A stretch of 64,000 nt of DNA from Pseudoruegeria sp. HB172150. Its GTDB lineage: Bacteria; Pseudomonadota; Alphaproteobacteria; Rhodobacterales; Rhodobacteraceae. The notes beneath the pieces were generated by a model. It was not told where the DNA came from and did not search any database. It was given only the letters and a program-made list of their open reading frames with translations. Shown in pieces: positions 1-64,000 of this stretch (within the stretch, counting starts at the first letter, position 1; every line of letters starts with the position of its first letter). The translations under genes and the position numbers were made by a program. Where the stretch lies: the NCBI RefSeq assembly GCF_013184805.1, contig NZ_JAATNG010000001.1:1550001-1614000 (forward strand), written 5' to 3'.

Positions 1-1
1 G

Positions 2-364
2 TCGCAGCTGTCGGGCGGCCAGCGTCAGCGTGTCGCCATCGCCCGGGCGCTGGTAACGCGGCCCGAGGCGCTGATCTGTGACGAGCCGACTTCGGCGCTG
101 GACGTTTCTGTGCAGGCGCAGATCCTGAAGCTGCTGGACGAGCTGCGCGCCGAGATGGGGCTGACCTGCCTGCTGATCACCCATGACATGGCGGTGGTGC
201 ACGAAGTCGCCGACCGCGTGGCCGTGATGTATCAGGGCCGGATCGTCGAGGAAGGATCGGCGCAGACGGTGCTGGCACATCCCGACAATGACTATACCGC
301 GCGCCTGCTGGCGGCGGCACCGCGGTTCGGAGAGACCGCCGAAGACCTGAAGGTGGCCCAATGA
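2..364 (+). CDS. ABC importer ATP-binding protein, C-terminal part (5' end outside window)
   Basis: This is the C-terminal 120 residues of an ABC ATPase that powers solute uptake from the cytoplasmic face. The open frame runs in from the left edge. It opens with the ABC signature ([15 protein letters not shown]), followed by Walker B and the D-loop ([12 protein letters not shown]) and the switch histidine ([10 protein letters not shown]). The [10 protein letters not shown] stretch after the D-loop is typical of the oligopeptide/dipeptide (DppF/OppF/GsiA) branch, so the substrate is probably a peptide, opine or similar small molecule. The frame ends in an ATGA overlap with the downstream lyase, so the two are translationally coupled and the lyase probably acts on the imported compound. 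The Walker A half and the permeases lie outside the window, so the exact subfamily is inferred. Confidence 0.85.
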
Positions 365-1707
365 AACTCAGCACCCCGGGCCTGACGCCCGCGACCCTTT
401 TCGCGCGCGAGACACTCTGGCAGTCGTGGCTGGATGTTGAGGCGGCACTTGCCGAAGTGCAGGCAGAGATGGGCATGATCCCCGAAAGCGCCGCGGCGGG
501 CATCCGCGACGCTGCGCGGCTTGACCGTATCGGGATCGAGGCGCTGGAGGCCGATATCCGGCTCACCCATGCGCCGATCCTGTCGCTGACGCGCCTGCTG
601 GGCCGGGCTGCGGGCGAGGCAGGGGCCTGGGTGCATTGGGGCGCCACGACACAGAACGTTATGCAGACTGGACGCATCCTGCTGATCCGAGAGGCGGATG
701 CCGCGATCCGGCGGACGTTGTCTGGGGCGCTGGCACGGCTCGCCGATCTGGCCGAGACCCATGCCGAAACGATCATGGCCGGGCGCACCAATCGGCAGCA
801 TGCGCTGCCGATCACCTTCGGCTTCAAGGTTGCTGGCTGGATCGAGGAACTGTCCCGCGCTGTAGACCGCCTCGACTGCGGTGGACGGCGGCTGTTCGTG
901 TTACCCTTCGGCGGTGCGGTGGGCGCTATGCATGCCTTCGGCCCGCAGGGGCAGGAGCTGAATCGGCTGCTTGCCGCGCGCTTCGGACTGGAAGTATTGC
1001 TGGTTCCGGGTCGCGCGATCAACGACCTTTTTGCCGATTACATCGTCCAGCTTTCGCTGCTGGCGATGAGCATCGAGCGCATTGCCGCCGAACTCTACCT
1101 ACTGATGACCGAGGAGATCGGCGAGATATCCGAGACGCTGGACGCCGGCACCGTCGGGTCTTCGACCATGCCGCACAAGGTGAACCCGAAATACGTGGTC
1201 CGCGTTCTGGCCGATGCCGCCGAATTGCGCTGCCTCGCGGCCCCGGCGATGGAGACCGGGCGGTCGAGCCACGAAGGAGATTCCGCGACCAACCAGCTTC
1301 TTGGCTCGGTGACCGACCGCTCGATCCCGCTGGCGTGGGACATGGCGGTGAGGTTCGAGGGTCTGCTGAGACGCATCGCCGTGGACACCGCGCGCATGGA
1401 ACGGAATTCTGGCCTGACCGGTGGCGCAATTGCGACCGAGCGGCTGATGATGCTGCTGGCGCCAAAGTCCGGCCGGGCCGAGGCGCATGACCTGATCCAT
1501 CACGCGCTGGATCACCGGCCCGAGGGTGCGGCGACGCCCACCGAGGCGCTGCTCGCCAACCCGGCCCTGCGCGCGCATTTCACTGCGGAGGAGATCGCCG
1601 ACGCGCTCGACCCCGCCGGCTATTGCGGCGACAGCGTGCGTATCGCGGGTGACGCGGCGGTGTTGGCGCGGGATCTGTCACGCAGGCTGAAGGATCAGAT
1701 CAGGTAG
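361..1707 (+). CDS. Fumarase/aspartase-superfamily lyase (3-carboxymuconate cycloisomerase / adenylosuccinate lyase-like)
   Basis: A 448-residue cytosolic enzyme of the superfamily that does beta-elimination or cyclisation on succinyl-type substrates. Visible landmarks are LTHAPILSL near residue 65, the QHALPITFG histidine motif near 145 that is typical of CMLE-like members, and the superfamily signature [12 protein letters not shown] at residues 266-277 with its loop serines. Its length matches PcaB (about 450). The start codon overlaps the stop of the preceding ABC ATPase (ATGA), so it belongs to an uptake operon rather than to a protocatechuate cluster. No other pca genes are nearby, which argues against an ordinary PcaB. 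A lyase acting on an imported N-succinyl or aminopolycarboxylate compound is a reasonable alternative. The 3' end overlaps the convergent LysR gene by 13 bases. Confidence 0.8.
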
Positions 1708-2624
1708 ACGAGTTCCGCCGTCTGCGGTTCGGCGGCGCGCCGTTCCTCGACATGCGCCGACAGCGCATCTAGGAACACCTCACACAGGTCGGCGCGCGGC
1801 CCCTTGGCGTGAAGGCTGGCATAGGTGATCCAGTGATCGCCCTCCAGAGGTCGCATCACCAGCCCAGTCTGTGCCGAGGCGGGCAGCGTCACCGCGTCGA
1901 TCAGCGTCAGGCCAAGCCCGTTGCGCACCATCTCGACGGTCACCAGTGTGGAACCGGTTTCGAATGAGACCTGCGGCCGCAGTCCTGCTTCGCCCATTGC
2001 CTCTTCTAATCGGTTGCGCCATCGCTGACCCGCTGCCAGCGTGACCAATGGTGTCTCCGCAAGCTGCTGCGGGCTGATTTCCTCACTACGAGCAAACGGA
2101 TGCGTGTCGGGCATCAGCACTGAAAGCCGGCTGCGGAGTACGGGCATGATATCGACCGGGATGATCTCATTTTCCACGGGCAGCGAGATCAGGCCGATGT
2201 TGTAGCCGCGCGCCGCTACCTTGCTCTCAATCTCGAACCGGCTCTCGATATGCACCGTGCATTGAACATCTGCATTTTGCCGCCTGATCCGGGCAATTGT
2301 CGGTACTACGAGACCGTTTGCCAGCGGCGCCGCGGTAACGACCGACAACCAGTTACGGGTACGGTTGCGCAGGTCCCGGGCGATCAACGGGATCTCATCG
2401 ATCCCGTCCAGTGTATTAGAGATCTGCTGGTAGAAACTGGTGCCGGCTTCGGTCAGCGAAAGTGTACGCCGGGCCCGGGAAAAGAGCGGCAGCGCCAGTT
2501 CGTTTTCGAGCTGAGAAAGCAGCCGGCTTGCCGCGGACGGAGACAGGTTCAACCGATCCGCGGCCTCCGATAGCGACCCGGTCGCGACGACCTGGCGGAA
2601 TAGGTGTAGGCCCTTGATGTTCAT
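1695..2624 (-). CDS. LysR-family transcriptional regulator
   Basis: A 309-residue LysR-type regulator. The N-terminal winged helix-turn-helix covers residues 3-62: LHLFRQVVATGSLSEAA, then LSPSAASRLLSQLE, then LPLFSRARR. The remainder has the look of a two-lobe periplasmic-binding-like effector domain (for example GYNIGLISLP, FETGSTLVTVEMV and NGLGLTLIDA). It is tail-to-tail with the lyase at 361-1707, overlapping it by 13 bases, so it may control that uptake/lyase operon; this is inferred from position only. The ligand cannot be told from sequence. The spacer upstream of its start is AT-rich and holds a direct repeat (separate entry). Confidence 0.9.
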   Translation of the reverse strand: MNIKGLHLFRQVVATGSLSEAADRLNLSPSAASRLLSQLENELALPLFSRARRTLSLTEAGTSFYQQISNTLDGIDEIPLIARDLRNRTRNWLSVVTAAPLANGLVVPTIARIRRQNADVQCTVHIESRFEIESKVAARGYNIGLISLPVENEIIPVDIMPVLRSRLSVLMPDTHPFARSEEISPQQLAETPLVTLAAGQRWRNRLEEAMGEAGLRPQVSFETGSTLVTVEMVRNGLGLTLIDAVTLPASAQTGLVMRPLEGDHWITYASLHAKGPRADLCEVFLDALSAHVEERRAAEPQTAELVYLI

Positions 2625-3223
2625 GCATCGCTGTTGGCTTCGATTTTTGCAATTAATACGGTACCGATTACATTTTTTGCAAGGTTTGGTGCGGTTTTGT
2701 TCCGATTTGTTTGTTTGCGACAGTTGGCGCCGCCCCAGTTCTCATGTGCTTGGATTTGCTATTGAAGCGCCTCCGGTAGCGGTTCAGGCTAGATCTCGGG
2801 GAATGACTTCTTCCCACTCGCGGTCCACCAGTGTGTCATCTGTGTCATCGGCATCCCATGCGGTTAAAGTGGCGTTAAGGCGCCAGAACTCGCGCAGCGC
2901 AGCGAAGCGAACCCGCGCATTGAGCTCGGGCTTCCAGTCGCCGCGACCGAAACTTGAAGCCAAGCGCCTTTGTGGCCTTACTTCAACCAACCCGAAAGGT
3001 CGCATGACGCCCGGACCAGAAACAGGGTGAGGTCCCGCACGTCATGCATTGACAATCTACCCGGGGCACCCATTGGGGGCATTCCACCGATACGGACCAC
3101 GCTATTGGTGCGAAAGCTCCGCCGAAGCATTCGTACGCGATACGGTCAATGCAAAGATCTCCAGGCTATCGAAGTAAGCGGCACGCCGATGTTCCCTAAA
3201 CTCGCAAATGGTCGAGAAAGCTC
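2625..3223. other. Spacer without a convincing gene between the LysR and RND genes
   Basis: About 600 bases between the LysR start and the end of the RND permease. The only stretch with protein-like composition is a leftward 73-codon frame at 2784-3005. It contains acidic and aromatic segments such as RFAALREFWRLNA and DDTLVDREWEEVIP but matches no family I know, and it could be a small gene or the tail of a degraded one. No tRNA, clear terminator or transposase remnant was seen. Confidence 0.4.
2644..2682. promoter_or_regulatory. Direct repeat TTTTTGCAA upstream of the LysR gene
   Basis: Two copies of TTTTTGCAA at 2644-2652 and 2674-2682, start to start 30 bp (about three helical turns), lie in an AT-rich patch immediately upstream of the LysR start. 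Position and helical phasing suggest an autoregulatory binding site, but the repeat is short and part of it is a T-run, so this is tentative. Confidence 0.3.
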
Positions 3224-6200
3224 TCAGAGTTCTTGCGGCGCTGTATCGTTCGCGTCCGTTGCCTGCCGGCGGCGGAATAGCCGGATCACGATCACGAAGA
3301 ACAGCGGGACAAACAGAACGCCCAGAACGGTTGCCGATATCGTGCCGCCCAGAACTCCTGCACCTATCGCATTGCGCCCCCCGGCGCCGGCGCCGGTCGA
3401 CAGAATAAGTGGCAGAACACCAAGCGAAAAGGCCATCGAGGTCATGATGATCGGACGAAAACGCAGCCGCGCCGCCTTGACCGTGGCCTCAAAAAGAGAC
3501 TCGCCGGATTCAAGGAGATCCCGGGCAAATTCCACGATGAGGATTGCGTTCTTGCCGGTAAGGCCGATGACAGTCAGTAGACCAACCTGGAAGAACACAC
3601 CATTCTCGTAGCCGCCAAGCCACGCGCCAATCAGAGCACCGAGCACGCCGATCGGCATAGCCAGCATGACCGCAAAGGGGATCGTCCAGCTTTCGTAGAG
3701 CGCGGCGAGCGACAGGAACACGGCCGCCAATGACAGCGCGTAGAGCAGCGGCGCCTGATTGCCTGACTGCTGTTCTTCCAGTGACAGACCAGTCCATTCC
3801 AGTGCGAATCCTGGTGGGAGCAGCGCCGCTAGCCGTTCCATCTCCGCCATCGCCTCGCCTGATGTTACGCCGGGTGCGGGCGAGCCTTGGATCTGCATCG
3901 CAGGTACGCCGTTGTAACGATAGACACCCTGCGGCCCCTGAACCCACGAACCCGTGGCGAAGTTAGATAGGGGAACCAGCCCGCCGGAGGTGTTCCGCAC
4001 CCTCCATTTTTCTATGTCCGAGGGCGTCGAGCGGGAATCGTACTGCCCCTGTATATAGACGCGCTTGATTCGCCCCTCGTCGACGAAGTCGTTCACGTAG
4101 GAGCCGGCCCAAGCCGTCGACAGCAGGCCCGAAACGTCTGAGGCGCTTACACCCATTGCACCGGCTTTGCGCCAGTCGATGTCGAGCTTGAACTGTGAGG
4201 CATCTTCCAGGCCGTTCGGGCGGGCGGAGGCAATCAGGGGGCTTTGCGCCGCCATGCCGAGCAGCATATTCCGCGCCTGTAGCAGTTCTTCGTGAGTTTG
4301 ACCGCCGCGCGCCTGGAGGTAGCTATCGAAACCTGCGACGTTACCCAATTCCGGTACCGCGGGCGGGACGATCGGGAAAACAAAGGCATCCCGGATCTGT
4401 GACATGGCGCCGAATGCACGACCTGCGATGGACTGTACACTTTGGGAGGGATCAGTTCGTTCCTCCCAGTCTTTTAGTCGCACGAAGGCCAAAGCCATGT
4501 TCTGCCCTTGTCCTGCGAAGCTGAAGCCGACCACGCCGAATACAGACTCGACATCGTCGGATTCGTTGTTGAGGAAGTATTCCTCCACTGTCGTCAAAAC
4601 CCGCTCGGTGCGTTCGATTGTGGCGCCGGAAGGTGCCTGGATGATGACCAGCATGATTCCTTGGTCCTCGTCCGGAAGGAAACCGGTTGGCGTCCGCATG
4701 AAGAGCGACACCATTGACGCTACCAGAATTAGGTAGATCAGGCCGATACGCACTGGGCGACGGAGTATATAGCCGACGGTGCTGCCGTAGCCGCGGGTGA
4801 TACCGTCGAAGGCCCGGTTAAATATGCCATAGAGCCCGCGCCGGGTCGCATGTCCTGTATTCTTTAGTAGGGTCGCGCAGAGCGCAGGCGTCAGTGTCAA
4901 AGCGACCACGACCGACAGGATCATGGCCGAAACAATGGTGACGGAGAACTGCTGGTAGATCACTCCGGTCGAGCCGGGAAAGAACGCCATGGGTACAAAC
5001 ACCGCCGAAAGGACCATTGCGATGCCAACAAGGGCGCCGGTGATCTGCCCCATGGATTTGCGGGTGGCCTCGTAGGGGGAAAGTCCTTCCTCCTCCATGA
5101 TCCGCTCGACGTTCTCAACCACCACGATAGCGTCGTCAACAAGCAGGCCAATTGCGAGCACCATGGCCAACATGGTCAGCGTGTTAATTGTGAAGCCGAG
5201 TGCCGCCATGATGCCGAACGTCCCCAACAAAACGACGGGAACTGCCAGTGTCGGAATGATCGTGGCGCGGAAATTCTGCAGGAAAAGCAACATCACCAGG
5301 AACACAAGCCCGATCGCCTCGAACAAGGTATGCATAACGGATTCGATGGAGATCTCGACGAAGGGTGTTGTGTCGTAGGGAACGACATACCGGACCCCTT
5401 CGGGGAAGAACTGTGCGAACTCTTCCATCCGGTGACGCACAGCCTCGGACGTGTCCAGTGCATTTGCACCTGGCGCGAGGCTGATCGCCATCCCGGTAGA
5501 GGGCTGGCCGTCAAACCGCGACACGAACTCATAGCTCTCCGCCCCGATCTCGACCTCGGCAACGTCGCCCAGCAGAACGAGGCCACCGTTTGTGTCGGCG
5601 CGCAGGACGATCTGGCGAAAGTCCTCGGGCGTCTGTAGCAGGGACTGCGCGGTGATCGTCGCGTTTAGCATTTGCCCTTCTTCAGTCGGGCGGCTGCCGA
5701 AAGCACCGGCGGAAATCTGGGAGTTCTCCTGGCTGACGGCGCTCACGACATCGGATGGCGTCATTTCGTAAGAAGCGAGCTTCGCGGGATCCAGCCAGAT
5801 CCGCATTGCATATTGTGCGCCGAAGACCTGAACTGACCCGACACCTTCTACCCGACTCATTTCATCGACGATATTGGTTTGCAGGTAGTCGCTGAGGTCA
5901 GTGGCATCGTAATTTCCATTGTCCGAGATCAGCGCGATGACCATCAGGAATCCGGCTGAGGATTTTTGTACCTGCACACCTTGCCGTTGAACGCTTTCGG
6001 GCAGTAGCGGCATTGCCTGGCTCAGCTTGTTTTGCACCTGCACCTGCGCAATATCAGGGTCTGTTCCGGTCTCGAAGGTCAGAGTGATCGAGGCCGTACC
6101 GGCCGAGGATGAATTCGACGAAATGTAACGTAGCCCGTCGAGTCCAGTCATCTGCTGTTCGATTATCTGAGTAACCGTGTTGGCCACTGTCTCGGCCGAG

Positions 6201-6355
6201 GCGCCTGGGTAGGCCGCGCGGATCGAGATTGTCGGCGGAGCGATCTGCGGATACTGGGCCACCGGCAAGGTAAAGATCGACAACAATCCGACCCCCATGA
6301 TGAGGATCGATATCACCCATGCGAAGATGGGCCGGTCAATGAAGAAACGAGCCAT
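3224..6355 (-). CDS. RND efflux pump inner-membrane permease (AcrB/MexB-like, HAE-1 family)
   Basis: A 1043-residue proton-driven drug/hydrophobe exporter of the inner membrane, full length for the HAE-1 family (AcrB is 1049). It begins MARFFIDRPIFAWV, the usual first transmembrane helix. The proton-relay pair in TM4 falls at D407-D408 (LLVDDAIVVVENVER), the same numbering as AcrB, and the TM10 lysine is in GLTGKNAILIVEFARD. Large periplasmic porter loops separate the two six-helix halves, and the C-terminus is a short basic tail. It lies 21 bases downstream of the periplasmic adaptor gene and is surely cotranscribed with it. No outer-membrane TolC-type gene follows, so the pump must borrow one from elsewhere. 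It is probably controlled by the divergent TetR gene. Confidence 0.95.
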   Translation of the reverse strand: MARFFIDRPIFAWVISILIMGVGLLSIFTLPVAQYPQIAPPTISIRAAYPGASAETVANTVTQIIEQQMTGLDGLRYISSNSSSAGTASITLTFETGTDPDIAQVQVQNKLSQAMPLLPESVQRQGVQVQKSSAGFLMVIALISDNGNYDATDLSDYLQTNIVDEMSRVEGVGSVQVFGAQYAMRIWLDPAKLASYEMTPSDVVSAVSQENSQISAGAFGSRPTEEGQMLNATITAQSLLQTPEDFRQIVLRADTNGGLVLLGDVAEVEIGAESYEFVSRFDGQPSTGMAISLAPGANALDTSEAVRHRMEEFAQFFPEGVRYVVPYDTTPFVEISIESVMHTLFEAIGLVFLVMLLFLQNFRATIIPTLAVPVVLLGTFGIMAALGFTINTLTMLAMVLAIGLLVDDAIVVVENVERIMEEEGLSPYEATRKSMGQITGALVGIAMVLSAVFVPMAFFPGSTGVIYQQFSVTIVSAMILSVVVALTLTPALCATLLKNTGHATRRGLYGIFNRAFDGITRGYGSTVGYILRRPVRIGLIYLILVASMVSLFMRTPTGFLPDEDQGIMLVIIQAPSGATIERTERVLTTVEEYFLNNESDDVESVFGVVGFSFAGQGQNMALAFVRLKDWEERTDPSQSVQSIAGRAFGAMSQIRDAFVFPIVPPAVPELGNVAGFDSYLQARGGQTHEELLQARNMLLGMAAQSPLIASARPNGLEDASQFKLDIDWRKAGAMGVSASDVSGLLSTAWAGSYVNDFVDEGRIKRVYIQGQYDSRSTPSDIEKWRVRNTSGGLVPLSNFATGSWVQGPQGVYRYNGVPAMQIQGSPAPGVTSGEAMAEMERLAALLPPGFALEWTGLSLEEQQSGNQAPLLYALSLAAVFLSLAALYESWTIPFAVMLAMPIGVLGALIGAWLGGYENGVFFQVGLLTVIGLTGKNAILIVEFARDLLESGESLFEATVKAARLRFRPIIMTSMAFSLGVLPLILSTGAGAGGRNAIGAGVLGGTISATVLGVLFVPLFFVIVIRLFRRRQATDANDTAPQEL

Positions 6356-6376
6356 GGTGTTGGTCGGACCCTAAGA

Positions 6377-7522
6377 TCAGTTTGCTTGCGGCGCGTCGGC
6401 CGGTTCGAGACTTGCGACACGTTCTTCGGGCGCAACGGTGGCGCCAGGCCGCACCTTTTGCAGGCCTTCGACAATAATACGATCGCCTGGGTTCAGTCCC
6501 TCGCTAACCACCCAGGTCGCACCCTGGTCTGTAACCACGGAAAGTGTACGCTCCTCTACGGTGTTATCGGCATTGACGAGCATGGCGACCGCGTTGCCCC
6601 GGCGGTCGCGGGTCACACCTTCCTGCGGCACGAGGAAGACATTCTCCATCGTGGTGGTTGGCATTTCGACCTGCACGTACATACCGGGTAGCAGTAACTG
6701 GTTAGGGTTGTCGAATTCCATCCGTAAAACTACAACGCCCGTCTGCTCATCGACATGCGGTTCTGCTGCGGTCAGCAGGCCCTTGTGGCCGAATGCGCTG
6801 CCGTCGGCGAGTGTCAACGATACTTCTAAATTGGCATCTTTTAGGTCGCGCGCGGTCTCGCCACGGCGCCAGGCAAGCAGTTCCGCCGCTGACTGGGTGA
6901 CATCGACATAGACCGGATCCAGGTTGCGGATCGTCGTCAGTGCGGTGGCCTGGCTAGCGGTCACCAGTGCGCCGGGGCTGGCCTCGGACAGGCCGATGCG
7001 ACCGGTCAGGCGTGCGCGGATCTCGGTGCGGTTCAGTTCAATCTCGGCCGACTGCAACTGCGCCTTTGCGACCTCTACCGCGGCCTGCGCCGAGTCGCGT
7101 CCGGAAAGCGCATCATCGAGCGCCTGCTGGCTGGAAACACCACGGTCGCTCAAGGCCGAAATCCGTTCGAATTCACGCTCGGCCGCGGAAAGCTGCGCTT
7201 CGGCCTGCCGTAGAAGGGCCCGCGCCTGCAGCACCGCCGCTTCGTAGGTCGTCGGGTCGATCCGATAAAGCGTATCGCCGGCCTCGACATGAGTGCCTTC
7301 CTCGAACAGACGTTCGGTGATGATACCGTTGACCTGTGGTCGAACCTCCGCCTGCGCTGATGCGCGGACCCGGCCGGGAAGCGTGGTCGCCAGGGTCACG
7401 GTTTCCGGTTGGACGGTCACCACGGTGACCGCAGTCGGAGGCATTCCCTGCTGCGCGTGCACAGAAGCTGTCGAGCCCGCAAGAACAAGTAGGCCGCAGA
7501 AGTGGTACAAGAGTCGGATCAT
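6377..7522 (-). CDS. RND efflux periplasmic adaptor (membrane fusion protein, AcrA/MexA-like)
   Basis: A 381-residue periplasmic adaptor that links the RND permease to an outer-membrane channel. I chose the ATG at 7522 because it opens directly into a signal peptide (MIRLLYHFCGLLVLAGS, cleavage near VHAQ); an upstream in-frame ATG would add 59 residues of non-signal sequence. Domains in order are a beta-barrel/lipoyl half (PGRVRASAQAEVRPQV), an alpha-hairpin at about residues 95-160 (LRQAEAQLSAAEREFERI), the second lipoyl half (TEIRARLTGRIGLSEASPGA) and the membrane-proximal domain (LLPGMYVQVEMP). It is the first gene of the leftward pump operon, divergent from the TetR regulator across a 144-base spacer. 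There is no lipobox cysteine, so it is secreted rather than lipidated. Confidence 0.92.
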   Translation of the reverse strand: MIRLLYHFCGLLVLAGSTASVHAQQGMPPTAVTVVTVQPETVTLATTLPGRVRASAQAEVRPQVNGIITERLFEEGTHVEAGDTLYRIDPTTYEAAVLQARALLRQAEAQLSAAEREFERISALSDRGVSSQQALDDALSGRDSAQAAVEVAKAQLQSAEIELNRTEIRARLTGRIGLSEASPGALVTASQATALTTIRNLDPVYVDVTQSAAELLAWRRGETARDLKDANLEVSLTLADGSAFGHKGLLTAAEPHVDEQTGVVVLRMEFDNPNQLLLPGMYVQVEMPTTTMENVFLVPQEGVTRDRRGNAVAMLVNADNTVEERTLSVVTDQGATWVVSEGLNPGDRIIVEGLQKVRPGATVAPEERVASLEPADAPQAN

Positions 7523-7555
7523 TTGCGGCTCCAGAACGGGGGATTGGCGAATCTC

Positions 7556-7576
7556 CTTGCCCTTGGGCCGGGCAAG
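7556..7576. promoter_or_regulatory. Inverted repeat in the RND/TetR divergent spacer
   Basis: CTTGCCC and GGGCAAG form 7-bp arms around a 7-base loop, between the divergent adaptor and TetR genes and followed by an A/T-rich run. It could be the TetR-protein operator or a 5'-leader hairpin of the pump mRNA. No T-tract follows on either side, so it is not a terminator. Confidence 0.35.
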
Positions 7577-7666
7577 AAAATATAAAACTCTAGGGTCTCT
7601 TATTTCTTTGACGAGAGGAAATGCAAGCATTCTCTGCGTTGCAGCGTAAGGAAAGGAGCGTCGCGG

Positions 7667-8371
7667 GTGACGTCTGCTGACAATCTGGATGATAAACACG
7701 GCCGGGCGCGCGCCGGCCGACCCAAGGTTTTGTCCATCTGCGAACGCAAGAAACTCGTCCTCGTGGCCGTAAACGATTTGTTCACCGAAGGCGGCATCGA
7801 CGGCCTGACGATTTCGGCGATTGCGAAGCGTGCCGGTATGTCACGGCGCACGCTCTACGAAATCTTCGGTGATCGAGAGACATTGCTGCTAGCCTATCTC
7901 GACGATCTTGTTTCCCGCTGCCTTCAGCCGCTGAGCTCGGACGAGCAGGAATTGCCGCTAAACGACCGTTTGCGCCTGCTGTTTCAGGCGCGAACGGAGT
8001 GGGGCTCCTGGGATTTGCCACTGGCGATCCTTCGACTGGCCATCGACAGTTCGGCGGAAGCGCCCAGTATCGGCCAGCGCTGCCTTGAAATCGGTGGCCG
8101 ACGTGTGGAAGCGATGATCCGGGAAGAACTGGAACGAGCCGTCGCCAGGGGTGAGGTCGGTAAACTGGACACTGCAATTGCTGCGGCGATCCTGCGCGAT
8201 ATGATACAGGTCCCGGTGGTCGACGCTCTATTGGACAACACGTTCCGACCGGACGCCAAAGATAGGCGTGCGCGCACGGAACTAGCACTTGACATCTTCC
8301 TCGCCGGGATCGGAAGCGAAATGGTATCTGGTGCTTCGGCTCGCGGTAAAATTCCGAAGGCATCCAGATGA
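7667..8371 (+). CDS. TetR/AcrR-family transcriptional repressor
   Basis: A 234-residue TetR-type regulator with a GTG start preceded by a good Shine-Dalgarno (AAGGAG, 8 bases upstream). The helix-turn-helix is at about residues 25-70: LVLAVNDLFTEGG, then LTISAIAKRAGMSRRTLYEIF, then DRETLLLAYLDDL. The helical C-terminal ligand domain follows the usual length. It is divergent from the RND pump operon, the classical arrangement for a repressor that is released by pump substrates. The N-terminal 20 residues (DDKHGRARAGRPKVL) are the basic arm common in this family. No gene follows on this strand before the degraded region. Confidence 0.9.
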   Translation: MTSADNLDDKHGRARAGRPKVLSICERKKLVLVAVNDLFTEGGIDGLTISAIAKRAGMSRRTLYEIFGDRETLLLAYLDDLVSRCLQPLSSDEQELPLNDRLRLLFQARTEWGSWDLPLAILRLAIDSSAEAPSIGQRCLEIGGRRVEAMIREELERAVARGEVGKLDTAIAAAILRDMIQVPVVDALLDNTFRPDAKDRRARTELALDIFLAGIGSEMVSGASARGKIPKASR

Positions 8372-8931
8372 TCCCATTACGCCATTAATTCAATTCCGCC
8401 GCAATAGACGCAGCATCCAACAATCTAGGCGTTCGGTCCGATGCAGTTGCTGCTCGCCGTAAGGCTGGCACCAGGCTCAAGCTCGAACACTCCGCCATCT
8501 AAAGCTCCATGCTCTCACTGCATTATCCGAAGCTAGGCCGGCTCCAGCGCTCGGCCGAATTCGGCCAACTAGTAGCGATAGCGGACCGGTCGCTAATGGT
8601 ATGGCTCGCGCCGCACATGCCGGTCTTGCTCGCGCTTTTTCCGCCTGTCTGCGAGAATGTTTGTCAGAACACGTTCCTCACTGTCCCGCAGCGCGCCGAG
8701 CGTGTCTTTTGCATACCAGATAGATATCGAACGATTAGCAGCGTCCATTTGTCAGTGAAGAGATCCAGCGTCCGCGTGATGGAGAAGCTAGATTTGTACC
8801 GACGATTAATTGCAATTTCCGTGAAATTTTTCATTAGACCGCCCGATCTGCCTTGGTCCCCTGTTAACTTGCAAGAATATAGTCAATTCGAGAGCCGTAA
8901 GTTGCGCTTTGAAAGCTTCCGAGTCGGGCCA
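8372..8931. other. Non-coding or decayed DNA upstream of a pseudogene
   Basis: This 560-base stretch has no frame with convincing family features. One frame of 172 codons starting at 8509 runs through it, but it merges into the pseudogene region and looks random. The base composition is lower in GC than the neighbouring genes and stop codons occur in all frames, consistent with gene debris. Confidence 0.5.
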
Positions 8932-9670
8932 ATGGACGACATCGGAAACATGCCGCTGATCATGATCCTGCAACTCACGGACGAAAGTGCGCCGGTGTCT
9001 ATTTGGAGTGGGAAGGCGCAATTGTGACCGGCAATATGAAGGACCGCATGGGGATATCGCGCCTGCATCGTTTCGTCGGGAAGATTTTCTGAAGATAAAC
9101 TCGTGACCATGCGCGCTTTCGGAGCAGAGGTGGAGATTGTACCTGCAGCTGGCGGCATGCTGACAGGAAATGCTATCAACCGGATGATTGCCCGTACGAA
9201 GGACCTCGTTTGCGACCCAGGCACCTTCTGGCCGGATAAAGTGACGCGGACAACTGGCGCGGCTATCTCGATATGGCTGGTGAGATCCTCAAGCTGATAG
9301 GCGGAAGGGACGACCAATTCGTCTGCGTTGTCGTCGGTAGTGGCTGCATTTCGGGTGATGCGAAGGTGCTTAAGGAGCGAGAAGCAGGCACATAGATCGT
9401 CGGTGTCAAACCTCGCTACGTTCGCGCTATCTCCGGCTAAGACACCTGCGGCAGGCATGTCCTTGAAAGCATCGGCCTGCCCTTCGTGCCCGGTGCATTC
9501 CGCCGCGACCTGATGAATGTTGCGATCGCAGTGAACAACGAGGAGGCGTTGGAGACCGCGTGTCCCGTAGCACACAAGGAGGGGATACGCGGCGGAATTG
9601 TATCGGGCGCAAATCTCTTCGCGGCGCTGAAACGAGCGAGCGACACGGTCAGCGAGAAGTCGGTGCTCAA
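8932..9670 (+). pseudogene. Remnant of a PLP-dependent cysteine synthase / cysteine-synthase-family protein
   Basis: Reading the plus strand across frames recovers an ordered series of cysteine-synthase-family motifs: DDIGNMPLIMILQLTDE (8932 on), then after a frameshift near 8997 YLEWEGAIVTGNMKDRM (the substrate-loop and PLP-lysine region), then after an internal deletion GYRACIVSSGRFSEDKLVTM and RAFGAEVEIVPAAGG, then PGTFWPDK, then in another frame DNWRGYLDMAGEILKLIGG. Next come VGVKPRYVRAISG with in-frame stops on either side, GLPFVPGAFRRDLMNVAI and EEALETACPVAHKEG, ending near GGIVSGANLFAALKRAS. At least four frameshifts or deletions and two in-frame stops are visible, so it cannot be functional. 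A long leftward frame covering the same DNA is only its antisense shadow. Confidence 0.85.
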
Positions 9671-9673
9671 TGC

Positions 9674-9704
9674 AAAAGCGCGCCGGGACGAACATCCCGG
9701 CGCG
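9674..9704 (-). terminator. Rho-independent terminator of the leftward amidohydrolase operon
   Basis: A perfect 10-bp stem (CGCGCCGGGA / TCCCGGCGCG) with a 6-base loop lies 35 bases beyond the amidohydrolase stop. Read on the minus strand it is followed by CTTTTG. It also sits just past the end of the rightward pseudogene and may once have served both. Confidence 0.75.
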
Positions 9705-9738
9705 TGAACTCAGCTAACGCGCAGGCCCGAGGAGAGTA

Positions 9739-10839
9739 TCAGAATCCATAGACCGCCCGAGCGTTGTCGCGCAGGATCGCCTGCTTTTCCTCTGGCTTCA
9801 GGCCGATCTTGAAGGCGCGGGTGGGATCGTCGAAATCCCAGTGCGGATAGTCCGACGAGAACATCAGCTTGTCGGCGCCCAGCCAGCGGATCAGATGCTT
9901 CATGTCGGCGACGCGCGGCGGCTCCTCGACCGGCTGAGTGGTCAACCAGACCTGACGACGAACGTATTCCGACGGCTTCTGCTTTACATGCGGAACTTCA
10001 TCGCGCATCCGTTCCCATTCGCGGTCCATCCGCCACATCAGCGGCACCAGCCAGGCAAAGCCACCCTCGACCAGCACCAGTTTCAGGTTCGGGAAGCGTT
10101 CGAAGACACCTTCGAAGATCAGGGAGATCAGCGAGGACTGGATGGCGTTCGACACCGCGTAATGTTCCTCGATGTAGAACGACGCATTGCCGCCGCCGGT
10201 ATTCTCGCGCCAGCCGAAGGGCGCGGTGTGCATCGCGACGGGCATTCCGTGCGCCTCTGCCGCCTCGAAGATTGGCCAGTAGCGGCGGCGGCCCGATGGC
10301 TCCATCCCGCGCGGCACGAAACCGACCTGGCAGAACCGCTTGTCACCTGCCCGTTCTTCCAGTTCGCGGACTGCGGCGGGCGTATCTTCCTGCGGGAGGA
10401 CCATGGTGCCGCGCAGGCGGTCCTCTTTCGAGCACCACTTGTCGATCTGCCAGTCGTTCATCGCCGCGCAATAGGCGGCACTGAAATCGAGATCCATCAG
10501 CGAGGGCCCGGCGCTCAGCGACTGCAGGATGCCGATCTCGATGTTGAGCGGGTCGAGATGCTGTTCGCGCATGAAGTCGAGATCGGACGCCGCGGCGCCA
10601 CCACCCGGCGGAAAAGCGTCCTGCCGCATGCCAAGGCCCATGCGCGGATAGGCCAGGGCGCCGGTGATCGAGTTTGGCGGGCGAACGCCGAAGTCGCGGG
10701 CATAGTCGCGGTACTTCTGCGGCAGATAGCCGAGGATCTCGTCCTTCGTGGTAAAGCCGGGATGGATGTCGCAGTCGACAACGGTCAGCGCGGCTTCGCT
10801 TTCGGTTTCGGGCTGACGTTCAAGGACAGTATCGGCCAT
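9739..10839 (-). CDS. Amidohydrolase-2 family protein (ACMSD-like TIM barrel), second of a pair
   Basis: A 366-residue metal-dependent hydrolase or decarboxylase of the amidohydrolase-2 fold. Landmarks are VVDCDIHPGF near the N-terminus, HTAPFG mid-protein, VEGGFAWLVPLMWRMD, and FSSDYPHWDFD carrying the late metal-ligand aspartate near the C-terminus. The first motif is DxH (DCDIH) rather than the HxH of textbook amidohydrolases. I placed the start at the ATG at 10839, 7 bases after GGAGG; this begins two bases after the stop of the upstream paralog. The pair is therefore translationally coupled. The substrate is unknown; relatives of this clade decarboxylate or hydrolyse aromatic or cyclic acids. 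A terminator follows at 9674-9704. Confidence 0.82.
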   Translation of the reverse strand: MADTVLERQPETESEAALTVVDCDIHPGFTTKDEILGYLPQKYRDYARDFGVRPPNSITGALAYPRMGLGMRQDAFPPGGGAAASDLDFMREQHLDPLNIEIGILQSLSAGPSLMDLDFSAAYCAAMNDWQIDKWCSKEDRLRGTMVLPQEDTPAAVRELEERAGDKRFCQVGFVPRGMEPSGRRRYWPIFEAAEAHGMPVAMHTAPFGWRENTGGGNASFYIEEHYAVSNAIQSSLISLIFEGVFERFPNLKLVLVEGGFAWLVPLMWRMDREWERMRDEVPHVKQKPSEYVRRQVWLTTQPVEEPPRVADMKHLIRWLGADKLMFSSDYPHWDFDDPTRAFKIGLKPEEKQAILRDNARAVYGF

Positions 10840-10841
10840 GA

Positions 10842-11927
10842 TCACACCTCCAGCCGGGGATAGGTTTTCAGGACATTATCGCGAGCGACGGCCTGCGCCC
10901 AGTCCGCCGGGATCTCGGCGGGCCAGAGCGCGACGTCGCGTTGGTAGTCGTGCGGGAAGTCGGTCGCGAACAAAAGCTGATCCGGGCCGCCCATGCAGCC
11001 CATCAGCTCCGGCATCTCGTCAAAACCCGGCGGCGCATCGAAGGGGGCGATGGTCGTCCTGACCTGCCGCTCGATCACCACCTCGGGGCTGCTCTTGATC
11101 CACGGCACCTCTGTCCGGATGCCGCGCCATTCTTTCGCCAGGCGCCAGATCGTGGCGAATAGCCACGACGCGCCACTTTCGGCCATCACGACCGTCATCT
11201 CCGGGTGGCGGTCCAGCACGCCCTCGGCCAGAAGGCTCGCCACGCTGTTCGCGGCGGCCTGCGAGTAGTGAATGATGTCTTCGACCAGGTAGGAGGGGAA
11301 GCCCGATTGTGTCGGCGCGTGGCGGAAGGCGCTGCCGGAATGGACACACAGTGCGAAACCGCATTCCGCGGCGGCGTCGTAGATCGGCCAGAAGGTGCGG
11401 CGGCCCAGCGGTTCCTCGCCCATGCTGAGCGCGAGGATCTGCACGAACCGTTTGTCATCGCGATACCGGCGGATCTCCTCGGCCGCGGCTTCGGGATTGC
11501 GGAACGGCACCAGCAGCGAGGCGCGCAGTCGCGGATCGCGGTCAAGCCATTCAGAGGCCAGCCAACGATTCATTGCGCCGCAGGTCGCGGCCTGCATGTA
11601 GGGATCGTAGAGCCCCTGCACCCCGTTCACGAGGTTCAGGATCGCCGCCGACAGGTCCAGCGGATCGAGCAGCGCCTTTCCCAGCGCCTCGGCAGAGGCG
11701 ATGGCATCCGCCGCGCCGGGCGGATTGAACGGCCGGGCGCTGGAGGGATAACCGACCAGTTCCAGCCGGTCGATGCCACGGTAAGGGAACATGTCCTGCC
11801 AGTAGGCATCGAGGAACGGCATCAGGTCTGCCTGCCCGGGGCTGCGCGGGTGTACGTCGCAGTCGATGGCGTTCAAGCCGGCGACGGACAGGCCCGCTGC
11901 GGGGCGATCTTCAGCCAACGTGTTCAT
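10842..11927 (-). CDS. Amidohydrolase-2 family protein, first of a tandem pair
   Basis: A 361-residue paralog of the gene just downstream, sharing the same landmarks: NAIDCDVHPRS near residue 20, CVHSGSAF, MAESGASWLFATIWRL, and FATDFPHDY near the C-terminus. The start is the ATG at 11927, six bases after AGGAGG; an earlier in-frame ATG at 11951 lacks a ribosome site. As in its partner, the first metal motif reads DxH. The two subunits may form a heteromer, since they are similar in length, adjacent and coupled. They are followed upstream by an aldo/keto reductase on the same strand, 72 bases away, and face the peptide-type ABC importer, suggesting a shared catabolic pathway for an imported compound. 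Confidence 0.82.
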   Translation of the reverse strand: MNTLAEDRPAAGLSVAGLNAIDCDVHPRSPGQADLMPFLDAYWQDMFPYRGIDRLELVGYPSSARPFNPPGAADAIASAEALGKALLDPLDLSAAILNLVNGVQGLYDPYMQAATCGAMNRWLASEWLDRDPRLRASLLVPFRNPEAAAEEIRRYRDDKRFVQILALSMGEEPLGRRTFWPIYDAAAECGFALCVHSGSAFRHAPTQSGFPSYLVEDIIHYSQAAANSVASLLAEGVLDRHPEMTVVMAESGASWLFATIWRLAKEWRGIRTEVPWIKSSPEVVIERQVRTTIAPFDAPPGFDEMPELMGCMGGPDQLLFATDFPHDYQRDVALWPAEIPADWAQAVARDNVLKTYPRLEV

Positions 11928-11999
11928 TTCGTTCCTCCTCGTCTTCATCAAATGGCGCTGCGATGCGCCGTCGTCCAGTGCTGCGCCGATCCGCCGCGC

Positions 12000-12974
12000 T
12001 CAGAACCCGCTGACGGGCCGGGGCCGGTATGGCGCCTCCAGCAACGCGATTTCCTCGGGCGTCAGCGTGAGATCCAGCGACGCACGTGCGTCGGTCACAT
12101 GCCCCGGCCGCGATACGCCGATGATCGGCGCGGTCACGCCAGGCACCTGCAGAACCCAGGCCATCGCGACCTGTGCCATCGGCACGCCGCGCGCTTCGGC
12201 CACGGTCTGCACCACCTCGACCACGGTGCGGTCAACAGTGCGGCTGTCGCCATAGGTGCCGACCATGCGTTTGTCGGTCCGCGTCCGCTCTGTCTCTTCG
12301 CCCCAGGGCCGCGCCAGACGGCCCGAGGCCAGCGGCGACCATGGCATGACCGCGATGCCGTCGTGACGGCAAAGCGGCAGCATCTCACGCTCTTCCTCGC
12401 GGTAGATCAGATTCACCTGATCCTGCATCGACACGAATTTCGCGCCGCCGATCCGCTCGGCCGCCTGCTGATACTTCAGAAACTGCCAGGCATACATCGA
12501 CGATGCGCCGATATAGCGGGCCTTCCCCGCGCGCACGACTTCGTTCAGCGCGTCCATCGTCTCCTCGAACGGCGTCAGCGGGTCGGCGCGATGGATCTGG
12601 TAGAGGTCGACATAGTCGGTGCCCAGCCGCTTCAGGCTCTGGTCGATCTCGTGCAGGATCGCTTTGCGCGACAGTCCGCGGCCGTTAGGGCCCGGCTTCA
12701 TCGGCGAACAGACCTTGGTGGCTAGCACGATCTCGTCCCGCGGGGCGATATCCCACAGGACTTGGCCGGTGATCTCTTCCGACGTTCCTTCCGAATAGAC
12801 GTTGGCGGTGTCGAAGAAATTGATCCCACCGTCCCATGCCGCGCGAAACATCGTGCGGGCATCGTCGAGGCCCAGTGTCCAGGGTCGAAGCTCAGTCGGC
12901 TTGCCGAAGGACATCGAGCCAAAGCACAGCCGACTAACCTGCATCCCCGTCGATCCGAATCGGACGTAGTCCAT
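12000..12974 (-). CDS. Aldo/keto reductase
   Basis: A 324-residue NAD(P)H-dependent oxidoreductase of the aldo/keto reductase superfamily, TIM barrel, cytosolic. It starts MDYVRFGSTGMQVSRLCFG, the standard AKR opening, with GGAAAGG seven bases upstream; the longer frame from 13064 adds 30 non-homologous residues. The catalytic tetrad is visible: D and Y in FFDTANVYSEG, K in VLATKV and H in DLYQIHRADPL. The cofactor end motif GVSRPGHV follows near the C-terminus. It is the promoter-proximal gene of the leftward amidohydrolase operon and divergent from the ABC importer operon. It probably reduces or oxidises an intermediate of the imported substrate; the identity is not visible. Confidence 0.9.
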   Translation of the reverse strand: MDYVRFGSTGMQVSRLCFGSMSFGKPTELRPWTLGLDDARTMFRAAWDGGINFFDTANVYSEGTSEEITGQVLWDIAPRDEIVLATKVCSPMKPGPNGRGLSRKAILHEIDQSLKRLGTDYVDLYQIHRADPLTPFEETMDALNEVVRAGKARYIGASSMYAWQFLKYQQAAERIGGAKFVSMQDQVNLIYREEEREMLPLCRHDGIAVMPWSPLASGRLARPWGEETERTRTDKRMVGTYGDSRTVDRTVVEVVQTVAEARGVPMAQVAMAWVLQVPGVTAPIIGVSRPGHVTDARASLDLTLTPEEIALLEAPYRPRPVSGF

Positions 12975-13466
12975 CATGCGGCCTTTCCCGGATGAGGGAA
13001 CGGCGAAAACCATCCCTGCCGATGGCCTGCCGGCCGGTGTGGCCGAATGATACTGCCGAGGCACGAAACCCCGATTGCGATCGAATGCACGGTCACTCCT
13101 CCCCGACCGGTGCGGGCCACACGGAAAAAGGTGCGGCAGACGCTCATGATTCCTGGGCGACGTCGAGAATTCATGGCCGGCCAGCCCTTTTGCTTCCTAG
13201 CCGCCAGATCCGGAAATGTATACAGATTTGCGTGATCGTGACCGAATTCATTGATCATATCCCGTTTTTGGAGCAAGAATGTCTACATGTCGGTCGTTGC
13301 GCCGGCGAATCATGGGAGGAACGGACGTGTGGGAGGGACACGTCCAGTTCGGATGGCGTACAGGGTCGCCGTCGAACCAATGTCCCGGATGGATACGCAG
13401 ATTTCGCGGTGCGCCGCGGCACGGAAGCCAGTTGCGGCGTCAAGCTGCACGACAGGGAGGAGCAGA
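12975..13466. other. Divergent promoter region between the aldo/keto reductase and the ABC importer
   Basis: About 490 bases with no credible gene; upstream extensions of both flanking frames cross it but lack ribosome sites and family sequence. It should hold the promoters of both the leftward catabolic operon and the rightward importer operon. The only notable element is the TGTATACA palindrome listed separately. Confidence 0.55.
13217..13224. promoter_or_regulatory. Palindrome TGTATACA, candidate regulator half-palindromes
   Basis: A perfect 8-bp palindrome within the divergent spacer, 250 bases upstream of the importer start and 240 upstream of the reductase start. Motifs of the form TGTATACA are bound by several GntR (FCD) regulators, but no GntR gene is in the window. 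It is short enough to be chance. Confidence 0.25.
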
Positions 13467-14486
13467 ATGTCAGCGATGGCAGCGCCGGCCGAGGCCGCCG
13501 CAAGCAACCGGATACTCGAAATCCGCGACCTGAACCTGTCGCTCAGGGACGATCACGGCTGGGTGCAGGTCCTGAATGACGTGAGCTTCTCGGTTCGGCC
13601 AAACGAGATCCTCGGCATGGTCGGCGAGTCGGGCAGCGGCAAGTCGATGACAGCCCTGTCGATCCTGCGTCTGCACGCAAAGCGCGACGCACAGCTTTCG
13701 GGGCAGATCCAGTTCGACGGCCATAACCTCGCAACGGCTTCCGAAGGACGCATGCGGCGCATCCGCGGCCGGCACGTCAGCATGATCTTCCAGGAACCGA
13801 TGAGTGCGCTGGACCCGGTATTCACGGTCGGCGAACAGATCGCCGAGACTGTGCGCCGGCATTTCGGGGTCAGCCGCAAGGAAGCCTTCGAACGCGCGGT
13901 TGCGGCGCTCGATAGCGTGGGTATCGCCTCGCCGCGCACCTGCGCCGGGCTTTACCCTATGGCCCTGTCGGGCGGCATGCGACAACGGGTGATGATCGCG
14001 ATGGCACTGGTCTGCGAGCCGAAACTGTTGCTGGCGGACGAGCCCACGACGGCGCTGGACGTGACGATCCAGGCCCAGATCATGGATTTGCTACTGGAGC
14101 TGGCGCAGAAGACCGGAACCTCAGTTCTGCTGATCACCCACGATCTGGGGCTGGTGGCAGAGACCTGCGACCGGGTCATAACGATGTATGCCGGCCAGAT
14201 TGTCGAGGAAGGGCGAGTGCGCGACGTGATCTCGAACCCGCAGCATCCGTATACGGCGGGGCTGATGCGCTCGATCCCCGACGCGCACAGGCCGCGCGGC
14301 GGGTTGTCCTCGATCGCGGGCCGAGTGCCTTCCTTCCGCAATATGCCCGAGGGCTGCCGGTTCCGCCCGCGCTGCGAGTTCGTCGAGGCCGCCTGTTCCC
14401 AGACGCAGCGGCTCACTGAAACCGGCGGTCACCTGGTGCGGTGCCATCGCGCAAGGCAACTGTCGTTGGAAGGAGCGCCGGCATGA
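13467..14486 (+). CDS. Peptide-type ABC importer ATP-binding protein (DppD/OppD-like)
   Basis: A 339-residue ABC ATPase of the oligopeptide/dipeptide class. Walker A is GESGSGKS at residues 53-60, the signature [15 protein letters not shown] starts at residue 167, and Walker B/D-loop is [13 protein letters not shown] at about 185-197. The C-terminal OppD/F extension (CRFRPRCEF, with cysteines typical of the Fe-S/zinc-like motif of this class) is present. The start at 13467 is preceded by GGGAGGAG. The longer frame from 13251 has no ribosome site. It is the first of five importer genes in the order ATPase-ATPase-binding protein-permease-permease, and its stop overlaps the next start (ATGA). 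The cargo is a peptide or a small catabolic substrate of the neighbouring amidohydrolases. Confidence 0.92.
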
Positions 14487-15532
14487 AGTTGCCAGCGGCC
14501 ACGGTCAAAGATCTGCACGTTACCTTCGGTGGAACGGTGCGCGCGGTGGACGGTGTGACCTTCACCGTCGAGGATGGAGAGATTTTCGGGGTTATAGGTG
14601 AATCCGGTTCCGGCAAGTCGACGCTGGGGCGTTGCCTTGTCTGCCTGATCAACCCCTCGGACGGCGAAGTCAGGCACCGGGACGTCGATCCCTTCGCGCT
14701 GAGCCGGCGCCAGCTGAACCGGCACCGCAGGCGGTGCCAGATGGTCAGCCAGGACCCGAACGCAGCGCTCGATCCCCGGATGACGATCCTGCAAAGCCTT
14801 TGCGAACCGCTGAACATCGCGGGCATCGGCAGCCGCGAAAAACGGCGCGAGAAGGCATACGAGATGCTCGACCGAGTGTCGCTCGCCGCGGAGTTCGCGA
14901 ACCGCTATCCGCACGAGTTGTCCGGCGGCCAGAAGCAGCGGGTCAACATAGCCCGCGCCTTGATGCTCGACCCGGAACTGATCGTCTGCGACGAGGTGGT
15001 CGCGGCGCTCGACGTGTCGATCCAGGCCGACATGCTGAACCTGTTTTCGCGGCTTAAGGACGAGCTGAAGCTAACCTATGTCTTCATCAGCCACGACCTA
15101 CGCGTGGTCAGCCACATCTCCGACCGCGTGGCGGTGATGTATTTCGGGACCATCGTGGAACTCGGCCCGGCGCGCGAAGTGATGGACCGTCCGCTGCACC
15201 CCTATACCGAAGCCTTGGGCTCGGCAGAGCCGAAGCTTGCCGCGGATGCCGCAGAGCGCCGGGGCCGGATCATCCTGCAGGGCGAAATCCCGAACTCGGC
15301 GAAACCGCCCACCGGCTGCCGGTTCCACACCCGCTGCCCGCGAGCCGAGGCACGCTGTTCGGGCGAGGTGCCCGCGACCCGCGAACTGATGCCGGGCCGC
15401 TATGTCGCCTGCCACTTCGCCGAAGAGATGCTGGCACGCCATTCAGACACAACAACCATAAGGCCCGGTGACAACGGTGCCCGCGCCGCCACGGCGCAAC
15501 CTGTCGAACTTCGACACGACGGCCGGGCCTGA
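14483..15532 (+). CDS. Peptide-type ABC importer ATP-binding protein (DppF/OppF-like)
   Basis: A 349-residue second ATPase of the same importer. Walker A is GESGSGKST at residues 39-47, the signature is LSGGQKQRVNIARAL, and the OppF-type C-terminal cysteine motif is CRFHTRCPRAEARC. The Walker B/D-loop reads VCDEVVAALDVS instead of the usual DEPxSALD, so the proline after the catalytic glutamate is replaced by valine. The catalytic glutamate itself is kept, so activity is expected. The start overlaps the upstream stop by four bases and has AAGGAG before it. It presumably forms a heterodimer with the ATPase at 13467-14486. Confidence 0.92.
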   Translation: MKLPAATVKDLHVTFGGTVRAVDGVTFTVEDGEIFGVIGESGSGKSTLGRCLVCLINPSDGEVRHRDVDPFALSRRQLNRHRRRCQMVSQDPNAALDPRMTILQSLCEPLNIAGIGSREKRREKAYEMLDRVSLAAEFANRYPHELSGGQKQRVNIARALMLDPELIVCDEVVAALDVSIQADMLNLFSRLKDELKLTYVFISHDLRVVSHISDRVAVMYFGTIVELGPAREVMDRPLHPYTEALGSAEPKLAADAAERRGRIILQGEIPNSAKPPTGCRFHTRCPRAEARCSGEVPATRELMPGRYVACHFAEEMLARHSDTTTIRPGDNGARAATAQPVELRHDGRA

Positions 15533-15563
15533 TGCCTGCCCACAAAGAGGAGGAACCTAAGAC

Positions 15564-17120
15564 ATGAAGAACGGAACCCACTTGTCCGGCGTGAGCCGCC
15601 GCACGATTCTGCAGGGCGCGGCGGCGGTCGGCGGATCGCTTCTGGTGCCGGCGACGGTGCGCGCGCAGGCACAGCCTGTCAGCGGCGGCACACTGCGGGT
15701 CGCGATGCCCTACAACCCGGCGGCGCTCGACCCGCTGACGGGCCGCAACAACCCGGATTTCAACACGCTCTACACGATCTTCGACGCGCTGATCGGGTTC
15801 GAACCCTCGACGCTTGAACTGAAGCCGATGCTGGCGAAGTCGTGGGAGTTCACCGACCCGACGACGCTGGTACTTGAACTCCAGGAGGGCGTCGAATTCC
15901 ATGACGGCGAGCCGTTCAACGCCGACGCGGTGGTGTTCCACTTGACGCGCTGTAAGGACGATCCGCGATCGAACGTCAAATCCGACGTGGCCTCCATCGA
16001 CACTGTCGAAGCGACCGGGCCGATGCAGGTCTCGATCAAGCTGACCCGTCCCGACGCCTCGCTGCCCGCGGTGCTGACCGACCGGCCCGGCCTGATCGTG
16101 TCGCCGAAGTCCGTCAAGGAAGCGGCGGACGGCAATGTCGACAGAGCGCCCGTAGGCACAGGGCCGTTCAAGTTCGTCGAATGGCGCGACAACGACCTGA
16201 TCAAGGTCGAGCGCAACACGAACTACTGGGCTGACGCGCCCTACCTCGACGCCATCGATCTGCGCATCATCAACGAGCTGAACACCGCGGCCCGGACCGT
16301 CACCGCGGGCGAAGCCGATATCGCGCTGAACCTCGGCGCACAGCAGATCGCCGTTGCCCGTCGTTCCGGCGACCTGGAGGCAGAAGCGACGCCCTCGCTG
16401 ATCTACTATACGTCCTTCCTGAACTACGCACGCGGCCCGCTGGCCGACGTAAAGGTGCGCCAAGCGATGAACTGGGCGCTCAACCGTGAGGATATCAACC
16501 GTGTGATCATGCTGGAACTCGGGCAGGGGCACTGCAGCATGTTCCCATCCGGCTTCTGGGCTAACGATCCAGAGACCGAGAACTATTATACCCATGACAT
16601 CGACCGCGCGAAGGCGCTGCTCGCCGAAGCGGGGCACTCCAACGGTATCGAGATCGAAACCTGGGCCTGGCCTGATCAGGCCGCGCAGCAGCGGCAGGAG
16701 GTCGTCAGCGCGCAACTGGCTGAGGCCGGTATCCGGCTAAAGGTGACGCCCGCAACACCACCCCAGGCAATGCAGAACTTCCTTGGAGACAAGCAGGGCG
16801 ACCAATTGCTGTCTCCGACCGGCGGCCTGCCCGACCCGAGCCTCGCCTATGATCGAGTGTTCTCGGCGTCCGCCTACCGGAACGCCGGCGAGATCGAACT
16901 CGACGGCTATCGTCCGCTCATGGACGCGTCACTTTCGACGTTCGATCAGGATGCACGCCAGAAGGTCATGTACGACATGCAGCGTTTCGTCCTCGAGAAT
17001 GCGCTGCACCTGCCGCAATACCTTTCGGCAGGTATGATCGTCCGCAGACCTGAAGTGAATGGGTTCGAATTCGGCCTTCCGCAGCGACCGCGATTCCACA
17101 AAGTGTGGATTGCGGCCTAA
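15564..17120 (+). CDS. ABC importer substrate-binding protein, family 5 (DppA/OppA-like), Tat-type signal
   Basis: A 518-residue periplasmic binding protein of the peptide/nickel family 5. The N-terminus carries a twin-arginine motif (SRRTILQGAA) and a hydrophobic stretch ending at VRAQA, implying folded export through Tat. The mature part has the family's features: GGTLRVAMPYNPAALDPL, LELQEGVEFHDGEPFNADAVV and PVGTGPFKFVEW. It has a strong ribosome site (GAGGAGG). The two ATPases lie upstream and the two permeases downstream, completing one operon. Family-5 proteins carry peptides, opines, glycosides and nickel; nothing here fixes the ligand. Confidence 0.92.
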   Translation: MKNGTHLSGVSRRTILQGAAAVGGSLLVPATVRAQAQPVSGGTLRVAMPYNPAALDPLTGRNNPDFNTLYTIFDALIGFEPSTLELKPMLAKSWEFTDPTTLVLELQEGVEFHDGEPFNADAVVFHLTRCKDDPRSNVKSDVASIDTVEATGPMQVSIKLTRPDASLPAVLTDRPGLIVSPKSVKEAADGNVDRAPVGTGPFKFVEWRDNDLIKVERNTNYWADAPYLDAIDLRIINELNTAARTVTAGEADIALNLGAQQIAVARRSGDLEAEATPSLIYYTSFLNYARGPLADVKVRQAMNWALNREDINRVIMLELGQGHCSMFPSGFWANDPETENYYTHDIDRAKALLAEAGHSNGIEIETWAWPDQAAQQRQEVVSAQLAEAGIRLKVTPATPPQAMQNFLGDKQGDQLLSPTGGLPDPSLAYDRVFSASAYRNAGEIELDGYRPLMDASLSTFDQDARQKVMYDMQRFVLENALHLPQYLSAGMIVRRPEVNGFEFGLPQRPRFHKVWIAA

Positions 17121-17147
17121 CTGAAACAACGGATCGCCGGGAGATCA

Positions 17148-18107
17148 ATGATGTACGCTATCGGACGAATGATCCTGCGGCGGCTGGGACAATTAGTTCC
17201 TGTCGTGCTCGTCGCGACATTTGTCGTGTTTTCGCTCGTCTTCATTATGCCCGGCGATCCTGCAATCGTCTTGGCCGGCGACTACGCCACCCAGGAGCGG
17301 ATCGACGAAATTCGACGCATCCACGGCTTCGACCAGCCGATGCTGGTTCAATATCTGAATTGGCTGTGGAACGTGCTGCATTTCGACCTTGGCCAGTCAC
17401 TCTATTCGAACGAGGATGTGGCGAAGCTGATCTCGGACCGCCTGCCGCACACGATCCTTCTGGTCGCTTACGCATTGATGCTGGGCGCGGTGATCGGAAT
17501 TCCGATGGGTATCTACGCTGCGACTCAGCAGGGCTCGACCATCGACAAGCTGATCACGTCCTTCGCCTCGCTCGGCGTCGCCATACCCAACTTTTGGCTG
17601 GGGATCATCCTGGTCACCTATTTCTCATTGACTTGGCACCTGTTCCCGGCGACCGGTGCCGTCAGTTTCTGGGACGATCCAGTCGAAGCGTTGCGTCATG
17701 CGACGCTGCCCGCGCTGGCGCTGTCGACCAACGTGGTTGCGGTCCTCGCCCGGCAGGTTCGCAGCGCACTGCTTGAGGTCCTGACCTCGCAGCACTTCCG
17801 CACACTTCGTGCCAAGGGACTCGGATCGTCGTCGATCCTCTGGAAACATGGGCTCCGCAATGTCGCCGCAACGATGCTGACGATTACCGGCCTGCAGGTG
17901 AATCGCCTGTTCTCAAGCGCGGTGATCCTCGAGGCGGTCTTTGCCATTCCCGGCGTTGGCGCCCTGATCAGCTATTCTGCCTTGAACAAAGACATTCCCG
18001 TAGTGCAGGGCATCGCACTGGTGCTGGTGATCTACGTCATTCTTATCAACCTGATCGTTGACGTGCTGAACGCGCTCCTCGATCCGCGTGTGGCAGCCTC
18101 GACATGA
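17148..18107 (+). CDS. ABC importer permease (DppB-like)
   Basis: A 319-residue inner-membrane permease with about six transmembrane helices. The opening ILRRLGQLVPVVLVATFVVF is the DppB-type first helix. The first periplasmic region contains PGDPAIVLAG and the conserved RIHGFDQPMLVQYL, and the ATPase-contacting EAA loop reads RTLRAKGLGSSSIL near residue 215. The C-terminus is the helix-rich AIPGVGALISYSALNKDIPVVQG segment. There are two adjacent ATGs; either fits. The gene overlaps the next permease (ATGA), and it pairs with it to form the transmembrane channel. Confidence 0.92.
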   Translation: MMYAIGRMILRRLGQLVPVVLVATFVVFSLVFIMPGDPAIVLAGDYATQERIDEIRRIHGFDQPMLVQYLNWLWNVLHFDLGQSLYSNEDVAKLISDRLPHTILLVAYALMLGAVIGIPMGIYAATQQGSTIDKLITSFASLGVAIPNFWLGIILVTYFSLTWHLFPATGAVSFWDDPVEALRHATLPALALSTNVVAVLARQVRSALLEVLTSQHFRTLRAKGLGSSSILWKHGLRNVAATMLTITGLQVNRLFSSAVILEAVFAIPGVGALISYSALNKDIPVVQGIALVLVIYVILINLIVDVLNALLDPRVAAST

Positions 18108-19027
18108 CAGACGCTACGAACAACAACGCTGCCGTCAGGGCCTCTGCAGAACGCGCGGCGGTGGCTGCACTGCCACGGCAGGAAAGCGTTGCGACGTGGC
18201 TTTGGAACTGGCTGAAGCACGATAAGCGAGCGGCGATCAGCATCACCTATCTGGCGATTCTCGTGATTGCAGCGATCCTTGCGCCGTTATTCGCCCCTTA
18301 CGACCCGAACGAACAGAACCTGATGGACTTGTTGATGCCGCCAAGCTCGGCGCATTGGCTGGGAACGGACGACCTTGGCCGCGACACCTTCAGCCGGTTG
18401 CTCTATGGTTCTTACAACGCGCTCTACGCGGCGGGGCTCGCCGTCGGGATCGCGGTAGCCATCGGCGTTCCGGTCGGGGTCGTCATCGGGTTCGTTGGCG
18501 GCTGGATTGATGAGGCGGTCAGCCGCGTAATCGACGCCATCCTCGCGTTTCCACCACTGGTTCTGGCCGTTGCCGTTACCGGCGCCTTGGGCATCGGCTT
18601 GACAAACGCAATGATCGCGGTTGGCTTTTCCTTTGCGCCGGTAATCGCGCGGACCATGCGCGCTCAAACACTGGTGGTGAAGAACGCAGTTTACGTGGAG
18701 GCGGCGACCGGCTTCGGAGCGTCACGCGCGCATCTGATAGTCAGGCACATCGTTCCGAACGCGATTCAGCCGGTGATCGTCGAAATCACGTTGATGCTGG
18801 CTGTGGCGCTGCTGGCCGAAGCTGGTCTTAGCTTCCTCTCGCTCGGTGTTCAGCCGCCGGAATCGAGCTGGGGCGGCATGCTGGCGCGCGCCTATCATTA
18901 TGTCGAGGTGGCGCCCGCACAGATGCTGGCACCAGGTTTTGCGATCCTGCTGACGGCGCTCGCGTTCAACACGCTTGGGGAGTCGATCCGCGTCCTGCTC
19001 GACCCGACGATCAAGAAAAAACGGTAA
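18104..19027 (+). CDS. ABC importer permease (DppC-like)
   Basis: A 307-residue partner permease. The N-terminal extension before the first helix (about 45 residues) is usual in DppC, and the motif ILAPLFAPYDPNEQN with HWLGTDDLGRDTFSRLLYGS is diagnostic. The EAA loop (YVEAATGFGASRAHLI) lies near residue 200. It is the last gene of the importer operon and ends 7 bases before the convergent soxT gene, with no visible hairpin between them. Confidence 0.92.
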   Translation: MTDATNNNAAVRASAERAAVAALPRQESVATWLWNWLKHDKRAAISITYLAILVIAAILAPLFAPYDPNEQNLMDLLMPPSSAHWLGTDDLGRDTFSRLLYGSYNALYAAGLAVGIAVAIGVPVGVVIGFVGGWIDEAVSRVIDAILAFPPLVLAVAVTGALGIGLTNAMIAVGFSFAPVIARTMRAQTLVVKNAVYVEAATGFGASRAHLIVRHIVPNAIQPVIVEITLMLAVALLAEAGLSFLSLGVQPPESSWGGMLARAYHYVEVAPAQMLAPGFAILLTALAFNTLGESIRVLLDPTIKKKR

Positions 19028-19034
19028 CGCGCGC

Positions 19035-20090
19035 TCATTCGGAGGCGGCAAAGCCTCCGATCAACTGCCAGAGTCCAACAGCCGCTCCCGCAGTGATGGC
19101 CGCAATCGTGACCGGAGCGCTGACGGCGAGGACGGAGAAGCCTGACAGTCCCTGACCGACGGTGCAGCCCATCGCTATGGCCGCCCCGATACCCATCAGC
19201 GCCGCGCCGAGAATCTGGCGCCGCAACTCCCTCGGATCCTCGCAGGCCTCCCAGCGAAAGCTGCCTTTGATCAGGCTGCCAAGACACGCACCCGCCAATA
19301 CGCCCGCCACCGAACCAACGCCGAAGCTGATCGAGCGCCCCGAGGATATCATCAGGAACAGCAGTGTCTCGCCCAGCGGAGCAGCATAGGTGTGCGATAC
19401 GACCTCCGGGGCGTCGAAGCCGTTGGCTGCGATCCAGCTTGTGCCGATCCAAGCGCTGACCACGGCGAGACCGACGACAATCGACCAGCCGATTACTGCG
19501 GGTTTGGCGAGGATGTCAGCGTCCCATACGGATATCGCCAGCAAAACGAGGCCGATGGCAATTCCGGTTGCCGCCACGTCTAGCCCAGCGGCTGAGGCGA
19601 GGAAATGTGCTATTCCTGGCACGCGGTCGATGACCGGTTCCTGCGGAAATACCCACACCCGCATCCCCGCTAGCGGCCCGGAGATGGTAATGTAGGCGGC
19701 TAAGCCCATGACCAGCACGATCATAAAGGACCTTATGTCGCCGCCACCCAATCGAGCCAACGCACCGAACCCGCAGGTTCCCGCCATCGCCATGCCGTAG
19801 CCGAACACCAGCCCGCCGAATACGCTGGCCAGTGGGTTCCAGTTGAAACTCAGATAAATGGTGTCTTCCAGAGCAGTCCAGCCAAGCGCATAGGTAGAAA
19901 AGGTTCCGGCGACAGCTGTGCCGATTGCAATGCCCCACATGCGCAGCCGCCCAAAGCTGCCGCCATAGAGTGCGTCCTCAATTGCGCCCAAAGAGCAGAA
20001 ACGCCCAAGTCGTGCGGCGAGTCCTAATAGTATGCCGCCGAACAACCCGACAATCGCCGCGGCGAGCGGTTCACCGAGCACGTCAAGCAT
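19035..20090 (-). CDS. soxT: YeeE/YedE-family sulfur-compound transporter (SoxT1)
   Basis: A 351-residue polytopic membrane protein of the YeeE/YedE (SoxT) family, which takes up thiosulfate or related reduced sulfur. Conserved cysteine motifs are present: RFCSLGAIEDALYGG near the N-terminus, GTCGFGALARLGGGD in the middle and GCTVGQGLSGFS near the C-terminus. The start at 20090 follows GGGAGG by seven bases. It is the last gene of the leftward soxS-soxR-soxT unit, as in Paracoccus pantotrophus where soxT sits next to soxR. A second, divergent family member lies at 29521-30588 at the other end of the locus. A role in signalling sulfur availability to SoxR is also possible. Confidence 0.85.
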   Translation of the reverse strand: MLDVLGEPLAAAIVGLFGGILLGLAARLGRFCSLGAIEDALYGGSFGRLRMWGIAIGTAVAGTFSTYALGWTALEDTIYLSFNWNPLASVFGGLVFGYGMAMAGTCGFGALARLGGGDIRSFMIVLVMGLAAYITISGPLAGMRVWVFPQEPVIDRVPGIAHFLASAAGLDVAATGIAIGLVLLAISVWDADILAKPAVIGWSIVVGLAVVSAWIGTSWIAANGFDAPEVVSHTYAAPLGETLLFLMISSGRSISFGVGSVAGVLAGACLGSLIKGSFRWEACEDPRELRRQILGAALMGIGAAIAMGCTVGQGLSGFSVLAVSAPVTIAAITAGAAVGLWQLIGGFAASE

Positions 20091-20112
20091 CTGATTTCCT
20101 CCCATGCGCCGG

Positions 20113-20550
20113 TCAGGTATCCGGCGCGCTGTCCCGACAGAAGAGGTCGTAGACGACGCTAATTATTTGAGTCGAGCGATCGTCGGTCAAGCTATAGTAG
20201 ATTGCCTTGCCATCGCGACGAGGGCGCACAAGCCCTTCCAGCCGCAGGCGTGTTAGCTGTTGCGAGACTGCCGCCTGGCGGGCCGACAGCAACTCCTCCA
20301 GTTCCGTGACAGATTTCTCTCCGGTAGCCAGATGGCACAGGATCATTAGCCTTCCTTCATGGCTGATCGCCTTCAGAAAGTTGGACGCTCGTTCCGCATT
20401 GCTTGCAATGCGGTCCATCTCTTCCGTTGTCGTCGATTTCGAAATGACTGGAAGTCGGCGCGCGGCGCCATCCTTTTCGGGAAGGGGCCCGCTGCCGGAT
20501 CCGAATATGTCGGTTGCTGCCATGTTGGGTAGCACACTATCCTGCGACAT
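20113..20550 (-). CDS. soxR: ArsR-family persulfide-responsive repressor of sulfur oxidation (SoxR)
   Basis: A 145-residue winged-helix regulator of the ArsR family (BigR/SqrR/SoxR subgroup). The DNA-binding core is LMILCHLATGEKSVTELEE followed by LLSARQAAVSQQLTRLRLEG and a wing RRDGKAIYYSL. Two cysteines, C72 in the second core helix and C138 near the end, occupy the positions of the persulfide-sensing pair in this subgroup. The start at 20550 overlaps the end of soxS; a later ATG at 20523 is possible, since the first 40 residues are low in family signal. It would repress the sox genes until reactive sulfur forms a link between the cysteines. Palindromes in the locus match the known subgroup site. 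Confidence 0.88.
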   Translation of the reverse strand: MSQDSVLPNMAATDIFGSGSGPLPEKDGAARRLPVISKSTTTEEMDRIASNAERASNFLKAISHEGRLMILCHLATGEKSVTELEELLSARQAAVSQQLTRLRLEGLVRPRRDGKAIYYSLTDDRSTQIISVVYDLFCRDSAPDT

Positions 20551-20923
20551 CGTAGTCAATCCCCGCATCCTTCAACATGCGCTGCAACAGTCCCCAGAAA
20601 AAATCTTCTCCGGGATAACCTTCCAACCGACTCACCTCTACACCATCCTGTAAGAGTACGAAGGTCGGTGAAATTCGCAGCGGCGAAACAAAATTCATTC
20701 CGTCGGGCATGGGCTTATGTATGTCGATGCGCACCAAGGGCGCCGCCTTGCCTTCGGCGGTTTTGTCATATTCCGGCCCTACCTCGGTATTCCAGCGGGC
20801 ACAGTATATGCATCCGCGCTGTTCGCCCATAATCAGCAACGTTTCCGTCTGCGCGGGCCGAAGCATTACGGTACTAAACACGGCCGCAGCGATCAGGATG
20901 CGTATGATGAATTGACCAATCAT
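20537..20923 (-). CDS. soxS: Periplasmic thioredoxin-like protein SoxS
   Basis: A 128-residue small thioredoxin-fold protein with an N-terminal signal or anchor (IGQFIIRILIAAAVFSTVM) and a CxxC redox site, C38-I-Y-C41, in GEQRGCIYCARW. The later cis-proline region is RISPTFVLLQDG. In Paracoccus SoxS keeps the SoxYZ carrier cysteine active, and I infer the same job here. It is the first gene of the leftward soxS-soxR-soxT unit, divergent from soxV, and its start codon lies within a candidate operator (20922-20941), so expression is likely repressed by SoxR. Its redox loop resembles that of SoxW (EQRGCIYC in both). Confidence 0.88.
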   Translation of the reverse strand: MIGQFIIRILIAAAVFSTVMLRPAQTETLLIMGEQRGCIYCARWNTEVGPEYDKTAEGKAAPLVRIDIHKPMPDGMNFVSPLRISPTFVLLQDGVEVSRLEGYPGEDFFWGLLQRMLKDAGIDYDVAG

Positions 20924-20941
20924 ATTTAACTAATTTAATAT
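20922..20941. promoter_or_regulatory. Candidate SoxR operator in the soxS-soxV spacer
   Basis: An AT-rich near-palindrome whose ends are ATATT (20922-20926) and AATAT (20937-20941), overlapping the soxS start codon and lying 35 bases before soxV. In Paracoccus and Pseudaminobacter SoxR acts on the soxS-soxV spacer. The fit to ATTC-N8-GAAT is poor here, so it rests on position and symmetry. Confidence 0.45.
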
Positions 20942-20975
20942 GATTATGCGAACTCGACAAGCGACCGGGGGTAGA

Positions 20976-21707
20976 ATGTTCGACATCACACTTGCGGGCG
21001 CTCTCTTTGCCGGTTTGCTCTCATTTCTGTCGCCATGCGTCCTGCCGATCGTGCCATTTTATCTGTCCTATCTGGCTGGAGCCGGGCTCAACGCGCTGCA
21101 ATCAGATGAGGAATTGCCGCCCGGCGTCAGGAAGCGCGCGGTGCTGGCGTCGATCATGTTCGCTATGGGTGTCGCCACGATTTTCGTCGCGCTCGGTGCC
21201 GCAGCAACAGTTTTCGGCCAGCTAGTCAGGGAATGGTTCGATGTGCTGCGCTGGATGGCGTCCGCGTTGATCATCTCGATGGGGCTGCATTTCCTAGGGG
21301 TGATCAGAATCGGGCTCCTGTATCGGCAGTTCAACACTGGCGCCGGCGACACCTCCAACACGAGCGTTCTGAGTGCCTATGTGATTGGTCTGGCCTTTGC
21401 TTTCGGGTGGACGCCCTGCGTCGGCCCGGTTCTGGCGGCGATCCTATTCATGGCCGGTGGGCAGGAGACGGTAGGCGAGGGGATGGGGCTACTTCTGGCA
21501 TATGCCATCGGAATGACGGCGCCGTTTGTCATTGCCGCGTTTTTCATCCGACCTTTCCTCGACTGGATGCGAGGCTTCCGTCGGCACCTGGGAAAGATAG
21601 AAAAGGCCATGGGCGTCCTGCTGATCGTCTTCGGTCTGCTGATCGCAACAGAGACAGTCAACTGGATTGCCAACTGGATGGTCGGCTTCTGGCCGGGCAT
21701 TGGTTAA
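20976..21707 (+). CDS. soxV: CcdA-family membrane thiol-disulfide transporter SoxV
   Basis: A 243-residue inner-membrane protein of the CcdA/DsbD-beta family that carries reducing power from cytoplasmic thioredoxin to periplasmic SoxW. Six or so transmembrane helices are visible, with the two functional cysteine motifs in LSPCVLPIVPFYLSYLAGAG near residue 24 and FGWTPCVGPVLAAILFMAGG near residue 150. I set the start at MFDITLAGALFAG, after GGGGG; the longer frame from 20940 would run through the operator. It is the first gene of the rightward sox operon, 15 bases before soxW. Confidence 0.9.
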   Translation: MFDITLAGALFAGLLSFLSPCVLPIVPFYLSYLAGAGLNALQSDEELPPGVRKRAVLASIMFAMGVATIFVALGAAATVFGQLVREWFDVLRWMASALIISMGLHFLGVIRIGLLYRQFNTGAGDTSNTSVLSAYVIGLAFAFGWTPCVGPVLAAILFMAGGQETVGEGMGLLLAYAIGMTAPFVIAAFFIRPFLDWMRGFRRHLGKIEKAMGVLLIVFGLLIATETVNWIANWMVGFWPGIG

Positions 21708-21722
21708 CCAAGGGAGGACGAC

Positions 21723-22301
21723 ATGAAAGGTTATCTGATTGCAATTTTGGTGCTGGCCTGTGCCGGCACGGCTGGTGCAGTGGAGATGGGCGACGACGGT
21801 CTGCATAAGACCGACTGGATGCGCGACACCTTCAAAGACCTTGCAGAGGACCTCGCCGAAGCCAATGCGGAAGGCAAGCGCCTGATGCTGATGGTTGAGC
21901 AGCGCGGCTGTATCTACTGTACCAAGATGCATGAAGACGTGTTTCCGCGCCCCGAGATCGCCGGTTTCATCAGCGAGCACTACTTCGTGGTCCAGATGAA
22001 CCTGCATGGATCCACTGAAGTGACCGATTTCGATGGCGAAACTCTCGAAGAGCGTGACATGGCCCGGAAATGGGGGCTTTTGTTTACGCCTACAATCATG
22101 TTCTTTCCGGAAGAGGTAAGCGAGGGTCAAGCCGCGCCGCAGGCTGCTGTTGCAGTAATGCCCGGCGCATTTGGTCCCGGCACAACCTTGGATATGCTGA
22201 CTTGGGTAGTAGAAGAGGGCTACCTAAATCAGCAAGAAGAGGACTTTCAGCGGTATCATGCCCGCCGAATCCAGGAACGCGACAATGGCAGCGCCGACTG
22301 A
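21723..22301 (+). CDS. soxW: Periplasmic thioredoxin SoxW
   Basis: A 192-residue secreted thioredoxin. The signal peptide is MKGYLIAILVLACAGTAGA, and the redox pair is C63-I-Y-C66 in VEQRGCIYCTKMHEDVF. The cis-proline lies in LLFTPTIMFFPEE. It receives electrons from SoxV and reduces periplasmic sox components. A good Shine-Dalgarno (GGGAGG) precedes the start, and the spacing to soxV is 15 bases. It is followed by a 100-base spacer with an ATTC-N8-GAAT palindrome ahead of soxX, as expected from the SoxR control point described between soxW and soxX in relatives. Confidence 0.9.
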   Translation: MKGYLIAILVLACAGTAGAVEMGDDGLHKTDWMRDTFKDLAEDLAEANAEGKRLMLMVEQRGCIYCTKMHEDVFPRPEIAGFISEHYFVVQMNLHGSTEVTDFDGETLEERDMARKWGLLFTPTIMFFPEEVSEGQAAPQAAVAVMPGAFGPGTTLDMLTWVVEEGYLNQQEEDFQRYHARRIQERDNGSAD

Positions 22302-22323
22302 TGTGCCGGGAACGCGATGTATT

Positions 22324-22339
22324 ATTCACTCTTATGAAT
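22324..22339. promoter_or_regulatory. Candidate SoxR operator ATTC-N8-GAAT upstream of soxX
   Basis: The sequence ATTC-ACTCTTAT-GAAT is an exact match to the ATTC-N8-GAAT site known for the persulfide-responsive ArsR proteins (SqrR). It lies 62 bases upstream of the soxX start, in the only sizeable spacer of the early sox operon. Confidence 0.6.
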
Positions 22340-22401
22340 TTATTGTTGCGTCTACGGCTCGGGCCGGTCTAAGCTACGTGTCAAAATACTCGGGAGGAGA
22401 C

Positions 22402-22875
22402 ATGAAACGAACTTGGATGCTCGCCGCGGCGGGCGTGGTAGTCGCTGGTTCTGCGTTTGCCGGACCACCGGAGCCTTCGGAAGTGGTCTTCGAAGATGGA
22501 GCGGTTTCGAATTCGCTAAGCGGGGTTCCTGGCGATCCGGAAAACGGCCGGCAGATCATGAATAAGGGTGCGGGCAACTGCATCGCCTGCCACGAAGTAA
22601 CAGCGCTGTCCGATCTGCCGTTCCACGGCGAGATTGGGCCGATGCTCGACGGCGCAGCGGATCGATGGACCGAGGCCGAATTGCGCGGGATCGTGGCCAA
22701 TGCGAAGATCATGTTTCCCGAATCCATGATGCCGTCATTCTACAAGAACGATGGCTATATCCGCCCCGGCGATGCCTATTCCGGCAAGGCGCCGGACGGG
22801 CTGCTCGGCCCGCTGTTGACGGCGCAGGAAATCGAAGACGTGGTCGCCTTTCTGATGACCCTGAAGGAAGAGTGA
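22402..22875 (+). CDS. soxX: Cytochrome c subunit SoxX of the SoxXA complex
   Basis: A 157-residue periplasmic c-type cytochrome. The ATG at 22402 follows GGGAGG and leads a signal peptide (LAAAGVVVAGSAFAG). A single haem site, C60-I-A-C63-H64, is present in GNCIACHEV. With SoxA it forms the heterodimer that links thiosulfate oxidatively to the SoxY cysteine. The C-terminal LLTAQEIEDVVAFLMTL is the usual last cytochrome helix. It starts the soxXYZA run, with 26 bases to soxY. Confidence 0.93.
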   Translation: MKRTWMLAAAGVVVAGSAFAGPPEPSEVVFEDGAVSNSLSGVPGDPENGRQIMNKGAGNCIACHEVTALSDLPFHGEIGPMLDGAADRWTEAELRGIVANAKIMFPESMMPSFYKNDGYIRPGDAYSGKAPDGLLGPLLTAQEIEDVVAFLMTLKEE

Positions 22876-22901
22876 AAAAGGCAGGAATTGGAGGAATATC
22901 G

Positions 22902-23321
22902 ATGAGTTTCACACGACGCCAATCGCTGGCTCTGGGGCTGGGCACAGCGGCTGCCGTTGCGCTGCCGTTCCGTCCCGCGCTAGCTGCAGTCGAAGATGAC
23001 ATTGCCGCATTCACCGGCGGAGCCGAGGTTGGCAGCGGTGGTGTAACTCTGACCGCGCCGGAAATCGCCGAGAATGGCAACACTGTCCCGATCGAAGTAT
23101 CGGCACCCGGCGCGGCGTCGATCCTTGTGTTGGCTGCTGGCAACCCTAACCCTGGCGTTGCCACCTTCAATTTCGGCCCGCTGGCAGCCTCGCAGACGGC
23201 ATCGACTCGTATCCGCTTAGCCGGCACTCAGGACGTTGTCGCCATTGCCAAAATGGCCGACGGGAGCTTCGCCAGCGACCGAAAGGAAGTGAAGGTTACC
23301 ATCGGCGGCTGCGGCGGCTAA
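22902..23321 (+). CDS. soxY: Sulfur carrier SoxY
   Basis: A 139-residue periplasmic carrier. It has a Tat-type leader (SFTRRQSLALGLG) and ends in the diagnostic swinging arm GGCGG, with the carrier cysteine at residue 137. All sulfur intermediates are held on this cysteine as the Sox enzymes act in turn. It has a good ribosome site (GGAGG) and is followed 22 bases later by its partner soxZ. SoxY has no other cysteine. Confidence 0.97.
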   Translation: MSFTRRQSLALGLGTAAAVALPFRPALAAVEDDIAAFTGGAEVGSGGVTLTAPEIAENGNTVPIEVSAPGAASILVLAAGNPNPGVATFNFGPLAASQTASTRIRLAGTQDVVAIAKMADGSFASDRKEVKVTIGGCGG

Positions 23322-23343
23322 GTTCAGGAAAAGGAATAATAAA

Positions 23344-23673
23344 ATGGCAGAAGGCGTGAAACCGCGCGTCAAGGTTCCGAAAACGGCAACGGCCGGCGAA
23401 GCGATCACTATAAAAACGTTGATCAGCCATCAGATGGAATCGGGCCAGCGTAAGGACAGCGACGGCAACGCAATACCGCGCTCGATTATCAATCGCTTCG
23501 TAGTGGACTTCAACGGTGAGAACGTCCTAGACGTGACGCTCGAACCCGCGATTTCGACCAATCCCTACTTCGAATTCGAAGCGACAGTTCCGGAATCGGG
23601 TGAATTCCACTTCACCTGGTATGACGACGACGGCTCGGTTTACGAAACCACGGAGCCGATCACGGTCGGCTGA
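23344..23673 (+). CDS. soxZ: Sulfur carrier partner SoxZ
   Basis: A 109-residue immunoglobulin-like protein that pairs with SoxY and is exported with it, as it has no signal peptide of its own (it hitchhikes through Tat on SoxY). Family features include RVKVPKTATAGEAITIKTLISHQME, seen here as shorter segments VPKTATAGEAITIKT and LISHQMESGQRKD, and the end ETTEPITV. It is followed after 57 bases by soxA. Confidence 0.95.
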   Translation: MAEGVKPRVKVPKTATAGEAITIKTLISHQMESGQRKDSDGNAIPRSIINRFVVDFNGENVLDVTLEPAISTNPYFEFEATVPESGEFHFTWYDDDGSVYETTEPITVG

Positions 23674-23730
23674 CCCACCAACGGCAGCTTCGGCGGGCAA
23701 CTGTCGAAGCAACTCAGGGGAGGAAACAAT

Positions 23731-24591
23731 ATGAATAGAATGAGCGCTCCCGGCCTAAGTGCCGCGACCGCCATTGCGGTGGTCACTGGGCTGGCCGCAC
23801 CCGCCTTCGGTGGTCCGGACGACGACGAACTGATCATCAACGGTGACACCACCATCATCACCGAAGCTCCGGCGCCCGATCATATGGAGTACATCAGCAC
23901 GATCTATTCCGGCTGGCGGTTCCGCACCGACGAAACACAGGCGCTGGAGGAGGATGACTTCGACAATCCAGCGATGCTGGCTGTCGATGCGGCACTGGAA
24001 GCCTTTGACACGGTCGAGGGAGATGCCGGCGAAAGCTGCGCCTCGTGCCACGGTGACGTGGAAAGTTTTGCCGGGCTCACCGCGCACATGCCGAAGGTTG
24101 GCGAGGACGGCAACTTGGTGGTGATGGAGGACCTCATCAACGAGTGCCGCACAGACCGGATGCAGACCGAGGCTTGGAAGTGGTCCGGTGACGACATGCA
24201 GTCGATGGTCGCGCTGATCGGATTGCAGTCGCGCGGCATGACCATGGATGTGGCCATCGACGGGCCCGCAGCCCCCTTCTGGCAGCAGGGGAAGGATATG
24301 TACTATACCCGCTATGGCCAGCTTGAACTGTCCTGCGCCAATTGCCATGAGGACAACTGGGGCAACATGATCCGCGCAGATCACCTGAGCCAGGGGCAAA
24401 TCAACGGCTTCCCGACATATCGTCTGAAGCAGGCCAAGTTGATATCGAAGCACAATCGTTTCCGGGGATGCATCCGCGACACGCGCGCCGAGACTTTCGC
24501 CGAAGGCTCCGACGAGTTCCGCGCGTTGGAACTTTACGTGGCCTCGCGGGGCAACGGCCTGTCGGTCGAAACCCCGGCGGTCCGTCAGTAG
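23731..24591 (+). CDS. soxA: Dihaem cytochrome c SoxA, catalytic subunit of SoxXA
   Basis: A 286-residue periplasmic dihaem cytochrome, full length for SoxA. The leader is SAATAIAVVTGLAAPAFG. Haem sites are C103-A-S-C106-H107 and C202-A-N-C205-H206, so both haems are kept (some SoxA types have lost the first). The active-site cysteine that ligates the second haem and carries a persulfide is C247 in FRGCIRDTRAE. It attaches thiosulfate to SoxYZ. A strong terminator lies 7 bases past its stop, splitting the operon before soxB. Confidence 0.95.
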   Translation: MNRMSAPGLSAATAIAVVTGLAAPAFGGPDDDELIINGDTTIITEAPAPDHMEYISTIYSGWRFRTDETQALEEDDFDNPAMLAVDAALEAFDTVEGDAGESCASCHGDVESFAGLTAHMPKVGEDGNLVVMEDLINECRTDRMQTEAWKWSGDDMQSMVALIGLQSRGMTMDVAIDGPAAPFWQQGKDMYYTRYGQLELSCANCHEDNWGNMIRADHLSQGQINGFPTYRLKQAKLISKHNRFRGCIRDTRAETFAEGSDEFRALELYVASRGNGLSVETPAVRQ

Positions 24592-24597
24592 TCAACG

Positions 24598-24628
24598 CCC
24601 GTGTCCGGTCTGCGGACACGGGTTTTTC
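24598..24628 (+). terminator. Rho-independent terminator between soxA and soxB
   Basis: A perfect 10-bp stem, CCCGTGTCCG at 24598-24607 and CGGACACGGG at 24613-24622, with a 5-base loop and followed by TTTTTC. It is immediately after the soxA stop and in the middle of the sox operon. Either soxBCD have their own promoter or this acts as a partial terminator. Confidence 0.85.
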
Positions 24629-24639
24629 GTCCTGAAGAA

Positions 24640-24655
24640 ATGCACTTATGCGAAT
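24640..24655. promoter_or_regulatory. Candidate SoxR site upstream of soxB (ATGC-N8-GAAT)
   Basis: One mismatch from ATTC-N8-GAAT, in the 50 bases between the terminator after soxA and the soxB start. The adjoining TTAATTAAAT could be a minus-10-like region. It may drive and control a separate soxB transcript. Confidence 0.4.
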
Positions 24656-24678
24656 GTTAATTAAATGAGGGCCACTGC

Positions 24679-26376
24679 ATGATTTCTCGTCGCGATTTTC
24701 TGCAGGCGGCCATGGCGTCTGCGGCACTTTATGGTGGCTCGGGGTTCGGCAACTGGTCGCGCCTGGCGGCGCAGCAGGCACTGACGCAGGACGACCTTCT
24801 GTCCTTCGAAAAATTCGGCAACGTGACACTGGTCCACGTCACCGACATTCACGCACAGCTGAAACCGATCTGGTTCCGCGAGCCCGAAATCAACCTCGGC
24901 GTGGGCAAGAACAAGGGACGGGTGCCGCATATCACCGGAGCCGAGTTCCGTAGGTTCTACGGCATCGAAGATGGCAGTCCGTCGCATTATGCCCTGAGCT
25001 ACGATGACTTCGTGGCTCTCGGTCAGGGCTATGGCCGTATGGGCGGGCTGGACCGCGTGTCGACCGTCGTGAACGCGATACGTGCCGACCGGCCGGACGC
25101 GCTGTTACTGGATGGCGGTGATACCTGGCACGGTTCCTACACCTGCTACCAGACCGAAGGGCAGGACATGGTCACCGCGATGAACGCGCTGAAGCCCGAC
25201 GCGATGACCTTTCACTGGGAATTCACGCTGGGCACCCAGCGGGTGCTGGAGCATGTCCAGAGCCTGCCCTTCGCGGCGCTAGGCCAAAACATTTTCGACG
25301 CCGAATGGGACGAGCCCGCCGAGTATTTCAAACCCTACGAGATGTTCGAGCGCGGCGGTGTGAAGATCGCCGTCATCGGTCAGGCTTTCCCCTACATGCC
25401 GATCGCCAACCCCGGATGGATGTTCCCGGAATACTCTTTCGGTGTCCGCGACGAACATATGCAGGAGATGGTCGACGAAGTCAGGGGGCAGGGCGCCGAA
25501 CTGGTAGTTGTGCTGTCACACAACGGGTTCGACGTCGATCGCAAGATGGCGGGCATCGTCTCGGGCATCGACGTGATCCTTTCGGGCCACACCCACGATG
25601 CGCTGCCGGAGCCGGTGGTTGTGGGCGAGACGATCATCATCGCCTCCGGATCCAACGGCAAGTTTGTCAGCCGCGTCGATCTCGACGTTCGCGACGGGCA
25701 GATGTTGGGCTTCCGACACAAGCTGATCCCGGTCTTCTCGGACGTGATCGCGCCCGATCCGGCCATGACCACAGTCATCGACGAGATCCGCGCGCCGTAC
25801 CTCGCAGATCTGGAAGAGGTCGTCGGCACGACCGACTCTCTGCTGTACCGGCGTGGCAACTTCAACGGTTCATGGGACGACCTGATCTGCCAGGCGCTGC
25901 TGGAAGAGAGAGAGGCGGAAATCGCTCTATCGCCAGGTGTCCGCTGGGGGCCGAGCCTGATGCCCGGCGACCCGATCAAGCGCGAGGATATCTGGAACGT
26001 CACTTCGATGACCTATGGCGAGGCCTATCGCACCGAGATGACCGGCGAGTTCCTGAAGATCGTACTGGAAGATGTGGGCGATAACCTTTTCAACCCCGAT
26101 CCGTACTACCAGCAGGGCGGTGACATGGTGCGCACGGGCGGTCTTGGCTATCGCATCGACATCACCAAGCCGCAGGGCGAACGCATCAGCGACATGACAC
26201 TACTGAAGACCGGCGAGGCGATCGACCCGGCACACAGCTATGTCGTCGCGGGCTGGGCCAGCGTCAACGAAGGCACCGAGGGGCCGCAGATCTGGGACGT
26301 GGTAGAAAGCCACATCCGGCGGATGGGCACCGTCACTCTCGATCCCAATAACAGCGTCCAGGTTGTCACCGGTTGA
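24679..26376 (+). CDS. soxB: Thiosulfohydrolase SoxB (dimanganese)
   Basis: A 565-residue periplasmic hydrolase of the 5'-nucleotidase/metallophosphatase fold that removes the terminal sulfone as sulfate from the SoxYZ adduct. It has a Tat leader (SRRDFLQAAMASAAL). Metal ligands are visible in HVTDIHAQLKP, LDGGDTWHGS, SHNGFD and SGHTHD; the HWEFTLG segment is the SoxB-specific form of the usual GNHE box. The C-terminal domain motif NFNGSWDDLICQ is present. It starts after a terminator and a candidate operator, so it may be transcribed separately from soxVWXYZA. Confidence 0.95.
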   Translation: MISRRDFLQAAMASAALYGGSGFGNWSRLAAQQALTQDDLLSFEKFGNVTLVHVTDIHAQLKPIWFREPEINLGVGKNKGRVPHITGAEFRRFYGIEDGSPSHYALSYDDFVALGQGYGRMGGLDRVSTVVNAIRADRPDALLLDGGDTWHGSYTCYQTEGQDMVTAMNALKPDAMTFHWEFTLGTQRVLEHVQSLPFAALGQNIFDAEWDEPAEYFKPYEMFERGGVKIAVIGQAFPYMPIANPGWMFPEYSFGVRDEHMQEMVDEVRGQGAELVVVLSHNGFDVDRKMAGIVSGIDVILSGHTHDALPEPVVVGETIIIASGSNGKFVSRVDLDVRDGQMLGFRHKLIPVFSDVIAPDPAMTTVIDEIRAPYLADLEEVVGTTDSLLYRRGNFNGSWDDLICQALLEEREAEIALSPGVRWGPSLMPGDPIKREDIWNVTSMTYGEAYRTEMTGEFLKIVLEDVGDNLFNPDPYYQQGGDMVRTGGLGYRIDITKPQGERISDMTLLKTGEAIDPAHSYVVAGWASVNEGTEGPQIWDVVESHIRRMGTVTLDPNNSVQVVTG

Positions 26377-26393
26377 ACTACGGAGAAGAAGGT

Positions 26394-27665
26394 ATGAGCA
26401 AGGTCCCGAAGGGCACGACATCGCGCCGCGGTTTCCTGAAGACCGCAATCGCGGCGGGTGGTGCGACGGTCGCTACGGCCAGCACGGCGCGTGCGGCAGA
26501 CGGCGACCCGGCGATCCTGGAACTGCAGGAGTGGAACCAGATTCTGGGCGATGGTGTCGACGCGCGGCCCTATGGTACCCCCAGCCAGTTCGAGGCGCAT
26601 GTGAAGCGGCGGAATGTCGAATGGCTGACCGCCGACCCGATTTCGTCGGTCAACTTCACGCCGCTGCACGAGCTGGATGGTATCATCACGCCAAACGGAC
26701 TCTGCTTCGAACGGCATCACGGTGGCATCGCCGAGATCGATCCAGCCGTTCACCGCCTGATGATCAACGGCCTGGTCGAGAAAGAACTTGTCTTCACCAT
26801 GCAGGATCTCGCGCGCTTTCCGCGTGATAACCGGGTCTACTTCCTCGAATGCGCAGCGAACTCGGGCATGGAGTGGCGCGGTGCGCAACTGAATGGCTGT
26901 CAGTTCACCCACGGCATGATCCACAACGTGATGTATACCGGTATTCCGCTGCGCTACATCCTGGAGACCGCCGGGCTGAAACCTAACGCCAAGTGGATCT
27001 TGCCTGAAGGCGCGGACGCCTCGGGCATGACCCGTTCGATCCCAATCGAGAAGGCGCTGGATGACTGCATGGTCGCCTTCAAGATGAACGGCGAGGCATT
27101 GCGCCCGGAACAGGGCTACCCGCTGCGGCTGGTCGTCCCCGGCTGGGAAGGCAACATGTGGGTAAAGTGGCTCCGCCGAATCGAAGTCGGTGATGAGCCT
27201 TGGCATCACCGTGAAGAAACGTCGAAATACACCGACCTTCTGGAAAACGGTAACGCGCGCCGCTTCACTTGGGAGATGGACGCGAAGTCGGTCATCACCA
27301 ACCCTTCACCGCAAGCGCCGATCCTGCATGGCCCGGGCCGGACCACGATTACAGGCGTCGCTTGGTCGGGCCGCGGTTCGATCCCACAGGTGGACGTGAC
27401 TATCGACGGTGGCAAGAATTGGCGTAAAGCCCGGATGTCCGGGCCGAGCTTCGACAAGTCAATGCACCGTTTCTACTACGAGTTTGACTGGGACGGCACA
27501 CCGCTTCTGCTGCAGTCTCGCGCGCATGACTCTACCGGCTATGTGCAGCCCACGAAAAACCAGCTGCGAGATTGGCGCGGGCTGAACTCGATTTATCACA
27601 ACAACGGTATCCAGACCTGGTACGTCAACGAGCAGGGAATCGCGGAAAATGTCGAAATCTCTTAG
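26394..27665 (+). CDS. soxC: Sulfane dehydrogenase molybdenum subunit SoxC
   Basis: A 423-residue periplasmic molybdopterin protein of the sulfite-oxidase family. It has a Tat leader (TSRRGFLKTAIAAGG). The molybdenum cysteine is C153 in YFLECAANSGMEW, and the pterin region and dimerisation domain (TTITGVAWSGRGSIPQVDV) follow. With SoxD it oxidises the outer sulfur on SoxYZ, giving six electrons. I set the start at 26394, after GGAGAAG. Its last 17 bases overlap the start of soxD, so the two subunits are translationally coupled. Confidence 0.95.
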   Translation: MSKVPKGTTSRRGFLKTAIAAGGATVATASTARAADGDPAILELQEWNQILGDGVDARPYGTPSQFEAHVKRRNVEWLTADPISSVNFTPLHELDGIITPNGLCFERHHGGIAEIDPAVHRLMINGLVEKELVFTMQDLARFPRDNRVYFLECAANSGMEWRGAQLNGCQFTHGMIHNVMYTGIPLRYILETAGLKPNAKWILPEGADASGMTRSIPIEKALDDCMVAFKMNGEALRPEQGYPLRLVVPGWEGNMWVKWLRRIEVGDEPWHHREETSKYTDLLENGNARRFTWEMDAKSVITNPSPQAPILHGPGRTTITGVAWSGRGSIPQVDVTIDGGKNWRKARMSGPSFDKSMHRFYYEFDWDGTPLLLQSRAHDSTGYVQPTKNQLRDWRGLNSIYHNNGIQTWYVNEQGIAENVEIS

Positions 27666-28944
27666 CGCATTCCTTATTCCTGCAGTCGGCGGCGCCGCGC
27701 TGGTTCTTGGCGTCGGTTACGGTTTGGCGACCCGCTCCTATCGTGCTAGCGAAGCCGAGGTTGCCCTGGCGCAGGCCAGCGCCGCAGAGGAACGCGCCTC
27801 GGCTGAAGCCGATAAGGTCGCGGCACTGACAATCGAGGTCGATAAACTGACCGCCGCCGAAACCGAACTGACCTTGCAGATCGAAGGCCTGAAAACAGCC
27901 TCCGCACCGGCGCGTCTCGGCGATCCGCTGCCCGAAGACGAGACCTTCGACCTCGGCCGTACCGCCACGATTGACGAGGTCGCCGCTTGGAACATCGACG
28001 TTCGCCCGGACGGGCAGGGCTTGCCACTAGGCTCCGGCGACGTGATGACCGGCGAGGAACTTTACACCGACAATTGTGCCATGTGTCACGGCGATTTCGG
28101 CGAAGCGATCGACCGCTGGCCGGTCCTTGCCGGTGGCAACGGAACGCTGGCAAGTGAGAATCCGGTCAAGACCATCGGGTCCTACTGGCCCTATCTCTCA
28201 ACGGTCTACGACTACGTCCACCGCGCCATGCCCTTCGGCAACGCGCAGTCTCTCAGCGGCGACGACGTCTATTCCATCGTCGCCTACCTGCTATACCTGA
28301 ACGATCTCGTGGATGAAGATTTCGAACTATCGAACGAGAATTTCACGGGAATCCAGCTTCCCAACGAAGACAACTTCTTCCTCGACGACCGCACGGAAGG
28401 CGAGCTTGCTAGTTTCTCTGCAGATGCCTGTATGGAGAATTGCAAGGACACCGTGGAAATCACCGCCCGTGCCGCTGTGATCGACGTGACGCCCGACGAC
28501 ACGGCCGCCCGCGCGCGGCGAGAGGCAGCGGCGACCGACAGTGGTGACACCGTCGTCGTGGAAGCCAGCGCCGAAACGCCCGCCAGGGAGGAGACAGCTG
28601 CGGCAATCGAAGAAGCCGACGATGTCGCACTTGTCGCTGCAGGTGAAACGGCATTCAAGAAATGCAAAACTTGCCATCAGGTCGGCGAAGGCGCCAAGAA
28701 CCGCACAGGTCCGGTCCTGAATGGCATTTTCGGCCGTGTCGCGGGCAGCGTCGACGGCTTCCGATACTCGAACCCATTCAAGGTCCTTCATGACGAAGGC
28801 TTCACCTGGACGGAAGAAAGGGTCGCGGAGTTCCTGGCCCAACCGAAGAGCTATATTAAAGGAACGAAGATGTCTTTCGCCGGATTTGACGATGAGGGCG
28901 ACATCGAGGCTGTCGTCGCCTACCTGAAAGCGTTTGATGAATGA
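27649..28944 (+). CDS. soxD: Dihaem cytochrome c SoxD, electron-accepting subunit of SoxCD
   Basis: A 431-residue dihaem cytochrome. Haem sites are C143-A-M-C146-H147 in the first domain and C339-K-T-C342-H343 in the second. The N-terminus is a transmembrane segment (FLIPAVGGAALVLGVGYG) followed at residues 30-85 by an Ala/Glu-rich stretch with heptad character (EVALAQASAAEERASAEA), which suggests a coiled coil. Between the two cytochrome domains is an acidic, low-complexity linker (about residues 275-325). Longer than classic SoxD in the N-terminal part, it is probably membrane-tethered. Its start overlaps soxC by 17 bases. Confidence 0.92.
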   Translation: MSKSLSAFLIPAVGGAALVLGVGYGLATRSYRASEAEVALAQASAAEERASAEADKVAALTIEVDKLTAAETELTLQIEGLKTASAPARLGDPLPEDETFDLGRTATIDEVAAWNIDVRPDGQGLPLGSGDVMTGEELYTDNCAMCHGDFGEAIDRWPVLAGGNGTLASENPVKTIGSYWPYLSTVYDYVHRAMPFGNAQSLSGDDVYSIVAYLLYLNDLVDEDFELSNENFTGIQLPNEDNFFLDDRTEGELASFSADACMENCKDTVEITARAAVIDVTPDDTAARARREAAATDSGDTVVVEASAETPAREETAAAIEEADDVALVAAGETAFKKCKTCHQVGEGAKNRTGPVLNGIFGRVAGSVDGFRYSNPFKVLHDEGFTWTEERVAEFLAQPKSYIKGTKMSFAGFDDEGDIEAVVAYLKAFDE

Positions 28945-29000
28945 CGCGACTTAATCGGACGACACCTGAAACCGAACTGAAGACCCGAAAGGATCGAGCC

Positions 29001-29432
29001 ATGAGAATCATCGCTGCGCTCATTGCTGGCGTTGCCTTCGCGCAGGCTGCACTTGCCGAGGAAGCTGTAACCTACGACTTTGGCGGCAGCTTCGAGGATG
29101 CGACCTTTGCCGTTGAATCGGCCATCGTCGACCAGGGACTTGTCATCGATTACGTCAGCCATGTGGGCGAGATGCTGAACCGCACCGGCGAGGATGTAGG
29201 CAGCGACGTTAGCCTCTTCGACGCGGCGGATGTCTTCCTATTCTGCTCTGCCGTCGTCTCGCGCGAGGTGATGGAAGCGGATCCAATGAACGTCGTCCAT
29301 TGTCCCTACGGGATTTTCGTCGCCTCAATGGACGGAAAGGTGGTCATTGGTCATCGCGACTATCCGGACGGGCCGATGGACAAGGTGGAGACACTGCTCG
29401 ACGACATCATCCAAGACGCAATCGCCGATTAA
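29001..29432 (+). CDS. Secreted DUF302 protein in the sox locus
   Basis: A 143-residue protein with a signal peptide (MRIIAALIAGVAFAQAALA) and a DUF302 domain; the LFCSAVVSREVMEADP and CPYGIFVASMDGKVVIGHRD segments fit that domain. DUF302 proteins have a small alpha/beta fold, and some sit near sulfur or copper genes. It has two cysteines in the mature part. The start is MRII at 29001 after AGGATCGAG; the longer frame from 28941 overlaps soxD. It lies 56 bases after soxD. The function is not known. I infer a periplasmic accessory role in sulfur oxidation from position only. Confidence 0.75.
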   Translation: MRIIAALIAGVAFAQAALAEEAVTYDFGGSFEDATFAVESAIVDQGLVIDYVSHVGEMLNRTGEDVGSDVSLFDAADVFLFCSAVVSREVMEADPMNVVHCPYGIFVASMDGKVVIGHRDYPDGPMDKVETLLDDIIQDAIAD

Positions 29433-29520
29433 GGCTCGCACACGCAAACATTCGCATATCTTGACCCACATCATGCCCAATGAGTCGCTTCGCTACTAAA
29501 GGGACCGACGGAGGCATCCG

Positions 29521-30588
29521 ATGCTGGAACAACTGATCGACGGCTACGGCGAGGCAAGGCTCCTTGGCGTTTCGGGGCTGGCCGTTGGGCTTCTTTTTGG
29601 CGCTGCCGCGCAACATTCCCGGTTCTGCCTGCGGGCCGCGACCATTGAGGTGTCTGAACGCCGCCTGGGCCAACGCATGGCGGTTTGGCTTTTGGCTTTC
29701 TTTACGGCACTGCTGGCGACGCAATTGGCCATCGTTTCTGGTAAACTCGACGTCTCGGGTGCGCGTCAGCTTGCCGCAACCGGCAGCCTCAGCGGCGCGG
29801 TCATCGGCGGGTTGATGTTCGGCGCGGGGATGATCCTTGCACGTGGATGTGCCAGCCGGCTGTTGGTCCTGTCGGGTACGGGCAACCTACGGGCACTGGT
29901 GACCGGTCTTGTGGTGACGCTGGTGGCTCAGGCCTCCTACCGTGGTGTCCTTGCCCCGGCTCGGGAAGCGATTTCTACGCTTTGGGTCGTGCCCGGCGGC
30001 GACACCCGTAATTTGGCCGCAATGCTGGGCGTCGGCAATTGGGCTGCGGTGGCGTTTGGGACGGCGGGGCTGGTTTTCGGTCTTGAGTTCGCTCGTCGAA
30101 TTGGGCTGACCGCAACCCGCCTGATTGCCGCCGCATTGGTCGGCGTTTCCGTGGCACTCGGCTGGATTGCGACCTACGCCATTGCCTCGGTTTCGTTCGA
30201 AGTGATTCCAATCGCCTCGGTGACATTCACCGGACCGTCGACCGACACGCTAATGGCGCTGGTCACGGAGAGGAGCCTTCCTTTGTCATTCGGTATTGGC
30301 TTGGTGCCGGGAGTCTTCGTCGGGTCGGCCGTGGCCGCGCTTTTGACCGGGGAGTGGCGGCTTCAGCGGTTCGGTCGGGACACGCCGATGGAACGGCATC
30401 TGGCTGGCGCCGTGCTGATGGGTTTCGGCGCAATGCTCGCCGGCGGCTGCGCGGTCGGGGCAGGGGTCTCGGGCGGTGCCATCCTTGCGTTGACCGCCTG
30501 GATTGCGGTGGCTTCGATGTGGGCGGGTGCCATCCTGACCATCGCACTCACGGACCGGCGCAGGTCACGTCCAGTTCCCTCTGCCTGA
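29521..30588 (+). CDS. soxT: YeeE/YedE-family sulfur-compound transporter (SoxT2)
   Basis: A 355-residue polytopic membrane protein of the same family as the protein at 19035-20090. Cysteine motifs are HSRFCLRAATIEVSERR, ARGCASRLLVLSGTGNLR and GGCAVGAGVSGGAILALT, in the same order and spacing as in SoxT1, but the sequences differ a good deal. It is in the sox transcription direction, 88 bases after the DUF302 gene. The spacer holds a half-site ATTCGCATA similar to the other sox spacers. It probably imports a reduced sulfur species. It converges on the SoxH-like gene, with 31 bases between stops. Confidence 0.82.
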   Translation: MLEQLIDGYGEARLLGVSGLAVGLLFGAAAQHSRFCLRAATIEVSERRLGQRMAVWLLAFFTALLATQLAIVSGKLDVSGARQLAATGSLSGAVIGGLMFGAGMILARGCASRLLVLSGTGNLRALVTGLVVTLVAQASYRGVLAPAREAISTLWVVPGGDTRNLAAMLGVGNWAAVAFGTAGLVFGLEFARRIGLTATRLIAAALVGVSVALGWIATYAIASVSFEVIPIASVTFTGPSTDTLMALVTERSLPLSFGIGLVPGVFVGSAVAALLTGEWRLQRFGRDTPMERHLAGAVLMGFGAMLAGGCAVGAGVSGGAILALTAWIAVASMWAGAILTIALTDRRRSRPVPSA

Positions 30589-30619
30589 ACATGTTCAAAA
30601 CTCGGCTGGCTTGCACAGC

Positions 30620-31528
30620 CTACTGCTCGGCTGTAACGAACCGATACCCGACCCCATCCGCAACGATCTGGCCGATCCCGCCACCGGGTAGATGGAACCC
30701 CACGACCTTCGCCTTTTCCGCGGTCAGCCGTTTGATTAGCGCCATCCGCGTTGCGGCGCCCATATCCGAGTCCTGATCACTGCCGATTCGCCAGCTGGGC
30801 CAACCAAACGAAACATGCGGATTGGCAATAGCGTCGCCAATGACAAAAACGCTATCGCTACCGCCGACCTCGAATGACATGTGTCCGGGGGTGTGCCCAT
30901 AGGTCGCCACCGCCGAAATGCCTGGCAGAACCTCTGCGCCGTCGTCGAAGAATTCAATGTTATCCTCCAGCATCTCCAGCCGCCGCCTCGCCCCAACGGC
31001 AAAGGCCTGTCGGTCCGTGCTGATCTCGTCCACGGTTTCCTCCCGCATCCAGTAATCCCATTCAACCCGGCCGATCCGATACTCGGCATTGGGAAATGTG
31101 AAATCCTCGAATTCGTCGATGACTCCCCACAGGTGGTCGGGATGCGCGTGGGTGAAGATGATGTGCGTTATGTCCTCCGGCGCTACACCTGCCGCATCCA
31201 GATCTTCTAGGAGCGCCCCGGCTGTTGTCATGAAATCCGACCCGGCTCCGGCGTCGAACAGTACGGTTCGCTCGCCGTCCCGAAAGAGCGTCAGATTGCA
31301 GGGCGATTCCAACTGGACTTCGTTTAGACGGTAGCGGGACAGGACGGCAGCCCGTTCGGAATCGGACAGCGGAGCCAGGACGAATGAAACCGGAAGCACA
31401 AGGTGACCGTCACTGACCGTTGTCAGCGTGCCGGAACCGGATTGCACCTGGGCCACGACTTTCCGGGATAAAGCAGATAGAGCGGCCGGTCCGGCCATGA
31501 GCGATGTCAGAAACCCGCGTCTGTCCAT
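30620..31528 (-). CDS. soxH: Secreted MBL-fold metallohydrolase (SoxH-like)
   Basis: A 302-residue metallo-beta-lactamase-fold protein. It has a Tat-type leader (MDRRGFLTSLMAGPAALSAL), so it acts in the periplasm. Metal ligands are in FTHAHPDHLWG (HxHxDH), GHTPGHMSFEV and GDAI, and a later histidine in VGFHLPGGG. In Paracoccus pantotrophus the last sox gene, soxH, codes for a metallohydrolase of this fold that is not essential for thiosulfate oxidation; position suggests the same protein here, although the orientation is reversed. I set the start at 31528 after GGAGGAG. An exact ATTC-N8-GAAT palindrome lies 29 bases upstream, so it is probably SoxR-controlled. Confidence 0.78.
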   Translation of the reverse strand: MDRRGFLTSLMAGPAALSALSRKVVAQVQSGSGTLTTVSDGHLVLPVSFVLAPLSDSERAAVLSRYRLNEVQLESPCNLTLFRDGERTVLFDAGAGSDFMTTAGALLEDLDAAGVAPEDITHIIFTHAHPDHLWGVIDEFEDFTFPNAEYRIGRVEWDYWMREETVDEISTDRQAFAVGARRRLEMLEDNIEFFDDGAEVLPGISAVATYGHTPGHMSFEVGGSDSVFVIGDAIANPHVSFGWPSWRIGSDQDSDMGAATRMALIKRLTAEKAKVVGFHLPGGGIGQIVADGVGYRFVTAEQ

Positions 31529-31556
31529 TCCGCACTCTCCTCCAAATGCGCATAAT

Positions 31557-31572
31557 ATTCGCAATCATGAAT
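31557..31572. promoter_or_regulatory. Candidate SoxR operator ATTC-N8-GAAT upstream of the soxH-like gene
   Basis: ATTC-GCAATCAT-GAAT, an exact match to the SqrR/SoxR-type site, 29 bases upstream of the soxH-like start. With the site upstream of soxX this gives two exact copies in the locus. Confidence 0.6.
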
Positions 31573-31743
31573 AATACACCGCAACGTCCTGGTCCGCCAA
31601 TCATTCTGTTCGTACAATACGCTATGGCGGTCAGTCGCACCCTTGCCGGATCGCTCGAAAGCCAAATCAACCCGGCCGCTTGAATCGGCGCGGCCGGACT
31701 TATTAGAGCCCGGCCGCAGCGCAATATTAAAGTCTGTCCAAGT

Positions 31744-32346
31744 TCACTCGACGCGGTAGTCAATCCGCTCAAGTCCCATTTCGCTGGCAAGGATTGCCGC
31801 CCGGCGGTCCAGAACCACCTTTCTAGGTTGCCACCCCCATTCGGTGTCTTGTCTCGTCGGTATCCAGGTCAGTTCTCCGCCCAGACGCCAAGGGTCTATG
31901 ACAATACCGTCATACATGCTGTCGCCGCGGCGCGAGATGATCGCCGTGGAATGGTCTAGCACCCTGCGCCCGATCGCGCGATGGATGGTCAGGGTCTCGA
32001 AATCTTCCGCCACCAGACGCTTTTCCATATCCTCGGCCCAATGCTTGCAAAGCCCGCGCGGCTTTGTTCCGTTGTTGACCTTGATGTTGTGGATGAGCGC
32101 GGAATCTGTGATTTCGTAATCCAGTGCCAGTTCATGCGTTGCGACGTAGGAAACGCGCGCCGCGCGCGCCGCTTCTACCGGGTTGATGCCTGGCCCGAGT
32201 GACAGGATTGCGTCCTCCAGTTTCTGAATGTCCTCTTCGCTTCCGGGCGGCGGAGTGCCATATGGGACGCCTTGTGGATTCTCGGCACAGGCGGACAGCG
32301 CCAGCAAGGCAGCGAAGGCAATTAGCAGTTTCTTGACCGGTACCAC
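31744..32346 (-). CDS. Lipoprotein with transglutaminase-like Cys-His-Asp signature (left paralog)
   Basis: A 200-residue lipoprotein. The leader VKKLLIAFAALLALSAC ends in a classic lipobox cysteine. The rest matches no family I can name but keeps C in GLCKHWAEDM, H in LDHSTAII and D in GIVIDPWR in the order and context of transglutaminase-like cysteine enzymes. The start is a GTG with AGGAG ten bases upstream. A paralog with about 60 percent identity by eye lies at 53126-53731, on the same strand at the other end of the capsule block. I infer that it is exposed in the periplasm or at the outer membrane. The enzymatic role is speculation from motif order. Confidence 0.65.
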   Translation of the reverse strand: MVPVKKLLIAFAALLALSACAENPQGVPYGTPPPGSEEDIQKLEDAILSLGPGINPVEAARAARVSYVATHELALDYEITDSALIHNIKVNNGTKPRGLCKHWAEDMEKRLVAEDFETLTIHRAIGRRVLDHSTAIISRRGDSMYDGIVIDPWRLGGELTWIPTRQDTEWGWQPRKVVLDRRAAILASEMGLERIDYRVE

Positions 32347-32539
32347 TTTGATCGTGCTCCTACCTCAGTTTTGGTTTCACAGGTCTCGGTAACCGAACCT
32401 TGATTCAGCCGGCAGCCGTGTGAACGGCAAGACCATATTCGGTTGCTTCAAGCGCGGCAAACCAGTTTGGCGCTTCACACGAGCAAACGCCGCAACGTAT
32501 TGACTGTTAGTGGAAGCGGACGCCGAGCTCCAAAATAGG

Positions 32540-33511
32540 CTAGAAAATCCGTATCAGGCGAAGAAGGGCAAGCAGCCGTAGAGCATTTGCGCCCTGGCGC
32601 GGCAGCCCGAGGTAAAGCGGGATGGGTGTGCCGCGAAACCGGTTCTTATACTCGGCTAGCCCCTTGGTACTAAAAACTCTGTTGTTTACCCAGTCGGATT
32701 CATGCGCTTTTTCCAATGATTTCCTCAGCCATTTCAGTTCGTGGTCAAAGCCGGACGGTTCAATGGCGGCAATGGGTGCGATGCCCATATAGACGAATTC
32801 AATGCCTTCTGCCTGAAAGGCGTCGATTGCAGCGCGCATGATGGCCAAGTCAAGATAGGCGGAGTTTTCTGGCTGGCGCCGCTTTTGCGAGGCCAGGTAC
32901 CCGATGGTCTTTCCACCGGAGTAGACAGGGTCGAAATTGATGATACCGATTGGCATCCCATCTTCGGAAAGGGCAAAGAACCTGCGGACCTCCGGCTCCG
33001 GATCAACCGTGAATTCGCGATTTAGAAAGCGGATCTCACGCGTCGTGATCTTGGTCTGCTGCCACTGTCGTGACAGTTTTCTTAGGCGGCGGGCTGAGAC
33101 CGCGCGGTCCGGCTGTTCGGTAACGGTCATGCCTTTGCCGTTCAACCAGTTCGTGGAGTAGCGCACTCGTTTGTACGTTCCTCCGGCAAAGCTGTGTGTC
33201 GCAAGATCGATAACGGCGTCATGGCCGACCTGATTGATGCGATATCCAAACCGTGAAAGCGTCAGAGCAGTGTGTTGTCGGCAAGCTACAAATACAGGGG
33301 TGCCGAAGGCTTCGATGAATTCCGAAATGAGGGCCGGCGCGTCTTCAGGCGCGGCTACGGGATCGCCGAGCACAAACGTGTGGCCCATCTTTTGAGCGTA
33401 GGTGATCATTCCACGTCTGTCGCCGAATGTGTTCAGATAGCTCTCGGTGATGACCGGATAGGCCAGAGGAAAATCCCCATGCTGGCGTAGGTGCTGCCAG
33501 CGCATGTCCAT
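32540..33511 (-). CDS. DUF2156 (LPG-synthase C-terminal-like) GNAT-fold protein
   Basis: A 323-residue protein of the phosphatidylglycerol lysyltransferase C-terminal (DUF2156) family. Features are GDRRGMITYAQKMGHTFVLGDP early, DPVYSGGKTIGYLASQKRR and LDLAIMRAAIDAFQAEGIEFVYMG, then the end FSTKGLAEYKNRFRGTPIPLYLG, typical of the double-GNAT fold. It has no transmembrane half, unlike MprF. Members transfer aminoacyl or acyl groups to lipids, but many are unassigned. The start at 33511 has a weak GGGA; an upstream ATG at 33586 is possible. It sits between the left lipoprotein and the PKS gene, and a link to lipid modification is inferred from that. Confidence 0.72.
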   Translation of the reverse strand: MDMRWQHLRQHGDFPLAYPVITESYLNTFGDRRGMITYAQKMGHTFVLGDPVAAPEDAPALISEFIEAFGTPVFVACRQHTALTLSRFGYRINQVGHDAVIDLATHSFAGGTYKRVRYSTNWLNGKGMTVTEQPDRAVSARRLRKLSRQWQQTKITTREIRFLNREFTVDPEPEVRRFFALSEDGMPIGIINFDPVYSGGKTIGYLASQKRRQPENSAYLDLAIMRAAIDAFQAEGIEFVYMGIAPIAAIEPSGFDHELKWLRKSLEKAHESDWVNNRVFSTKGLAEYKNRFRGTPIPLYLGLPRQGANALRLLALLRLIRIF

Positions 33512-33586
33512 CGAAATTTCCCGCTCGGGAGTTCGGATCAAGCGGCGGTCGCAAGTCTTGTCGACGGTTCTCCAAAAGACTGACAT

Positions 33587-34636
33587 TTGCAGGAGATTAC
33601 TTCCAACCTTGGGTTAATGCGTCAGAGCAAAGAGCCATCTGGCTTTGGCCCTTTGCCAGTCCTGAATTGCCTCTATTCGCTGCGAAAGTCCATTCCGCCC
33701 GAATCCGAGCAATAATCAGCGTTGCTGTTTTCGCCCGATGATGTCTTGGACCCCGGCAGCTTAACCACAGTGAAGCTGCCAGCCACAGCGGGGCGTCGCT
33801 ATAGTCACAGCGGCGACGAAAGAGACGTGCTGTCCGATCGGATCACGAGAGCACGGGATGGCAGCGCACCGCTCCGACGTCGGGTCGCGATCTGTGTTTA
33901 ATTGGCCGCACTGTCGGAAAAACTCCACAAACCGGTCTGCCCGGTGAGGGGGCAGTCGGCACGGACGTCCTCACCCTCGTGCGTCGTCCTTCTACCACGA
34001 GCCGATCCCGCCGGTCCGAATGGACCAGTGTCTCGTGCCAAACGTATTCACATGCGCAATATCTTGTTGATCCGTCCAGGTAATTGCAAAAGATTTAGTC
34101 TCTTCAAGGTGATACATGCTCGACGAGCCCGACAGAAGGTCGATAAAACCGCCCGCCATCTTCACATTTAGCATCTGAGCAGGGCACATAACTCTGATCG
34201 TCCTAGCTTCCGGAAATTTGGTTCCACGCTTTCGCTTCCCGCAATTGGTCGGCTGCATGACAGTCCAATGTCGACTTTCGCAGGCCTGCAAGCGGCGGTA
34301 AGCTGCTGCCGATGTGTTGCCTGCCCAGGCCAAATGGGGCAGGACACGCAGAGACTGTATTACGTGCCGGAAGAGGTGTTAAGCGCTGCAGGAGAATTCA
34401 CATCTCGCCCTGAGCGCACATCGGAAACGCCCGTCCCAAATCGCGGGGTCAAAGCAACATGATGTTGGAAATCTGCTATATCTCGACACGTTTGCGTTGT
34501 CTTCCTCAACTGTTAAGGTCGACGATGTGAGTGGTCTGGCCGCGCAGGCAGTCACGAGACGAATTGGCGTATGAACCGAACGGAAAAACGTCGGAATTTC
34601 TAGCCCCTGGAAAGGGACAGCAAGAGTGGTGCAGGT
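33587..34636. other. Long spacer upstream of the PKS gene, no gene seen
   Basis: About 1050 bases with no convincing gene; the several frames of 60-170 codons in both directions lack family features and ribosome sites. It should carry the promoter(s) for the rightward PKS operon. A tiny 10-codon frame at 34571-34603 precedes the PKS start, but nothing marks it as a leader peptide. Confidence 0.5.
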
Positions 34637-37600
34637 TTGAGGGATATTGGTGCTATTGACACTGAGAGTGTTGTAGTCATCGGCTATGCCGCGCGTTTGC
34701 CCGGAGCAGACAATGTTGGAGAAGTCTGGGAGACTTTGATCAACGGCAAATGCGCAGTCAGCCCGGTGCCAGACGACCGTTGGTCGAGCATTCGCTATTT
34801 CGATCCCAACCGTTCGGCCGCCGGCAAGAGCTACGCGCGTCATGCCGGCCTGTTGAAGAACGTCTACGATTTCGATGCAGAGTACTTTCATCTGTCACCG
34901 CGTGAAGCGCAGCAGATGGACCCGCAGCAACGGGTATTGCTCGAAACCGTGGCTAGCGCGTTCGACAATGCCGGTGTCGATCCAGCCGGGTTGGATAAGG
35001 AGCGCACTGGGGTCTTCGTGGGCGCAGCGTCATCGGATCACTCCACCACCTGCCTTCAGGATCCGACGCTTGTCGACGCTCACTACATGCTCGGCAATAC
35101 TCTGTCGATCATCTCGAACCGGATCTCGTATCATTGGGACATTCAGGGGCCCAGCTACACCGTAGACACGGCCTGTTCCTCCGGCCTGTTCGCACTGGAT
35201 CAGGCGCGCAAGTCCATCGCGGCGGGCGATATCGACACGGCCATTGTGGGCAGTGTGAACATGCTTCTGTCGCCGATGCCGTTCATTGGTTTCTCCAAGG
35301 CTTCGATGCTGTCCGCCACCGGCCTCTGCCAGGCGTTCGGCCGCAACGCGGACGGTTACGTGCGTGCAGAAGGCGCAGTCGTCTTCGTCCTGCGCAGTGC
35401 AGATCTGGCCCGGAAGTCGCATGACCGGGTTCGGTCCTACGTTGCTGCGACCGGCACCAACAGCGACGGCAGGACGCCGGGCATCGCGATGCCTTCGAGC
35501 AACCGGCAGAATGAATTGCTCGAGTTCGTGAAGCGGCGTTTCGAAGTCGATCCGGAAGATCTGGCATTCGTCGAAGCGCACGGCACCGGCACCCCGGTGG
35601 GCGACCCGGAAGAGGCACGCGCAATAGGCATGGCGTACGGCCAGAACAGGTCCACTCCGCTCCCCATCGGTTCGGCGAAAACTAACTTCGGCCATTTGGA
35701 ACCCGCCGCGGGGCTGGTTGGCCTGTTGAAGGCTCAGCTTTCGCTCGAGAACAACCTGCTGCCACCATCGCTCCACTCAGAAGAATTGAACCCGAACATT
35801 CCCTTCGAAGAACTCGGGCTTGAGGTCGTGCGTGAAGCGCGCGCTTTGCCGAAACGCGAAGATCCTTGGTATGCCGCGGTGAACTCCTTTGGCTTCGGTG
35901 GCGCAAATGCGCATGCGGTGCTGCGCCAAGTAACGCAGCCGGCACAGCCCAAGGTGGATTATCCGAAGGCATTAATCCTGACCGCCGAAAGCCAGTCTTC
36001 GCTTCGTCAACTGGCTGAGAATTGGCAGGTCCGTGCGCAGGAAAAGAAACCTGGTCTCGCGCAGGCGTTGGTCAACGCAAACACAAGGATCGCCCGGCAC
36101 CGGTACCGGCTATGCTTGCCGGCGAACTCGCCGGAACGGCTGAACGAAAACTTGGGCAGCTGGCTTCGGGGCGAAAAGAACAAATTCGTTGCTGATGGCG
36201 TTGCCAGAAACGCCGATGCGGATGTCGGTTTCGTCTTTTCCGGCAACGGGTCGCAATGGGCCGGAATGGGCCGATACATGCTGCTCAACGACGGTGTGTT
36301 CCGCGATAGCTTCACCGCGACCAGTGCGCTGGCCGTCAAGCTTGGCTCGGAGTCCCTGCTCGACCTGCTGATGTCGACCGATCTTGGCGCGCGGCTTGAC
36401 CGCGCCCCGGTCGCACAACCGCTGCTGCTGGCGATACAGATCGCCGTGGTTGACGCGCTTGCCGCCATCGGCCTGGGTCCGGCGGCCGTTTTGGGCCACT
36501 CCGCAGGCGAGGTTGCCGCGGCATATGCGTGCGGTGCGATCAACCGTGAAGAGGCCGTTCGGATCATCGTCGCCCGGTCTACGACGCTGGATCAACTTTA
36601 CGGCAAGGGTGCGATGGCCGCACTCGTCTGTGAGGAAGAGCGCGCGCGCGAGTTGATCGCGGCCGCCAAACTCGAGGTCGATATCGCAGCGGAAAACTCG
36701 GCCAAGAGTCTGACCGTTTCGGGTGCATCCGCGGATCTGGCCCATCTGCTCAAACTGGCACGCAAACAGCGCATCGCCGGCAAGCGGCTGGAAATCGAAT
36801 ACCCATACCATTCCCGCCTGAACGATCCACTTCGCCCGCGCCTCGTCGAGGAGCTGAGCGATTTCGCCGGCAAGCGCACGTCCATTCCCTTTTATTCGGG
36901 GTGTATGGGCCGCATCGTTCACGGCGACCAACTGGATACTGAATTCTGGTGGGCCAACGCGCGGAACAAGGTGCGTTTCCGCGATTGCATCGAAGCGATG
37001 GCGAGGGACGGCGTTTCACTTTTCCTAGAGATCTCACCAAAGTCAGTCCTGCAATCCTATATCCGGGACACTCTTGACGGGGCAGGCCTGGGCGGCGCTG
37101 TGCTTGGCAGCCTAGAACAGGCTGACAGTGAGCAGATCAACGCAAAAAGTATCGCACTGAACGTTCTTGCTCAGGGTGGAACTTTGGAGGAGGATGCACT
37201 GCTCGGCACAGCGGTTCCCTTCGCAAGCGGCCTCCCCGACTATCCGTTCGAACGCAAGACGCATCGGATGATTTCCGATGAACAGGTTGATTTGTTCGGA
37301 CGGCGGCCGCATCACCCGCTGCTTGGCAGTCGGCTCTATCCAAATTCCTCTGTCTGGACGTCCGAACTGTCGCTTGCACGCCAGCAATGGCTGGGCGATC
37401 ACAAGGTCGACGGCCAGGTAATTCTACCGGCGACCGCTATCGTGGAGCTCTTCTTGGCCGCAGCTCAGGAGATGTCTGGCGACGGTGCGGTCGAACTGAG
37501 AAACCTCGAGATCCTGCGGCCCGTCCACATCGGCGAAACGGAAAATGTCCCGATCCGGGTGTCCTACGACAGCGTCGCTAGGCGGCTGACACTGGAAATG

Positions 37601-40600
37601 AATACGGGCGGCGGCTGGGTTTGGGTGGCCGGAACGGCCTTGTTCCAAACCGAATCCAAGCCGCCCGCGCATATCGAGCTTGCCGAAGGTAATAAGGACG
37701 GAGCGCTCTATACATCGCTTGCCGAACTCGGCCTCGCTTATGGTCGCTCGTTTGCAAGGGCCGACCGTCTAGCAGTCAGCGATACGTCGGTGGATGTCTG
37801 GCTCGCTCCGCCGACTGAATCCGTGACGGGGTTCTGTCTGGATCCTACTTCAACCGATGCGGCCCTCCATGGCGTGCTGCCGATGCTCCGGCAGCACAAT
37901 GCGAGCCGCAAGGGTGTTGTCTTCGTCCCGGGCCGCGTCGGCCGTGTCCGATGGTTCGGGCAGGGCGAGATCACCGGTGCGCGCCTAAGCCTGCGCAGTG
38001 CCAGCATCGCGGGTCTATGCGTTGATGTTTGCTATCTCGACGCCATGGGCAAATCCGTAGCGCTGTTCGAAGAATTGCGCCTGCGCCCGATGCCGGTGGG
38101 CCGTAGCGAACGTCCACTGTTCTGGGATGAAAGACGTATTTCGATTGACGGGCATTCCCATTCCGGCCACCTCGAAGCGGTGGCCGGAATGGCGCAGGAA
38201 CCCGATGCGCCGGCCTCGGACCTTCAGGTCCTACGCGACACCATTGGAAGTAGGCTGGCGTGGGATATCGTGACAGCGCAAGAGCAGGACGCTTCGCTCG
38301 ACCGACGTTACCAGACCGCGCTGTCCGCGCTCGAGTCGATGGAGATGGTGGCGATCGACGAGGCCGGATTGGTCACCGTTAAGGGCGACTGCCCGTGGCC
38401 AGAAATGTCCACACTCCTGACGCTGCTAATCGAAACCGAACCTGACGCAGTCGACGAAATCCAAGCCACGTTGCACGGAATGGTGTCTGACCTGCTCAAT
38501 AAAGCGGTCGGCATCGAATGTCTGCGTGCTGCGGCTCTGGCTTTGCTGGGTGAGAATGCTGAAACCGTTCCCAGGGTGCTCATGGTGGGGCGGATCGATC
38601 GCGCCGTATTCCTGAAACTTCTGAACATTTCCGGCCATCTCGTTGTCGCGGCAGAAAATTCAGACGAAGCAGAAGCGCTTCGCCTGAGCCTCGACGATGC
38701 GGATCGGTGCCTTGTGACGACAATTGACGAAGCGCTGACGCTTCCGGGCTTCGACATGGTGGTCGGTCTGGGTGTGTCCGAAACGCTGTCTGCCCCTGTG
38801 CAGAAGCGTATCACCCGCAATGGCACGAAGGGTGCCCGGCTGCTTTTGGTCGATCATGCAGTCGACCTGTTCGAACTAATGACCGGACGCTACTCCAACT
38901 CCGATGCGATCGATCAACTGGATGCCAATCTGGTGCTGGGCGGCGTGGAGGTGGAGCGGAACACTTGGACTGGTGCGGCGAATGTCACGTTCCTCACTGC
39001 TGAACTCATCGCGAAATCCGAAACTGCCGACATTGCGGTCACCGTGCACGGTTCCGGAAACCTCGCCATGGCCTTGCGCTCAGTACACCAGGATGCCGAG
39101 CCCGGCAGAGTCGCGATTGTCGCGCTGGACGCGCAAGATGACCTGTTGACTACAACGCTAGCTCAGTCAGAAGCCATGCGCGATCTGCCGGCCGACGCGG
39201 TCGTTGTCTGGATCGTCCAGTCCGGACTTCAGGGCGAAGCGTCACTGAGAGGCTGGCGCCGCGTCCTGGCGAATGAGACCGGGCGTGATATCCGCTGCAT
39301 CAGCGTGGACAATGACGTAGATCCCACTAGGATTCTGCACCTTGCCGCCACCAACCGCGAACGCGAACTCAGCGTGACCGCAGATGGCAGCAGCGGCCTG
39401 CGCCTTCTGCCCGCGCTTAGAGATCCGCTGACAATCGGTGGCGACCAGAAAGCCACACTGACGCAATCGGCACACGGTCGGATCGAAAGCCTTTCTTGGA
39501 CTGTCTCGGCGCGGCAGGCACCAAAGGACGATGAAATCGAACTCGCTGTCGAAGCCACTGCATTAAACTTCCGAGATGTGATGTGGGCCCAAGGCCTGCT
39601 GCCAAGCGATCTGCTCGAAGGCGGGTTCGCCGGACCGACTCTGGGCATGGAGTGTGCCGGCATCGTGACACGCGCCGGCAAGGCATCGGGTTTCGCGACC
39701 GGTGACCGCGTGCTTGCCTTCGCGCCGGACGCCTTCGCAAGTCACGTTACCGTTTCCGGCCGCGCGGCTGTGGCGATCCCGGAGGAATTGAACCTCGGCC
39801 TCGCGGCGTCGATCCCGGTCATCTTCGTGACCGCCGAATACGCGCTTACCGACCTTGCGCGCCTGCGTAAGGGCGAGTGGTGCCTGATCCACGGCGGGGC
39901 TGGCGGTGTGGGGCTTGCCGCAATCCAGGTCGCCAAGCGGGCCGGCGCCCGGATCATCGCCACCGCCGGGTCCGACGAAAAACGGGCATTGCTGCGCTCA
40001 CTCGGTATCGAACATGTCTGTGACAGCCGCAGCCTTAGTTTCTGCGACTACGTTGAAAAGGTCACCGAGGGCCGCGGTGTCGATGTTGTCCTGAACTCCT
40101 TAGCCGGTGAGGCGATGGAGCAGGGCATCGGCTGTCTGGCGCCCTTTGGGCGTTTCATCGAGCTGGGGAAACGCGATTTCGTCGCTAACACAGCAATCGG
40201 TCTACGGGCGCTCAAGAACAATATCTCGTATTTCGCTGTCGATGCCGACCAACTGCTAGGACATCGCCCCGCACTCGTAGGCGAGATCATGAGCCGGATC
40301 GTCGGTGCCTTCACCGCCGGCGACTATACCTTCCCGCCCGTCCGCCGTTTCCCGGCAGAAATGGTCGGCGACGCTTTCACCCTGATGCTGCGCTCGGGGC
40401 ATATCGGCAAGATACTGATTGCTCCGCCACAGGTGAATGACGCCAACGTCTCCAGTGCAACGGAACTCGGTGGTAGTTGGCTGATCGCAGGCGGCACGCG
40501 TGGCTTTGGCCTGGCGACTGCGAAGTGGCTATCGGACCGTGGGGCAAAGACGCTCTGGCTGGCCAGCCGCAGTGGCGAGATCGCTGAGCGCGAGATCGTC

Positions 40601-41632
40601 GATACGCTGGTTGCAAAGGGCGTCCGTATTGAAGCGCGGGCTGTCGACCTGATGGATGAGGACTCGGTCAAGGGCCTTATGGACGAAATTTCGGCCGACA
40701 ATGATGGGCTGACCGGTATCGTCAATGGCGCTGCGGTCTTCGATGACGCGATGTTCGCCGACACCAACACCGATAGACTGCGCCGTGTGATCGCCGCCAA
40801 GCTTCTCAGTGCACAGAACCTCGATACAGCTTCGCGCGGTTTCGAACTGCGGCACTTCTGGCTCTATTCTTCAGTCTCTGCGCGCTTCGGAAACCCAGGT
40901 CAGTCGGCCTATGTCGCCGCGAATATGGAGCTCGAAGCGATGGCGCAACGACGTCGCGCAGAAGGCCTGCCTGGACTTGCTATCGCATGGGGCCCGATCG
41001 GCGACGCCGGCTACCTTGAACGCTCGGATGAGGTGAAAGCTGTCATCGAGCGCAAGATTGGCAGGCCGATGCGGGCACAAGATGCGTTCAATGCTTTGGC
41101 CCAGGCGCTGGAAGCGGACGGGAACCGGGCTACGATTACCATCGCACCGGTGGAATGGTCGCGCCTGATGAGCGATCTTCCGGTGGTCTCCGAGCCGTTG
41201 TTCGAATGCCTCGACCTTCGGCAGGATGTTGGCGGTGCCGATGGAATGATCGATCTAGCCGGGTTGATCGAAGCGGAAGGCGAGGCGAAAGCCCGGAAGA
41301 TGCTCGTAGAATTGCTGCAACGTGAAGCTGCGCAGATCATGCGCATCGCCCCGTCTGAGATCGATGTGGACAGGGAACTGGTCGAACTCGGCTTCGATAG
41401 TCTTATGGGCATGAGCCTGAAACTTGCAATGGAAGAGCGTCTCGGAACCGCGACGCCGATGACTTCCATCGCCGACGCCATGACGCTATCGAAACTCGCG
41501 CATTCCATCGTTGCATCTGCCATTGCGGGCAAAGAAGATACCGTGACAGAAACAATGGCCGAACGTCACCTGACGGAATCGGACCTGCCAGAAGAATTGA
41601 GACAAAAGATCGCCGATGCCGCCGCCGGATAA
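34637..41632 (+). CDS. Iterative-type type I polyketide/fatty-acid synthase, KS-AT-DH-ER-KR-ACP
   Basis: A 2331-residue single-module, fully reducing synthase. Domains in order: KS at about 10-430 with C180 (DTACSSGL), H315 (EAHGTGTP) and H353 (NFGHLEPAAG); AT at about 530-840 with S622 (GHSAGE) and H725 (YPYHSR); DH at about 890-1170 with H922 (HKVDGQVILP) and D1074 (TDAALHG); a 400-residue stretch without a SAM motif; ER at about 1610-1930 (LNFRDVMWAQGLL, GGAGGVGLAAIQ); KR at about 1945-2150 with Y2092 (IAGGTRGFGLA, GQSAYVAAN); ACP with S2255 (GFDSLMGMSL). There is no thioesterase, so release needs a partner, supplied by the oxoamine synthase whose start overlaps its stop. The layout resembles RkpA of Sinorhizobium capsule clusters. 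The start is an unusual TTG with no good ribosome site; an in-frame stop at 34601 prevents a longer protein. Confidence 0.9.
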   Translation: MRDIGAIDTESVVVIGYAARLPGADNVGEVWETLINGKCAVSPVPDDRWSSIRYFDPNRSAAGKSYARHAGLLKNVYDFDAEYFHLSPREAQQMDPQQRVLLETVASAFDNAGVDPAGLDKERTGVFVGAASSDHSTTCLQDPTLVDAHYMLGNTLSIISNRISYHWDIQGPSYTVDTACSSGLFALDQARKSIAAGDIDTAIVGSVNMLLSPMPFIGFSKASMLSATGLCQAFGRNADGYVRAEGAVVFVLRSADLARKSHDRVRSYVAATGTNSDGRTPGIAMPSSNRQNELLEFVKRRFEVDPEDLAFVEAHGTGTPVGDPEEARAIGMAYGQNRSTPLPIGSAKTNFGHLEPAAGLVGLLKAQLSLENNLLPPSLHSEELNPNIPFEELGLEVVREARALPKREDPWYAAVNSFGFGGANAHAVLRQVTQPAQPKVDYPKALILTAESQSSLRQLAENWQVRAQEKKPGLAQALVNANTRIARHRYRLCLPANSPERLNENLGSWLRGEKNKFVADGVARNADADVGFVFSGNGSQWAGMGRYMLLNDGVFRDSFTATSALAVKLGSESLLDLLMSTDLGARLDRAPVAQPLLLAIQIAVVDALAAIGLGPAAVLGHSAGEVAAAYACGAINREEAVRIIVARSTTLDQLYGKGAMAALVCEEERARELIAAAKLEVDIAAENSAKSLTVSGASADLAHLLKLARKQRIAGKRLEIEYPYHSRLNDPLRPRLVEELSDFAGKRTSIPFYSGCMGRIVHGDQLDTEFWWANARNKVRFRDCIEAMARDGVSLFLEISPKSVLQSYIRDTLDGAGLGGAVLGSLEQADSEQINAKSIALNVLAQGGTLEEDALLGTAVPFASGLPDYPFERKTHRMISDEQVDLFGRRPHHPLLGSRLYPNSSVWTSELSLARQQWLGDHKVDGQVILPATAIVELFLAAAQEMSGDGAVELRNLEILRPVHIGETENVPIRVSYDSVARRLTLEMNTGGGWVWVAGTALFQTESKPPAHIELAEGNKDGALYTSLAELGLAYGRSFARADRLAVSDTSVDVWLAPPTESVTGFCLDPTSTDAALHGVLPMLRQHNASRKGVVFVPGRVGRVRWFGQGEITGARLSLRSASIAGLCVDVCYLDAMGKSVALFEELRLRPMPVGRSERPLFWDERRISIDGHSHSGHLEAVAGMAQEPDAPASDLQVLRDTIGSRLAWDIVTAQEQDASLDRRYQTALSALESMEMVAIDEAGLVTVKGDCPWPEMSTLLTLLIETEPDAVDEIQATLHGMVSDLLNKAVGIECLRAAALALLGENAETVPRVLMVGRIDRAVFLKLLNISGHLVVAAENSDEAEALRLSLDDADRCLVTTIDEALTLPGFDMVVGLGVSETLSAPVQKRITRNGTKGARLLLVDHAVDLFELMTGRYSNSDAIDQLDANLVLGGVEVERNTWTGAANVTFLTAELIAKSETADIAVTVHGSGNLAMALRSVHQDAEPGRVAIVALDAQDDLLTTTLAQSEAMRDLPADAVVVWIVQSGLQGEASLRGWRRVLANETGRDIRCISVDNDVDPTRILHLAATNRERELSVTADGSSGLRLLPALRDPLTIGGDQKATLTQSAHGRIESLSWTVSARQAPKDDEIELAVEATALNFRDVMWAQGLLPSDLLEGGFAGPTLGMECAGIVTRAGKASGFATGDRVLAFAPDAFASHVTVSGRAAVAIPEELNLGLAASIPVIFVTAEYALTDLARLRKGEWCLIHGGAGGVGLAAIQVAKRAGARIIATAGSDEKRALLRSLGIEHVCDSRSLSFCDYVEKVTEGRGVDVVLNSLAGEAMEQGIGCLAPFGRFIELGKRDFVANTAIGLRALKNNISYFAVDADQLLGHRPALVGEIMSRIVGAFTAGDYTFPPVRRFPAEMVGDAFTLMLRSGHIGKILIAPPQVNDANVSSATELGGSWLIAGGTRGFGLATAKWLSDRGAKTLWLASRSGEIAEREIVDTLVAKGVRIEARAVDLMDEDSVKGLMDEISADNDGLTGIVNGAAVFDDAMFADTNTDRLRRVIAAKLLSAQNLDTASRGFELRHFWLYSSVSARFGNPGQSAYVAANMELEAMAQRRRAEGLPGLAIAWGPIGDAGYLERSDEVKAVIERKIGRPMRAQDAFNALAQALEADGNRATITIAPVEWSRLMSDLPVVSEPLFECLDLRQDVGGADGMIDLAGLIEAEGEAKARKMLVELLQREAAQIMRIAPSEIDVDRELVELGFDSLMGMSLKLAMEERLGTATPMTSIADAMTLSKLAHSIVASAIAGKEDTVTETMAERHLTESDLPEELRQKIADAAAG

Positions 41633-42974
41633 AACAGCCGAGAAATCTGACCGACAATCGTTGCTTGCAAACCTGCGGCAGACCCACGAAGCCAAGCGGC
41701 CGCGCCCGGTCGTGTCGACGGGCAGATCGAAGTCGCAGTCCGGCTCCTTCGATTTTTCGCGTCATCCAGCCTATTCTGAGGTGCGCGTTGCTAAGGCCGC
41801 CGGGCAGACCCTCGGCGTGCAATCTCCGTTCTTCCGTGTTGCCGAAGCGGTCCGGACGACTGAGGCGAAGTTTGACGGCAAATGGGTCCGTAACTTTTCA
41901 TCCTACGACTATCTTAGCTTGAACCTGACCGAACAGGTGCAGGGGCAGGCCAAGCAGGCGATCGAGAACTGGGGCATTTCCGCAACCGCTTCCCGCCTCG
42001 TCGGAGGTGAGCGCACGGTGCATGTCGAACTGGAGAAACGGCTCGCACATTTCGTCGGAACTGAGTCCGCACTGGCCATGGTCTCCGGGCACGCAACCAA
42101 CATGGCGCTGGTCAGCACACTTCTCGGGCCTGGCGACCTCGTGCTCGTTGACACATTGGCGCACAACTCGATCTATGAGGGCATTCGCGCTTCTGGAGCC
42201 GCGCACTCGACCTTCCCGCATAACGATTTCGCCTGGGCGGACCAGTATCTGTCCACGGCGCGCTCGCGCTACAAGAACGTGTTAATCGTAATCGAAGGTC
42301 TCTACTCGATGGACGGCGACGCCCCGGATCTCGCGAAATTCATCGAGGTCAAGCGGCGGCACGACACCTGGCTGATGGTGGACGAGGCGCATTCGGTCGG
42401 TGTTTTGGGAGCCACAGGACGCGGCATCTGTGAGGAGCAGCAGGTCGACCCGTCAGATGTCGAAATCATCATGGGCACGCTGTCCAAGGCGTTCTGTTCC
42501 TGCGGTGGTTTTATTGCGGGGTCGGCGGCGCTCGTCGACCTGATGCGCTACCGCGCGCCGGGTTTCGTCTATTCAGTCGGGCTGTCGATGCCGAACGCAG
42601 CTACCGCCATGGCATCTGTCGACGCCATCGAAAACGCGCCGGAACGGGTGCAGGAACTGCGCAGGTTATGCCAATTCTTCAAAACGACTGCGGAAGAACT
42701 CGCGCTCGATACTGGTCCCAGCCAAGGCTACGCGGTCTGTCCGATCATCATCGGCGACTCGCTCAAGGCCGTCTGGATTTCCAACAAGCTGCTGGAAGCC
42801 GGGTTCAACGTGCTTCCAATTATCACGCCCGCCGTACCCAACAAGAGCGCGCGGCTACGCTTCTTCTTGAACTACGGGCACGATGAGGACATGATCCGCG
42901 CGGTCTTGACCGAGACGGCAGTCCTGCGCGAGCGATCAAAGACCATGTCCCTTCAGGAAATGGCGGGCGGCTGA
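41616..42974 (+). CDS. Alpha-oxoamine synthase (AONS/KBL/SPT family; RkpG-like)
   Basis: A 452-residue PLP enzyme that joins an amino acid to an acyl thioester with loss of CO2, giving an amino ketone. PLP-site features are D256 in VDEAHSVGVLG and the Schiff-base lysine K291 in TLSKAFCSCGG. The AONS core (SYDYLSLN, ISATASRLVGGERTVHVELE, LIVIEGLYSMDGD as shorter pieces) is intact. An N-terminal extension of about 85 residues precedes the core. It overlaps the end of the PKS gene by 17 bases, so it is translationally coupled and very probably releases the PKS chain. No biotin gene is near, which argues against BioF. RkpG of Sinorhizobium and fungal Fum8 are the closest functional parallels I know. 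Confidence 0.9.
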   Translation: MPPPDKTAEKSDRQSLLANLRQTHEAKRPRPVVSTGRSKSQSGSFDFSRHPAYSEVRVAKAAGQTLGVQSPFFRVAEAVRTTEAKFDGKWVRNFSSYDYLSLNLTEQVQGQAKQAIENWGISATASRLVGGERTVHVELEKRLAHFVGTESALAMVSGHATNMALVSTLLGPGDLVLVDTLAHNSIYEGIRASGAAHSTFPHNDFAWADQYLSTARSRYKNVLIVIEGLYSMDGDAPDLAKFIEVKRRHDTWLMVDEAHSVGVLGATGRGICEEQQVDPSDVEIIMGTLSKAFCSCGGFIAGSAALVDLMRYRAPGFVYSVGLSMPNAATAMASVDAIENAPERVQELRRLCQFFKTTAEELALDTGPSQGYAVCPIIIGDSLKAVWISNKLLEAGFNVLPIITPAVPNKSARLRFFLNYGHDEDMIRAVLTETAVLRERSKTMSLQEMAGG

Positions 42975-43017
42975 ACCGTATTAGCCGTTTCCAATGGGGT
43001 AAAAGGCGCGGCACCCA

Positions 43018-46000
43018 ATGGACCAGTCCACCGACAGCAGCGGCGTGCAGATCAGCGGCGTCCGGCTTTGCGGGGATTTCCTTGCCACACGGGAAAGCGA
43101 GCAGGCTTCAAATCTACGCTGGTTCGGCGATCTGCTCGAACGGCCGATTACGTCTGCGCTCGCGAGCTGTACGGTCTGCCGCGGCCTGACTGACCCACTG
43201 GACCGCGCAGCGTTGCTTGAAGGCGCAGTCGACAAACGTGCTCTCGCGGACCGTCATTGCTGGTTTGATCCGGGTGCAGTTGCTGAAAAGTCGATAGACA
43301 CAATCTGCCAGGCGGTTGGTGTGGGAACCCTAGTCGTTGGCTATGAACTGTCTCCGATGACACGCACAGTCCTCGACCGCGCAGGTCTTGCATGGTTGGA
43401 TATCTGGCTTCACCCCGTAAGATTCGCCGATGACGTACTGTTCGGTTTGCGGGCATCTGACCGAAGAATGCAGTCACGACTTTCTAAATTTGCAATTGCG
43501 GACGAGTCGCTCTGGGCACAGGCCGACATCCTGAGGGTCCAGAACTATCGCGGCTTCGCGAAATTTGAGTCCTCTCTCTCTCCCGGATCCGCACTGTTCA
43601 TATGCCAGACTGCCCGGGACAAGTCGGTCCTCGACCGGAATGGGTTTCTCAACATACTGGACTTCCGGTCCGAGTTCTCTGGCATCGCCAGAAACCATTC
43701 CCACGTCTACTTCTCGCGCCATCCGAACGAGCCACGGCTGGATCGAGAGGTCGATGCTTTCCTGAAGAGCCACGGGAACGTGTCGGAGATCACTGCTCCC
43801 GCCTATCACCTGCTGGCAGACCCGCGCATAGCGACGGTAGCCTCGATCTCATCTTCGATCCTCGAGGAGGCGCGCTACTTCGGAAAAGACGTCTGGCGCT
43901 TCTTCCGCCCGCCATTCCCGCTAACTGGCGACGATGCCTATACGACTGTCCTTCAAGACTTCTGTTTTTCCCATTTCTGGGCAGCGATCCTGCAGGACTT
44001 GGCCGACACACGAGATTGCGCTCCAGCGGGCTTCGTCGACCCGAAAAACAAACTGCGCCACGCGTTGTCCTTCTACTGGGGCTACCGGTTCATCGACAAA
44101 GCCGAACTGGCCTCCATGCCCGCCAACGCGACCATCCCGAGCGAACCGGCAAGGCCGACCCTCGAAACCGCTGAACTGGTCAGCTTCGATGTCTTCGACA
44201 CGCTGATCACCCGCCGATACGCAGATCCCGCGGACGTGTTCGTTGCGATCGCGGCAAAGGCGTCAGAGATCATTGGCAGCCAATCAACAAATTTCGTTGA
44301 CCGACGGCGCGCAGCTGAAAGGGCCGCGACCGCGCGTGCAAACAGGGCAGGGCGAGAGGATCCGACGCTTGCGGAGATCTACCAGTCTCTCCTTTCCTGC
44401 GATTTCGATGACCCGCGCGTGGCTGAGCTCTGCGCCATGGAAATCGCCGAGGAACTGAAATCTGTCCTTCCTCGACCCGTAGGTGCCAAGCTCTACCAGA
44501 AGGCTCGGCAGGCGGGGCGGCGCATTGTCCTGTTGTCCGACATGTACCTTCCCCGCGACACGGTCGAATCGCTCCTGAAACACTGCGGGTACGAAGGATG
44601 GGACGACCTCTACCTGTCCTCCGAATACGGTCTGACTAAGCGTAGCGGCACACTGTTCCGCCGTCTTCAGGACGATACGGCCCTGCCTGTCAATGGGATA
44701 CTGCACATAGGAGACAACCAGAGAGGCGATCAGGCCGTACCGGAAAGCCTCGGCATAGCCTGCCGTCCGCTGCCGAAAGCGATTGAGATAATGCGGACCG
44801 CCGCTCCATTCCTTCGCAAAGGGACCAACAGAATCGCTGAAGCGAACACCCTGAATGGCAGCCGAATGATCGCCCTGATTGCTCAGCGCAACTACGATGA
44901 ACCTGCCTCCGATCCACAGACGGACGCGCTCGGCCGGGATGCAGAGACCTTCGGTTACATCGCCCTCGGCCCGCTCCTTGCGGGCTTCTCTGACTGGCTA
45001 AATCGCAGGGCAACAGAAAGAGACATCCAGACGCTGGGATTCCTAACCCGGGAGGGCCCGGTGATGCGCGCCGCTTGGGAAGCTCTTTTTCCTCAAAGCG
45101 CAATTAAAGCCAAAACGGTCTTCGCGTCGCGTCGGATCGTTCGGCCCGCAACTATCGTCAACCGGGAACAGATCGCACGGATCTTCCGTGATGCAGACCC
45201 AGGTCGCTACCGCGACTGGGACGAGTTTCTGGACGTGCAGTTTGGTGTCAGGGACTGCAGCGCGAGTAGATCCGGAATTGATTGCGATCAATTGCCTGAC
45301 CTGACCGCCTCCATCGGTCCCCGCGCGTCGGAGGTAGACCACAGCAATGCGCTGAGTACTCTCCAACAACCGATCCTGCAGCATGCAATAGACGCGAGGG
45401 TAAATCTGCGTGCCTATCTCGACGAGACCGGTTTGTCCGGGGACAGGGCGGGCGTTGTTGATATCGGCTACGCTGGCCGCGTACAGGCGGCGTTTTCGCA
45501 GGTCACCGGGGCGGACATTGCCGGCTTCTACGCGGCCAAGTTTCGGACCGCCGACGATATTCTCGGCAGTTTGCCATCGCAGGCCTATCTCGTCAGCGGT
45601 GTCACGGCGAATGACAGGGCCCACGGCATTTGTCGCCACCGGCATGTCTTCGAGACACTGCTCTGCGCACCCGGACCGAGTTTCGTTGGCATAAGAAAAA
45701 TCGACGGCCAATGGCAGGGCATCCCCGCAGCTGACAGCGACACGCCCCAGCGCGACGCCTTCGTCACTGCCGCCCATGCCGGTGCCATCCGGTTCGTTCA
45801 GGATTTCGCCGAGCTGTACGACGCGTCCGAAGAGATCCCGCCTTCAGTCGCAACGGCTTTGCTAGAAGCAATTTTGGACGACCCATCCAGGAATCTTGCA
45901 GAATGGCTCGGCGCGCTTGAATTCGACGATGCCTTTGCCTTTCCTGGTACCTCCACGCTGGTAAACTCCGAAGCCGGCGCTAGCAGTTCCGTTTGGCGCG

Positions 46001-46251
46001 AAGGCGCAAAAGCGCTCTCGTTCAGGGAATCCAGCCGACGGCGCAGAAATCGTCCGCAGTGGGAGGCGAAAGGACCATACGGGCTCCTCGGCTGGCGCCA
46101 CCTGCTGACACCTTTCGTCGCACCCGTGATCGGTCGTATTGGCGATGTACATGACGTGGATCACTACCGCGACGATCCCATCGGCTTTTTCCGACGCCTG
46201 TCAGACCCGCGATACCGCCGGATCGGGCGGATCCTCTATCCCCGGGACTAG
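43018..46251 (+). CDS. Large capsule-cluster fusion: glycosyltransferase-like N-part plus HAD hydrolase
   Basis: A 1077-residue protein with at least two parts. Residues 1-370 resemble GT-B type capsule transferases; the piece YFSRHPNEPRLDREV and later SSSILEEARYFGKDVW have the look of nucleotide-sugar or phosphate transferases such as KpsS-like proteins. Residues 385-620 are a HAD phosphatase domain: DVFDTLIT with nucleophile D391 and D394, LLSDMYLPRD, the lysine in LTKRSGTLFRRL, and the acidic motif GDNQRGDQ. Residues 640-1077 follow the pattern of C-terminal regions found in HAD-containing polysaccharide proteins (FGYIALGPLLAGFSDWL, GFLTREGPVMRAAWE). It is 43 bases after the oxoamine synthase, in the same operon. 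I infer a role in making the polysaccharide or its lipid linker. Confidence 0.7.
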   Translation: MDQSTDSSGVQISGVRLCGDFLATRESEQASNLRWFGDLLERPITSALASCTVCRGLTDPLDRAALLEGAVDKRALADRHCWFDPGAVAEKSIDTICQAVGVGTLVVGYELSPMTRTVLDRAGLAWLDIWLHPVRFADDVLFGLRASDRRMQSRLSKFAIADESLWAQADILRVQNYRGFAKFESSLSPGSALFICQTARDKSVLDRNGFLNILDFRSEFSGIARNHSHVYFSRHPNEPRLDREVDAFLKSHGNVSEITAPAYHLLADPRIATVASISSSILEEARYFGKDVWRFFRPPFPLTGDDAYTTVLQDFCFSHFWAAILQDLADTRDCAPAGFVDPKNKLRHALSFYWGYRFIDKAELASMPANATIPSEPARPTLETAELVSFDVFDTLITRRYADPADVFVAIAAKASEIIGSQSTNFVDRRRAAERAATARANRAGREDPTLAEIYQSLLSCDFDDPRVAELCAMEIAEELKSVLPRPVGAKLYQKARQAGRRIVLLSDMYLPRDTVESLLKHCGYEGWDDLYLSSEYGLTKRSGTLFRRLQDDTALPVNGILHIGDNQRGDQAVPESLGIACRPLPKAIEIMRTAAPFLRKGTNRIAEANTLNGSRMIALIAQRNYDEPASDPQTDALGRDAETFGYIALGPLLAGFSDWLNRRATERDIQTLGFLTREGPVMRAAWEALFPQSAIKAKTVFASRRIVRPATIVNREQIARIFRDADPGRYRDWDEFLDVQFGVRDCSASRSGIDCDQLPDLTASIGPRASEVDHSNALSTLQQPILQHAIDARVNLRAYLDETGLSGDRAGVVDIGYAGRVQAAFSQVTGADIAGFYAAKFRTADDILGSLPSQAYLVSGVTANDRAHGICRHRHVFETLLCAPGPSFVGIRKIDGQWQGIPAADSDTPQRDAFVTAAHAGAIRFVQDFAELYDASEEIPPSVATALLEAILDDPSRNLAEWLGALEFDDAFAFPGTSTLVNSEAGASSSVWREGAKALSFRESSRRRRNRPQWEAKGPYGLLGWRHLLTPFVAPVIGRIGDVHDVDHYRDDPIGFFRRLSDPRYRRIGRILYPRD

Positions 46252-46275
46252 CCCGGAAACGCAGCCTCGGAGCCA

Positions 46276-47586
46276 CTAGATCGCATCCGTTACTGCGTAG
46301 GGTGGCGGTGCTGCTAGCCACCCGGCTAGCGCCTTTGCACCCGCAATCGCGCCGGGGCCGTCGAACGTACCTGGCACATGAAAACAGGAGCGCAGGAAAT
46401 CGCAGAAAGCATCGACTCGCTCTGCATCGGGCGCCTGAGGGTCGTTCCAGAATTCATCAAGCGGCTGTTGGTCGGTCAGCCCGGCGCTGCGATAGACGGA
46501 CCGTCCTAGTACATGCGTCGAGCACCCCGCCTGGAGCGCTGTCAGGCCGACGGTGGAATTGACCGTCACCACCCCGTCGGCCCGTGCCAGCAAACCGTTA
46601 AGGTCGCCGCCATCCAGGTAGATTACCCGCGAACCCGCCGGCTCTACTCGCGCACGCCAGTCGGTCAGACCGTTATCGAGAGGGTGGGTCTTCACTACCA
46701 GCGCGGCATTGAGGCTCGCGTTGCCCAGAAAGGATGTAACGACCCGGTCCAGAATTTCCTCTTGTGGCTCACCCGTCCCCGATTTGAACAGTTGCACATC
46801 GTGCGAAAGCTGCAGCGGAAACAGGAACAGAGGGCCGTCATGTGCCGCGACCCGTTTCAGCGCCTCACAGCGTGAACGTTGACGGGCAGACGATAACACC
46901 GATTTCAGGATCCAGCCGCTATATTCCCGGATCGGGTGAATGCCGGAATGGGAGCGGTAATGCGGATAGGTCAGCCATGAGAGTGCCAGATTGCTGGCGT
47001 GATATGTCACATCCATGGCCGCGTAGCGCCGGAACGACCCCTTCCAGCGCGGCAGCGTTCCCACCTGTGCGATGTTGCCAGCTGCGAGGAAACGGGCGGG
47101 TATCGTCGATGCGCCTCCCATCCCGTCAGGCTCGATCAGAATTAAGTCGGGCCGCAGGTAGCCATGCTCGACGATCCAGATCCGGACATTCATCCGGTGC
47201 GTGGTAATCTCCTCAATGGCGGCGGCATGCGGCGTGCGCCCGTCTCCGAGCATGATGACATCCGTCACGCCAAGGGACACTGCAGTCTCCCGGAACCAGG
47301 CCCCAAACGCCTCGGCACGCCCGCGATAAGACAGGTAGCGGCCCGCCCGACCGTTCCAGAAGATACGCTCGCCAGGGCAAAAGCCGACTTTACTGACGTC
47401 TCCGCCGCGCGCCCGCAGAGCGAACCCGAGATGTAAGAAAAAGCGTGACGAAGGACCCTGCAGGAGCAGGAATCGCCGGCCCTCTAGGCTATCTGGGCTA
47501 GCGCCCTGCTGCACAATTGCAGCCGTTCCTTCGTGCGCCTGATTCTGCATCGTCAGTTGCTTGAGATTGCCTGCAGGGTCCATCAT
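46276..47586 (-). CDS. KpsS/KpsC-type capsule polysaccharide protein (leftward copy)
   Basis: A 436-residue cytosolic protein of the capsule polysaccharide synthesis family that contains the Kdo-transferases KpsS and KpsC. Features are FLLLQGPSSRFFLHLG near the N-terminus, SYRGRAEAFGAW, IVEHGYLRPDLILIEPDG, LFLFPLQLSHDVQL and VKTHPLDNGLTDW followed by VVTVNSTVGLTALQAG near the C-terminus. It is a paralog of the next gene, sharing most of these motifs. It is read leftward, against the flow of the rest of the operon, and starts two bases from the start of its paralog, head to head. It may begin at 47550 instead. It presumably builds a linker between the lipid and the polysaccharide. Confidence 0.85.
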   Translation of the reverse strand: MMDPAGNLKQLTMQNQAHEGTAAIVQQGASPDSLEGRRFLLLQGPSSRFFLHLGFALRARGGDVSKVGFCPGERIFWNGRAGRYLSYRGRAEAFGAWFRETAVSLGVTDVIMLGDGRTPHAAAIEEITTHRMNVRIWIVEHGYLRPDLILIEPDGMGGASTIPARFLAAGNIAQVGTLPRWKGSFRRYAAMDVTYHASNLALSWLTYPHYRSHSGIHPIREYSGWILKSVLSSARQRSRCEALKRVAAHDGPLFLFPLQLSHDVQLFKSGTGEPQEEILDRVVTSFLGNASLNAALVVKTHPLDNGLTDWRARVEPAGSRVIYLDGGDLNGLLARADGVVTVNSTVGLTALQAGCSTHVLGRSVYRSAGLTDQQPLDEFWNDPQAPDAERVDAFCDFLRSCFHVPGTFDGPGAIAGAKALAGWLAAPPPYAVTDAI

Positions 47587-47588
47587 AA

Positions 47589-48875
47589 GTGGAAAAAATC
47601 CGCCTTGAAGTGGAAATCGAGCACGTGAGCCAGGCAGAGCCCAATCAAGCCCAAGACAGACGTTGCATCCTGATGCTCCAGGGGCACCCGTCGCCCTTCT
47701 GGGGTCTTCTCGCTGATGGGCTGGTGGCAGACGGTCACCGTGTGCTCAAGGTCAACTTGTGCTTTGCCGACCTGGTTTACTGGGGGCGGCGTCCGGCCGT
47801 TTCTTACCGGGGGCGCTACAGCAAATGGGCTGGTTGGCTCCGGGCCTACCTGCAAAAGGAAGGCGTCACCGACATTCTCTACTACGCGGACCGGCTGCCC
47901 TATCATGCAGATGCGCTCGAGGTGGGCAAAGAGCTTGATATACGCTGCTGGGCCATCGAACACGGATACCTGAGACCGGACTGGCTGACCATGGAACCTG
48001 AAGCCATGGGCGCGCTGTCGACCTTTCCAAAGGACATGGCGGCCATAGAGCGGCTCTCCGAAGGTGTAGAACCGCCGGACATGGTGAACCGCTATTCTTA
48101 TCCGTTTTCGGTCGAAGCGTTTCACGAGGTTACTTTCGGGTTGTTGCAAGCCTACGGCCGGCCATTCTATCCTCTCTACTACTCCGACAAGATCTACTGG
48201 CCAGCGGTCGACTACATAGGCTGGTTAGGAGAACTGGCTTTCGAGCGGCGCAGAAAGCGTGAGGCCGAGCGGCTCGAACAATGGGCGGTCAGCGGAGAGG
48301 TATCCTATAACCTCATCGCGATGCAAATTCAGGCCGACTACCAGATCCGGGCCTCCTCGAAGTACACACATCTTCTGGAATTTCTCGAAGAGGTTTTTGC
48401 CTCTTTTTCACGCCACGCGCCTTCGGACCGACATCTCTTCATCAAGCTGCATCCTCTGGACAACGGTCTGGAACGCTGGTTCTCGAAGACGGCGCGCATC
48501 GCCGAGCGCTTCGGCCTTGGTGATCGGGTTCACGTAATGAAAGGTGGCGATCTCACGATACTCCTGCGCAGGTCCAAAGGTGTTGTCCTCGTGAATTCGA
48601 CCGTTGGCCTGCATGCACTCAGGCATAACGTACCCACATATGTGGCCGGGGCGGCCGTCTTCGACGTCGCGGGCCTGACCCATCAAGGCGACCTGAATAC
48701 CTTTTGGATCCACCCAGACGCAGTCGATACCAAATGTTTCGACGCCTTCCAGCGCGCGATTACCCGAATTCAGATCAAGGGGTCCTTTTACAACCCAGAG
48801 GGCCGGGAGGTGGCGATAAAGGAGATCCGCAAGCGTCTTTCGGTGGACGATCCTCAGGCGTTTTCGATGATGTAG
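47589..48875 (+). CDS. KpsS/KpsC-type capsule polysaccharide protein (rightward copy)
   Basis: A 428-residue paralog of the gene at 46276-47586, with matching motifs: ILMLQGHPSPFWGLLADG, SYRGRYSKWAGWLR, AIEHGYLRPDWLTMEPE, AMQIQADYQIR, IKLHPLDNGLERW and VVLVNSTVGLHALRHNVP. The start is a GTG with AGGG nine bases upstream. The second base pair of motifs, a GxL-P and a late STVGL box, are those that mark this family. Its 3' end overlaps the convergent kpsM gene by 22 bases. Having two members of the family fits the KpsS-KpsC division of labour, in which one adds the first Kdo and the other extends the linker. Confidence 0.85.
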   Translation: MEKIRLEVEIEHVSQAEPNQAQDRRCILMLQGHPSPFWGLLADGLVADGHRVLKVNLCFADLVYWGRRPAVSYRGRYSKWAGWLRAYLQKEGVTDILYYADRLPYHADALEVGKELDIRCWAIEHGYLRPDWLTMEPEAMGALSTFPKDMAAIERLSEGVEPPDMVNRYSYPFSVEAFHEVTFGLLQAYGRPFYPLYYSDKIYWPAVDYIGWLGELAFERRRKREAERLEQWAVSGEVSYNLIAMQIQADYQIRASSKYTHLLEFLEEVFASFSRHAPSDRHLFIKLHPLDNGLERWFSKTARIAERFGLGDRVHVMKGGDLTILLRRSKGVVLVNSTVGLHALRHNVPTYVAGAAVFDVAGLTHQGDLNTFWIHPDAVDTKCFDAFQRAITRIQIKGSFYNPEGREVAIKEIRKRLSVDDPQAFSMM

Positions 48876-49651
48876 CTCTTGTGCCGGAAAATCAGCGCAC
48901 CGCCTAGCAGGTAAAAGAACACGCCCAGACCGATCGGATAGCCGAGATTTACGAATTCCCCGTCGTAGATCGGAAAAAAGGCCTTGTGCGCTTGCGCGGT
49001 CACGTGCACCAGCGGGTTCAGCAAGAGGATCGACTGCACCTGCGTCGGCATCGACTCGACGGTGTAGAAAATCCCGGAAAGCAGGAAGAGCGGGCGGCTG
49101 ACGATCGCCCAGACGTTCTTGTAAAATGGAAAGAACGTAAACAGTACCACGTTCAGAGTCCCACCGCCTAGGCCGAGTATCGAGGCGGCCAGGCAGGCCG
49201 AAATGAACTCAAGAAGCGATATCCGGATCGGTTCGGAAATCAGCATGTCGATTCCGAACAGAACCACTACTGTCACCACGATCATTGTCAGGGCCTGCAA
49301 TGCGGAGCGCGCGATGACCGCGTCCATGGGAGAGACCATGGGAAAATGCATCAACGACCGGTTGCTTGTCACAGAGGTTGAGGTAATCGAGTTGATGGTG
49401 TTGTAGAAGGAAAACGGCAGGTACCCGGCCGCGTAGAAGAGTATGAAGCTCGTGCCCAAAGGCGGCGTTCGCAGGAACTGCGAGAATGCCAGCGACAACA
49501 TGGCGATCATGCCGACTGGCTCTGCAATCGCCCAGAAATAGCCGCCCCAGGAACGGCCGTAACGTGTGATCATTTCGCGCACCATAAGTGCGGAAATCAC
49601 TCTAAGCATTTGAAAGCGTGGGATGTTCGTCTGGTCTGTCATTCGGGACAC
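48854..49651 (-). CDS. kpsM: Capsule ABC exporter permease KpsM-like
   Basis: A 265-residue ABC-2 type inner-membrane permease with about six helices that exports polysaccharide. Family features are LRVISALMVREMITRYGRSWGGYFWAI at the cytosolic N-terminus (in shorter pieces: LMVREMITRYG, GGYFWAIAEPVG) and the end LFLLSGIFYTVESMP, then NPLVHVTAQAHKAFF. An alternative start at 49642 is as good. It is on the opposite strand to its partners kpsE and kpsT and diverges from kpsE across about 100 bases, which is an unusual arrangement. Its end overlaps the end of the KpsS-type gene by 22 bases. It pairs with the ATPase at 50935-51591. Confidence 0.92.
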   Translation of the reverse strand: MSRMTDQTNIPRFQMLRVISALMVREMITRYGRSWGGYFWAIAEPVGMIAMLSLAFSQFLRTPPLGTSFILFYAAGYLPFSFYNTINSITSTSVTSNRSLMHFPMVSPMDAVIARSALQALTMIVVTVVVLFGIDMLISEPIRISLLEFISACLAASILGLGGGTLNVVLFTFFPFYKNVWAIVSRPLFLLSGIFYTVESMPTQVQSILLLNPLVHVTAQAHKAFFPIYDGEFVNLGYPIGLGVFFYLLGGALIFRHKSYIIENA

Positions 49652-49753
49652 GTGGCCGTAGGGCCGTTCAAAAGCGCGCTATTCCGTAGCGCCTCACTTG
49701 TGCTACCTGTTTCTCTGAGAGTAAACCCAAGCAGATACAAGCTAACCGGGCCC

Positions 49754-50938
49754 ATGTCGAAACCACAAGCTGTGAAATTGGCGGATACCAGCAAGCCGTC
49801 CGAACCGCCGGTAAAATTGACGCCCCCTGCGCCGAAAAAGCGCCGCAAGGTTCGTCATGTGCTGCTCGCATTGTCGTTCGTGCTCTTTGTCGTTGCGCCG
49901 GTAGTCGCGAGCGCGGTGTATCTCTACACGTTCGCGACCGATCAGTACCACTCCAAAACGGCGTTTTCTGTCCGTTCAGAGGAAATGTCGAGCCCGTTGG
50001 ATGTGATCGGCGCCTTCACCCAGACCGGCTCGAATTCCGCGCCGGACAGCGAGATCATCTATGATTTTATCCGGTCGCAGCCCCTGATCGAGGACATTGA
50101 CAAGGAACTAGACCTTCGCTCCATCTACAACATTCCCGAGAGGGACCCGGTATTTGCCCTCGGAGATGATCGCTCTATCGAGCAACTTGTCGCCTATTGG
50201 GATCGAATGGTTACCGTAGAGATAGATTCGAATTCTGGTGTCCTCGAAATCGAGACCCGGGCGTTCACGGCAGAAGATGCACAGCGGATCGCGGAGACCA
50301 TTATCGCAAAATCGGCGGATCTGGTCGAGGATCTAAGCCGGATCGCGCGTGAGGACTCGATGCGCTTCACCGTGCAGGATGTTGTGAAGGCGGAAGAGCG
50401 GCTGAAGGAGAATCGGATCCGGATTCGCGAATTCCGGAGCGAGTATCAGATCATCGATCCCGAAGCGGATGTCGAAAGCCAAGTTGGCATTATCGCTGCT
50501 TTGCAAAGCAAGCTTGCGGATTCACTGATCGATCTGGAAGTAATCCAAAGCTACTCTGTTGAAGATGACCCGCGGCTTCCCAACATCCGGCGGCGTGTCG
50601 ATGCGATTAGAAACCAGATTGCGGATGAGCGCGCGGCCGTTAGCAACCAGTCCCTGAACGGCAAATCGCTGTCGGAGGTCATCGGCGAGTACGAGGAACT
50701 CCTTGTGGACCTGGAATTCTCACAGAACGCCTACACCGCCGCGCTTGCCGCCGAGGAACAGGCACGTATCGAGGCCAATCGGCGCAGCCGTTACCTCGCG
50801 GTACACGTTCCGCCGACCAGGGCGCAGGACAGCCTGTATCCCGACCGATTCCTGCTTATCGTTGTGATCTTTGCCTGCGCATTCGCCTTCTGGGGTGTCC
50901 TGGTGATGATCTACTACAACGTTCGGGATCGGCGATGA
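49754..50938 (+). CDS. kpsE: Capsule export inner-membrane/periplasmic protein KpsE-like
   Basis: A 394-residue membrane-fusion-type protein of the polysaccharide co-polymerase family. A proline-rich, basic cytosolic tail (PAPKKRRKVRHV) leads to a first transmembrane helix (LALSFVLFVVAPVVASAVYLY) and the typical segment TFATDQYHSKTAFSVRSEE; a long periplasmic region with coiled-coil character (EERLKENRIRIREFRSEYQ) follows; a second helix (FLLIVVIFACAFAFWGVLV) is near the C-terminus. The start at 49754 is the first ATG that gives the tail; the ribosome site is weak. It overlaps kpsT (ATGA) and is divergent from kpsM. It bridges the exporter to an outer-membrane KpsD-type protein not present in this window. 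Confidence 0.9.
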   Translation: MSKPQAVKLADTSKPSEPPVKLTPPAPKKRRKVRHVLLALSFVLFVVAPVVASAVYLYTFATDQYHSKTAFSVRSEEMSSPLDVIGAFTQTGSNSAPDSEIIYDFIRSQPLIEDIDKELDLRSIYNIPERDPVFALGDDRSIEQLVAYWDRMVTVEIDSNSGVLEIETRAFTAEDAQRIAETIIAKSADLVEDLSRIAREDSMRFTVQDVVKAEERLKENRIRIREFRSEYQIIDPEADVESQVGIIAALQSKLADSLIDLEVIQSYSVEDDPRLPNIRRRVDAIRNQIADERAAVSNQSLNGKSLSEVIGEYEELLVDLEFSQNAYTAALAAEEQARIEANRRSRYLAVHVPPTRAQDSLYPDRFLLIVVIFACAFAFWGVLVMIYYNVRDRR

Positions 50939-51591
50939 TCGAATTCCACGACGTTTGGAAGGCATTTCCCTACAAGGGCGGAACGAAGCAGATAGTCACC
51001 GGTCTGACCCTGGCCTTCCCCAAAGATCGAAGTATTGCCATTATCGGTCGGAACGGCGCGGGAAAATCGACGCTTCTGAGCATGATTGCAGGCACGATTG
51101 ATCCGGATCGAGGGGAAATCGTGAAACTTGGCCGGACGAGCTGGCCAATGGGATTCAGGGGCGGCTTCCATGGCGACCTTACCGGCCGGCAAAACACACG
51201 TTTTGTGGCAAGGATCTACGGTACGAACACCGAAGAGATGGAGGCCTATGTCGAGGAGTTCGCCGAACTCGGGCGCTTCCTCGACATGCCTGTCCGCACC
51301 TATTCGTCGGGAATGAAGGCGAGGCTCGCCTTCGGCGTTAGCCTTGCCGCGCGTTTCGACTGTTACCTTGTCGACGAGATCACCGGCGTTGGCGATTCGC
51401 GGTTCCGGGCGAAATGCCGCCGCGCCTTCAAGGAGCGCGTGGCCACATCCCAGATCATCATGGTGTCGCACTCGGACAACACCTTGAGATCGTATTGCGA
51501 GTCGGCGCTGCTGCTCGAGAACGGGACTGCTACTTTCTTCGACGATCTCGAGGAAGCGTTGGAAATCTACGGGCAGGTCATGGCCCACTGA
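50935..51591 (+). CDS. kpsT: Capsule ABC exporter ATPase KpsT-like
   Basis: A 218-residue ABC ATPase of the polysaccharide-export class. Walker A is GRNGAGKST at residues 38-46, the signature is YSSGMKARLAFG (typical KpsT form) and Walker B is YLVDEITGVGD. The sequence FHDVWKAFPYKGGTKQIV, seen as FHDVWKAFPYKGG, and GFRGGFHGDLTGRQNTRFVARIYG in shorter form are family hallmarks. It overlaps kpsE by four bases and is followed 25 bases later by the P450. It powers KpsM. Confidence 0.95.
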   Translation: MIEFHDVWKAFPYKGGTKQIVTGLTLAFPKDRSIAIIGRNGAGKSTLLSMIAGTIDPDRGEIVKLGRTSWPMGFRGGFHGDLTGRQNTRFVARIYGTNTEEMEAYVEEFAELGRFLDMPVRTYSSGMKARLAFGVSLAARFDCYLVDEITGVGDSRFRAKCRRAFKERVATSQIIMVSHSDNTLRSYCESALLLENGTATFFDDLEEALEIYGQVMAH

Positions 51592-51616
51592 GACATAATC
51601 GGGCAGGTAGCGGACC

Positions 51617-53035
51617 ATGAAACTGGGGCCAAGATGGCATTCGAGAATCGAGCGGCAGGGATCGAGCTTCGTTCCTCCCTATCCGCATAGACGCACCGAT
51701 CCGGCGAACACCTTCGAGCTTGTGCGGCTGTACAGGAATAGCCTCATCTCCGTTTTCTCAAAACGGGACTACAAGCGCGATGTCATCTCCACTCGCTTCG
51801 GCCTACTCGACGTTCACACCGTCAACACGGTGGATCTGGTTAAGGAAGCACTGCACGTTCACCACGAAACGCTTCAGGCAAAGACGCCGCAGATGCGCCA
51901 TGCCCTGAAGCCGCTTCTTGGCGACGGACTGTTCGTTTCCGACCGGGAGACTTGGGCCTCTCGCCGCGCCGTGGTCAGCCCGATCATCCATGCCAGCCGG
52001 GTGAAGGACTTCGCGCCGATCATGTTGGACGTCGTCGCCGAGTGGCGTGACTCCTGGCTTGCGCTCGGCGACGGGGCAGAAGTCGACGTACTCGCCGAAA
52101 TGGCGGAACTGACCGCCGAAATCATCTCGCGCACGGTCTTCGGCCGGCGGCTTGGCCGCGAATTCACCGCAGAGATCGTGCGAGGGTTCAGCCAGTACCA
52201 AGCCCATGTCGATCAACTCGACGTCCTGTCCCTGATCCGGGCGCCGGACTGGATTCCGCGTTTCCAGAGTAGGGCGGCCCGCCGCGCGCTGCGCCGCGTA
52301 CATCGTGTCATCGACGACATCATCGAAGAGTTCGCACAGGGTCGCGGCGATGAGACTGCGGTGATCGCCCAGCTGTTCAGTTCGCGCGATGCGGAGGGCA
52401 ACAAGCTGACGCGTGAGGCTATCCGCAACGAAGCGATCGTCATCTTCATGGCTGGCCATGAAACGACCGCGAACACCCTTGCCTGGGCCTGGTACCTTTT
52501 GTCTCAGAGCGAACGCGTACGCACCAAATTCCATACCGAGATCGATGCGCTCGGCCATCTTCCGGGCTTTGCCGATGTGCGCGAGTTGATTTACACGCGT
52601 TCGATCATCGAAGAAACACTGCGTCTCTACCCGCCGGTTCCGATCCTTGGCCGTCAGGCGCTCGACGACACCCAGATCGGTGACACATTCATACGTAAGG
52701 GATCTGTCGTCATGATCTGTCCCTTCATGCTACACCGTAAACGATCTATCTACTCTCGGCCGGATTACTTTATTCCGGAACGGTTCGATGAACGTATCGC
52801 CAAGCGGCCGGAGAAATACGCGCATATCCCCTTTGCCATCGGCCCGAGGATCTGCCCCGGCCTGATGTTCGGCCTGACTGAGGCGATCATCTCGCTGGCT
52901 ACCCTAGGCCAGCAGTTCGACATAGACCTTAAACCGGGCCACGAAGTGCAACCGGTGTGCCGCCTGACACTACGACCCGGCGCGACGCTCCCAATGTTAC
53001 TAAGAAGACGGCAGGCGCAAAGGAAGGCGGCCTGA
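51617..53035 (+). CDS. Cytochrome P450 at the end of the capsule operon
   Basis: A 472-residue haem monooxygenase. The I-helix oxygen-activation motif is A279-G-H-E-T-T284, the ExxR pair is E333/R336 in EETLRLYPPVP, and the haem-binding loop is FAIGPRICPG with C413 as the iron ligand. The early part DRETWASRRAVVSPIIHASR is the usual C-helix region. There is no signal peptide or membrane anchor, so it is soluble. No ferredoxin or reductase gene is nearby. It begins 25 bases after kpsT on the same strand and is probably cotranscribed. A P450 is not part of known capsule systems; a lipid or polyketide substrate from the PKS/oxoamine synthase is the natural guess. Confidence 0.93.
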   Translation: MKLGPRWHSRIERQGSSFVPPYPHRRTDPANTFELVRLYRNSLISVFSKRDYKRDVISTRFGLLDVHTVNTVDLVKEALHVHHETLQAKTPQMRHALKPLLGDGLFVSDRETWASRRAVVSPIIHASRVKDFAPIMLDVVAEWRDSWLALGDGAEVDVLAEMAELTAEIISRTVFGRRLGREFTAEIVRGFSQYQAHVDQLDVLSLIRAPDWIPRFQSRAARRALRRVHRVIDDIIEEFAQGRGDETAVIAQLFSSRDAEGNKLTREAIRNEAIVIFMAGHETTANTLAWAWYLLSQSERVRTKFHTEIDALGHLPGFADVRELIYTRSIIEETLRLYPPVPILGRQALDDTQIGDTFIRKGSVVMICPFMLHRKRSIYSRPDYFIPERFDERIAKRPEKYAHIPFAIGPRICPGLMFGLTEAIISLATLGQQFDIDLKPGHEVQPVCRLTLRPGATLPMLLRRRQAQRKAA

Positions 53036-53125
53036 GGGAATTAGGCGCGAACCGTTTGTGTCTATATGACGCGGTACGCTCCGCCCTTTGCCCGAATTGA
53101 CGGAAATGATGGTGCTGGTGTCCGA

Positions 53126-53731
53126 TCAGTAACCCCGCAGGTACTGGCTCGACTCGTACCCGTCAGTGTAGCGTACCAGTCCGCGGCGTGCCAAAACCTC
53201 CAGCCGGGGTGCCCAACCCCAGGCGGTATCTTCTGCGGTCGCGATCCAGGTCAGGGTGCCACCCTTGCGCCACGGGTCGACGACAATGCCGTCATAGATG
53301 TCACCGCCCTTCGGGCTGATGACTGCTGTTGAATGGTCGATGCCAACCAGTTCACCGATGGCACGCAAAATGCTCAGGGTCTGGAATTTCTCTGCCAGTA
53401 GTCGCGCTTCCATGTCCTCGGCCCAATGTTTGCACAGACCGCGCGGTTTCAGGCCCAGGTTGACCTTGGTGTTATGGACCAGCGCTGGATCGGTGATCTG
53501 GTATTGGATTGCCAGTTCGTGAGTCGCCTCGTAGGAAACCCGCGCTGCCCTTGCAGCCTCGTCAGGGTCAATATCGGATCCGAGCGCAAGGATGGCTTGG
53601 GTAAGCTCGGCGATATCCGCTTCTGTCCCCGGCAAGGGTCCTTTGAACGAAACCGTTTCTCCGGGTGCTGCGCAGCCAGCCGGAAGCGCCAGCATGGACA
53701 GCAGAAAGAAGCGCCGATTTACACCAGTCAT
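53126..53731 (-). CDS. Secreted protein with transglutaminase-like Cys-His-Asp signature (right paralog)
   Basis: A 201-residue paralog of the protein at 31744-32346. The leader is VNRRFFLLSMLALPAGCAAP; the cysteine could be lipidated, although the proline at minus 3 is not standard, and the arginine pair suggests a Tat-like element. The body keeps C in GLCKHWAEDM, H in GIDHSTAVI and D in GIVVDPWR. Shared stretches include EAARAARVSY, ATHELA and KPRGLCKHWAEDME, with about 60 percent identity by eye. It faces the P450 tail to tail, with 90 bases between. The function is unknown; a role in anchoring or trimming at the cell surface is a guess. Confidence 0.65.
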   Translation of the reverse strand: MTGVNRRFFLLSMLALPAGCAAPGETVSFKGPLPGTEADIAELTQAILALGSDIDPDEAARAARVSYEATHELAIQYQITDPALVHNTKVNLGLKPRGLCKHWAEDMEARLLAEKFQTLSILRAIGELVGIDHSTAVISPKGGDIYDGIVVDPWRKGGTLTWIATAEDTAWGWAPRLEVLARRGLVRYTDGYESSQYLRGY

Positions 53732-53975
53732 AGAGCCCAGAACCCCGTCAGTTGATCGGCTGTACTATACTGATCGCGCAGGAAATGTCAGGGGGGGCAT
53801 GCCGGTTCGGTGGAGCGGATGTGAAGCGAATACACCACAGGATCTAAACAAGAATAACTAATAAATTCAGATAGCTGCGTTGTGCAAGCGCATAGCGGCC
53901 ATCGGCGCCGAAGCCACATTCTTCAACAATTCGTGCTCCGGTCGCGTAGATCCGCCGACAGGAACGCCATTTGGC

Positions 53976-55289
53976 TCAGTTCATCAGCTCCGGGAGGAAC
54001 AGCGACAGACTAGGGAAGGCGATCAGCAACGCGATGATTGCCAAGTCGCAGATCAAGAACCAGCCGACTCCGCGAAAGATAGTCGTCAGCGGAATAGCGG
54101 CGCCAACCACGCCCTTCACCACGAACACGTTGAATCCCAGCGGCGGGGTCAGCATCCCCATCTCGATGAATTTCACGACCAGTACGCCGTACCAGACAAG
54201 GTCGAACCCGAAAGATTTCAGCAGCGGCATGAAGACCGGCATAGTAATCAGCATAATCCCGATCGGATCGAGGAACATGCCGAGGATCAGGTAAACTACT
54301 GTCATCGCCATCAGGACCAGAAGCGGGTCGAGTGCCAGCGGCGCGATTAGCTGGTCCAACATCGCGGATGCTCCAGAAAAACTCAGAAGCCGGGTGAACA
54401 TTACTGCACCAAAGCCGACAAAGAAGATCTGCGCCGTGGTCAACACCGCATCCTTCACCGCCTCGATCAGCTTGGAAAAAGTCATGCGTCCTTGCACAAC
54501 GGCGACCAGCAAAGCCAGGAGCGACCCGCCCGCACCTGCCTCGGTAGGTGTGACGGTGCCGGTGTAAAGCCCACCAATGACCCCCAGAACGATAATAATG
54601 AGCGGCCAGATCGCGGCGAGCGCCCGCCAGCGTTCCCGCCGAAGGTTTTCGACCTCTATTTCAGACGGCGGTGCAAGATCCGGGTTCAGGCGGCATCGAA
54701 TCAGGATCATTGCCGTGTAGGCCGCCGCCGTCAGCAGGCCGGGTATGATCCCGGCAATTAGCAGATCGACAATCGAGGTCTCTGCGAAGATGCCGTAGAG
54801 CACCATCAGGATCGAGGGCGGGATCAGCGCCGCAATCGTCCCGGCAGAGGCAACCACGCCTGTTGCAAGGCCCTTTTCGTACCCGGCCTTCAGCATCTCG
54901 GGAATGGCAAGGCGCCCCATGGCCGCTGCGGCCGCAACCGAGGATCCGCATCCCGCAGCAAATCCGGCCGAGGCGATGTTCGCCGCCACTGCCAGTCCGC
55001 CGGGCAGGGCCGACAGCCACAACCGCGCCGCCCAGAACAGCGCCGAGGCGATCCCGGAAACATATATGATCGACCCCATCAGCAGGAACATCGGAATTGC
55101 CGATAGGTCCCAGTTGGCGGCAAAGTAATAGGGGATTTCGCGCAGCTGCCCGAGCGCCACATTGAAGTTCTTCAGATACCAGAAGCCGCAGAAGCTGACG
55201 GCACCCAGGGCTACGCCAATGGGCGTCCGCACTGCGATAAGGGCGAGTACAGCCAGCAGGCAGACGAGGCTCAGCGTCAAACCGTCCAT
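53976..55289 (-). CDS. TRAP transporter large permease (DctM-like), system 1
   Basis: A 437-residue inner-membrane permease of the TRAP family with about 12 helices. Family features are AVLALIAVRTPIGVALGAV at the start, PMFLLMGSIIYVSGIA, ASAGFAAGCGSSVAAAAAMG, and FLDPIGIMLITMPVFMPLL with GMLTPPLGFNVFVVKGV late. It is the last gene of the leftward P-Q-M transporter operon, 4 bases after the small permease. The pump uses sodium to import an organic acid from the binding protein at 55831-56949. It ends 244 bases before the lipoprotein start, with no hairpin seen in between. Confidence 0.95.
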   Translation of the reverse strand: MDGLTLSLVCLLAVLALIAVRTPIGVALGAVSFCGFWYLKNFNVALGQLREIPYYFAANWDLSAIPMFLLMGSIIYVSGIASALFWAARLWLSALPGGLAVAANIASAGFAAGCGSSVAAAAAMGRLAIPEMLKAGYEKGLATGVVASAGTIAALIPPSILMVLYGIFAETSIVDLLIAGIIPGLLTAAAYTAMILIRCRLNPDLAPPSEIEVENLRRERWRALAAIWPLIIIVLGVIGGLYTGTVTPTEAGAGGSLLALLVAVVQGRMTFSKLIEAVKDAVLTTAQIFFVGFGAVMFTRLLSFSGASAMLDQLIAPLALDPLLVLMAMTVVYLILGMFLDPIGIMLITMPVFMPLLKSFGFDLVWYGVLVVKFIEMGMLTPPLGFNVFVVKGVVGAAIPLTTIFRGVGWFLICDLAIIALLIAFPSLSLFLPELMN

Positions 55290-55293
55290 GTAC

Positions 55294-55830
55294 TCAGACC
55301 TTTTCTATCGTGGGGCCGTGATCTTCGCCTTCATCTGGATCCTGCCCAAGCAGCAGACGAACGATGCGGAAGGCAAAACAGAGAAATAGGCTCGCACCGG
55401 CGACCGGCAGCAGCCAACGACCGGGCCAGACCGGCATGTAACCGCCCGAGATCTCCAGGACCTCGCCCTGCGATGTGCGCCGTGCGGCGGAGATCCAGCT
55501 TTGCCAGGTGAAGACGTACATGTAAGCGAGGCTCAGCAGCGTCGTGAAGATCTCCAGCAGACGCTTTCCCCGCGGGCTAAGCTGGCCAGTGAATACGTCG
55601 GCAGAGATATGGTTGCCGTGCTTGCCGAGGATCGCCAACGGTGCGAACGCTACGGCGATCATGTAATAGGCGGCGACGGTCTGGTTGGTTTGGCGCAACG
55701 GCGCGTTGAACGCCGTGCGCATGAACACGTCGACGCTGACATGCAGCATCATCAGGATGCCGGCGATGATCGCGAGCGCCAGAAGCGCCCGCGACCAATA
55801 TTCAAGCAGTCGGTCGATGGTAGACAGCAA
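55294..55830 (-). CDS. TRAP transporter small permease (DctQ-like), system 1
   Basis: A 178-residue small permease with four helices, for example ALLALAIIAGILMMLHVSVDVFM and LLPVAGASLFLCFAFRIV. Its start is a TTG directly after the stop of the binding-protein gene, and its end lies 4 bases before the large permease. The long C-terminal acidic tail DPDEGEDHG is typical. Confidence 0.9.
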   Translation of the reverse strand: MLSTIDRLLEYWSRALLALAIIAGILMMLHVSVDVFMRTAFNAPLRQTNQTVAAYYMIAVAFAPLAILGKHGNHISADVFTGQLSPRGKRLLEIFTTLLSLAYMYVFTWQSWISAARRTSQGEVLEISGGYMPVWPGRWLLPVAGASLFLCFAFRIVRLLLGQDPDEGEDHGPTIEKV

Positions 55831-56949
55831 TTACAAGCTCCCGGGGTCGACCTTGGAGTACACCTCGTCCCACAGGACCTGCTCGAATTTTTCGACGTCC
55901 GTCCCGATCTCTGCCGACAGGCCACGCCATTTTTCCAGCGCTTCCGTGTAGGCGTCGATGAATGAGGCCGGGTCTTCGACCCCGAAGCCACTGGCAAAAT
56001 CAATCCCGATCTGACGCTGCTCCTCGATGAACTTGTCCATCAGGGCGTCCCATTCTTCCGGGTTTTCAGTCGCGACCATCTTCACACCGTTGTTGGTGAT
56101 CTGATCCTCCAAGACCTCGTTGGTCCGGATGATGAAGTTGTTGATTGTATGCGCCGCCGACAGATGAACGATCGCCTCCAGATGTGCGCGCTGTTGCTCC
56201 TCGGTCATCGACAGCCACGTATCGCGGTTGATGATCATCCCGAGGATTGGCGAGGAAACGCCAAGGCTGAAATCGGTGACGTTCTTGGCAAAATCGCCAT
56301 AGCCGAAGGTTTTCAGCCAGTCGCCGATCCCGGTTGTGCAGTCGATGGCCCCACGCTGCAGCAACGAAACCGTCTCGACCAGCGACACCTGAACCGTTGT
56401 CGCTTCCGCCATCTGCATGATGTTCAGCGGTGCACCGGAGGAGCGGACGCGCAGATTTTTAAGTTGGTCGACCGTGGTAATCGGGTCACGGCAGATCAGC
56501 ATATACGGGGCCGAGGCATAGCCGCCCATCCCGACCATGTTCAGAGCCTTCAGCTCCTCAATGCAGGAGGGGCATTTGAGCATGACCACTTCGTTCGCCG
56601 CGCCGGCGGCAGCCACCGGATCGTCGCCGGGTACTGCTAGGCCGTAGAGTGTCGCTGTCGAGGGCAGCAGGTTCGGCACGTAGTTCGTAGCAGCCACTCC
56701 GGCTTCCATCAGGCCGTCCTGAACCGCTGCGAAGGTCTCCACACCGCCCGCCAGCTGGCCGCCGGCGATCAGGTTCCACTTGATCTCGCCGCCGGTCTTT
56801 TCTTCGATCCGTTTGAACACTTCTGGCAAGGCATTCGCGTTGATGTAGTCAGAGGCGGGCACCCAGGAGCCGTAGGTGAATTCTGCGGCGCCAACCGGCG
56901 TCGCGGCAATGGCCGCTGTCGCGGCAACTACGGTAACAAACGTTCTCAT
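55831..56949 (-). CDS. TRAP transporter substrate-binding protein (DctP-like), system 1
   Basis: A 372-residue periplasmic binding protein. I chose the ATG at 56949, which follows GGGAGG and opens a signal peptide (RTFVTVVAATAAIAATPVGA). Family features are FTYGSWVPASDYIN at the mature start, EEKTGGEIKWNLIAGGQLAGG and KNLRVRSSGAPLNIMQMAEA. The ligand is probably a small acid or sugar acid handled by the divergent dehydratase and GMC enzymes. The gene is divergent from the dehydratase across 530 bases. Confidence 0.93.
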   Translation of the reverse strand: MRTFVTVVAATAAIAATPVGAAEFTYGSWVPASDYINANALPEVFKRIEEKTGGEIKWNLIAGGQLAGGVETFAAVQDGLMEAGVAATNYVPNLLPSTATLYGLAVPGDDPVAAAGAANEVVMLKCPSCIEELKALNMVGMGGYASAPYMLICRDPITTVDQLKNLRVRSSGAPLNIMQMAEATTVQVSLVETVSLLQRGAIDCTTGIGDWLKTFGYGDFAKNVTDFSLGVSSPILGMIINRDTWLSMTEEQQRAHLEAIVHLSAAHTINNFIIRTNEVLEDQITNNGVKMVATENPEEWDALMDKFIEEQRQIGIDFASGFGVEDPASFIDAYTEALEKWRGLSAEIGTDVEKFEQVLWDEVYSKVDPGSL

Positions 56950-57478
56950 ATGTCTTCCTCCCATTTTGCGGACTGTCCCTTTGCCCATTTGTCTTGCTAG
57001 CTGAATGTCACTCTGTCGGTAGATGCAGGCGAGACTGCATTATTTGCACGGTGCTCAAGCGCAGGCAGAGCGGGTAACGCGATGCTACCCGCGGAACTCC
57101 AGGCAGAGTGCGAATGTCGCGTGGCGCGAAAACGGTCGCGGTTCACCTGAGCGTTCACCGTTCCAAGTCGCCACATTTCCAGGGTGCCGCAAGCATCGGA
57201 TTCCGGGCTGCCGCGGTCATTGCGGTACCCTGTGACAGCCTCGCAGCCATCGAGATCCCGAGCGTCATAGTGGCTCCTCCCATTCGGGCAACAATACAGT
57301 TCTGCCCGAAAGCAGGCGGTACCATTTCCCCTCAGACGAAAGGGTAGTCAAAGGTTAACTTCCTGAGAATGGACCAAATCGCGCGGAGATCTTTCGCAAT
57401 TCGCGGCAGCTGTTTCACTTCATTGGACTATTGTCGGTCGCCGCCGACAGGGCGAAGCTGACGGTCGGGAGGACTTTC
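56950..57478. other. Divergent promoter spacer between TRAP system 1 and the dehydratase
   Basis: About 530 bases without a gene. It should hold the promoters for both the leftward transporter and the rightward enzyme operon. I see no strong palindrome, terminator or RNA element. Confidence 0.5.
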
Positions 57479-59191
57479 ATGACAGACAGACGTAATCCTT
57501 CGGCGCTGCGGTCGAATTTCGAACCCGGCACCTCGCGGTGGGCTGTTCGCCGCGCTCAGTGGCGCGCGCTCGGACTCAGCGACGCCGACATGGAGAAACC
57601 GAAAATAGCCGTCATCAACACCTCTTCCGAGGTGGCAATCTGCTTTTCGCATCTCGACGCCATCGCTGCGCGAGCCAAGGAAGCGATCCGCGCCGCAGGC
57701 GGCCTGCCATTCGAGATCCGCACCTCTGCACCATCGGATTTCATCATCTCCGCCGGACGCCGTGCGACCTACATTCTCCCGACCCGCGACCTGATCGCCA
57801 ACGATATCGAGGTTCAGGTGGAAGGCGCGCAACTGGACGGGATGCTCCTGCTGACGAGCTGCGACAAGACGGTGCCGGGACAGCTGATGGCGGCGGCGCG
57901 GCTCGACATCCCGTCGCTCATGGTGATCTGCGGCTACCAGTCTTCCGGACAAATCGGAAACGAACATGTTGATATCGAAGAGGTATTCCTGCACGCCGGC
58001 TATCACGCCCAGGGTGCCACGAGTTTCGAACGCCTGAAGGAGATGAGCGAGGTCGCAATCAGTTCCCCCGGTGTCTGCTCCGGCATGGGCACGGCGAACT
58101 CAATGCATTCCGTGGCCGAGGCCCTTGGGTTGGCACTCCCCGGTTCCGCCCCGGTTGCCGCGAATTCCCCGGCCATGTGGGAGCAGGTCGAAGCGGCGGG
58201 CCAACGCATCGTAGACATGGTCTGGGACGGTCCCTGTCCGCGCGAAATCCTGACAGCCGGCGCTTTCCGGAACGCCGCCCGTGTGGTTCTGGCACAGGCA
58301 GGCTCGATCAACTGCATCAAGCATCTGCAGGCCACCGCGCTGGAGGCGGGCGTCGACATCGACCTATATGAGTCTTTCGACACCGAAGGCGACCGCACTC
58401 CGGTTCTTGCCGCTGTCCGGCCCATTGGACCGAACTCCATTGAAGAATTCGAGGCCGCCGGTGGTGCTCGCGCAGTGATGAAACGGCTCGAACCGCTACT
58501 AGAGTCGGATGTGCTCACCTGCACCGGCAATACGGTCGGCGAGAACCTAGCCAACGTCATCGTCGCCGACGAGACGGTCATTCCGCCGCTGAACGAACCC
58601 TTCGCAACCGATCCCGCAATTGTCCTCCTGAAGGGGTCGCTGGCGCCCGAGACCGGGGTCGCCAAGGTCGGACTCCGCACCCCGGACCGTGTGCTTACCT
58701 TCCGCGGCCCCGCCAAGGTCTTCGAATCCAGCCTCGACGCGGAAACCGCGTTGAAGCAGGGCCGTATTGTCAGCGGCGACGTTTGTGTCTTACGCCGCCA
58801 GGGTGTTCGCGGTGGCCCGGGCATGGGCGGGGCATCGCGACTGGTCTTTGCGGTTGAAGGCGCCGGTCTCGGGGCCGAAGTCGCCGTGGTCACTGACGGT
58901 CAGCTTTCCGGCCTCGTTAACAAGGGCCTCGTCATAGGCGAGGTGCAACCGGAATGGGCCGAGGGTGGTCCGATTGCGCTGGTGCAGGACGGCGACATGA
59001 TCGCCATCGACGTTGGCGCAAAGACCATCGAACTCGAAGTCCCGGCAGAGGAACTCGCACGCCGTGCCGAGGCCTTCGTCCCGCCGGAACCCACCGCCGA
59101 TTCCGGCTGGCACGCAATCTACGAACGCAATGTCACGAGCCTGCGGCAGGGCGCGTCGCTCCTGCAGCACGCCGTCAGAAGGGACGGCTGA
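57479..59191 (+). CDS. IlvD/Edd-family dehydratase (sugar-acid or dihydroxy-acid dehydratase)
   Basis: A 570-residue cytosolic Fe-S dehydratase that converts an aldonic or dihydroxy acid to a 2-keto acid. Cluster-ligand cysteines are C55 (ICFSHL), C128 (SCDKTVPG) and C200 (SGVCSGMG), three as in the sugar-acid branch. Other marks are PGMGGASRLV and TDGQLSGLVNKG near the C-terminus. The start at 57479 follows CGGGAGG. Length fits the family. It lacks the branched-chain setting (no ilv or leu genes) and sits between two TRAP transporters and next to a GMC oxidoreductase, which favours a sugar-acid or related substrate over valine synthesis. Confidence 0.88.
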   Translation: MTDRRNPSALRSNFEPGTSRWAVRRAQWRALGLSDADMEKPKIAVINTSSEVAICFSHLDAIAARAKEAIRAAGGLPFEIRTSAPSDFIISAGRRATYILPTRDLIANDIEVQVEGAQLDGMLLLTSCDKTVPGQLMAAARLDIPSLMVICGYQSSGQIGNEHVDIEEVFLHAGYHAQGATSFERLKEMSEVAISSPGVCSGMGTANSMHSVAEALGLALPGSAPVAANSPAMWEQVEAAGQRIVDMVWDGPCPREILTAGAFRNAARVVLAQAGSINCIKHLQATALEAGVDIDLYESFDTEGDRTPVLAAVRPIGPNSIEEFEAAGGARAVMKRLEPLLESDVLTCTGNTVGENLANVIVADETVIPPLNEPFATDPAIVLLKGSLAPETGVAKVGLRTPDRVLTFRGPAKVFESSLDAETALKQGRIVSGDVCVLRRQGVRGGPGMGGASRLVFAVEGAGLGAEVAVVTDGQLSGLVNKGLVIGEVQPEWAEGGPIALVQDGDMIAIDVGAKTIELEVPAEELARRAEAFVPPEPTADSGWHAIYERNVTSLRQGASLLQHAVRRDG

Positions 59192-59240
59192 TGCGCTTCC
59201 ACTGCGGCTTGACGGAAAGAAAAGACGGGGAAACGTCATA

Positions 59241-60845
59241 ATGGAATTCGACTGGATCATCGTCGGGGCGGGTTCTGCCGGCTCGGTGCTGGCAAACCGC
59301 CTGACGGCGGACGGGCGCACGACAGTCGCCGTGATTGAGGCTGGCAAGCCCGACAATTCCGTACTGATCAAAATGCCGATGGGTCTGATGTGGCTGATGG
59401 GCGGTAAGCGCTGGAACTACGGTTTCCGCTCTTCGCCGCAGGAACATCTGGACAAGCGCGAGGTCCCAGTGCCGCGCGGCAAGGCGCTCGGTGGGTCGTC
59501 TTCGATCAATGGCATGATATACATCCGAGGCCACCGGACTGATTTCGATGCTTGGGCAACTATGGGCTGCCCCGGCTGGTCTTATGACGACGTCTTGCCG
59601 TACTTCCGCAAATCCGAGGTCAATGGCCGTCTCGGTGGCGACGGCTACCACGGCGATGACGGCGAGCTCCACGTCTCCGACAACCGCGATCCGCATAGGT
59701 TGAACGAACGGTTTTTCGGGGCAGGGGACATGCTCCAGATTCCCCGCAACCCCGATTTCAATGGTGCGCACCAGGAAGGCTTGGGCATGTACCAGACCAC
59801 CACGCATGAAGGGAAACGCTGGTCGACGGCTGATGCCTTCCTGCGCCCAGCCATGAACCGTCCGAACCTGACAGTGCTGACTGGCAGGCAAGTGCGCCGC
59901 GTGATCGTCGAAGACAAGCGCGCAAAGGGAGTCGAGACTGATCAGGGCAAACTTACCGCCCGCGCCGGCGTGATCCTTGCCGCCGGCGCCATCGCCTCGC
60001 CGCAGCTACTACAGTTGTCGGGCATCGGCGATCCTGCGCGGCTGTCGCAACTTGGAATTGACCTAGTTTACGGAAATCCGGCAGTCGGCGACAACCTTCA
60101 TGACCACCCGAATGTTATGCTCATGCGCAAAATTAAGAGTTCAGAAAGCTACGGTCTTTCGCTTGTCGGGATACCCCGCGCCGCGCTGGCTGCCTTCAAC
60201 TACTTCTACCGGAACCGCGGCATGTTCGCGTCCAACGTGGTCGAGGCGGGGGGCTTCGCCCGCACGATACCGGGGATCCCGGCTCCTGATGTGCAGTTTC
60301 ACTTCGTGCCGTTTCACCGTTCTACGGTGCCGGGCCGGATTTACGCCTGGGGCCATGGCTACGCGCTACACGTTTGCGTCCTCAGGCCCACCAGCCGCGG
60401 CCGCGTCGATGCGGTCAGCCGCGACCCCGCGGTGGCGCCCCGGATCGACCCAAACATGATGGCGACGGAATACGACCGCGAGACTCTGCTGCGTGGCACA
60501 CGCCTTGCGCGGCGGATTATGGAGTCCCCGACCTTCGCCGAGGTCAATGGCGAGGAACTGCTGCCCGGTGAACAGGCGCAGTCGGACGAGGACTTGATGG
60601 CTTTTATCCGAGAGCGCTGCGGGACTGTCTATCACCCGGTCGGCACCTGCCGGATGGGCTCCGATGCTGAAGCGGTGGTCGAACCCCACCGACTGACGGT
60701 AAACGGTTTGAACGGGCTGCACGTCGTTGATGCCAGCGTGATGCCGCAAATCGTCTCCGGCAACACCAACGCCGCGACCATCATGATCGCTGAAAAGGTG
60801 GCCGAGGCCATCATGGCCGAAGCCCGGATGTCCCGCGCCGCCTGA
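59241..60845 (+). CDS. GMC-family FAD oxidoreductase (choline dehydrogenase-like)
   Basis: A 534-residue flavoenzyme that oxidises alcohols. The Rossmann motif is IIVGAGSAGSVLANRL at the N-terminus, followed by GKALGGSSSINGMIYIRGH, and the second GMC signature GAIASPQLLQLSGIGDP. The catalytic histidine is H465 in VYHPVGTCRMG, and the paired Asn lies in NTNAATIMIAE. The start is the ATG at 59241; the longer frame from 59013 would overlap the dehydratase. It begins 49 bases after the dehydratase in the same operon and ends at a bidirectional terminator. It probably oxidises a polyol or sugar alcohol to feed the dehydratase. Confidence 0.92.
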   Translation: MEFDWIIVGAGSAGSVLANRLTADGRTTVAVIEAGKPDNSVLIKMPMGLMWLMGGKRWNYGFRSSPQEHLDKREVPVPRGKALGGSSSINGMIYIRGHRTDFDAWATMGCPGWSYDDVLPYFRKSEVNGRLGGDGYHGDDGELHVSDNRDPHRLNERFFGAGDMLQIPRNPDFNGAHQEGLGMYQTTTHEGKRWSTADAFLRPAMNRPNLTVLTGRQVRRVIVEDKRAKGVETDQGKLTARAGVILAAGAIASPQLLQLSGIGDPARLSQLGIDLVYGNPAVGDNLHDHPNVMLMRKIKSSESYGLSLVGIPRAALAAFNYFYRNRGMFASNVVEAGGFARTIPGIPAPDVQFHFVPFHRSTVPGRIYAWGHGYALHVCVLRPTSRGRVDAVSRDPAVAPRIDPNMMATEYDRETLLRGTRLARRIMESPTFAEVNGEELLPGEQAQSDEDLMAFIRERCGTVYHPVGTCRMGSDAEAVVEPHRLTVNGLNGLHVVDASVMPQIVSGNTNAATIMIAEKVAEAIMAEARMSRAA

Positions 60846-60860
60846 CTACGGCGAATCCAA

Positions 60861-60900
60861 AAATTCGAAACGCCGCGCAGGTCTTGCGCGGCGTTTCTCG
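60861..60900. terminator. Bidirectional Rho-independent terminator between GMC gene and TRAP system 2
   Basis: A perfect 12-bp stem, AAACGCCGCGCA at 60868-60879 and TGCGCGGCGTTT at 60885-60896, with a 5-base loop. It sits between two convergent operons. Read leftward it is followed by TTTCGAATTTTT, rightward by TCTCGCTTTC. Confidence 0.88.
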
Positions 60901-60950
60901 CTTTCCTGTAATCGCTCGCAAACGTAGCGAATGGAATACCTACAAACCCG

Positions 60951-62243
60951 CTACATTGTCTGCGGCAGGAACAGCACGATGATCGGGAAGATCAACAGAA
61001 CCGCCAGCCGGAACAGGTCTGAGATGATGAACGGGATCACACCCCGGAAGATCGTCGTCAGCTTCACATCACTTGCAATCGAGTTGATGACGAAGACGTT
61101 GATTCCCACCGGCGGCGTGATCAGGCCAAGTTCCGCTGTCATCACGATGATAATGCCAAACCAGACGGGATCGAAACCCAGTTGCATGACCACCGGAAAC
61201 ACCACCGGCACCAGCAGGATGATCATCGCCATCGTGTCCATGATGCAGCCCATCAGCACGAAGAATGCCAGGATCAGCACAAGCGTCCCGTAGGGCGACA
61301 GGTCCAGCCCAGTCAGCAGCGCCGTCACTTTCTGCGGCGACTGTGTGATCGCCAGGAAATAGCCGAACAGGATCGCGCCGATCAGGACGGTGTAGACCGA
61401 AACCGTGGTTCGCAGCGCCTCGATCAGGCTGGCCATGATGCTTTTCATGTTCAGCCGACCACGGAAAATGCCGATCACCATGGTCAGGAAGGCCCCGATG
61501 GCCGCTGCCTCTGTCGGTGTCGCAATGCCGAAATAGATCGACACGATCACCGCGATGAACAGCAGCGCCACCGCCCAAATGCCCGACAGAGAGCGCAACC
61601 CCTCGGCAAGACTGAAAGTCTGCCCGGACGGCAGCGACTTGCGGAAAGCGATCAGGACAGTGCCCATGTAGAACAATACTGCCAGTAGGCCTGGGATGAT
61701 GCCCGCGATGAACAGCTGACCCACGTCGGTTTCGGTGATGTAGGCATAGACCACCAGCACCACGGATGGCGGGATCAGAATGCCCAGCGTGCCGCCTGCC
61801 GCGATCACACCAGAGGCTGGCGCCTCGTCGTAACCGAAGCGGCGCATCTCGGGCAGGGCTATCTTGGTCATCGTCGCCGCCGTGGCGACCGACGAGCCGC
61901 AGATAGCTGAGAACCCGGCGCAGGCGGCGATGGTGGACAGCGCCAGCCCGCCACGCAGATGTCCGAGCCAGGCGTTACCGGCCCGGAACAACTCTCGCGA
62001 CATGCCCGAATTGGTTGCCAGTACCCCCATCAGGATGAAGAACGGTACCAGCGTCAGGTTGAAATCTGCGATCACCCGGATCGGTGAGGTCGCCAAAAGG
62101 TTCAGCGCTGGTGTCAAGCCGCGCACCATTGCAAAACCGAATACCCCGACCAGGCCCATCGCGACGCCAATAGGCACGCGCAGGCCGATCATTGCGAATA
62201 GAGCGACGAAACCGGCAATCGCCGTCAGATCACCTGTCGACAT
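60951..62243 (-). CDS. TRAP transporter large permease (DctM-like), system 2
   Basis: A 430-residue inner-membrane permease with about 12 helices. Family features are AMIGLRVPIGVAMGLVGVF, AACAGFSAICGSSVATAAT, ASGVIAAGGTLGILIPPS, MDTMAMIILLVPVVFPVV and GLITPPVGINVFVINSI. It is the last gene of the second leftward TRAP operon and overlaps the small permease by 14 bases. It is clearly distinct from the system 1 permease and probably carries a different though related acid. Confidence 0.95.
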   Translation of the reverse strand: MSTGDLTAIAGFVALFAMIGLRVPIGVAMGLVGVFGFAMVRGLTPALNLLATSPIRVIADFNLTLVPFFILMGVLATNSGMSRELFRAGNAWLGHLRGGLALSTIAACAGFSAICGSSVATAATMTKIALPEMRRFGYDEAPASGVIAAGGTLGILIPPSVVLVVYAYITETDVGQLFIAGIIPGLLAVLFYMGTVLIAFRKSLPSGQTFSLAEGLRSLSGIWAVALLFIAVIVSIYFGIATPTEAAAIGAFLTMVIGIFRGRLNMKSIMASLIEALRTTVSVYTVLIGAILFGYFLAITQSPQKVTALLTGLDLSPYGTLVLILAFFVLMGCIMDTMAMIILLVPVVFPVVMQLGFDPVWFGIIIVMTAELGLITPPVGINVFVINSIASDVKLTTIFRGVIPFIISDLFRLAVLLIFPIIVLFLPQTM

Positions 62244-62760
62244 CGTCGTCCTCCATGCCCATTTCCGCGGCTTCGCTATGTTCCAGTTCGCCCTGACCCG
62301 TGGCGATCAGCCAGATCCGGACGCTAACGGTGAAAATCGCGGCGGCGGTGCCAAGCCAGATCAGGAACATGACCGGCCAGACCTCGATCCGCAGATCGAA
62401 GGTTGCTTCGTTGCTGCGCCAGGCGCTGAGTACTCGCTCGGACATCTTCCAGGTCAGCAGAACCACGAAGAACAGCAGCGCGCCCCAGGAAATCAGGTCG
62501 ACCACGCGCCGCGCCCGCGGTTGCAGCACCTCGGTGACGAGATCCACCTTGATATGGCCGCCGCGATACCCAACCGCGGCAAAGCCCCACATGATGCAGG
62601 CGCCGACCAGCAGGCGGGAAAAGTCAAATGCGTCAGGGATCGGCCAGGCGAACAGATAGCGTCCGGCGGCAGATGCCACGACGAGGATCGTGCACAGGCC
62701 CAGAAGCAGCCCGGCGACCATCTCGATGATGTGGCAGAATCGTTCGAGAGTTCGGCTCAT
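62230..62760 (-). CDS. TRAP transporter small permease (DctQ-like), system 2
   Basis: A 176-residue protein with four helices, for example IIEMVAGLLLGLCTILVVASAAG and MFLIWLGTAAAIFTVSVRIWL. The hydrophilic C-terminus is acidic (EMGMEDDDVD). It overlaps the large permease by 14 bases and lies 79 bases after the binding protein. Confidence 0.9.
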   Translation of the reverse strand: MSRTLERFCHIIEMVAGLLLGLCTILVVASAAGRYLFAWPIPDAFDFSRLLVGACIMWGFAAVGYRGGHIKVDLVTEVLQPRARRVVDLISWGALLFFVVLLTWKMSERVLSAWRSNEATFDLRIEVWPVMFLIWLGTAAAIFTVSVRIWLIATGQGELEHSEAAEMGMEDDDVDR

Positions 62761-62839
62761 TTACAGGTGTCCGGTTGGAAGTGAGTCGGAAAAAGGGAGG
62801 GCTCAACGCCCTCCCAGAAAGTTTCGGTGAAACGACGCT

Positions 62840-63853
62840 TCACTCTAGGTAGGCCCCGTTCGACTGGAGTGTCTCGACGAAAGCCTCATAGGCCGCATCT
62901 GCATCGATCCCGGCCGCGCCGGCAGTCTCCTTCCACTCGTCGACCAGTGGCGCCATCGCTTCTTTCCACGTCGCTAACTCCTCGTCATTCGGAGCATAGA
63001 ACTCGTGCCCCATCTCCAGGAGTTGCGCGCGTCCTCCTGCTTCGGCTTCGGCCCATGGCGTCGCCATGGTTTGAGACGCTTCCGGTGTGCAGTGGTCGAT
63101 CAGAACCGTACGGTCCTCCTCCGCCATGCTCGCCATCTTGTCCTTGTTGATGACAAAGGCGAAGACGGTCGCGTAAAGCGGCACATCCAGGTGATGCGTC
63201 ACGAGGTCCTGCGCCCCGAACACGAAAAGCGAGCCCCAGGGCGAGGCGGTGACATCCGCAGTTCCCTTGGCCAGAGCCTCGCGCATCGCCGGGGCAGGGA
63301 CCTGTACCGAAGCGCCCCCCATCAGGTTCACGGCACGTGCGAGTGTGCCATGTGCCGGGCGGATGTTCTTGCCCTCGAAATCGGCAGGCATCAGCAGCGG
63401 TCCAGTCTTGCCGTGCAGGGTCCCCGGATCGTGCAGGTGCACCATGCAGACGAAGACGTCACTCATCTCCTGTTCCGCATAGTCCTGGTACCACTCGTGC
63501 ATCGCCTTGCTGCCGCCGGTGGCATTCGCGATGTGGAATGGCAACTCTCCTGCTGCGATCACCGGGAACCTGCCGGGCTGGTAGCCTGGGTTGATGAAAG
63601 CGATGTCGACGATGCCGTCACGCGCCATGTCGTAATGGTCGGCCGCTGCGCCAAGCTGCTGGGCGGGATAGATGGTAACCTTGATCCGCCCTCCGGATGC
63701 CTCCTCGAGCGAATTTGCCCAAGGCTCCATCCCGGTAACCTGAAGCGGGTGCGTTGGCGGAACCCAATGTGACAGAGTGAGTTCGACTTCCTGTGCAGCC
63801 GCCGGCGCCGCCAGCGACAAGGCCGCCGCGGTCGCAAGTATTGTATTGCGCAT
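62840..63853 (-). CDS. TRAP transporter substrate-binding protein (DctP-like), system 2
   Basis: A 337-residue periplasmic binding protein. The start follows GGGAGG and opens a signal peptide (RNTILATAAALSLAAPAAA). Family features are LTLSHWVPPTHPLQVTGME, GGRIKVTIYPAQQLGAAADH, and PADFEGKNIRPAHGTLARA. It lacks close similarity to the system 1 binding protein. It follows another leftward gene at the right edge, with which it may be cotranscribed. Confidence 0.93.
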   Translation of the reverse strand: MRNTILATAAALSLAAPAAAQEVELTLSHWVPPTHPLQVTGMEPWANSLEEASGGRIKVTIYPAQQLGAAADHYDMARDGIVDIAFINPGYQPGRFPVIAAGELPFHIANATGGSKAMHEWYQDYAEQEMSDVFVCMVHLHDPGTLHGKTGPLLMPADFEGKNIRPAHGTLARAVNLMGGASVQVPAPAMREALAKGTADVTASPWGSLFVFGAQDLVTHHLDVPLYATVFAFVINKDKMASMAEEDRTVLIDHCTPEASQTMATPWAEAEAGGRAQLLEMGHEFYAPNDEELATWKEAMAPLVDEWKETAGAAGIDADAAYEAFVETLQSNGAYLE

Positions 63854-63949
63854 TTTTTTCCTCCCTGGATAGCGTACCGTTTCTCATACGCGGGGCGGAT
63901 CGCGCGCCGCGAACCGCCCCGGCAATAGTGCTGTAAATTTTCGCCCGCG

Positions 63950-64000
63950 TCAGCCGGCGTAAGAGTTGTACTTCTTAAGCGCCTCAATCAGGCCGTTAAG
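63950..64000 (-). CDS. C-terminus of an unidentified leftward gene (5' end outside window)
   Basis: The last 16 codons and stop of a leftward frame ending in ALKKYNSYAG. It lies upstream of the TRAP system 2 binding protein on the same strand, with 96 bases between, so it may belong to the same catabolic operon. Too little is present to name it. Confidence 0.45.
   Translation of the reverse strand, partial: LNGLIEALKKYNSYAG

Follow-up and report, generated by a model that had tools for sequence, protein, structure and literature searches.

What would a polyketide synthase (PKS), an alpha-oxoamine synthase (AONS) and a cytochrome P450 make when their genes stand among those for capsule synthesis and export? 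The locus that raises this question occupies positions 34637–53035 of the window, the 64,000-nucleotide stretch of Pseudoruegeria sp. HB172150 DNA analysed here. Open reading frames and Pfam matches give the gene set as PKS, AONS, a polymerase-like protein, two KpsS-type proteins, KpsM, KpsE and KpsT, and a P450.

Gene content of the locus

Pfam (E ≤ 0.001) recognises KS, AT, DH, ER, KR and ACP domains in the PKS (34637..41632, plus strand) and finds no thioesterase; the enzyme is similar in make-up to RkpA, WcbR and SgaA. Motif patterns for the KS Cys/His, AT Ser, DH His and ACP Ser residues, the ER and KR nucleotide sites and the KR Tyr/Asn were all matched; a pattern for the DH Asp had no match at the expected place. 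Intact DPQQR and HGTGT motifs serve as a criterion for PKSs of the Rkp/Wcb type (PMC3908369), and the translation of this monomodular, thioesterase-less PKS contains both DPQQR and EAHGTGT, the latter at 313. The AONS gene (41616..42974, plus strand) lies directly downstream and overlaps the PKS gene by 17 bases, in agreement with the earlier note. Its product is RkpG-like, resembles SgaB in make-up, and has DEAH at 256 and TLSK, with the PLP lysine, at 288. The best PDB matches of the AONS are serine palmitoyltransferase chains, NCBIfam equivalog cut-offs were not reached, and it shares 46% identity with a Sinorhizobium record. The kinship with RkpA and RkpG that had been proposed from the sequence is supported.

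PKS–AONS pairs are already known from capsule loci (RkpA/RkpG, WcbR), and in the window too the pair is adjoined by capsule synthesis and export genes. In the rkp-1 region of Sinorhizobium (RkpA, RkpG, RkpH, RkpI and RkpJ) and the wcb cluster of Burkholderia (WcbR and an AONS), the same kind of monomodular reducing PKS is followed by an AONS, often with a short-chain dehydrogenase/reductase (SDR), and KpsS-type genes lie alongside. Unlike the window, the Sinorhizobium rkp stretch has no P450 among its 19 annotated features, while the window lacks the linked SDR and the RkpI-like sulfatase-family gene of rkp-1. A PKS KR–ACP end was found in 35 of 36 AONS loci in the fetched stretches, the window being counted, three AONS paralogues of its own genome being set aside, and G730 being the sole exception. 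At least one Kps gene flanks 23 of 28 AONS locus sets in fetched flanks, a count without the window in which wide flanks covered seven of 14 class-level loci (P450-bearing genomes first) and five of 15 plasmid records. A second AONS in the same genome (C1:1995342, 45% identity) was considered as a second copy of the system and rejected, as no PKS match lies beside it.

The next gene (43018..46251, plus strand) encodes a protein of 1077 aa. It had been called a GT-like/HAD fusion; the gene is indeed present, and its product resembles a capsule polymerase. Residues 16–365 are like KrKA (PDB 9yfx), residues 326–715 like Bcs3 of the Hib capsule, and residues 466–583 like a ribofuranosyl transferase (7shg). 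Bcs3 is also a multi-enzyme polymerase, and the match to it spans the central phosphatase region (PMC10299916); the N-terminal module is KrKA-like in the window protein and TagF-like in Bcs3. Two Capsule_synth proteins follow (46276..47586, minus strand; 47589..48875, plus strand), each a single module, scoring 175 and 190 bits against a KpsS model cut-off of 600. Both are of the KpsS type. No dual-module KpsC was found within the window, where two long Pseudomonas capsule proteins, assumed to be KpsC-type, had no match at 1e-9. A PDB sequence search with both KpsS-type proteins and a flanking lipoprotein returned no usable match.

The export set is recognised by homology, with NCBIfam cut-offs unreached. 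It comprises a KpsM-type ABC permease (48854..49651, minus strand; likely start ATG 49642), a KpsE of the BexC/CtrB/KpsE family that scores below its model cut-off (49754..50938, plus strand; the frame is open from 49610, and ATG 49754 is the likely start) and a KpsT-type ATPase (50935..51591, plus strand). Because kpsM and the first KpsS-type gene are on the minus strand, the locus is not one operon. E. coli group 2 loci likewise have KpsM, KpsT, KpsE and KpsS-type proteins, whereas the window differs in its two single-module KpsS-type proteins, its want of a KpsC-type match, its own lipid pathway and its P450.

Linkage and distribution of the P450

The P450 gene (51617..53035, plus strand) begins 25 bases after the end of kpsT, as the earlier note had it. 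Its 472-aa product exceeds the Pfam cut-off (PF00067, 226.8 bits) and contains AGHET, ETLR and FAIGPRICPG, which supply the I-helix Thr, the ExxR motif and the heme Cys. The adjacency of kpsT and P450 is kept in Silicimonas (L048), with a gap of 23 bases, and in L049, with a gap of 25 bases and the P450 cut by the contig end. This recurrence in two other genomes rules against a one-genome accident. The P450–PKS–AONS–Kps set is conserved, so that the outcome which the earlier note said would refute its idea, a P450 beside kps genes in this genome alone, did not occur. Two other origins for the gene were rejected: the P450 widespread in Rhodobacteraceae has an identity of about 30% and is placed outside the clade by the tree, and phage records held no match at 1e-40. 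No report of a P450 in a Kps locus was found among open-licence PubMed Central papers.

Within the family, the P450 (E ≤ 1e-85) occurs in four of 394 genomes and the AONS (E ≤ 1e-105) in 14, three of the four P450 genomes having both; within the class, the P450 occurs in six of 385 genomes and the AONS (E ≤ 1e-95) in 14, with both in four. These counts include the genome of the window. When it was left out, Fisher tests gave p = 2.9e-4 for the class and p = 0.003 for the family, values that overstate independence because there is kinship among the genomes sampled (G479 and G593 belong to one genus). In a separate P450 scan, all four genomes found had the AONS, G162 again being among them. Two genomes whose P450 is 36–39% identical (G426 and G689) had no AONS at 1e-95. 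The P450 is absent at 1e-110 from all four other genomes of the host genus, and 11 of the 14 family genomes with an AONS have no P450 orthologue. One of these 11 is G061, whose AONS is nearest to those of the three genomes with kps-linked P450s; it has kps and SDR genes and, after kpsT, glycosyltransferase-like genes. The P450 and AONS trees are concordant only in part: G397 and G162 stand next to the kps-linked trio in the former, while in the latter the P450-less G061, G168, G036 and G101 are nearer to it.

In other lineages, a gene for an LpxL-like lipid acyltransferase follows the P450. In Shinella and in G587 this pair lies in the same stretch as PKS, AONS, SDR and kps genes. The kps-linked P450 genomes contain no match to the LpxL-like protein of G162 at 1e-8, and their lineage seems to have lost the acyltransferase.

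Proposed chemistry of the lipid and its possible destinations

The fungal fumonisin cluster (Fum1, Fum8, Fum6 and Fum13) has PKS, AONS and P450 classes in common with the window, and an SDR in common with the window's relatives. This is a functional analogy between pathways, and the parallel drawn in the earlier note extends to the enzyme classes and nothing beyond. A bacterial precedent is SgaAB of Pseudomonas fluorescens MYb115, which makes C24–C28 sphinganines; SgaA is an iterative type I PKS, and SgaB an AONS with serine palmitoyltransferase activity for which condensation with L-serine was shown (PMC12134224, which also mentions FUM13). It lends support to the sphingoid-type chemistry suggested previously. 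The likeness to SgaAB (with SgaC) is one of make-up; its cluster includes an SDR where the window has none linked, and the main text of PMC12134224 has neither capsule nor P450, both of which the window has.

The product of such enzymes could leave the pathway as a hydroxylated, free sphingolipid or as a secondary metabolite, the capsule genes being mere neighbours. MYb115 makes sphinganines in free form and, it is likely, phosphoglycerol sphingolipids too, and the string 'capsul' does not occur in the main text of the paper (PMC12134224). Some AONS loci also had no kps-query match, namely two of 13 in the family (G276 and G083, in 59 and 57 kb) as well as G754 and G587 C9 (in 20 kb each). We consider this outcome unlikely, however, given the kps genes near most AONS locus sets, the interleaved kps/P450 order kept in three genomes, and the need for the rkp-1 region in secretion of the Kdo capsule of S. 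meliloti (PMC4881576). The P450, with its LpxL-like partner where there is one, might also act on another lipid, such as an acyl chain of lipid A, and owe its place beside kpsT to chance or co-regulation. Hydroxyacyl chains are substrates of LpxL and LpxM, the trees are partly discordant, G229 has the P450–LpxL pair without an AONS at 1e-105, and the pair has no panel kps matches in the stretches retrieved from G162, G263, G397 and R. tropici (G162 and G397 on short contigs). Against this stand the co-occurrence of P450 and AONS, the pair's sharing of a stretch with PKS, AONS and kps genes in two distant lineages, and the retention of the P450 in kps-linked genomes that have no G162-type LpxL match, and we find such a role rather improbable. 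The PKS–AONS lipid could, lastly, be a carrier or helper in polymer synthesis or export and not the final anchor, as in the original Rkp hypothesis. For rkp-1, PMC4881576 speaks of 'a specific lipid carrier' and PMC3557214 of 'a lipid carrier or anchor', but the synthesis of KpsMT-type polymers is described as taking place on a lipid anchor (PMC11041684), and we consider a carrier very unlikely here.

A candidate anchor for the capsule

Our preferred reading, to which we give a probability of about 0.45, is that this Kps-type (ABC-transporter) capsule locus has its own sphingoid-lipid pathway and that a P450-tailored PKS–AONS base anchors the capsule. Against it count the missing linked SDR, the want of a match for a phosphoglycerol transferase, the AONS genomes that lack the P450 and the P450 genomes that lack the AONS, the capsule-free description of the SgaAB sphinganines, the phospholipid anchor cited for one Sinorhizobium capsule, and the partial agreement of the two trees, which lowers our confidence in it. 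Judging from its domain set, the PKS would assemble a saturated acyl chain, bound to its ACP, and the AONS would condense this chain with an amino acid, L-serine being the likeliest as in SgaB, to give a 3-ketosphinganine-type base. Release as a 2-amino-3-ketone had been proposed; this end point is uncertain, and the linked SDR of the window's relatives could reduce the ketone. That SDR is present in L048 and L049, and the relatives' proteins (L048, L049 and L063) are about 28–29% identical to the Sinorhizobium SDR. No SDR in the RkpH position is linked in the window, nor was one found at several other AONS loci, and the genome has no orthologue, its best match being 31% identical over residues 4–191. 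Another SDR may perform the step in this host, or the step may be missing.

On the strength of linkage and co-occurrence, the P450 is predicted to hydroxylate the chain or the base. By analogy with LpxL and LpxM, the LpxL-like acyltransferase of the presumably older arrangement would acylate the new hydroxyl. The KpsS-type and polymerase-like proteins would then build the glycan on the lipid, and KpsM, KpsT and KpsE would export it. The sphingoid lipid would replace lyso-phosphatidylglycerol, the anchor of classical group 2 capsules.

Loci of Shinella, Sinorhizobium, Pseudomonas and Paraburkholderia suggested the transfer of phosphoglycerol by an LTA-synthase-like enzyme. The sulfatase/LTA-synthase-family gene presumably occupies the RkpI position, an assignment made from gene order. 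As a part of the window's system this idea was dropped: an LTA-synthase/RkpI-type gene had no match in the window (tblastn, 1e-9) or in the Rhodobacteraceae loci examined.

More tentatively, Rkp/Wcb capsules in general may be carried on PKS-made sphingoid bases and not on lyso-phosphatidylglycerol, with lineage-specific hydroxylases (P450s and members of the fatty-acid-hydroxylase and phytanoyl-CoA-dioxygenase families) and often LpxL-like acylation. The Kdo capsule of S. meliloti 1021 has a phospholipid anchor according to a 2005 title cited in PMC4881576, and no report tying PKS-made sphingolipids to capsule anchoring was found among open-licence PubMed Central papers. If the general proposal is true, the PKS-made sphinganines and phosphoglycerol sphingolipids of Pseudomonas would be anchor precursors. 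In PMC4881576 and PMC3557214 the lipid of rkp-type synthases is a carrier or an anchor by hypothesis only; joined with the sphinganine chemistry shown for SgaAB it would acquire a definite structure that experiment can test, and the P450, with or without its LpxL-like partner, predicts a specific modification of that lipid.

Gene content of the capsule locus

All the genes listed in the earlier note are present in the capsule locus (window 34637–53035) at the coordinates it gave, including the 17-base overlap between the PKS and alpha-oxoamine synthase (AONS) genes and the 25-base gap between kpsT and the P450 gene. By Pfam, the reducing PKS (34637–41632) comprises KS, AT, DH, ER, KR and ACP domains with no thioesterase domain, and the AONS (41616–42974) has an aminotransferase fold. 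Further Pfam domains in the locus are Capsule_synth (twice), ABC2_membrane, ABC_tran and p450 (51617–53035), and the frame at 49610–50938 matches the NCBIfam BexC/CtrB/KpsE family with a score under the family cut-off. A two-module KpsC was not found within the window. Because the first KpsS-type gene and kpsM are located on the minus strand, the locus is divided into several short transcription units, and the strands are arranged alike in four fetched stretches (L048, L049, L063 and L064). Upstream of the locus, at 20940–30588, are genes of the sulfur-oxidation type, encoding a SoxA/TsdA cytochrome, a Mo-oxidoreductase, a cytochrome c and Sulf_transp. The locus is flanked by two copies of a lipoprotein-like protein of ~200 aa in the same orientation (31744–32346 and 53126–53731, both minus strand), which are 66% identical over 160 residues and 72% over 242 bases, have no Pfam match, and may be the edges of an inserted island. 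In L122, a stretch behind L049, a homologue is located upstream of the PKS.

The 1077-aa protein encoded at 43018–46251 has a single, weak Pfam match (A-2_8-polyST, E 0.012) and none in NCBIfam. Against PDB sequences, its residues 16–365 resemble KrKA (9yfx; E 5e-79), residues 326–715 the Hib capsule polymerase Bcs3 (E 2e-17) and residues 466–583 the ribofuranosyl transferase 7shg (E 6e-9). Bcs3 is described as having a region resembling TagF at its N terminus, a phosphatase in the centre and a ribosyltransferase region at its C terminus (PMC10299916). From these sequence matches we infer a putative capsule polymerase, whose glycan possibly contains ribofuranose. A ~56% identical relative in Silicimonas is divided between two contigs (L121, L048), and L122 has just two short matches, to the last ~55 residues; the part of the locus that encodes this protein seems to be the one that varies.

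Distribution and predicted product of the PKS-AONS module

The AONS is found (E ≤ 1e-105) in 14 of 394 Rhodobacteraceae genomes, that of HB172150 counted. PKS sequence is present in the fetched stretches of all 13 others and KpsS/C-type genes in those of 10; none were found in the stretches of genomes G276 and G083, and the G162 contig is only 3983 bases long. A PKS end accompanies 35 of the 36 AONS loci in the tree (window counted; G730 is the exception), leaving aside three HB172150 paralogues without one. The HB172150 paralogue L040 (G000 C1:1995342–1996484; 45% identity) has no PKS match beside it. At least one Kps gene occurs in 23 of 28 AONS locus sets (window excluded), which are not a random draw, as 7 of 14 class-level loci and 5 of 15 plasmid-hit records were fetched.

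Records from Sinorhizobium, Shinella, Methylobacterium, Paraburkholderia and Pseudomonas carry the module as well; the Burkholderia AONS is named WcbT. Going by PMC3908369, the module is of the RkpA/RkpG and WcbR kind. In Paraburkholderia dioscoreae pII, an annotated UDP-3-O-acyl N-acetylglycosamine deacetylase (LpxC type) lies between PKS and AONS (L165 13980–14894). G587 has a second PKS-AONS set (L161, C9) close to FA_hydroxylase and LpxL-like genes, in a 20 kb stretch that gave no match to the P450. A 3.7 Mb Sinorhizobium record labelled pSymB (L167, CP090106.1) carries rkp-1-like genes that papers place on the chromosome, and its label may be wrong; its RkpI-like gene is unannotated, with a frame that looks interrupted. 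The R. tropici CIAT 899 rkp-1 region is chromosomal according to PMC3557214.

PMC12134224 reports that in P. fluorescens MYb115 the iterative PKS SgaA and the AONS SgaB produce sphinganines of C24, C26 and C28, with phosphoglycerol sphingolipids as most likely further products, that SgaB prefers L-serine, and that the SDR SgaC is proposed to act on the ketone; the main text of the paper is without "capsul", "rkp" or "P450". By analogy with SgaAB as described there, the window PKS-AONS probably makes a related sphingoid-type base. An SDR gene adjoins the KpsS-type gene in L048 and L049; none is linked in the window, and the best match in the HB172150 genome is 31% identical over residues 4–191. 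Shinella, Sinorhizobium, Methylobacterium, G680, Paraburkholderia and Pseudomonas have linked genes of the sulfatase/LTA-synthase family, whose products could attach phosphoglycerol; searches of the window and the Rhodobacteraceae loci turned up none.

Origin and associations of the P450

The P450 is located beside kps genes in more than the HB172150 genome, following kpsT by 23 bases in L048 (Silicimonas) and by 25 bases in L049, where it is interrupted by the contig end. A narrow peptide-pattern scan of genome contigs recovered 64–72% identical P450s in L046, L047 (the same contig as that of G162), L048 and L049, and all four genomes carry the AONS. In the 394 family genomes (E ≤ 1e-85), the P450 occurs in HB172150, G162 (64%) and G263 (62%), all AONS-positive, and in G229 (45%), negative at 1e-105; HB172150 is the one carrier among five genomes of its genus. 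Among 385 Alphaproteobacteria (HB172150 counted), six have the P450, 14 the AONS (E ≤ 1e-95) and four both. With HB172150 left out, co-occurrence gives Fisher p = 2.9e-4 for the class and p = 0.003 for the family, G229 being scored negative. The most distant P450s, in G426 and G689, are AONS-negative.

Directly after the P450, nine of 12 members of its clade (window excluded) have a Lip_A_acyltrans-type (LpxL-like) gene: G162, G263, G397 (cut by the contig end), G229, Shinella, R. tropici, Rhizobium 11515TR, G479 and G587. In the first five of these, the P450 and acyltransferase frames share a few bases. The G162 LpxL-like protein has no genome-wide match at 1e-8 in G399, G400 or HB172150, and a trace of 37 residues alone in G593. 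The kps-linked P450s of the window, G399 and G400 (a partial row) form one clade (100/100) nested within the larger LpxL-linked set. With root placement assumed, we take the P450-LpxL pair to be the older arrangement, from which the P450 would have moved once to a place beside kpsT, with the acyltransferase being lost. The pair lies with PKS, AONS, SDR, KpsS-type and export genes within ~25 kb on a Shinella plasmid and within ~30 kb on one contig in G587. In G263 (L120 10551–13709) it is followed by DAO-type FAD oxidoreductase and Sulfotransfer_5 genes.

The AONS tree shares the groups {window, G399, G400} (95/77), {G162, G263, G397} (100/100) and {G593, G479} (100/100). The P450 tree places G397 and G162 closer to the kps-linked trio than G263 (90/96, not starred), the AONS tree places G061, G168, G036 and G101, which all lack an orthologue of the P450, closer to that trio, and Shinella groups with Sinorhizobium by AONS and with R. 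tropici, G587 and G229 by P450. Given these conflicts, losses or transfers are needed and co-inheritance is just partial.

A proposed hydroxylated lipid for the capsule

Fatty-acid-hydroxylase-family genes lie ~8 kb past the P450-LpxL pair in Shinella and, along with an LpxL-like gene, beside the second AONS-PKS of G587, and a phytanoyl-CoA-dioxygenase-family gene adjoins the AONS on a Pseudomonas plasmid, which suggests that hydroxylation of the PKS-AONS lipid may recur. Our search of open-licence PubMed Central literature, for most papers at the level of the listing, turned up none that connects a P450 with a Kps locus, or PKS-made sphingolipids with capsules. That the lipid anchors or carries the capsule, as the earlier note proposed, is somewhat favoured, and to a similar degree we lean towards the P450 acting on it. 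Taken jointly as dependent claims, a sphingoid-type base that would anchor or carry the capsule and be acted on by the P450 has a probability of about 0.45.
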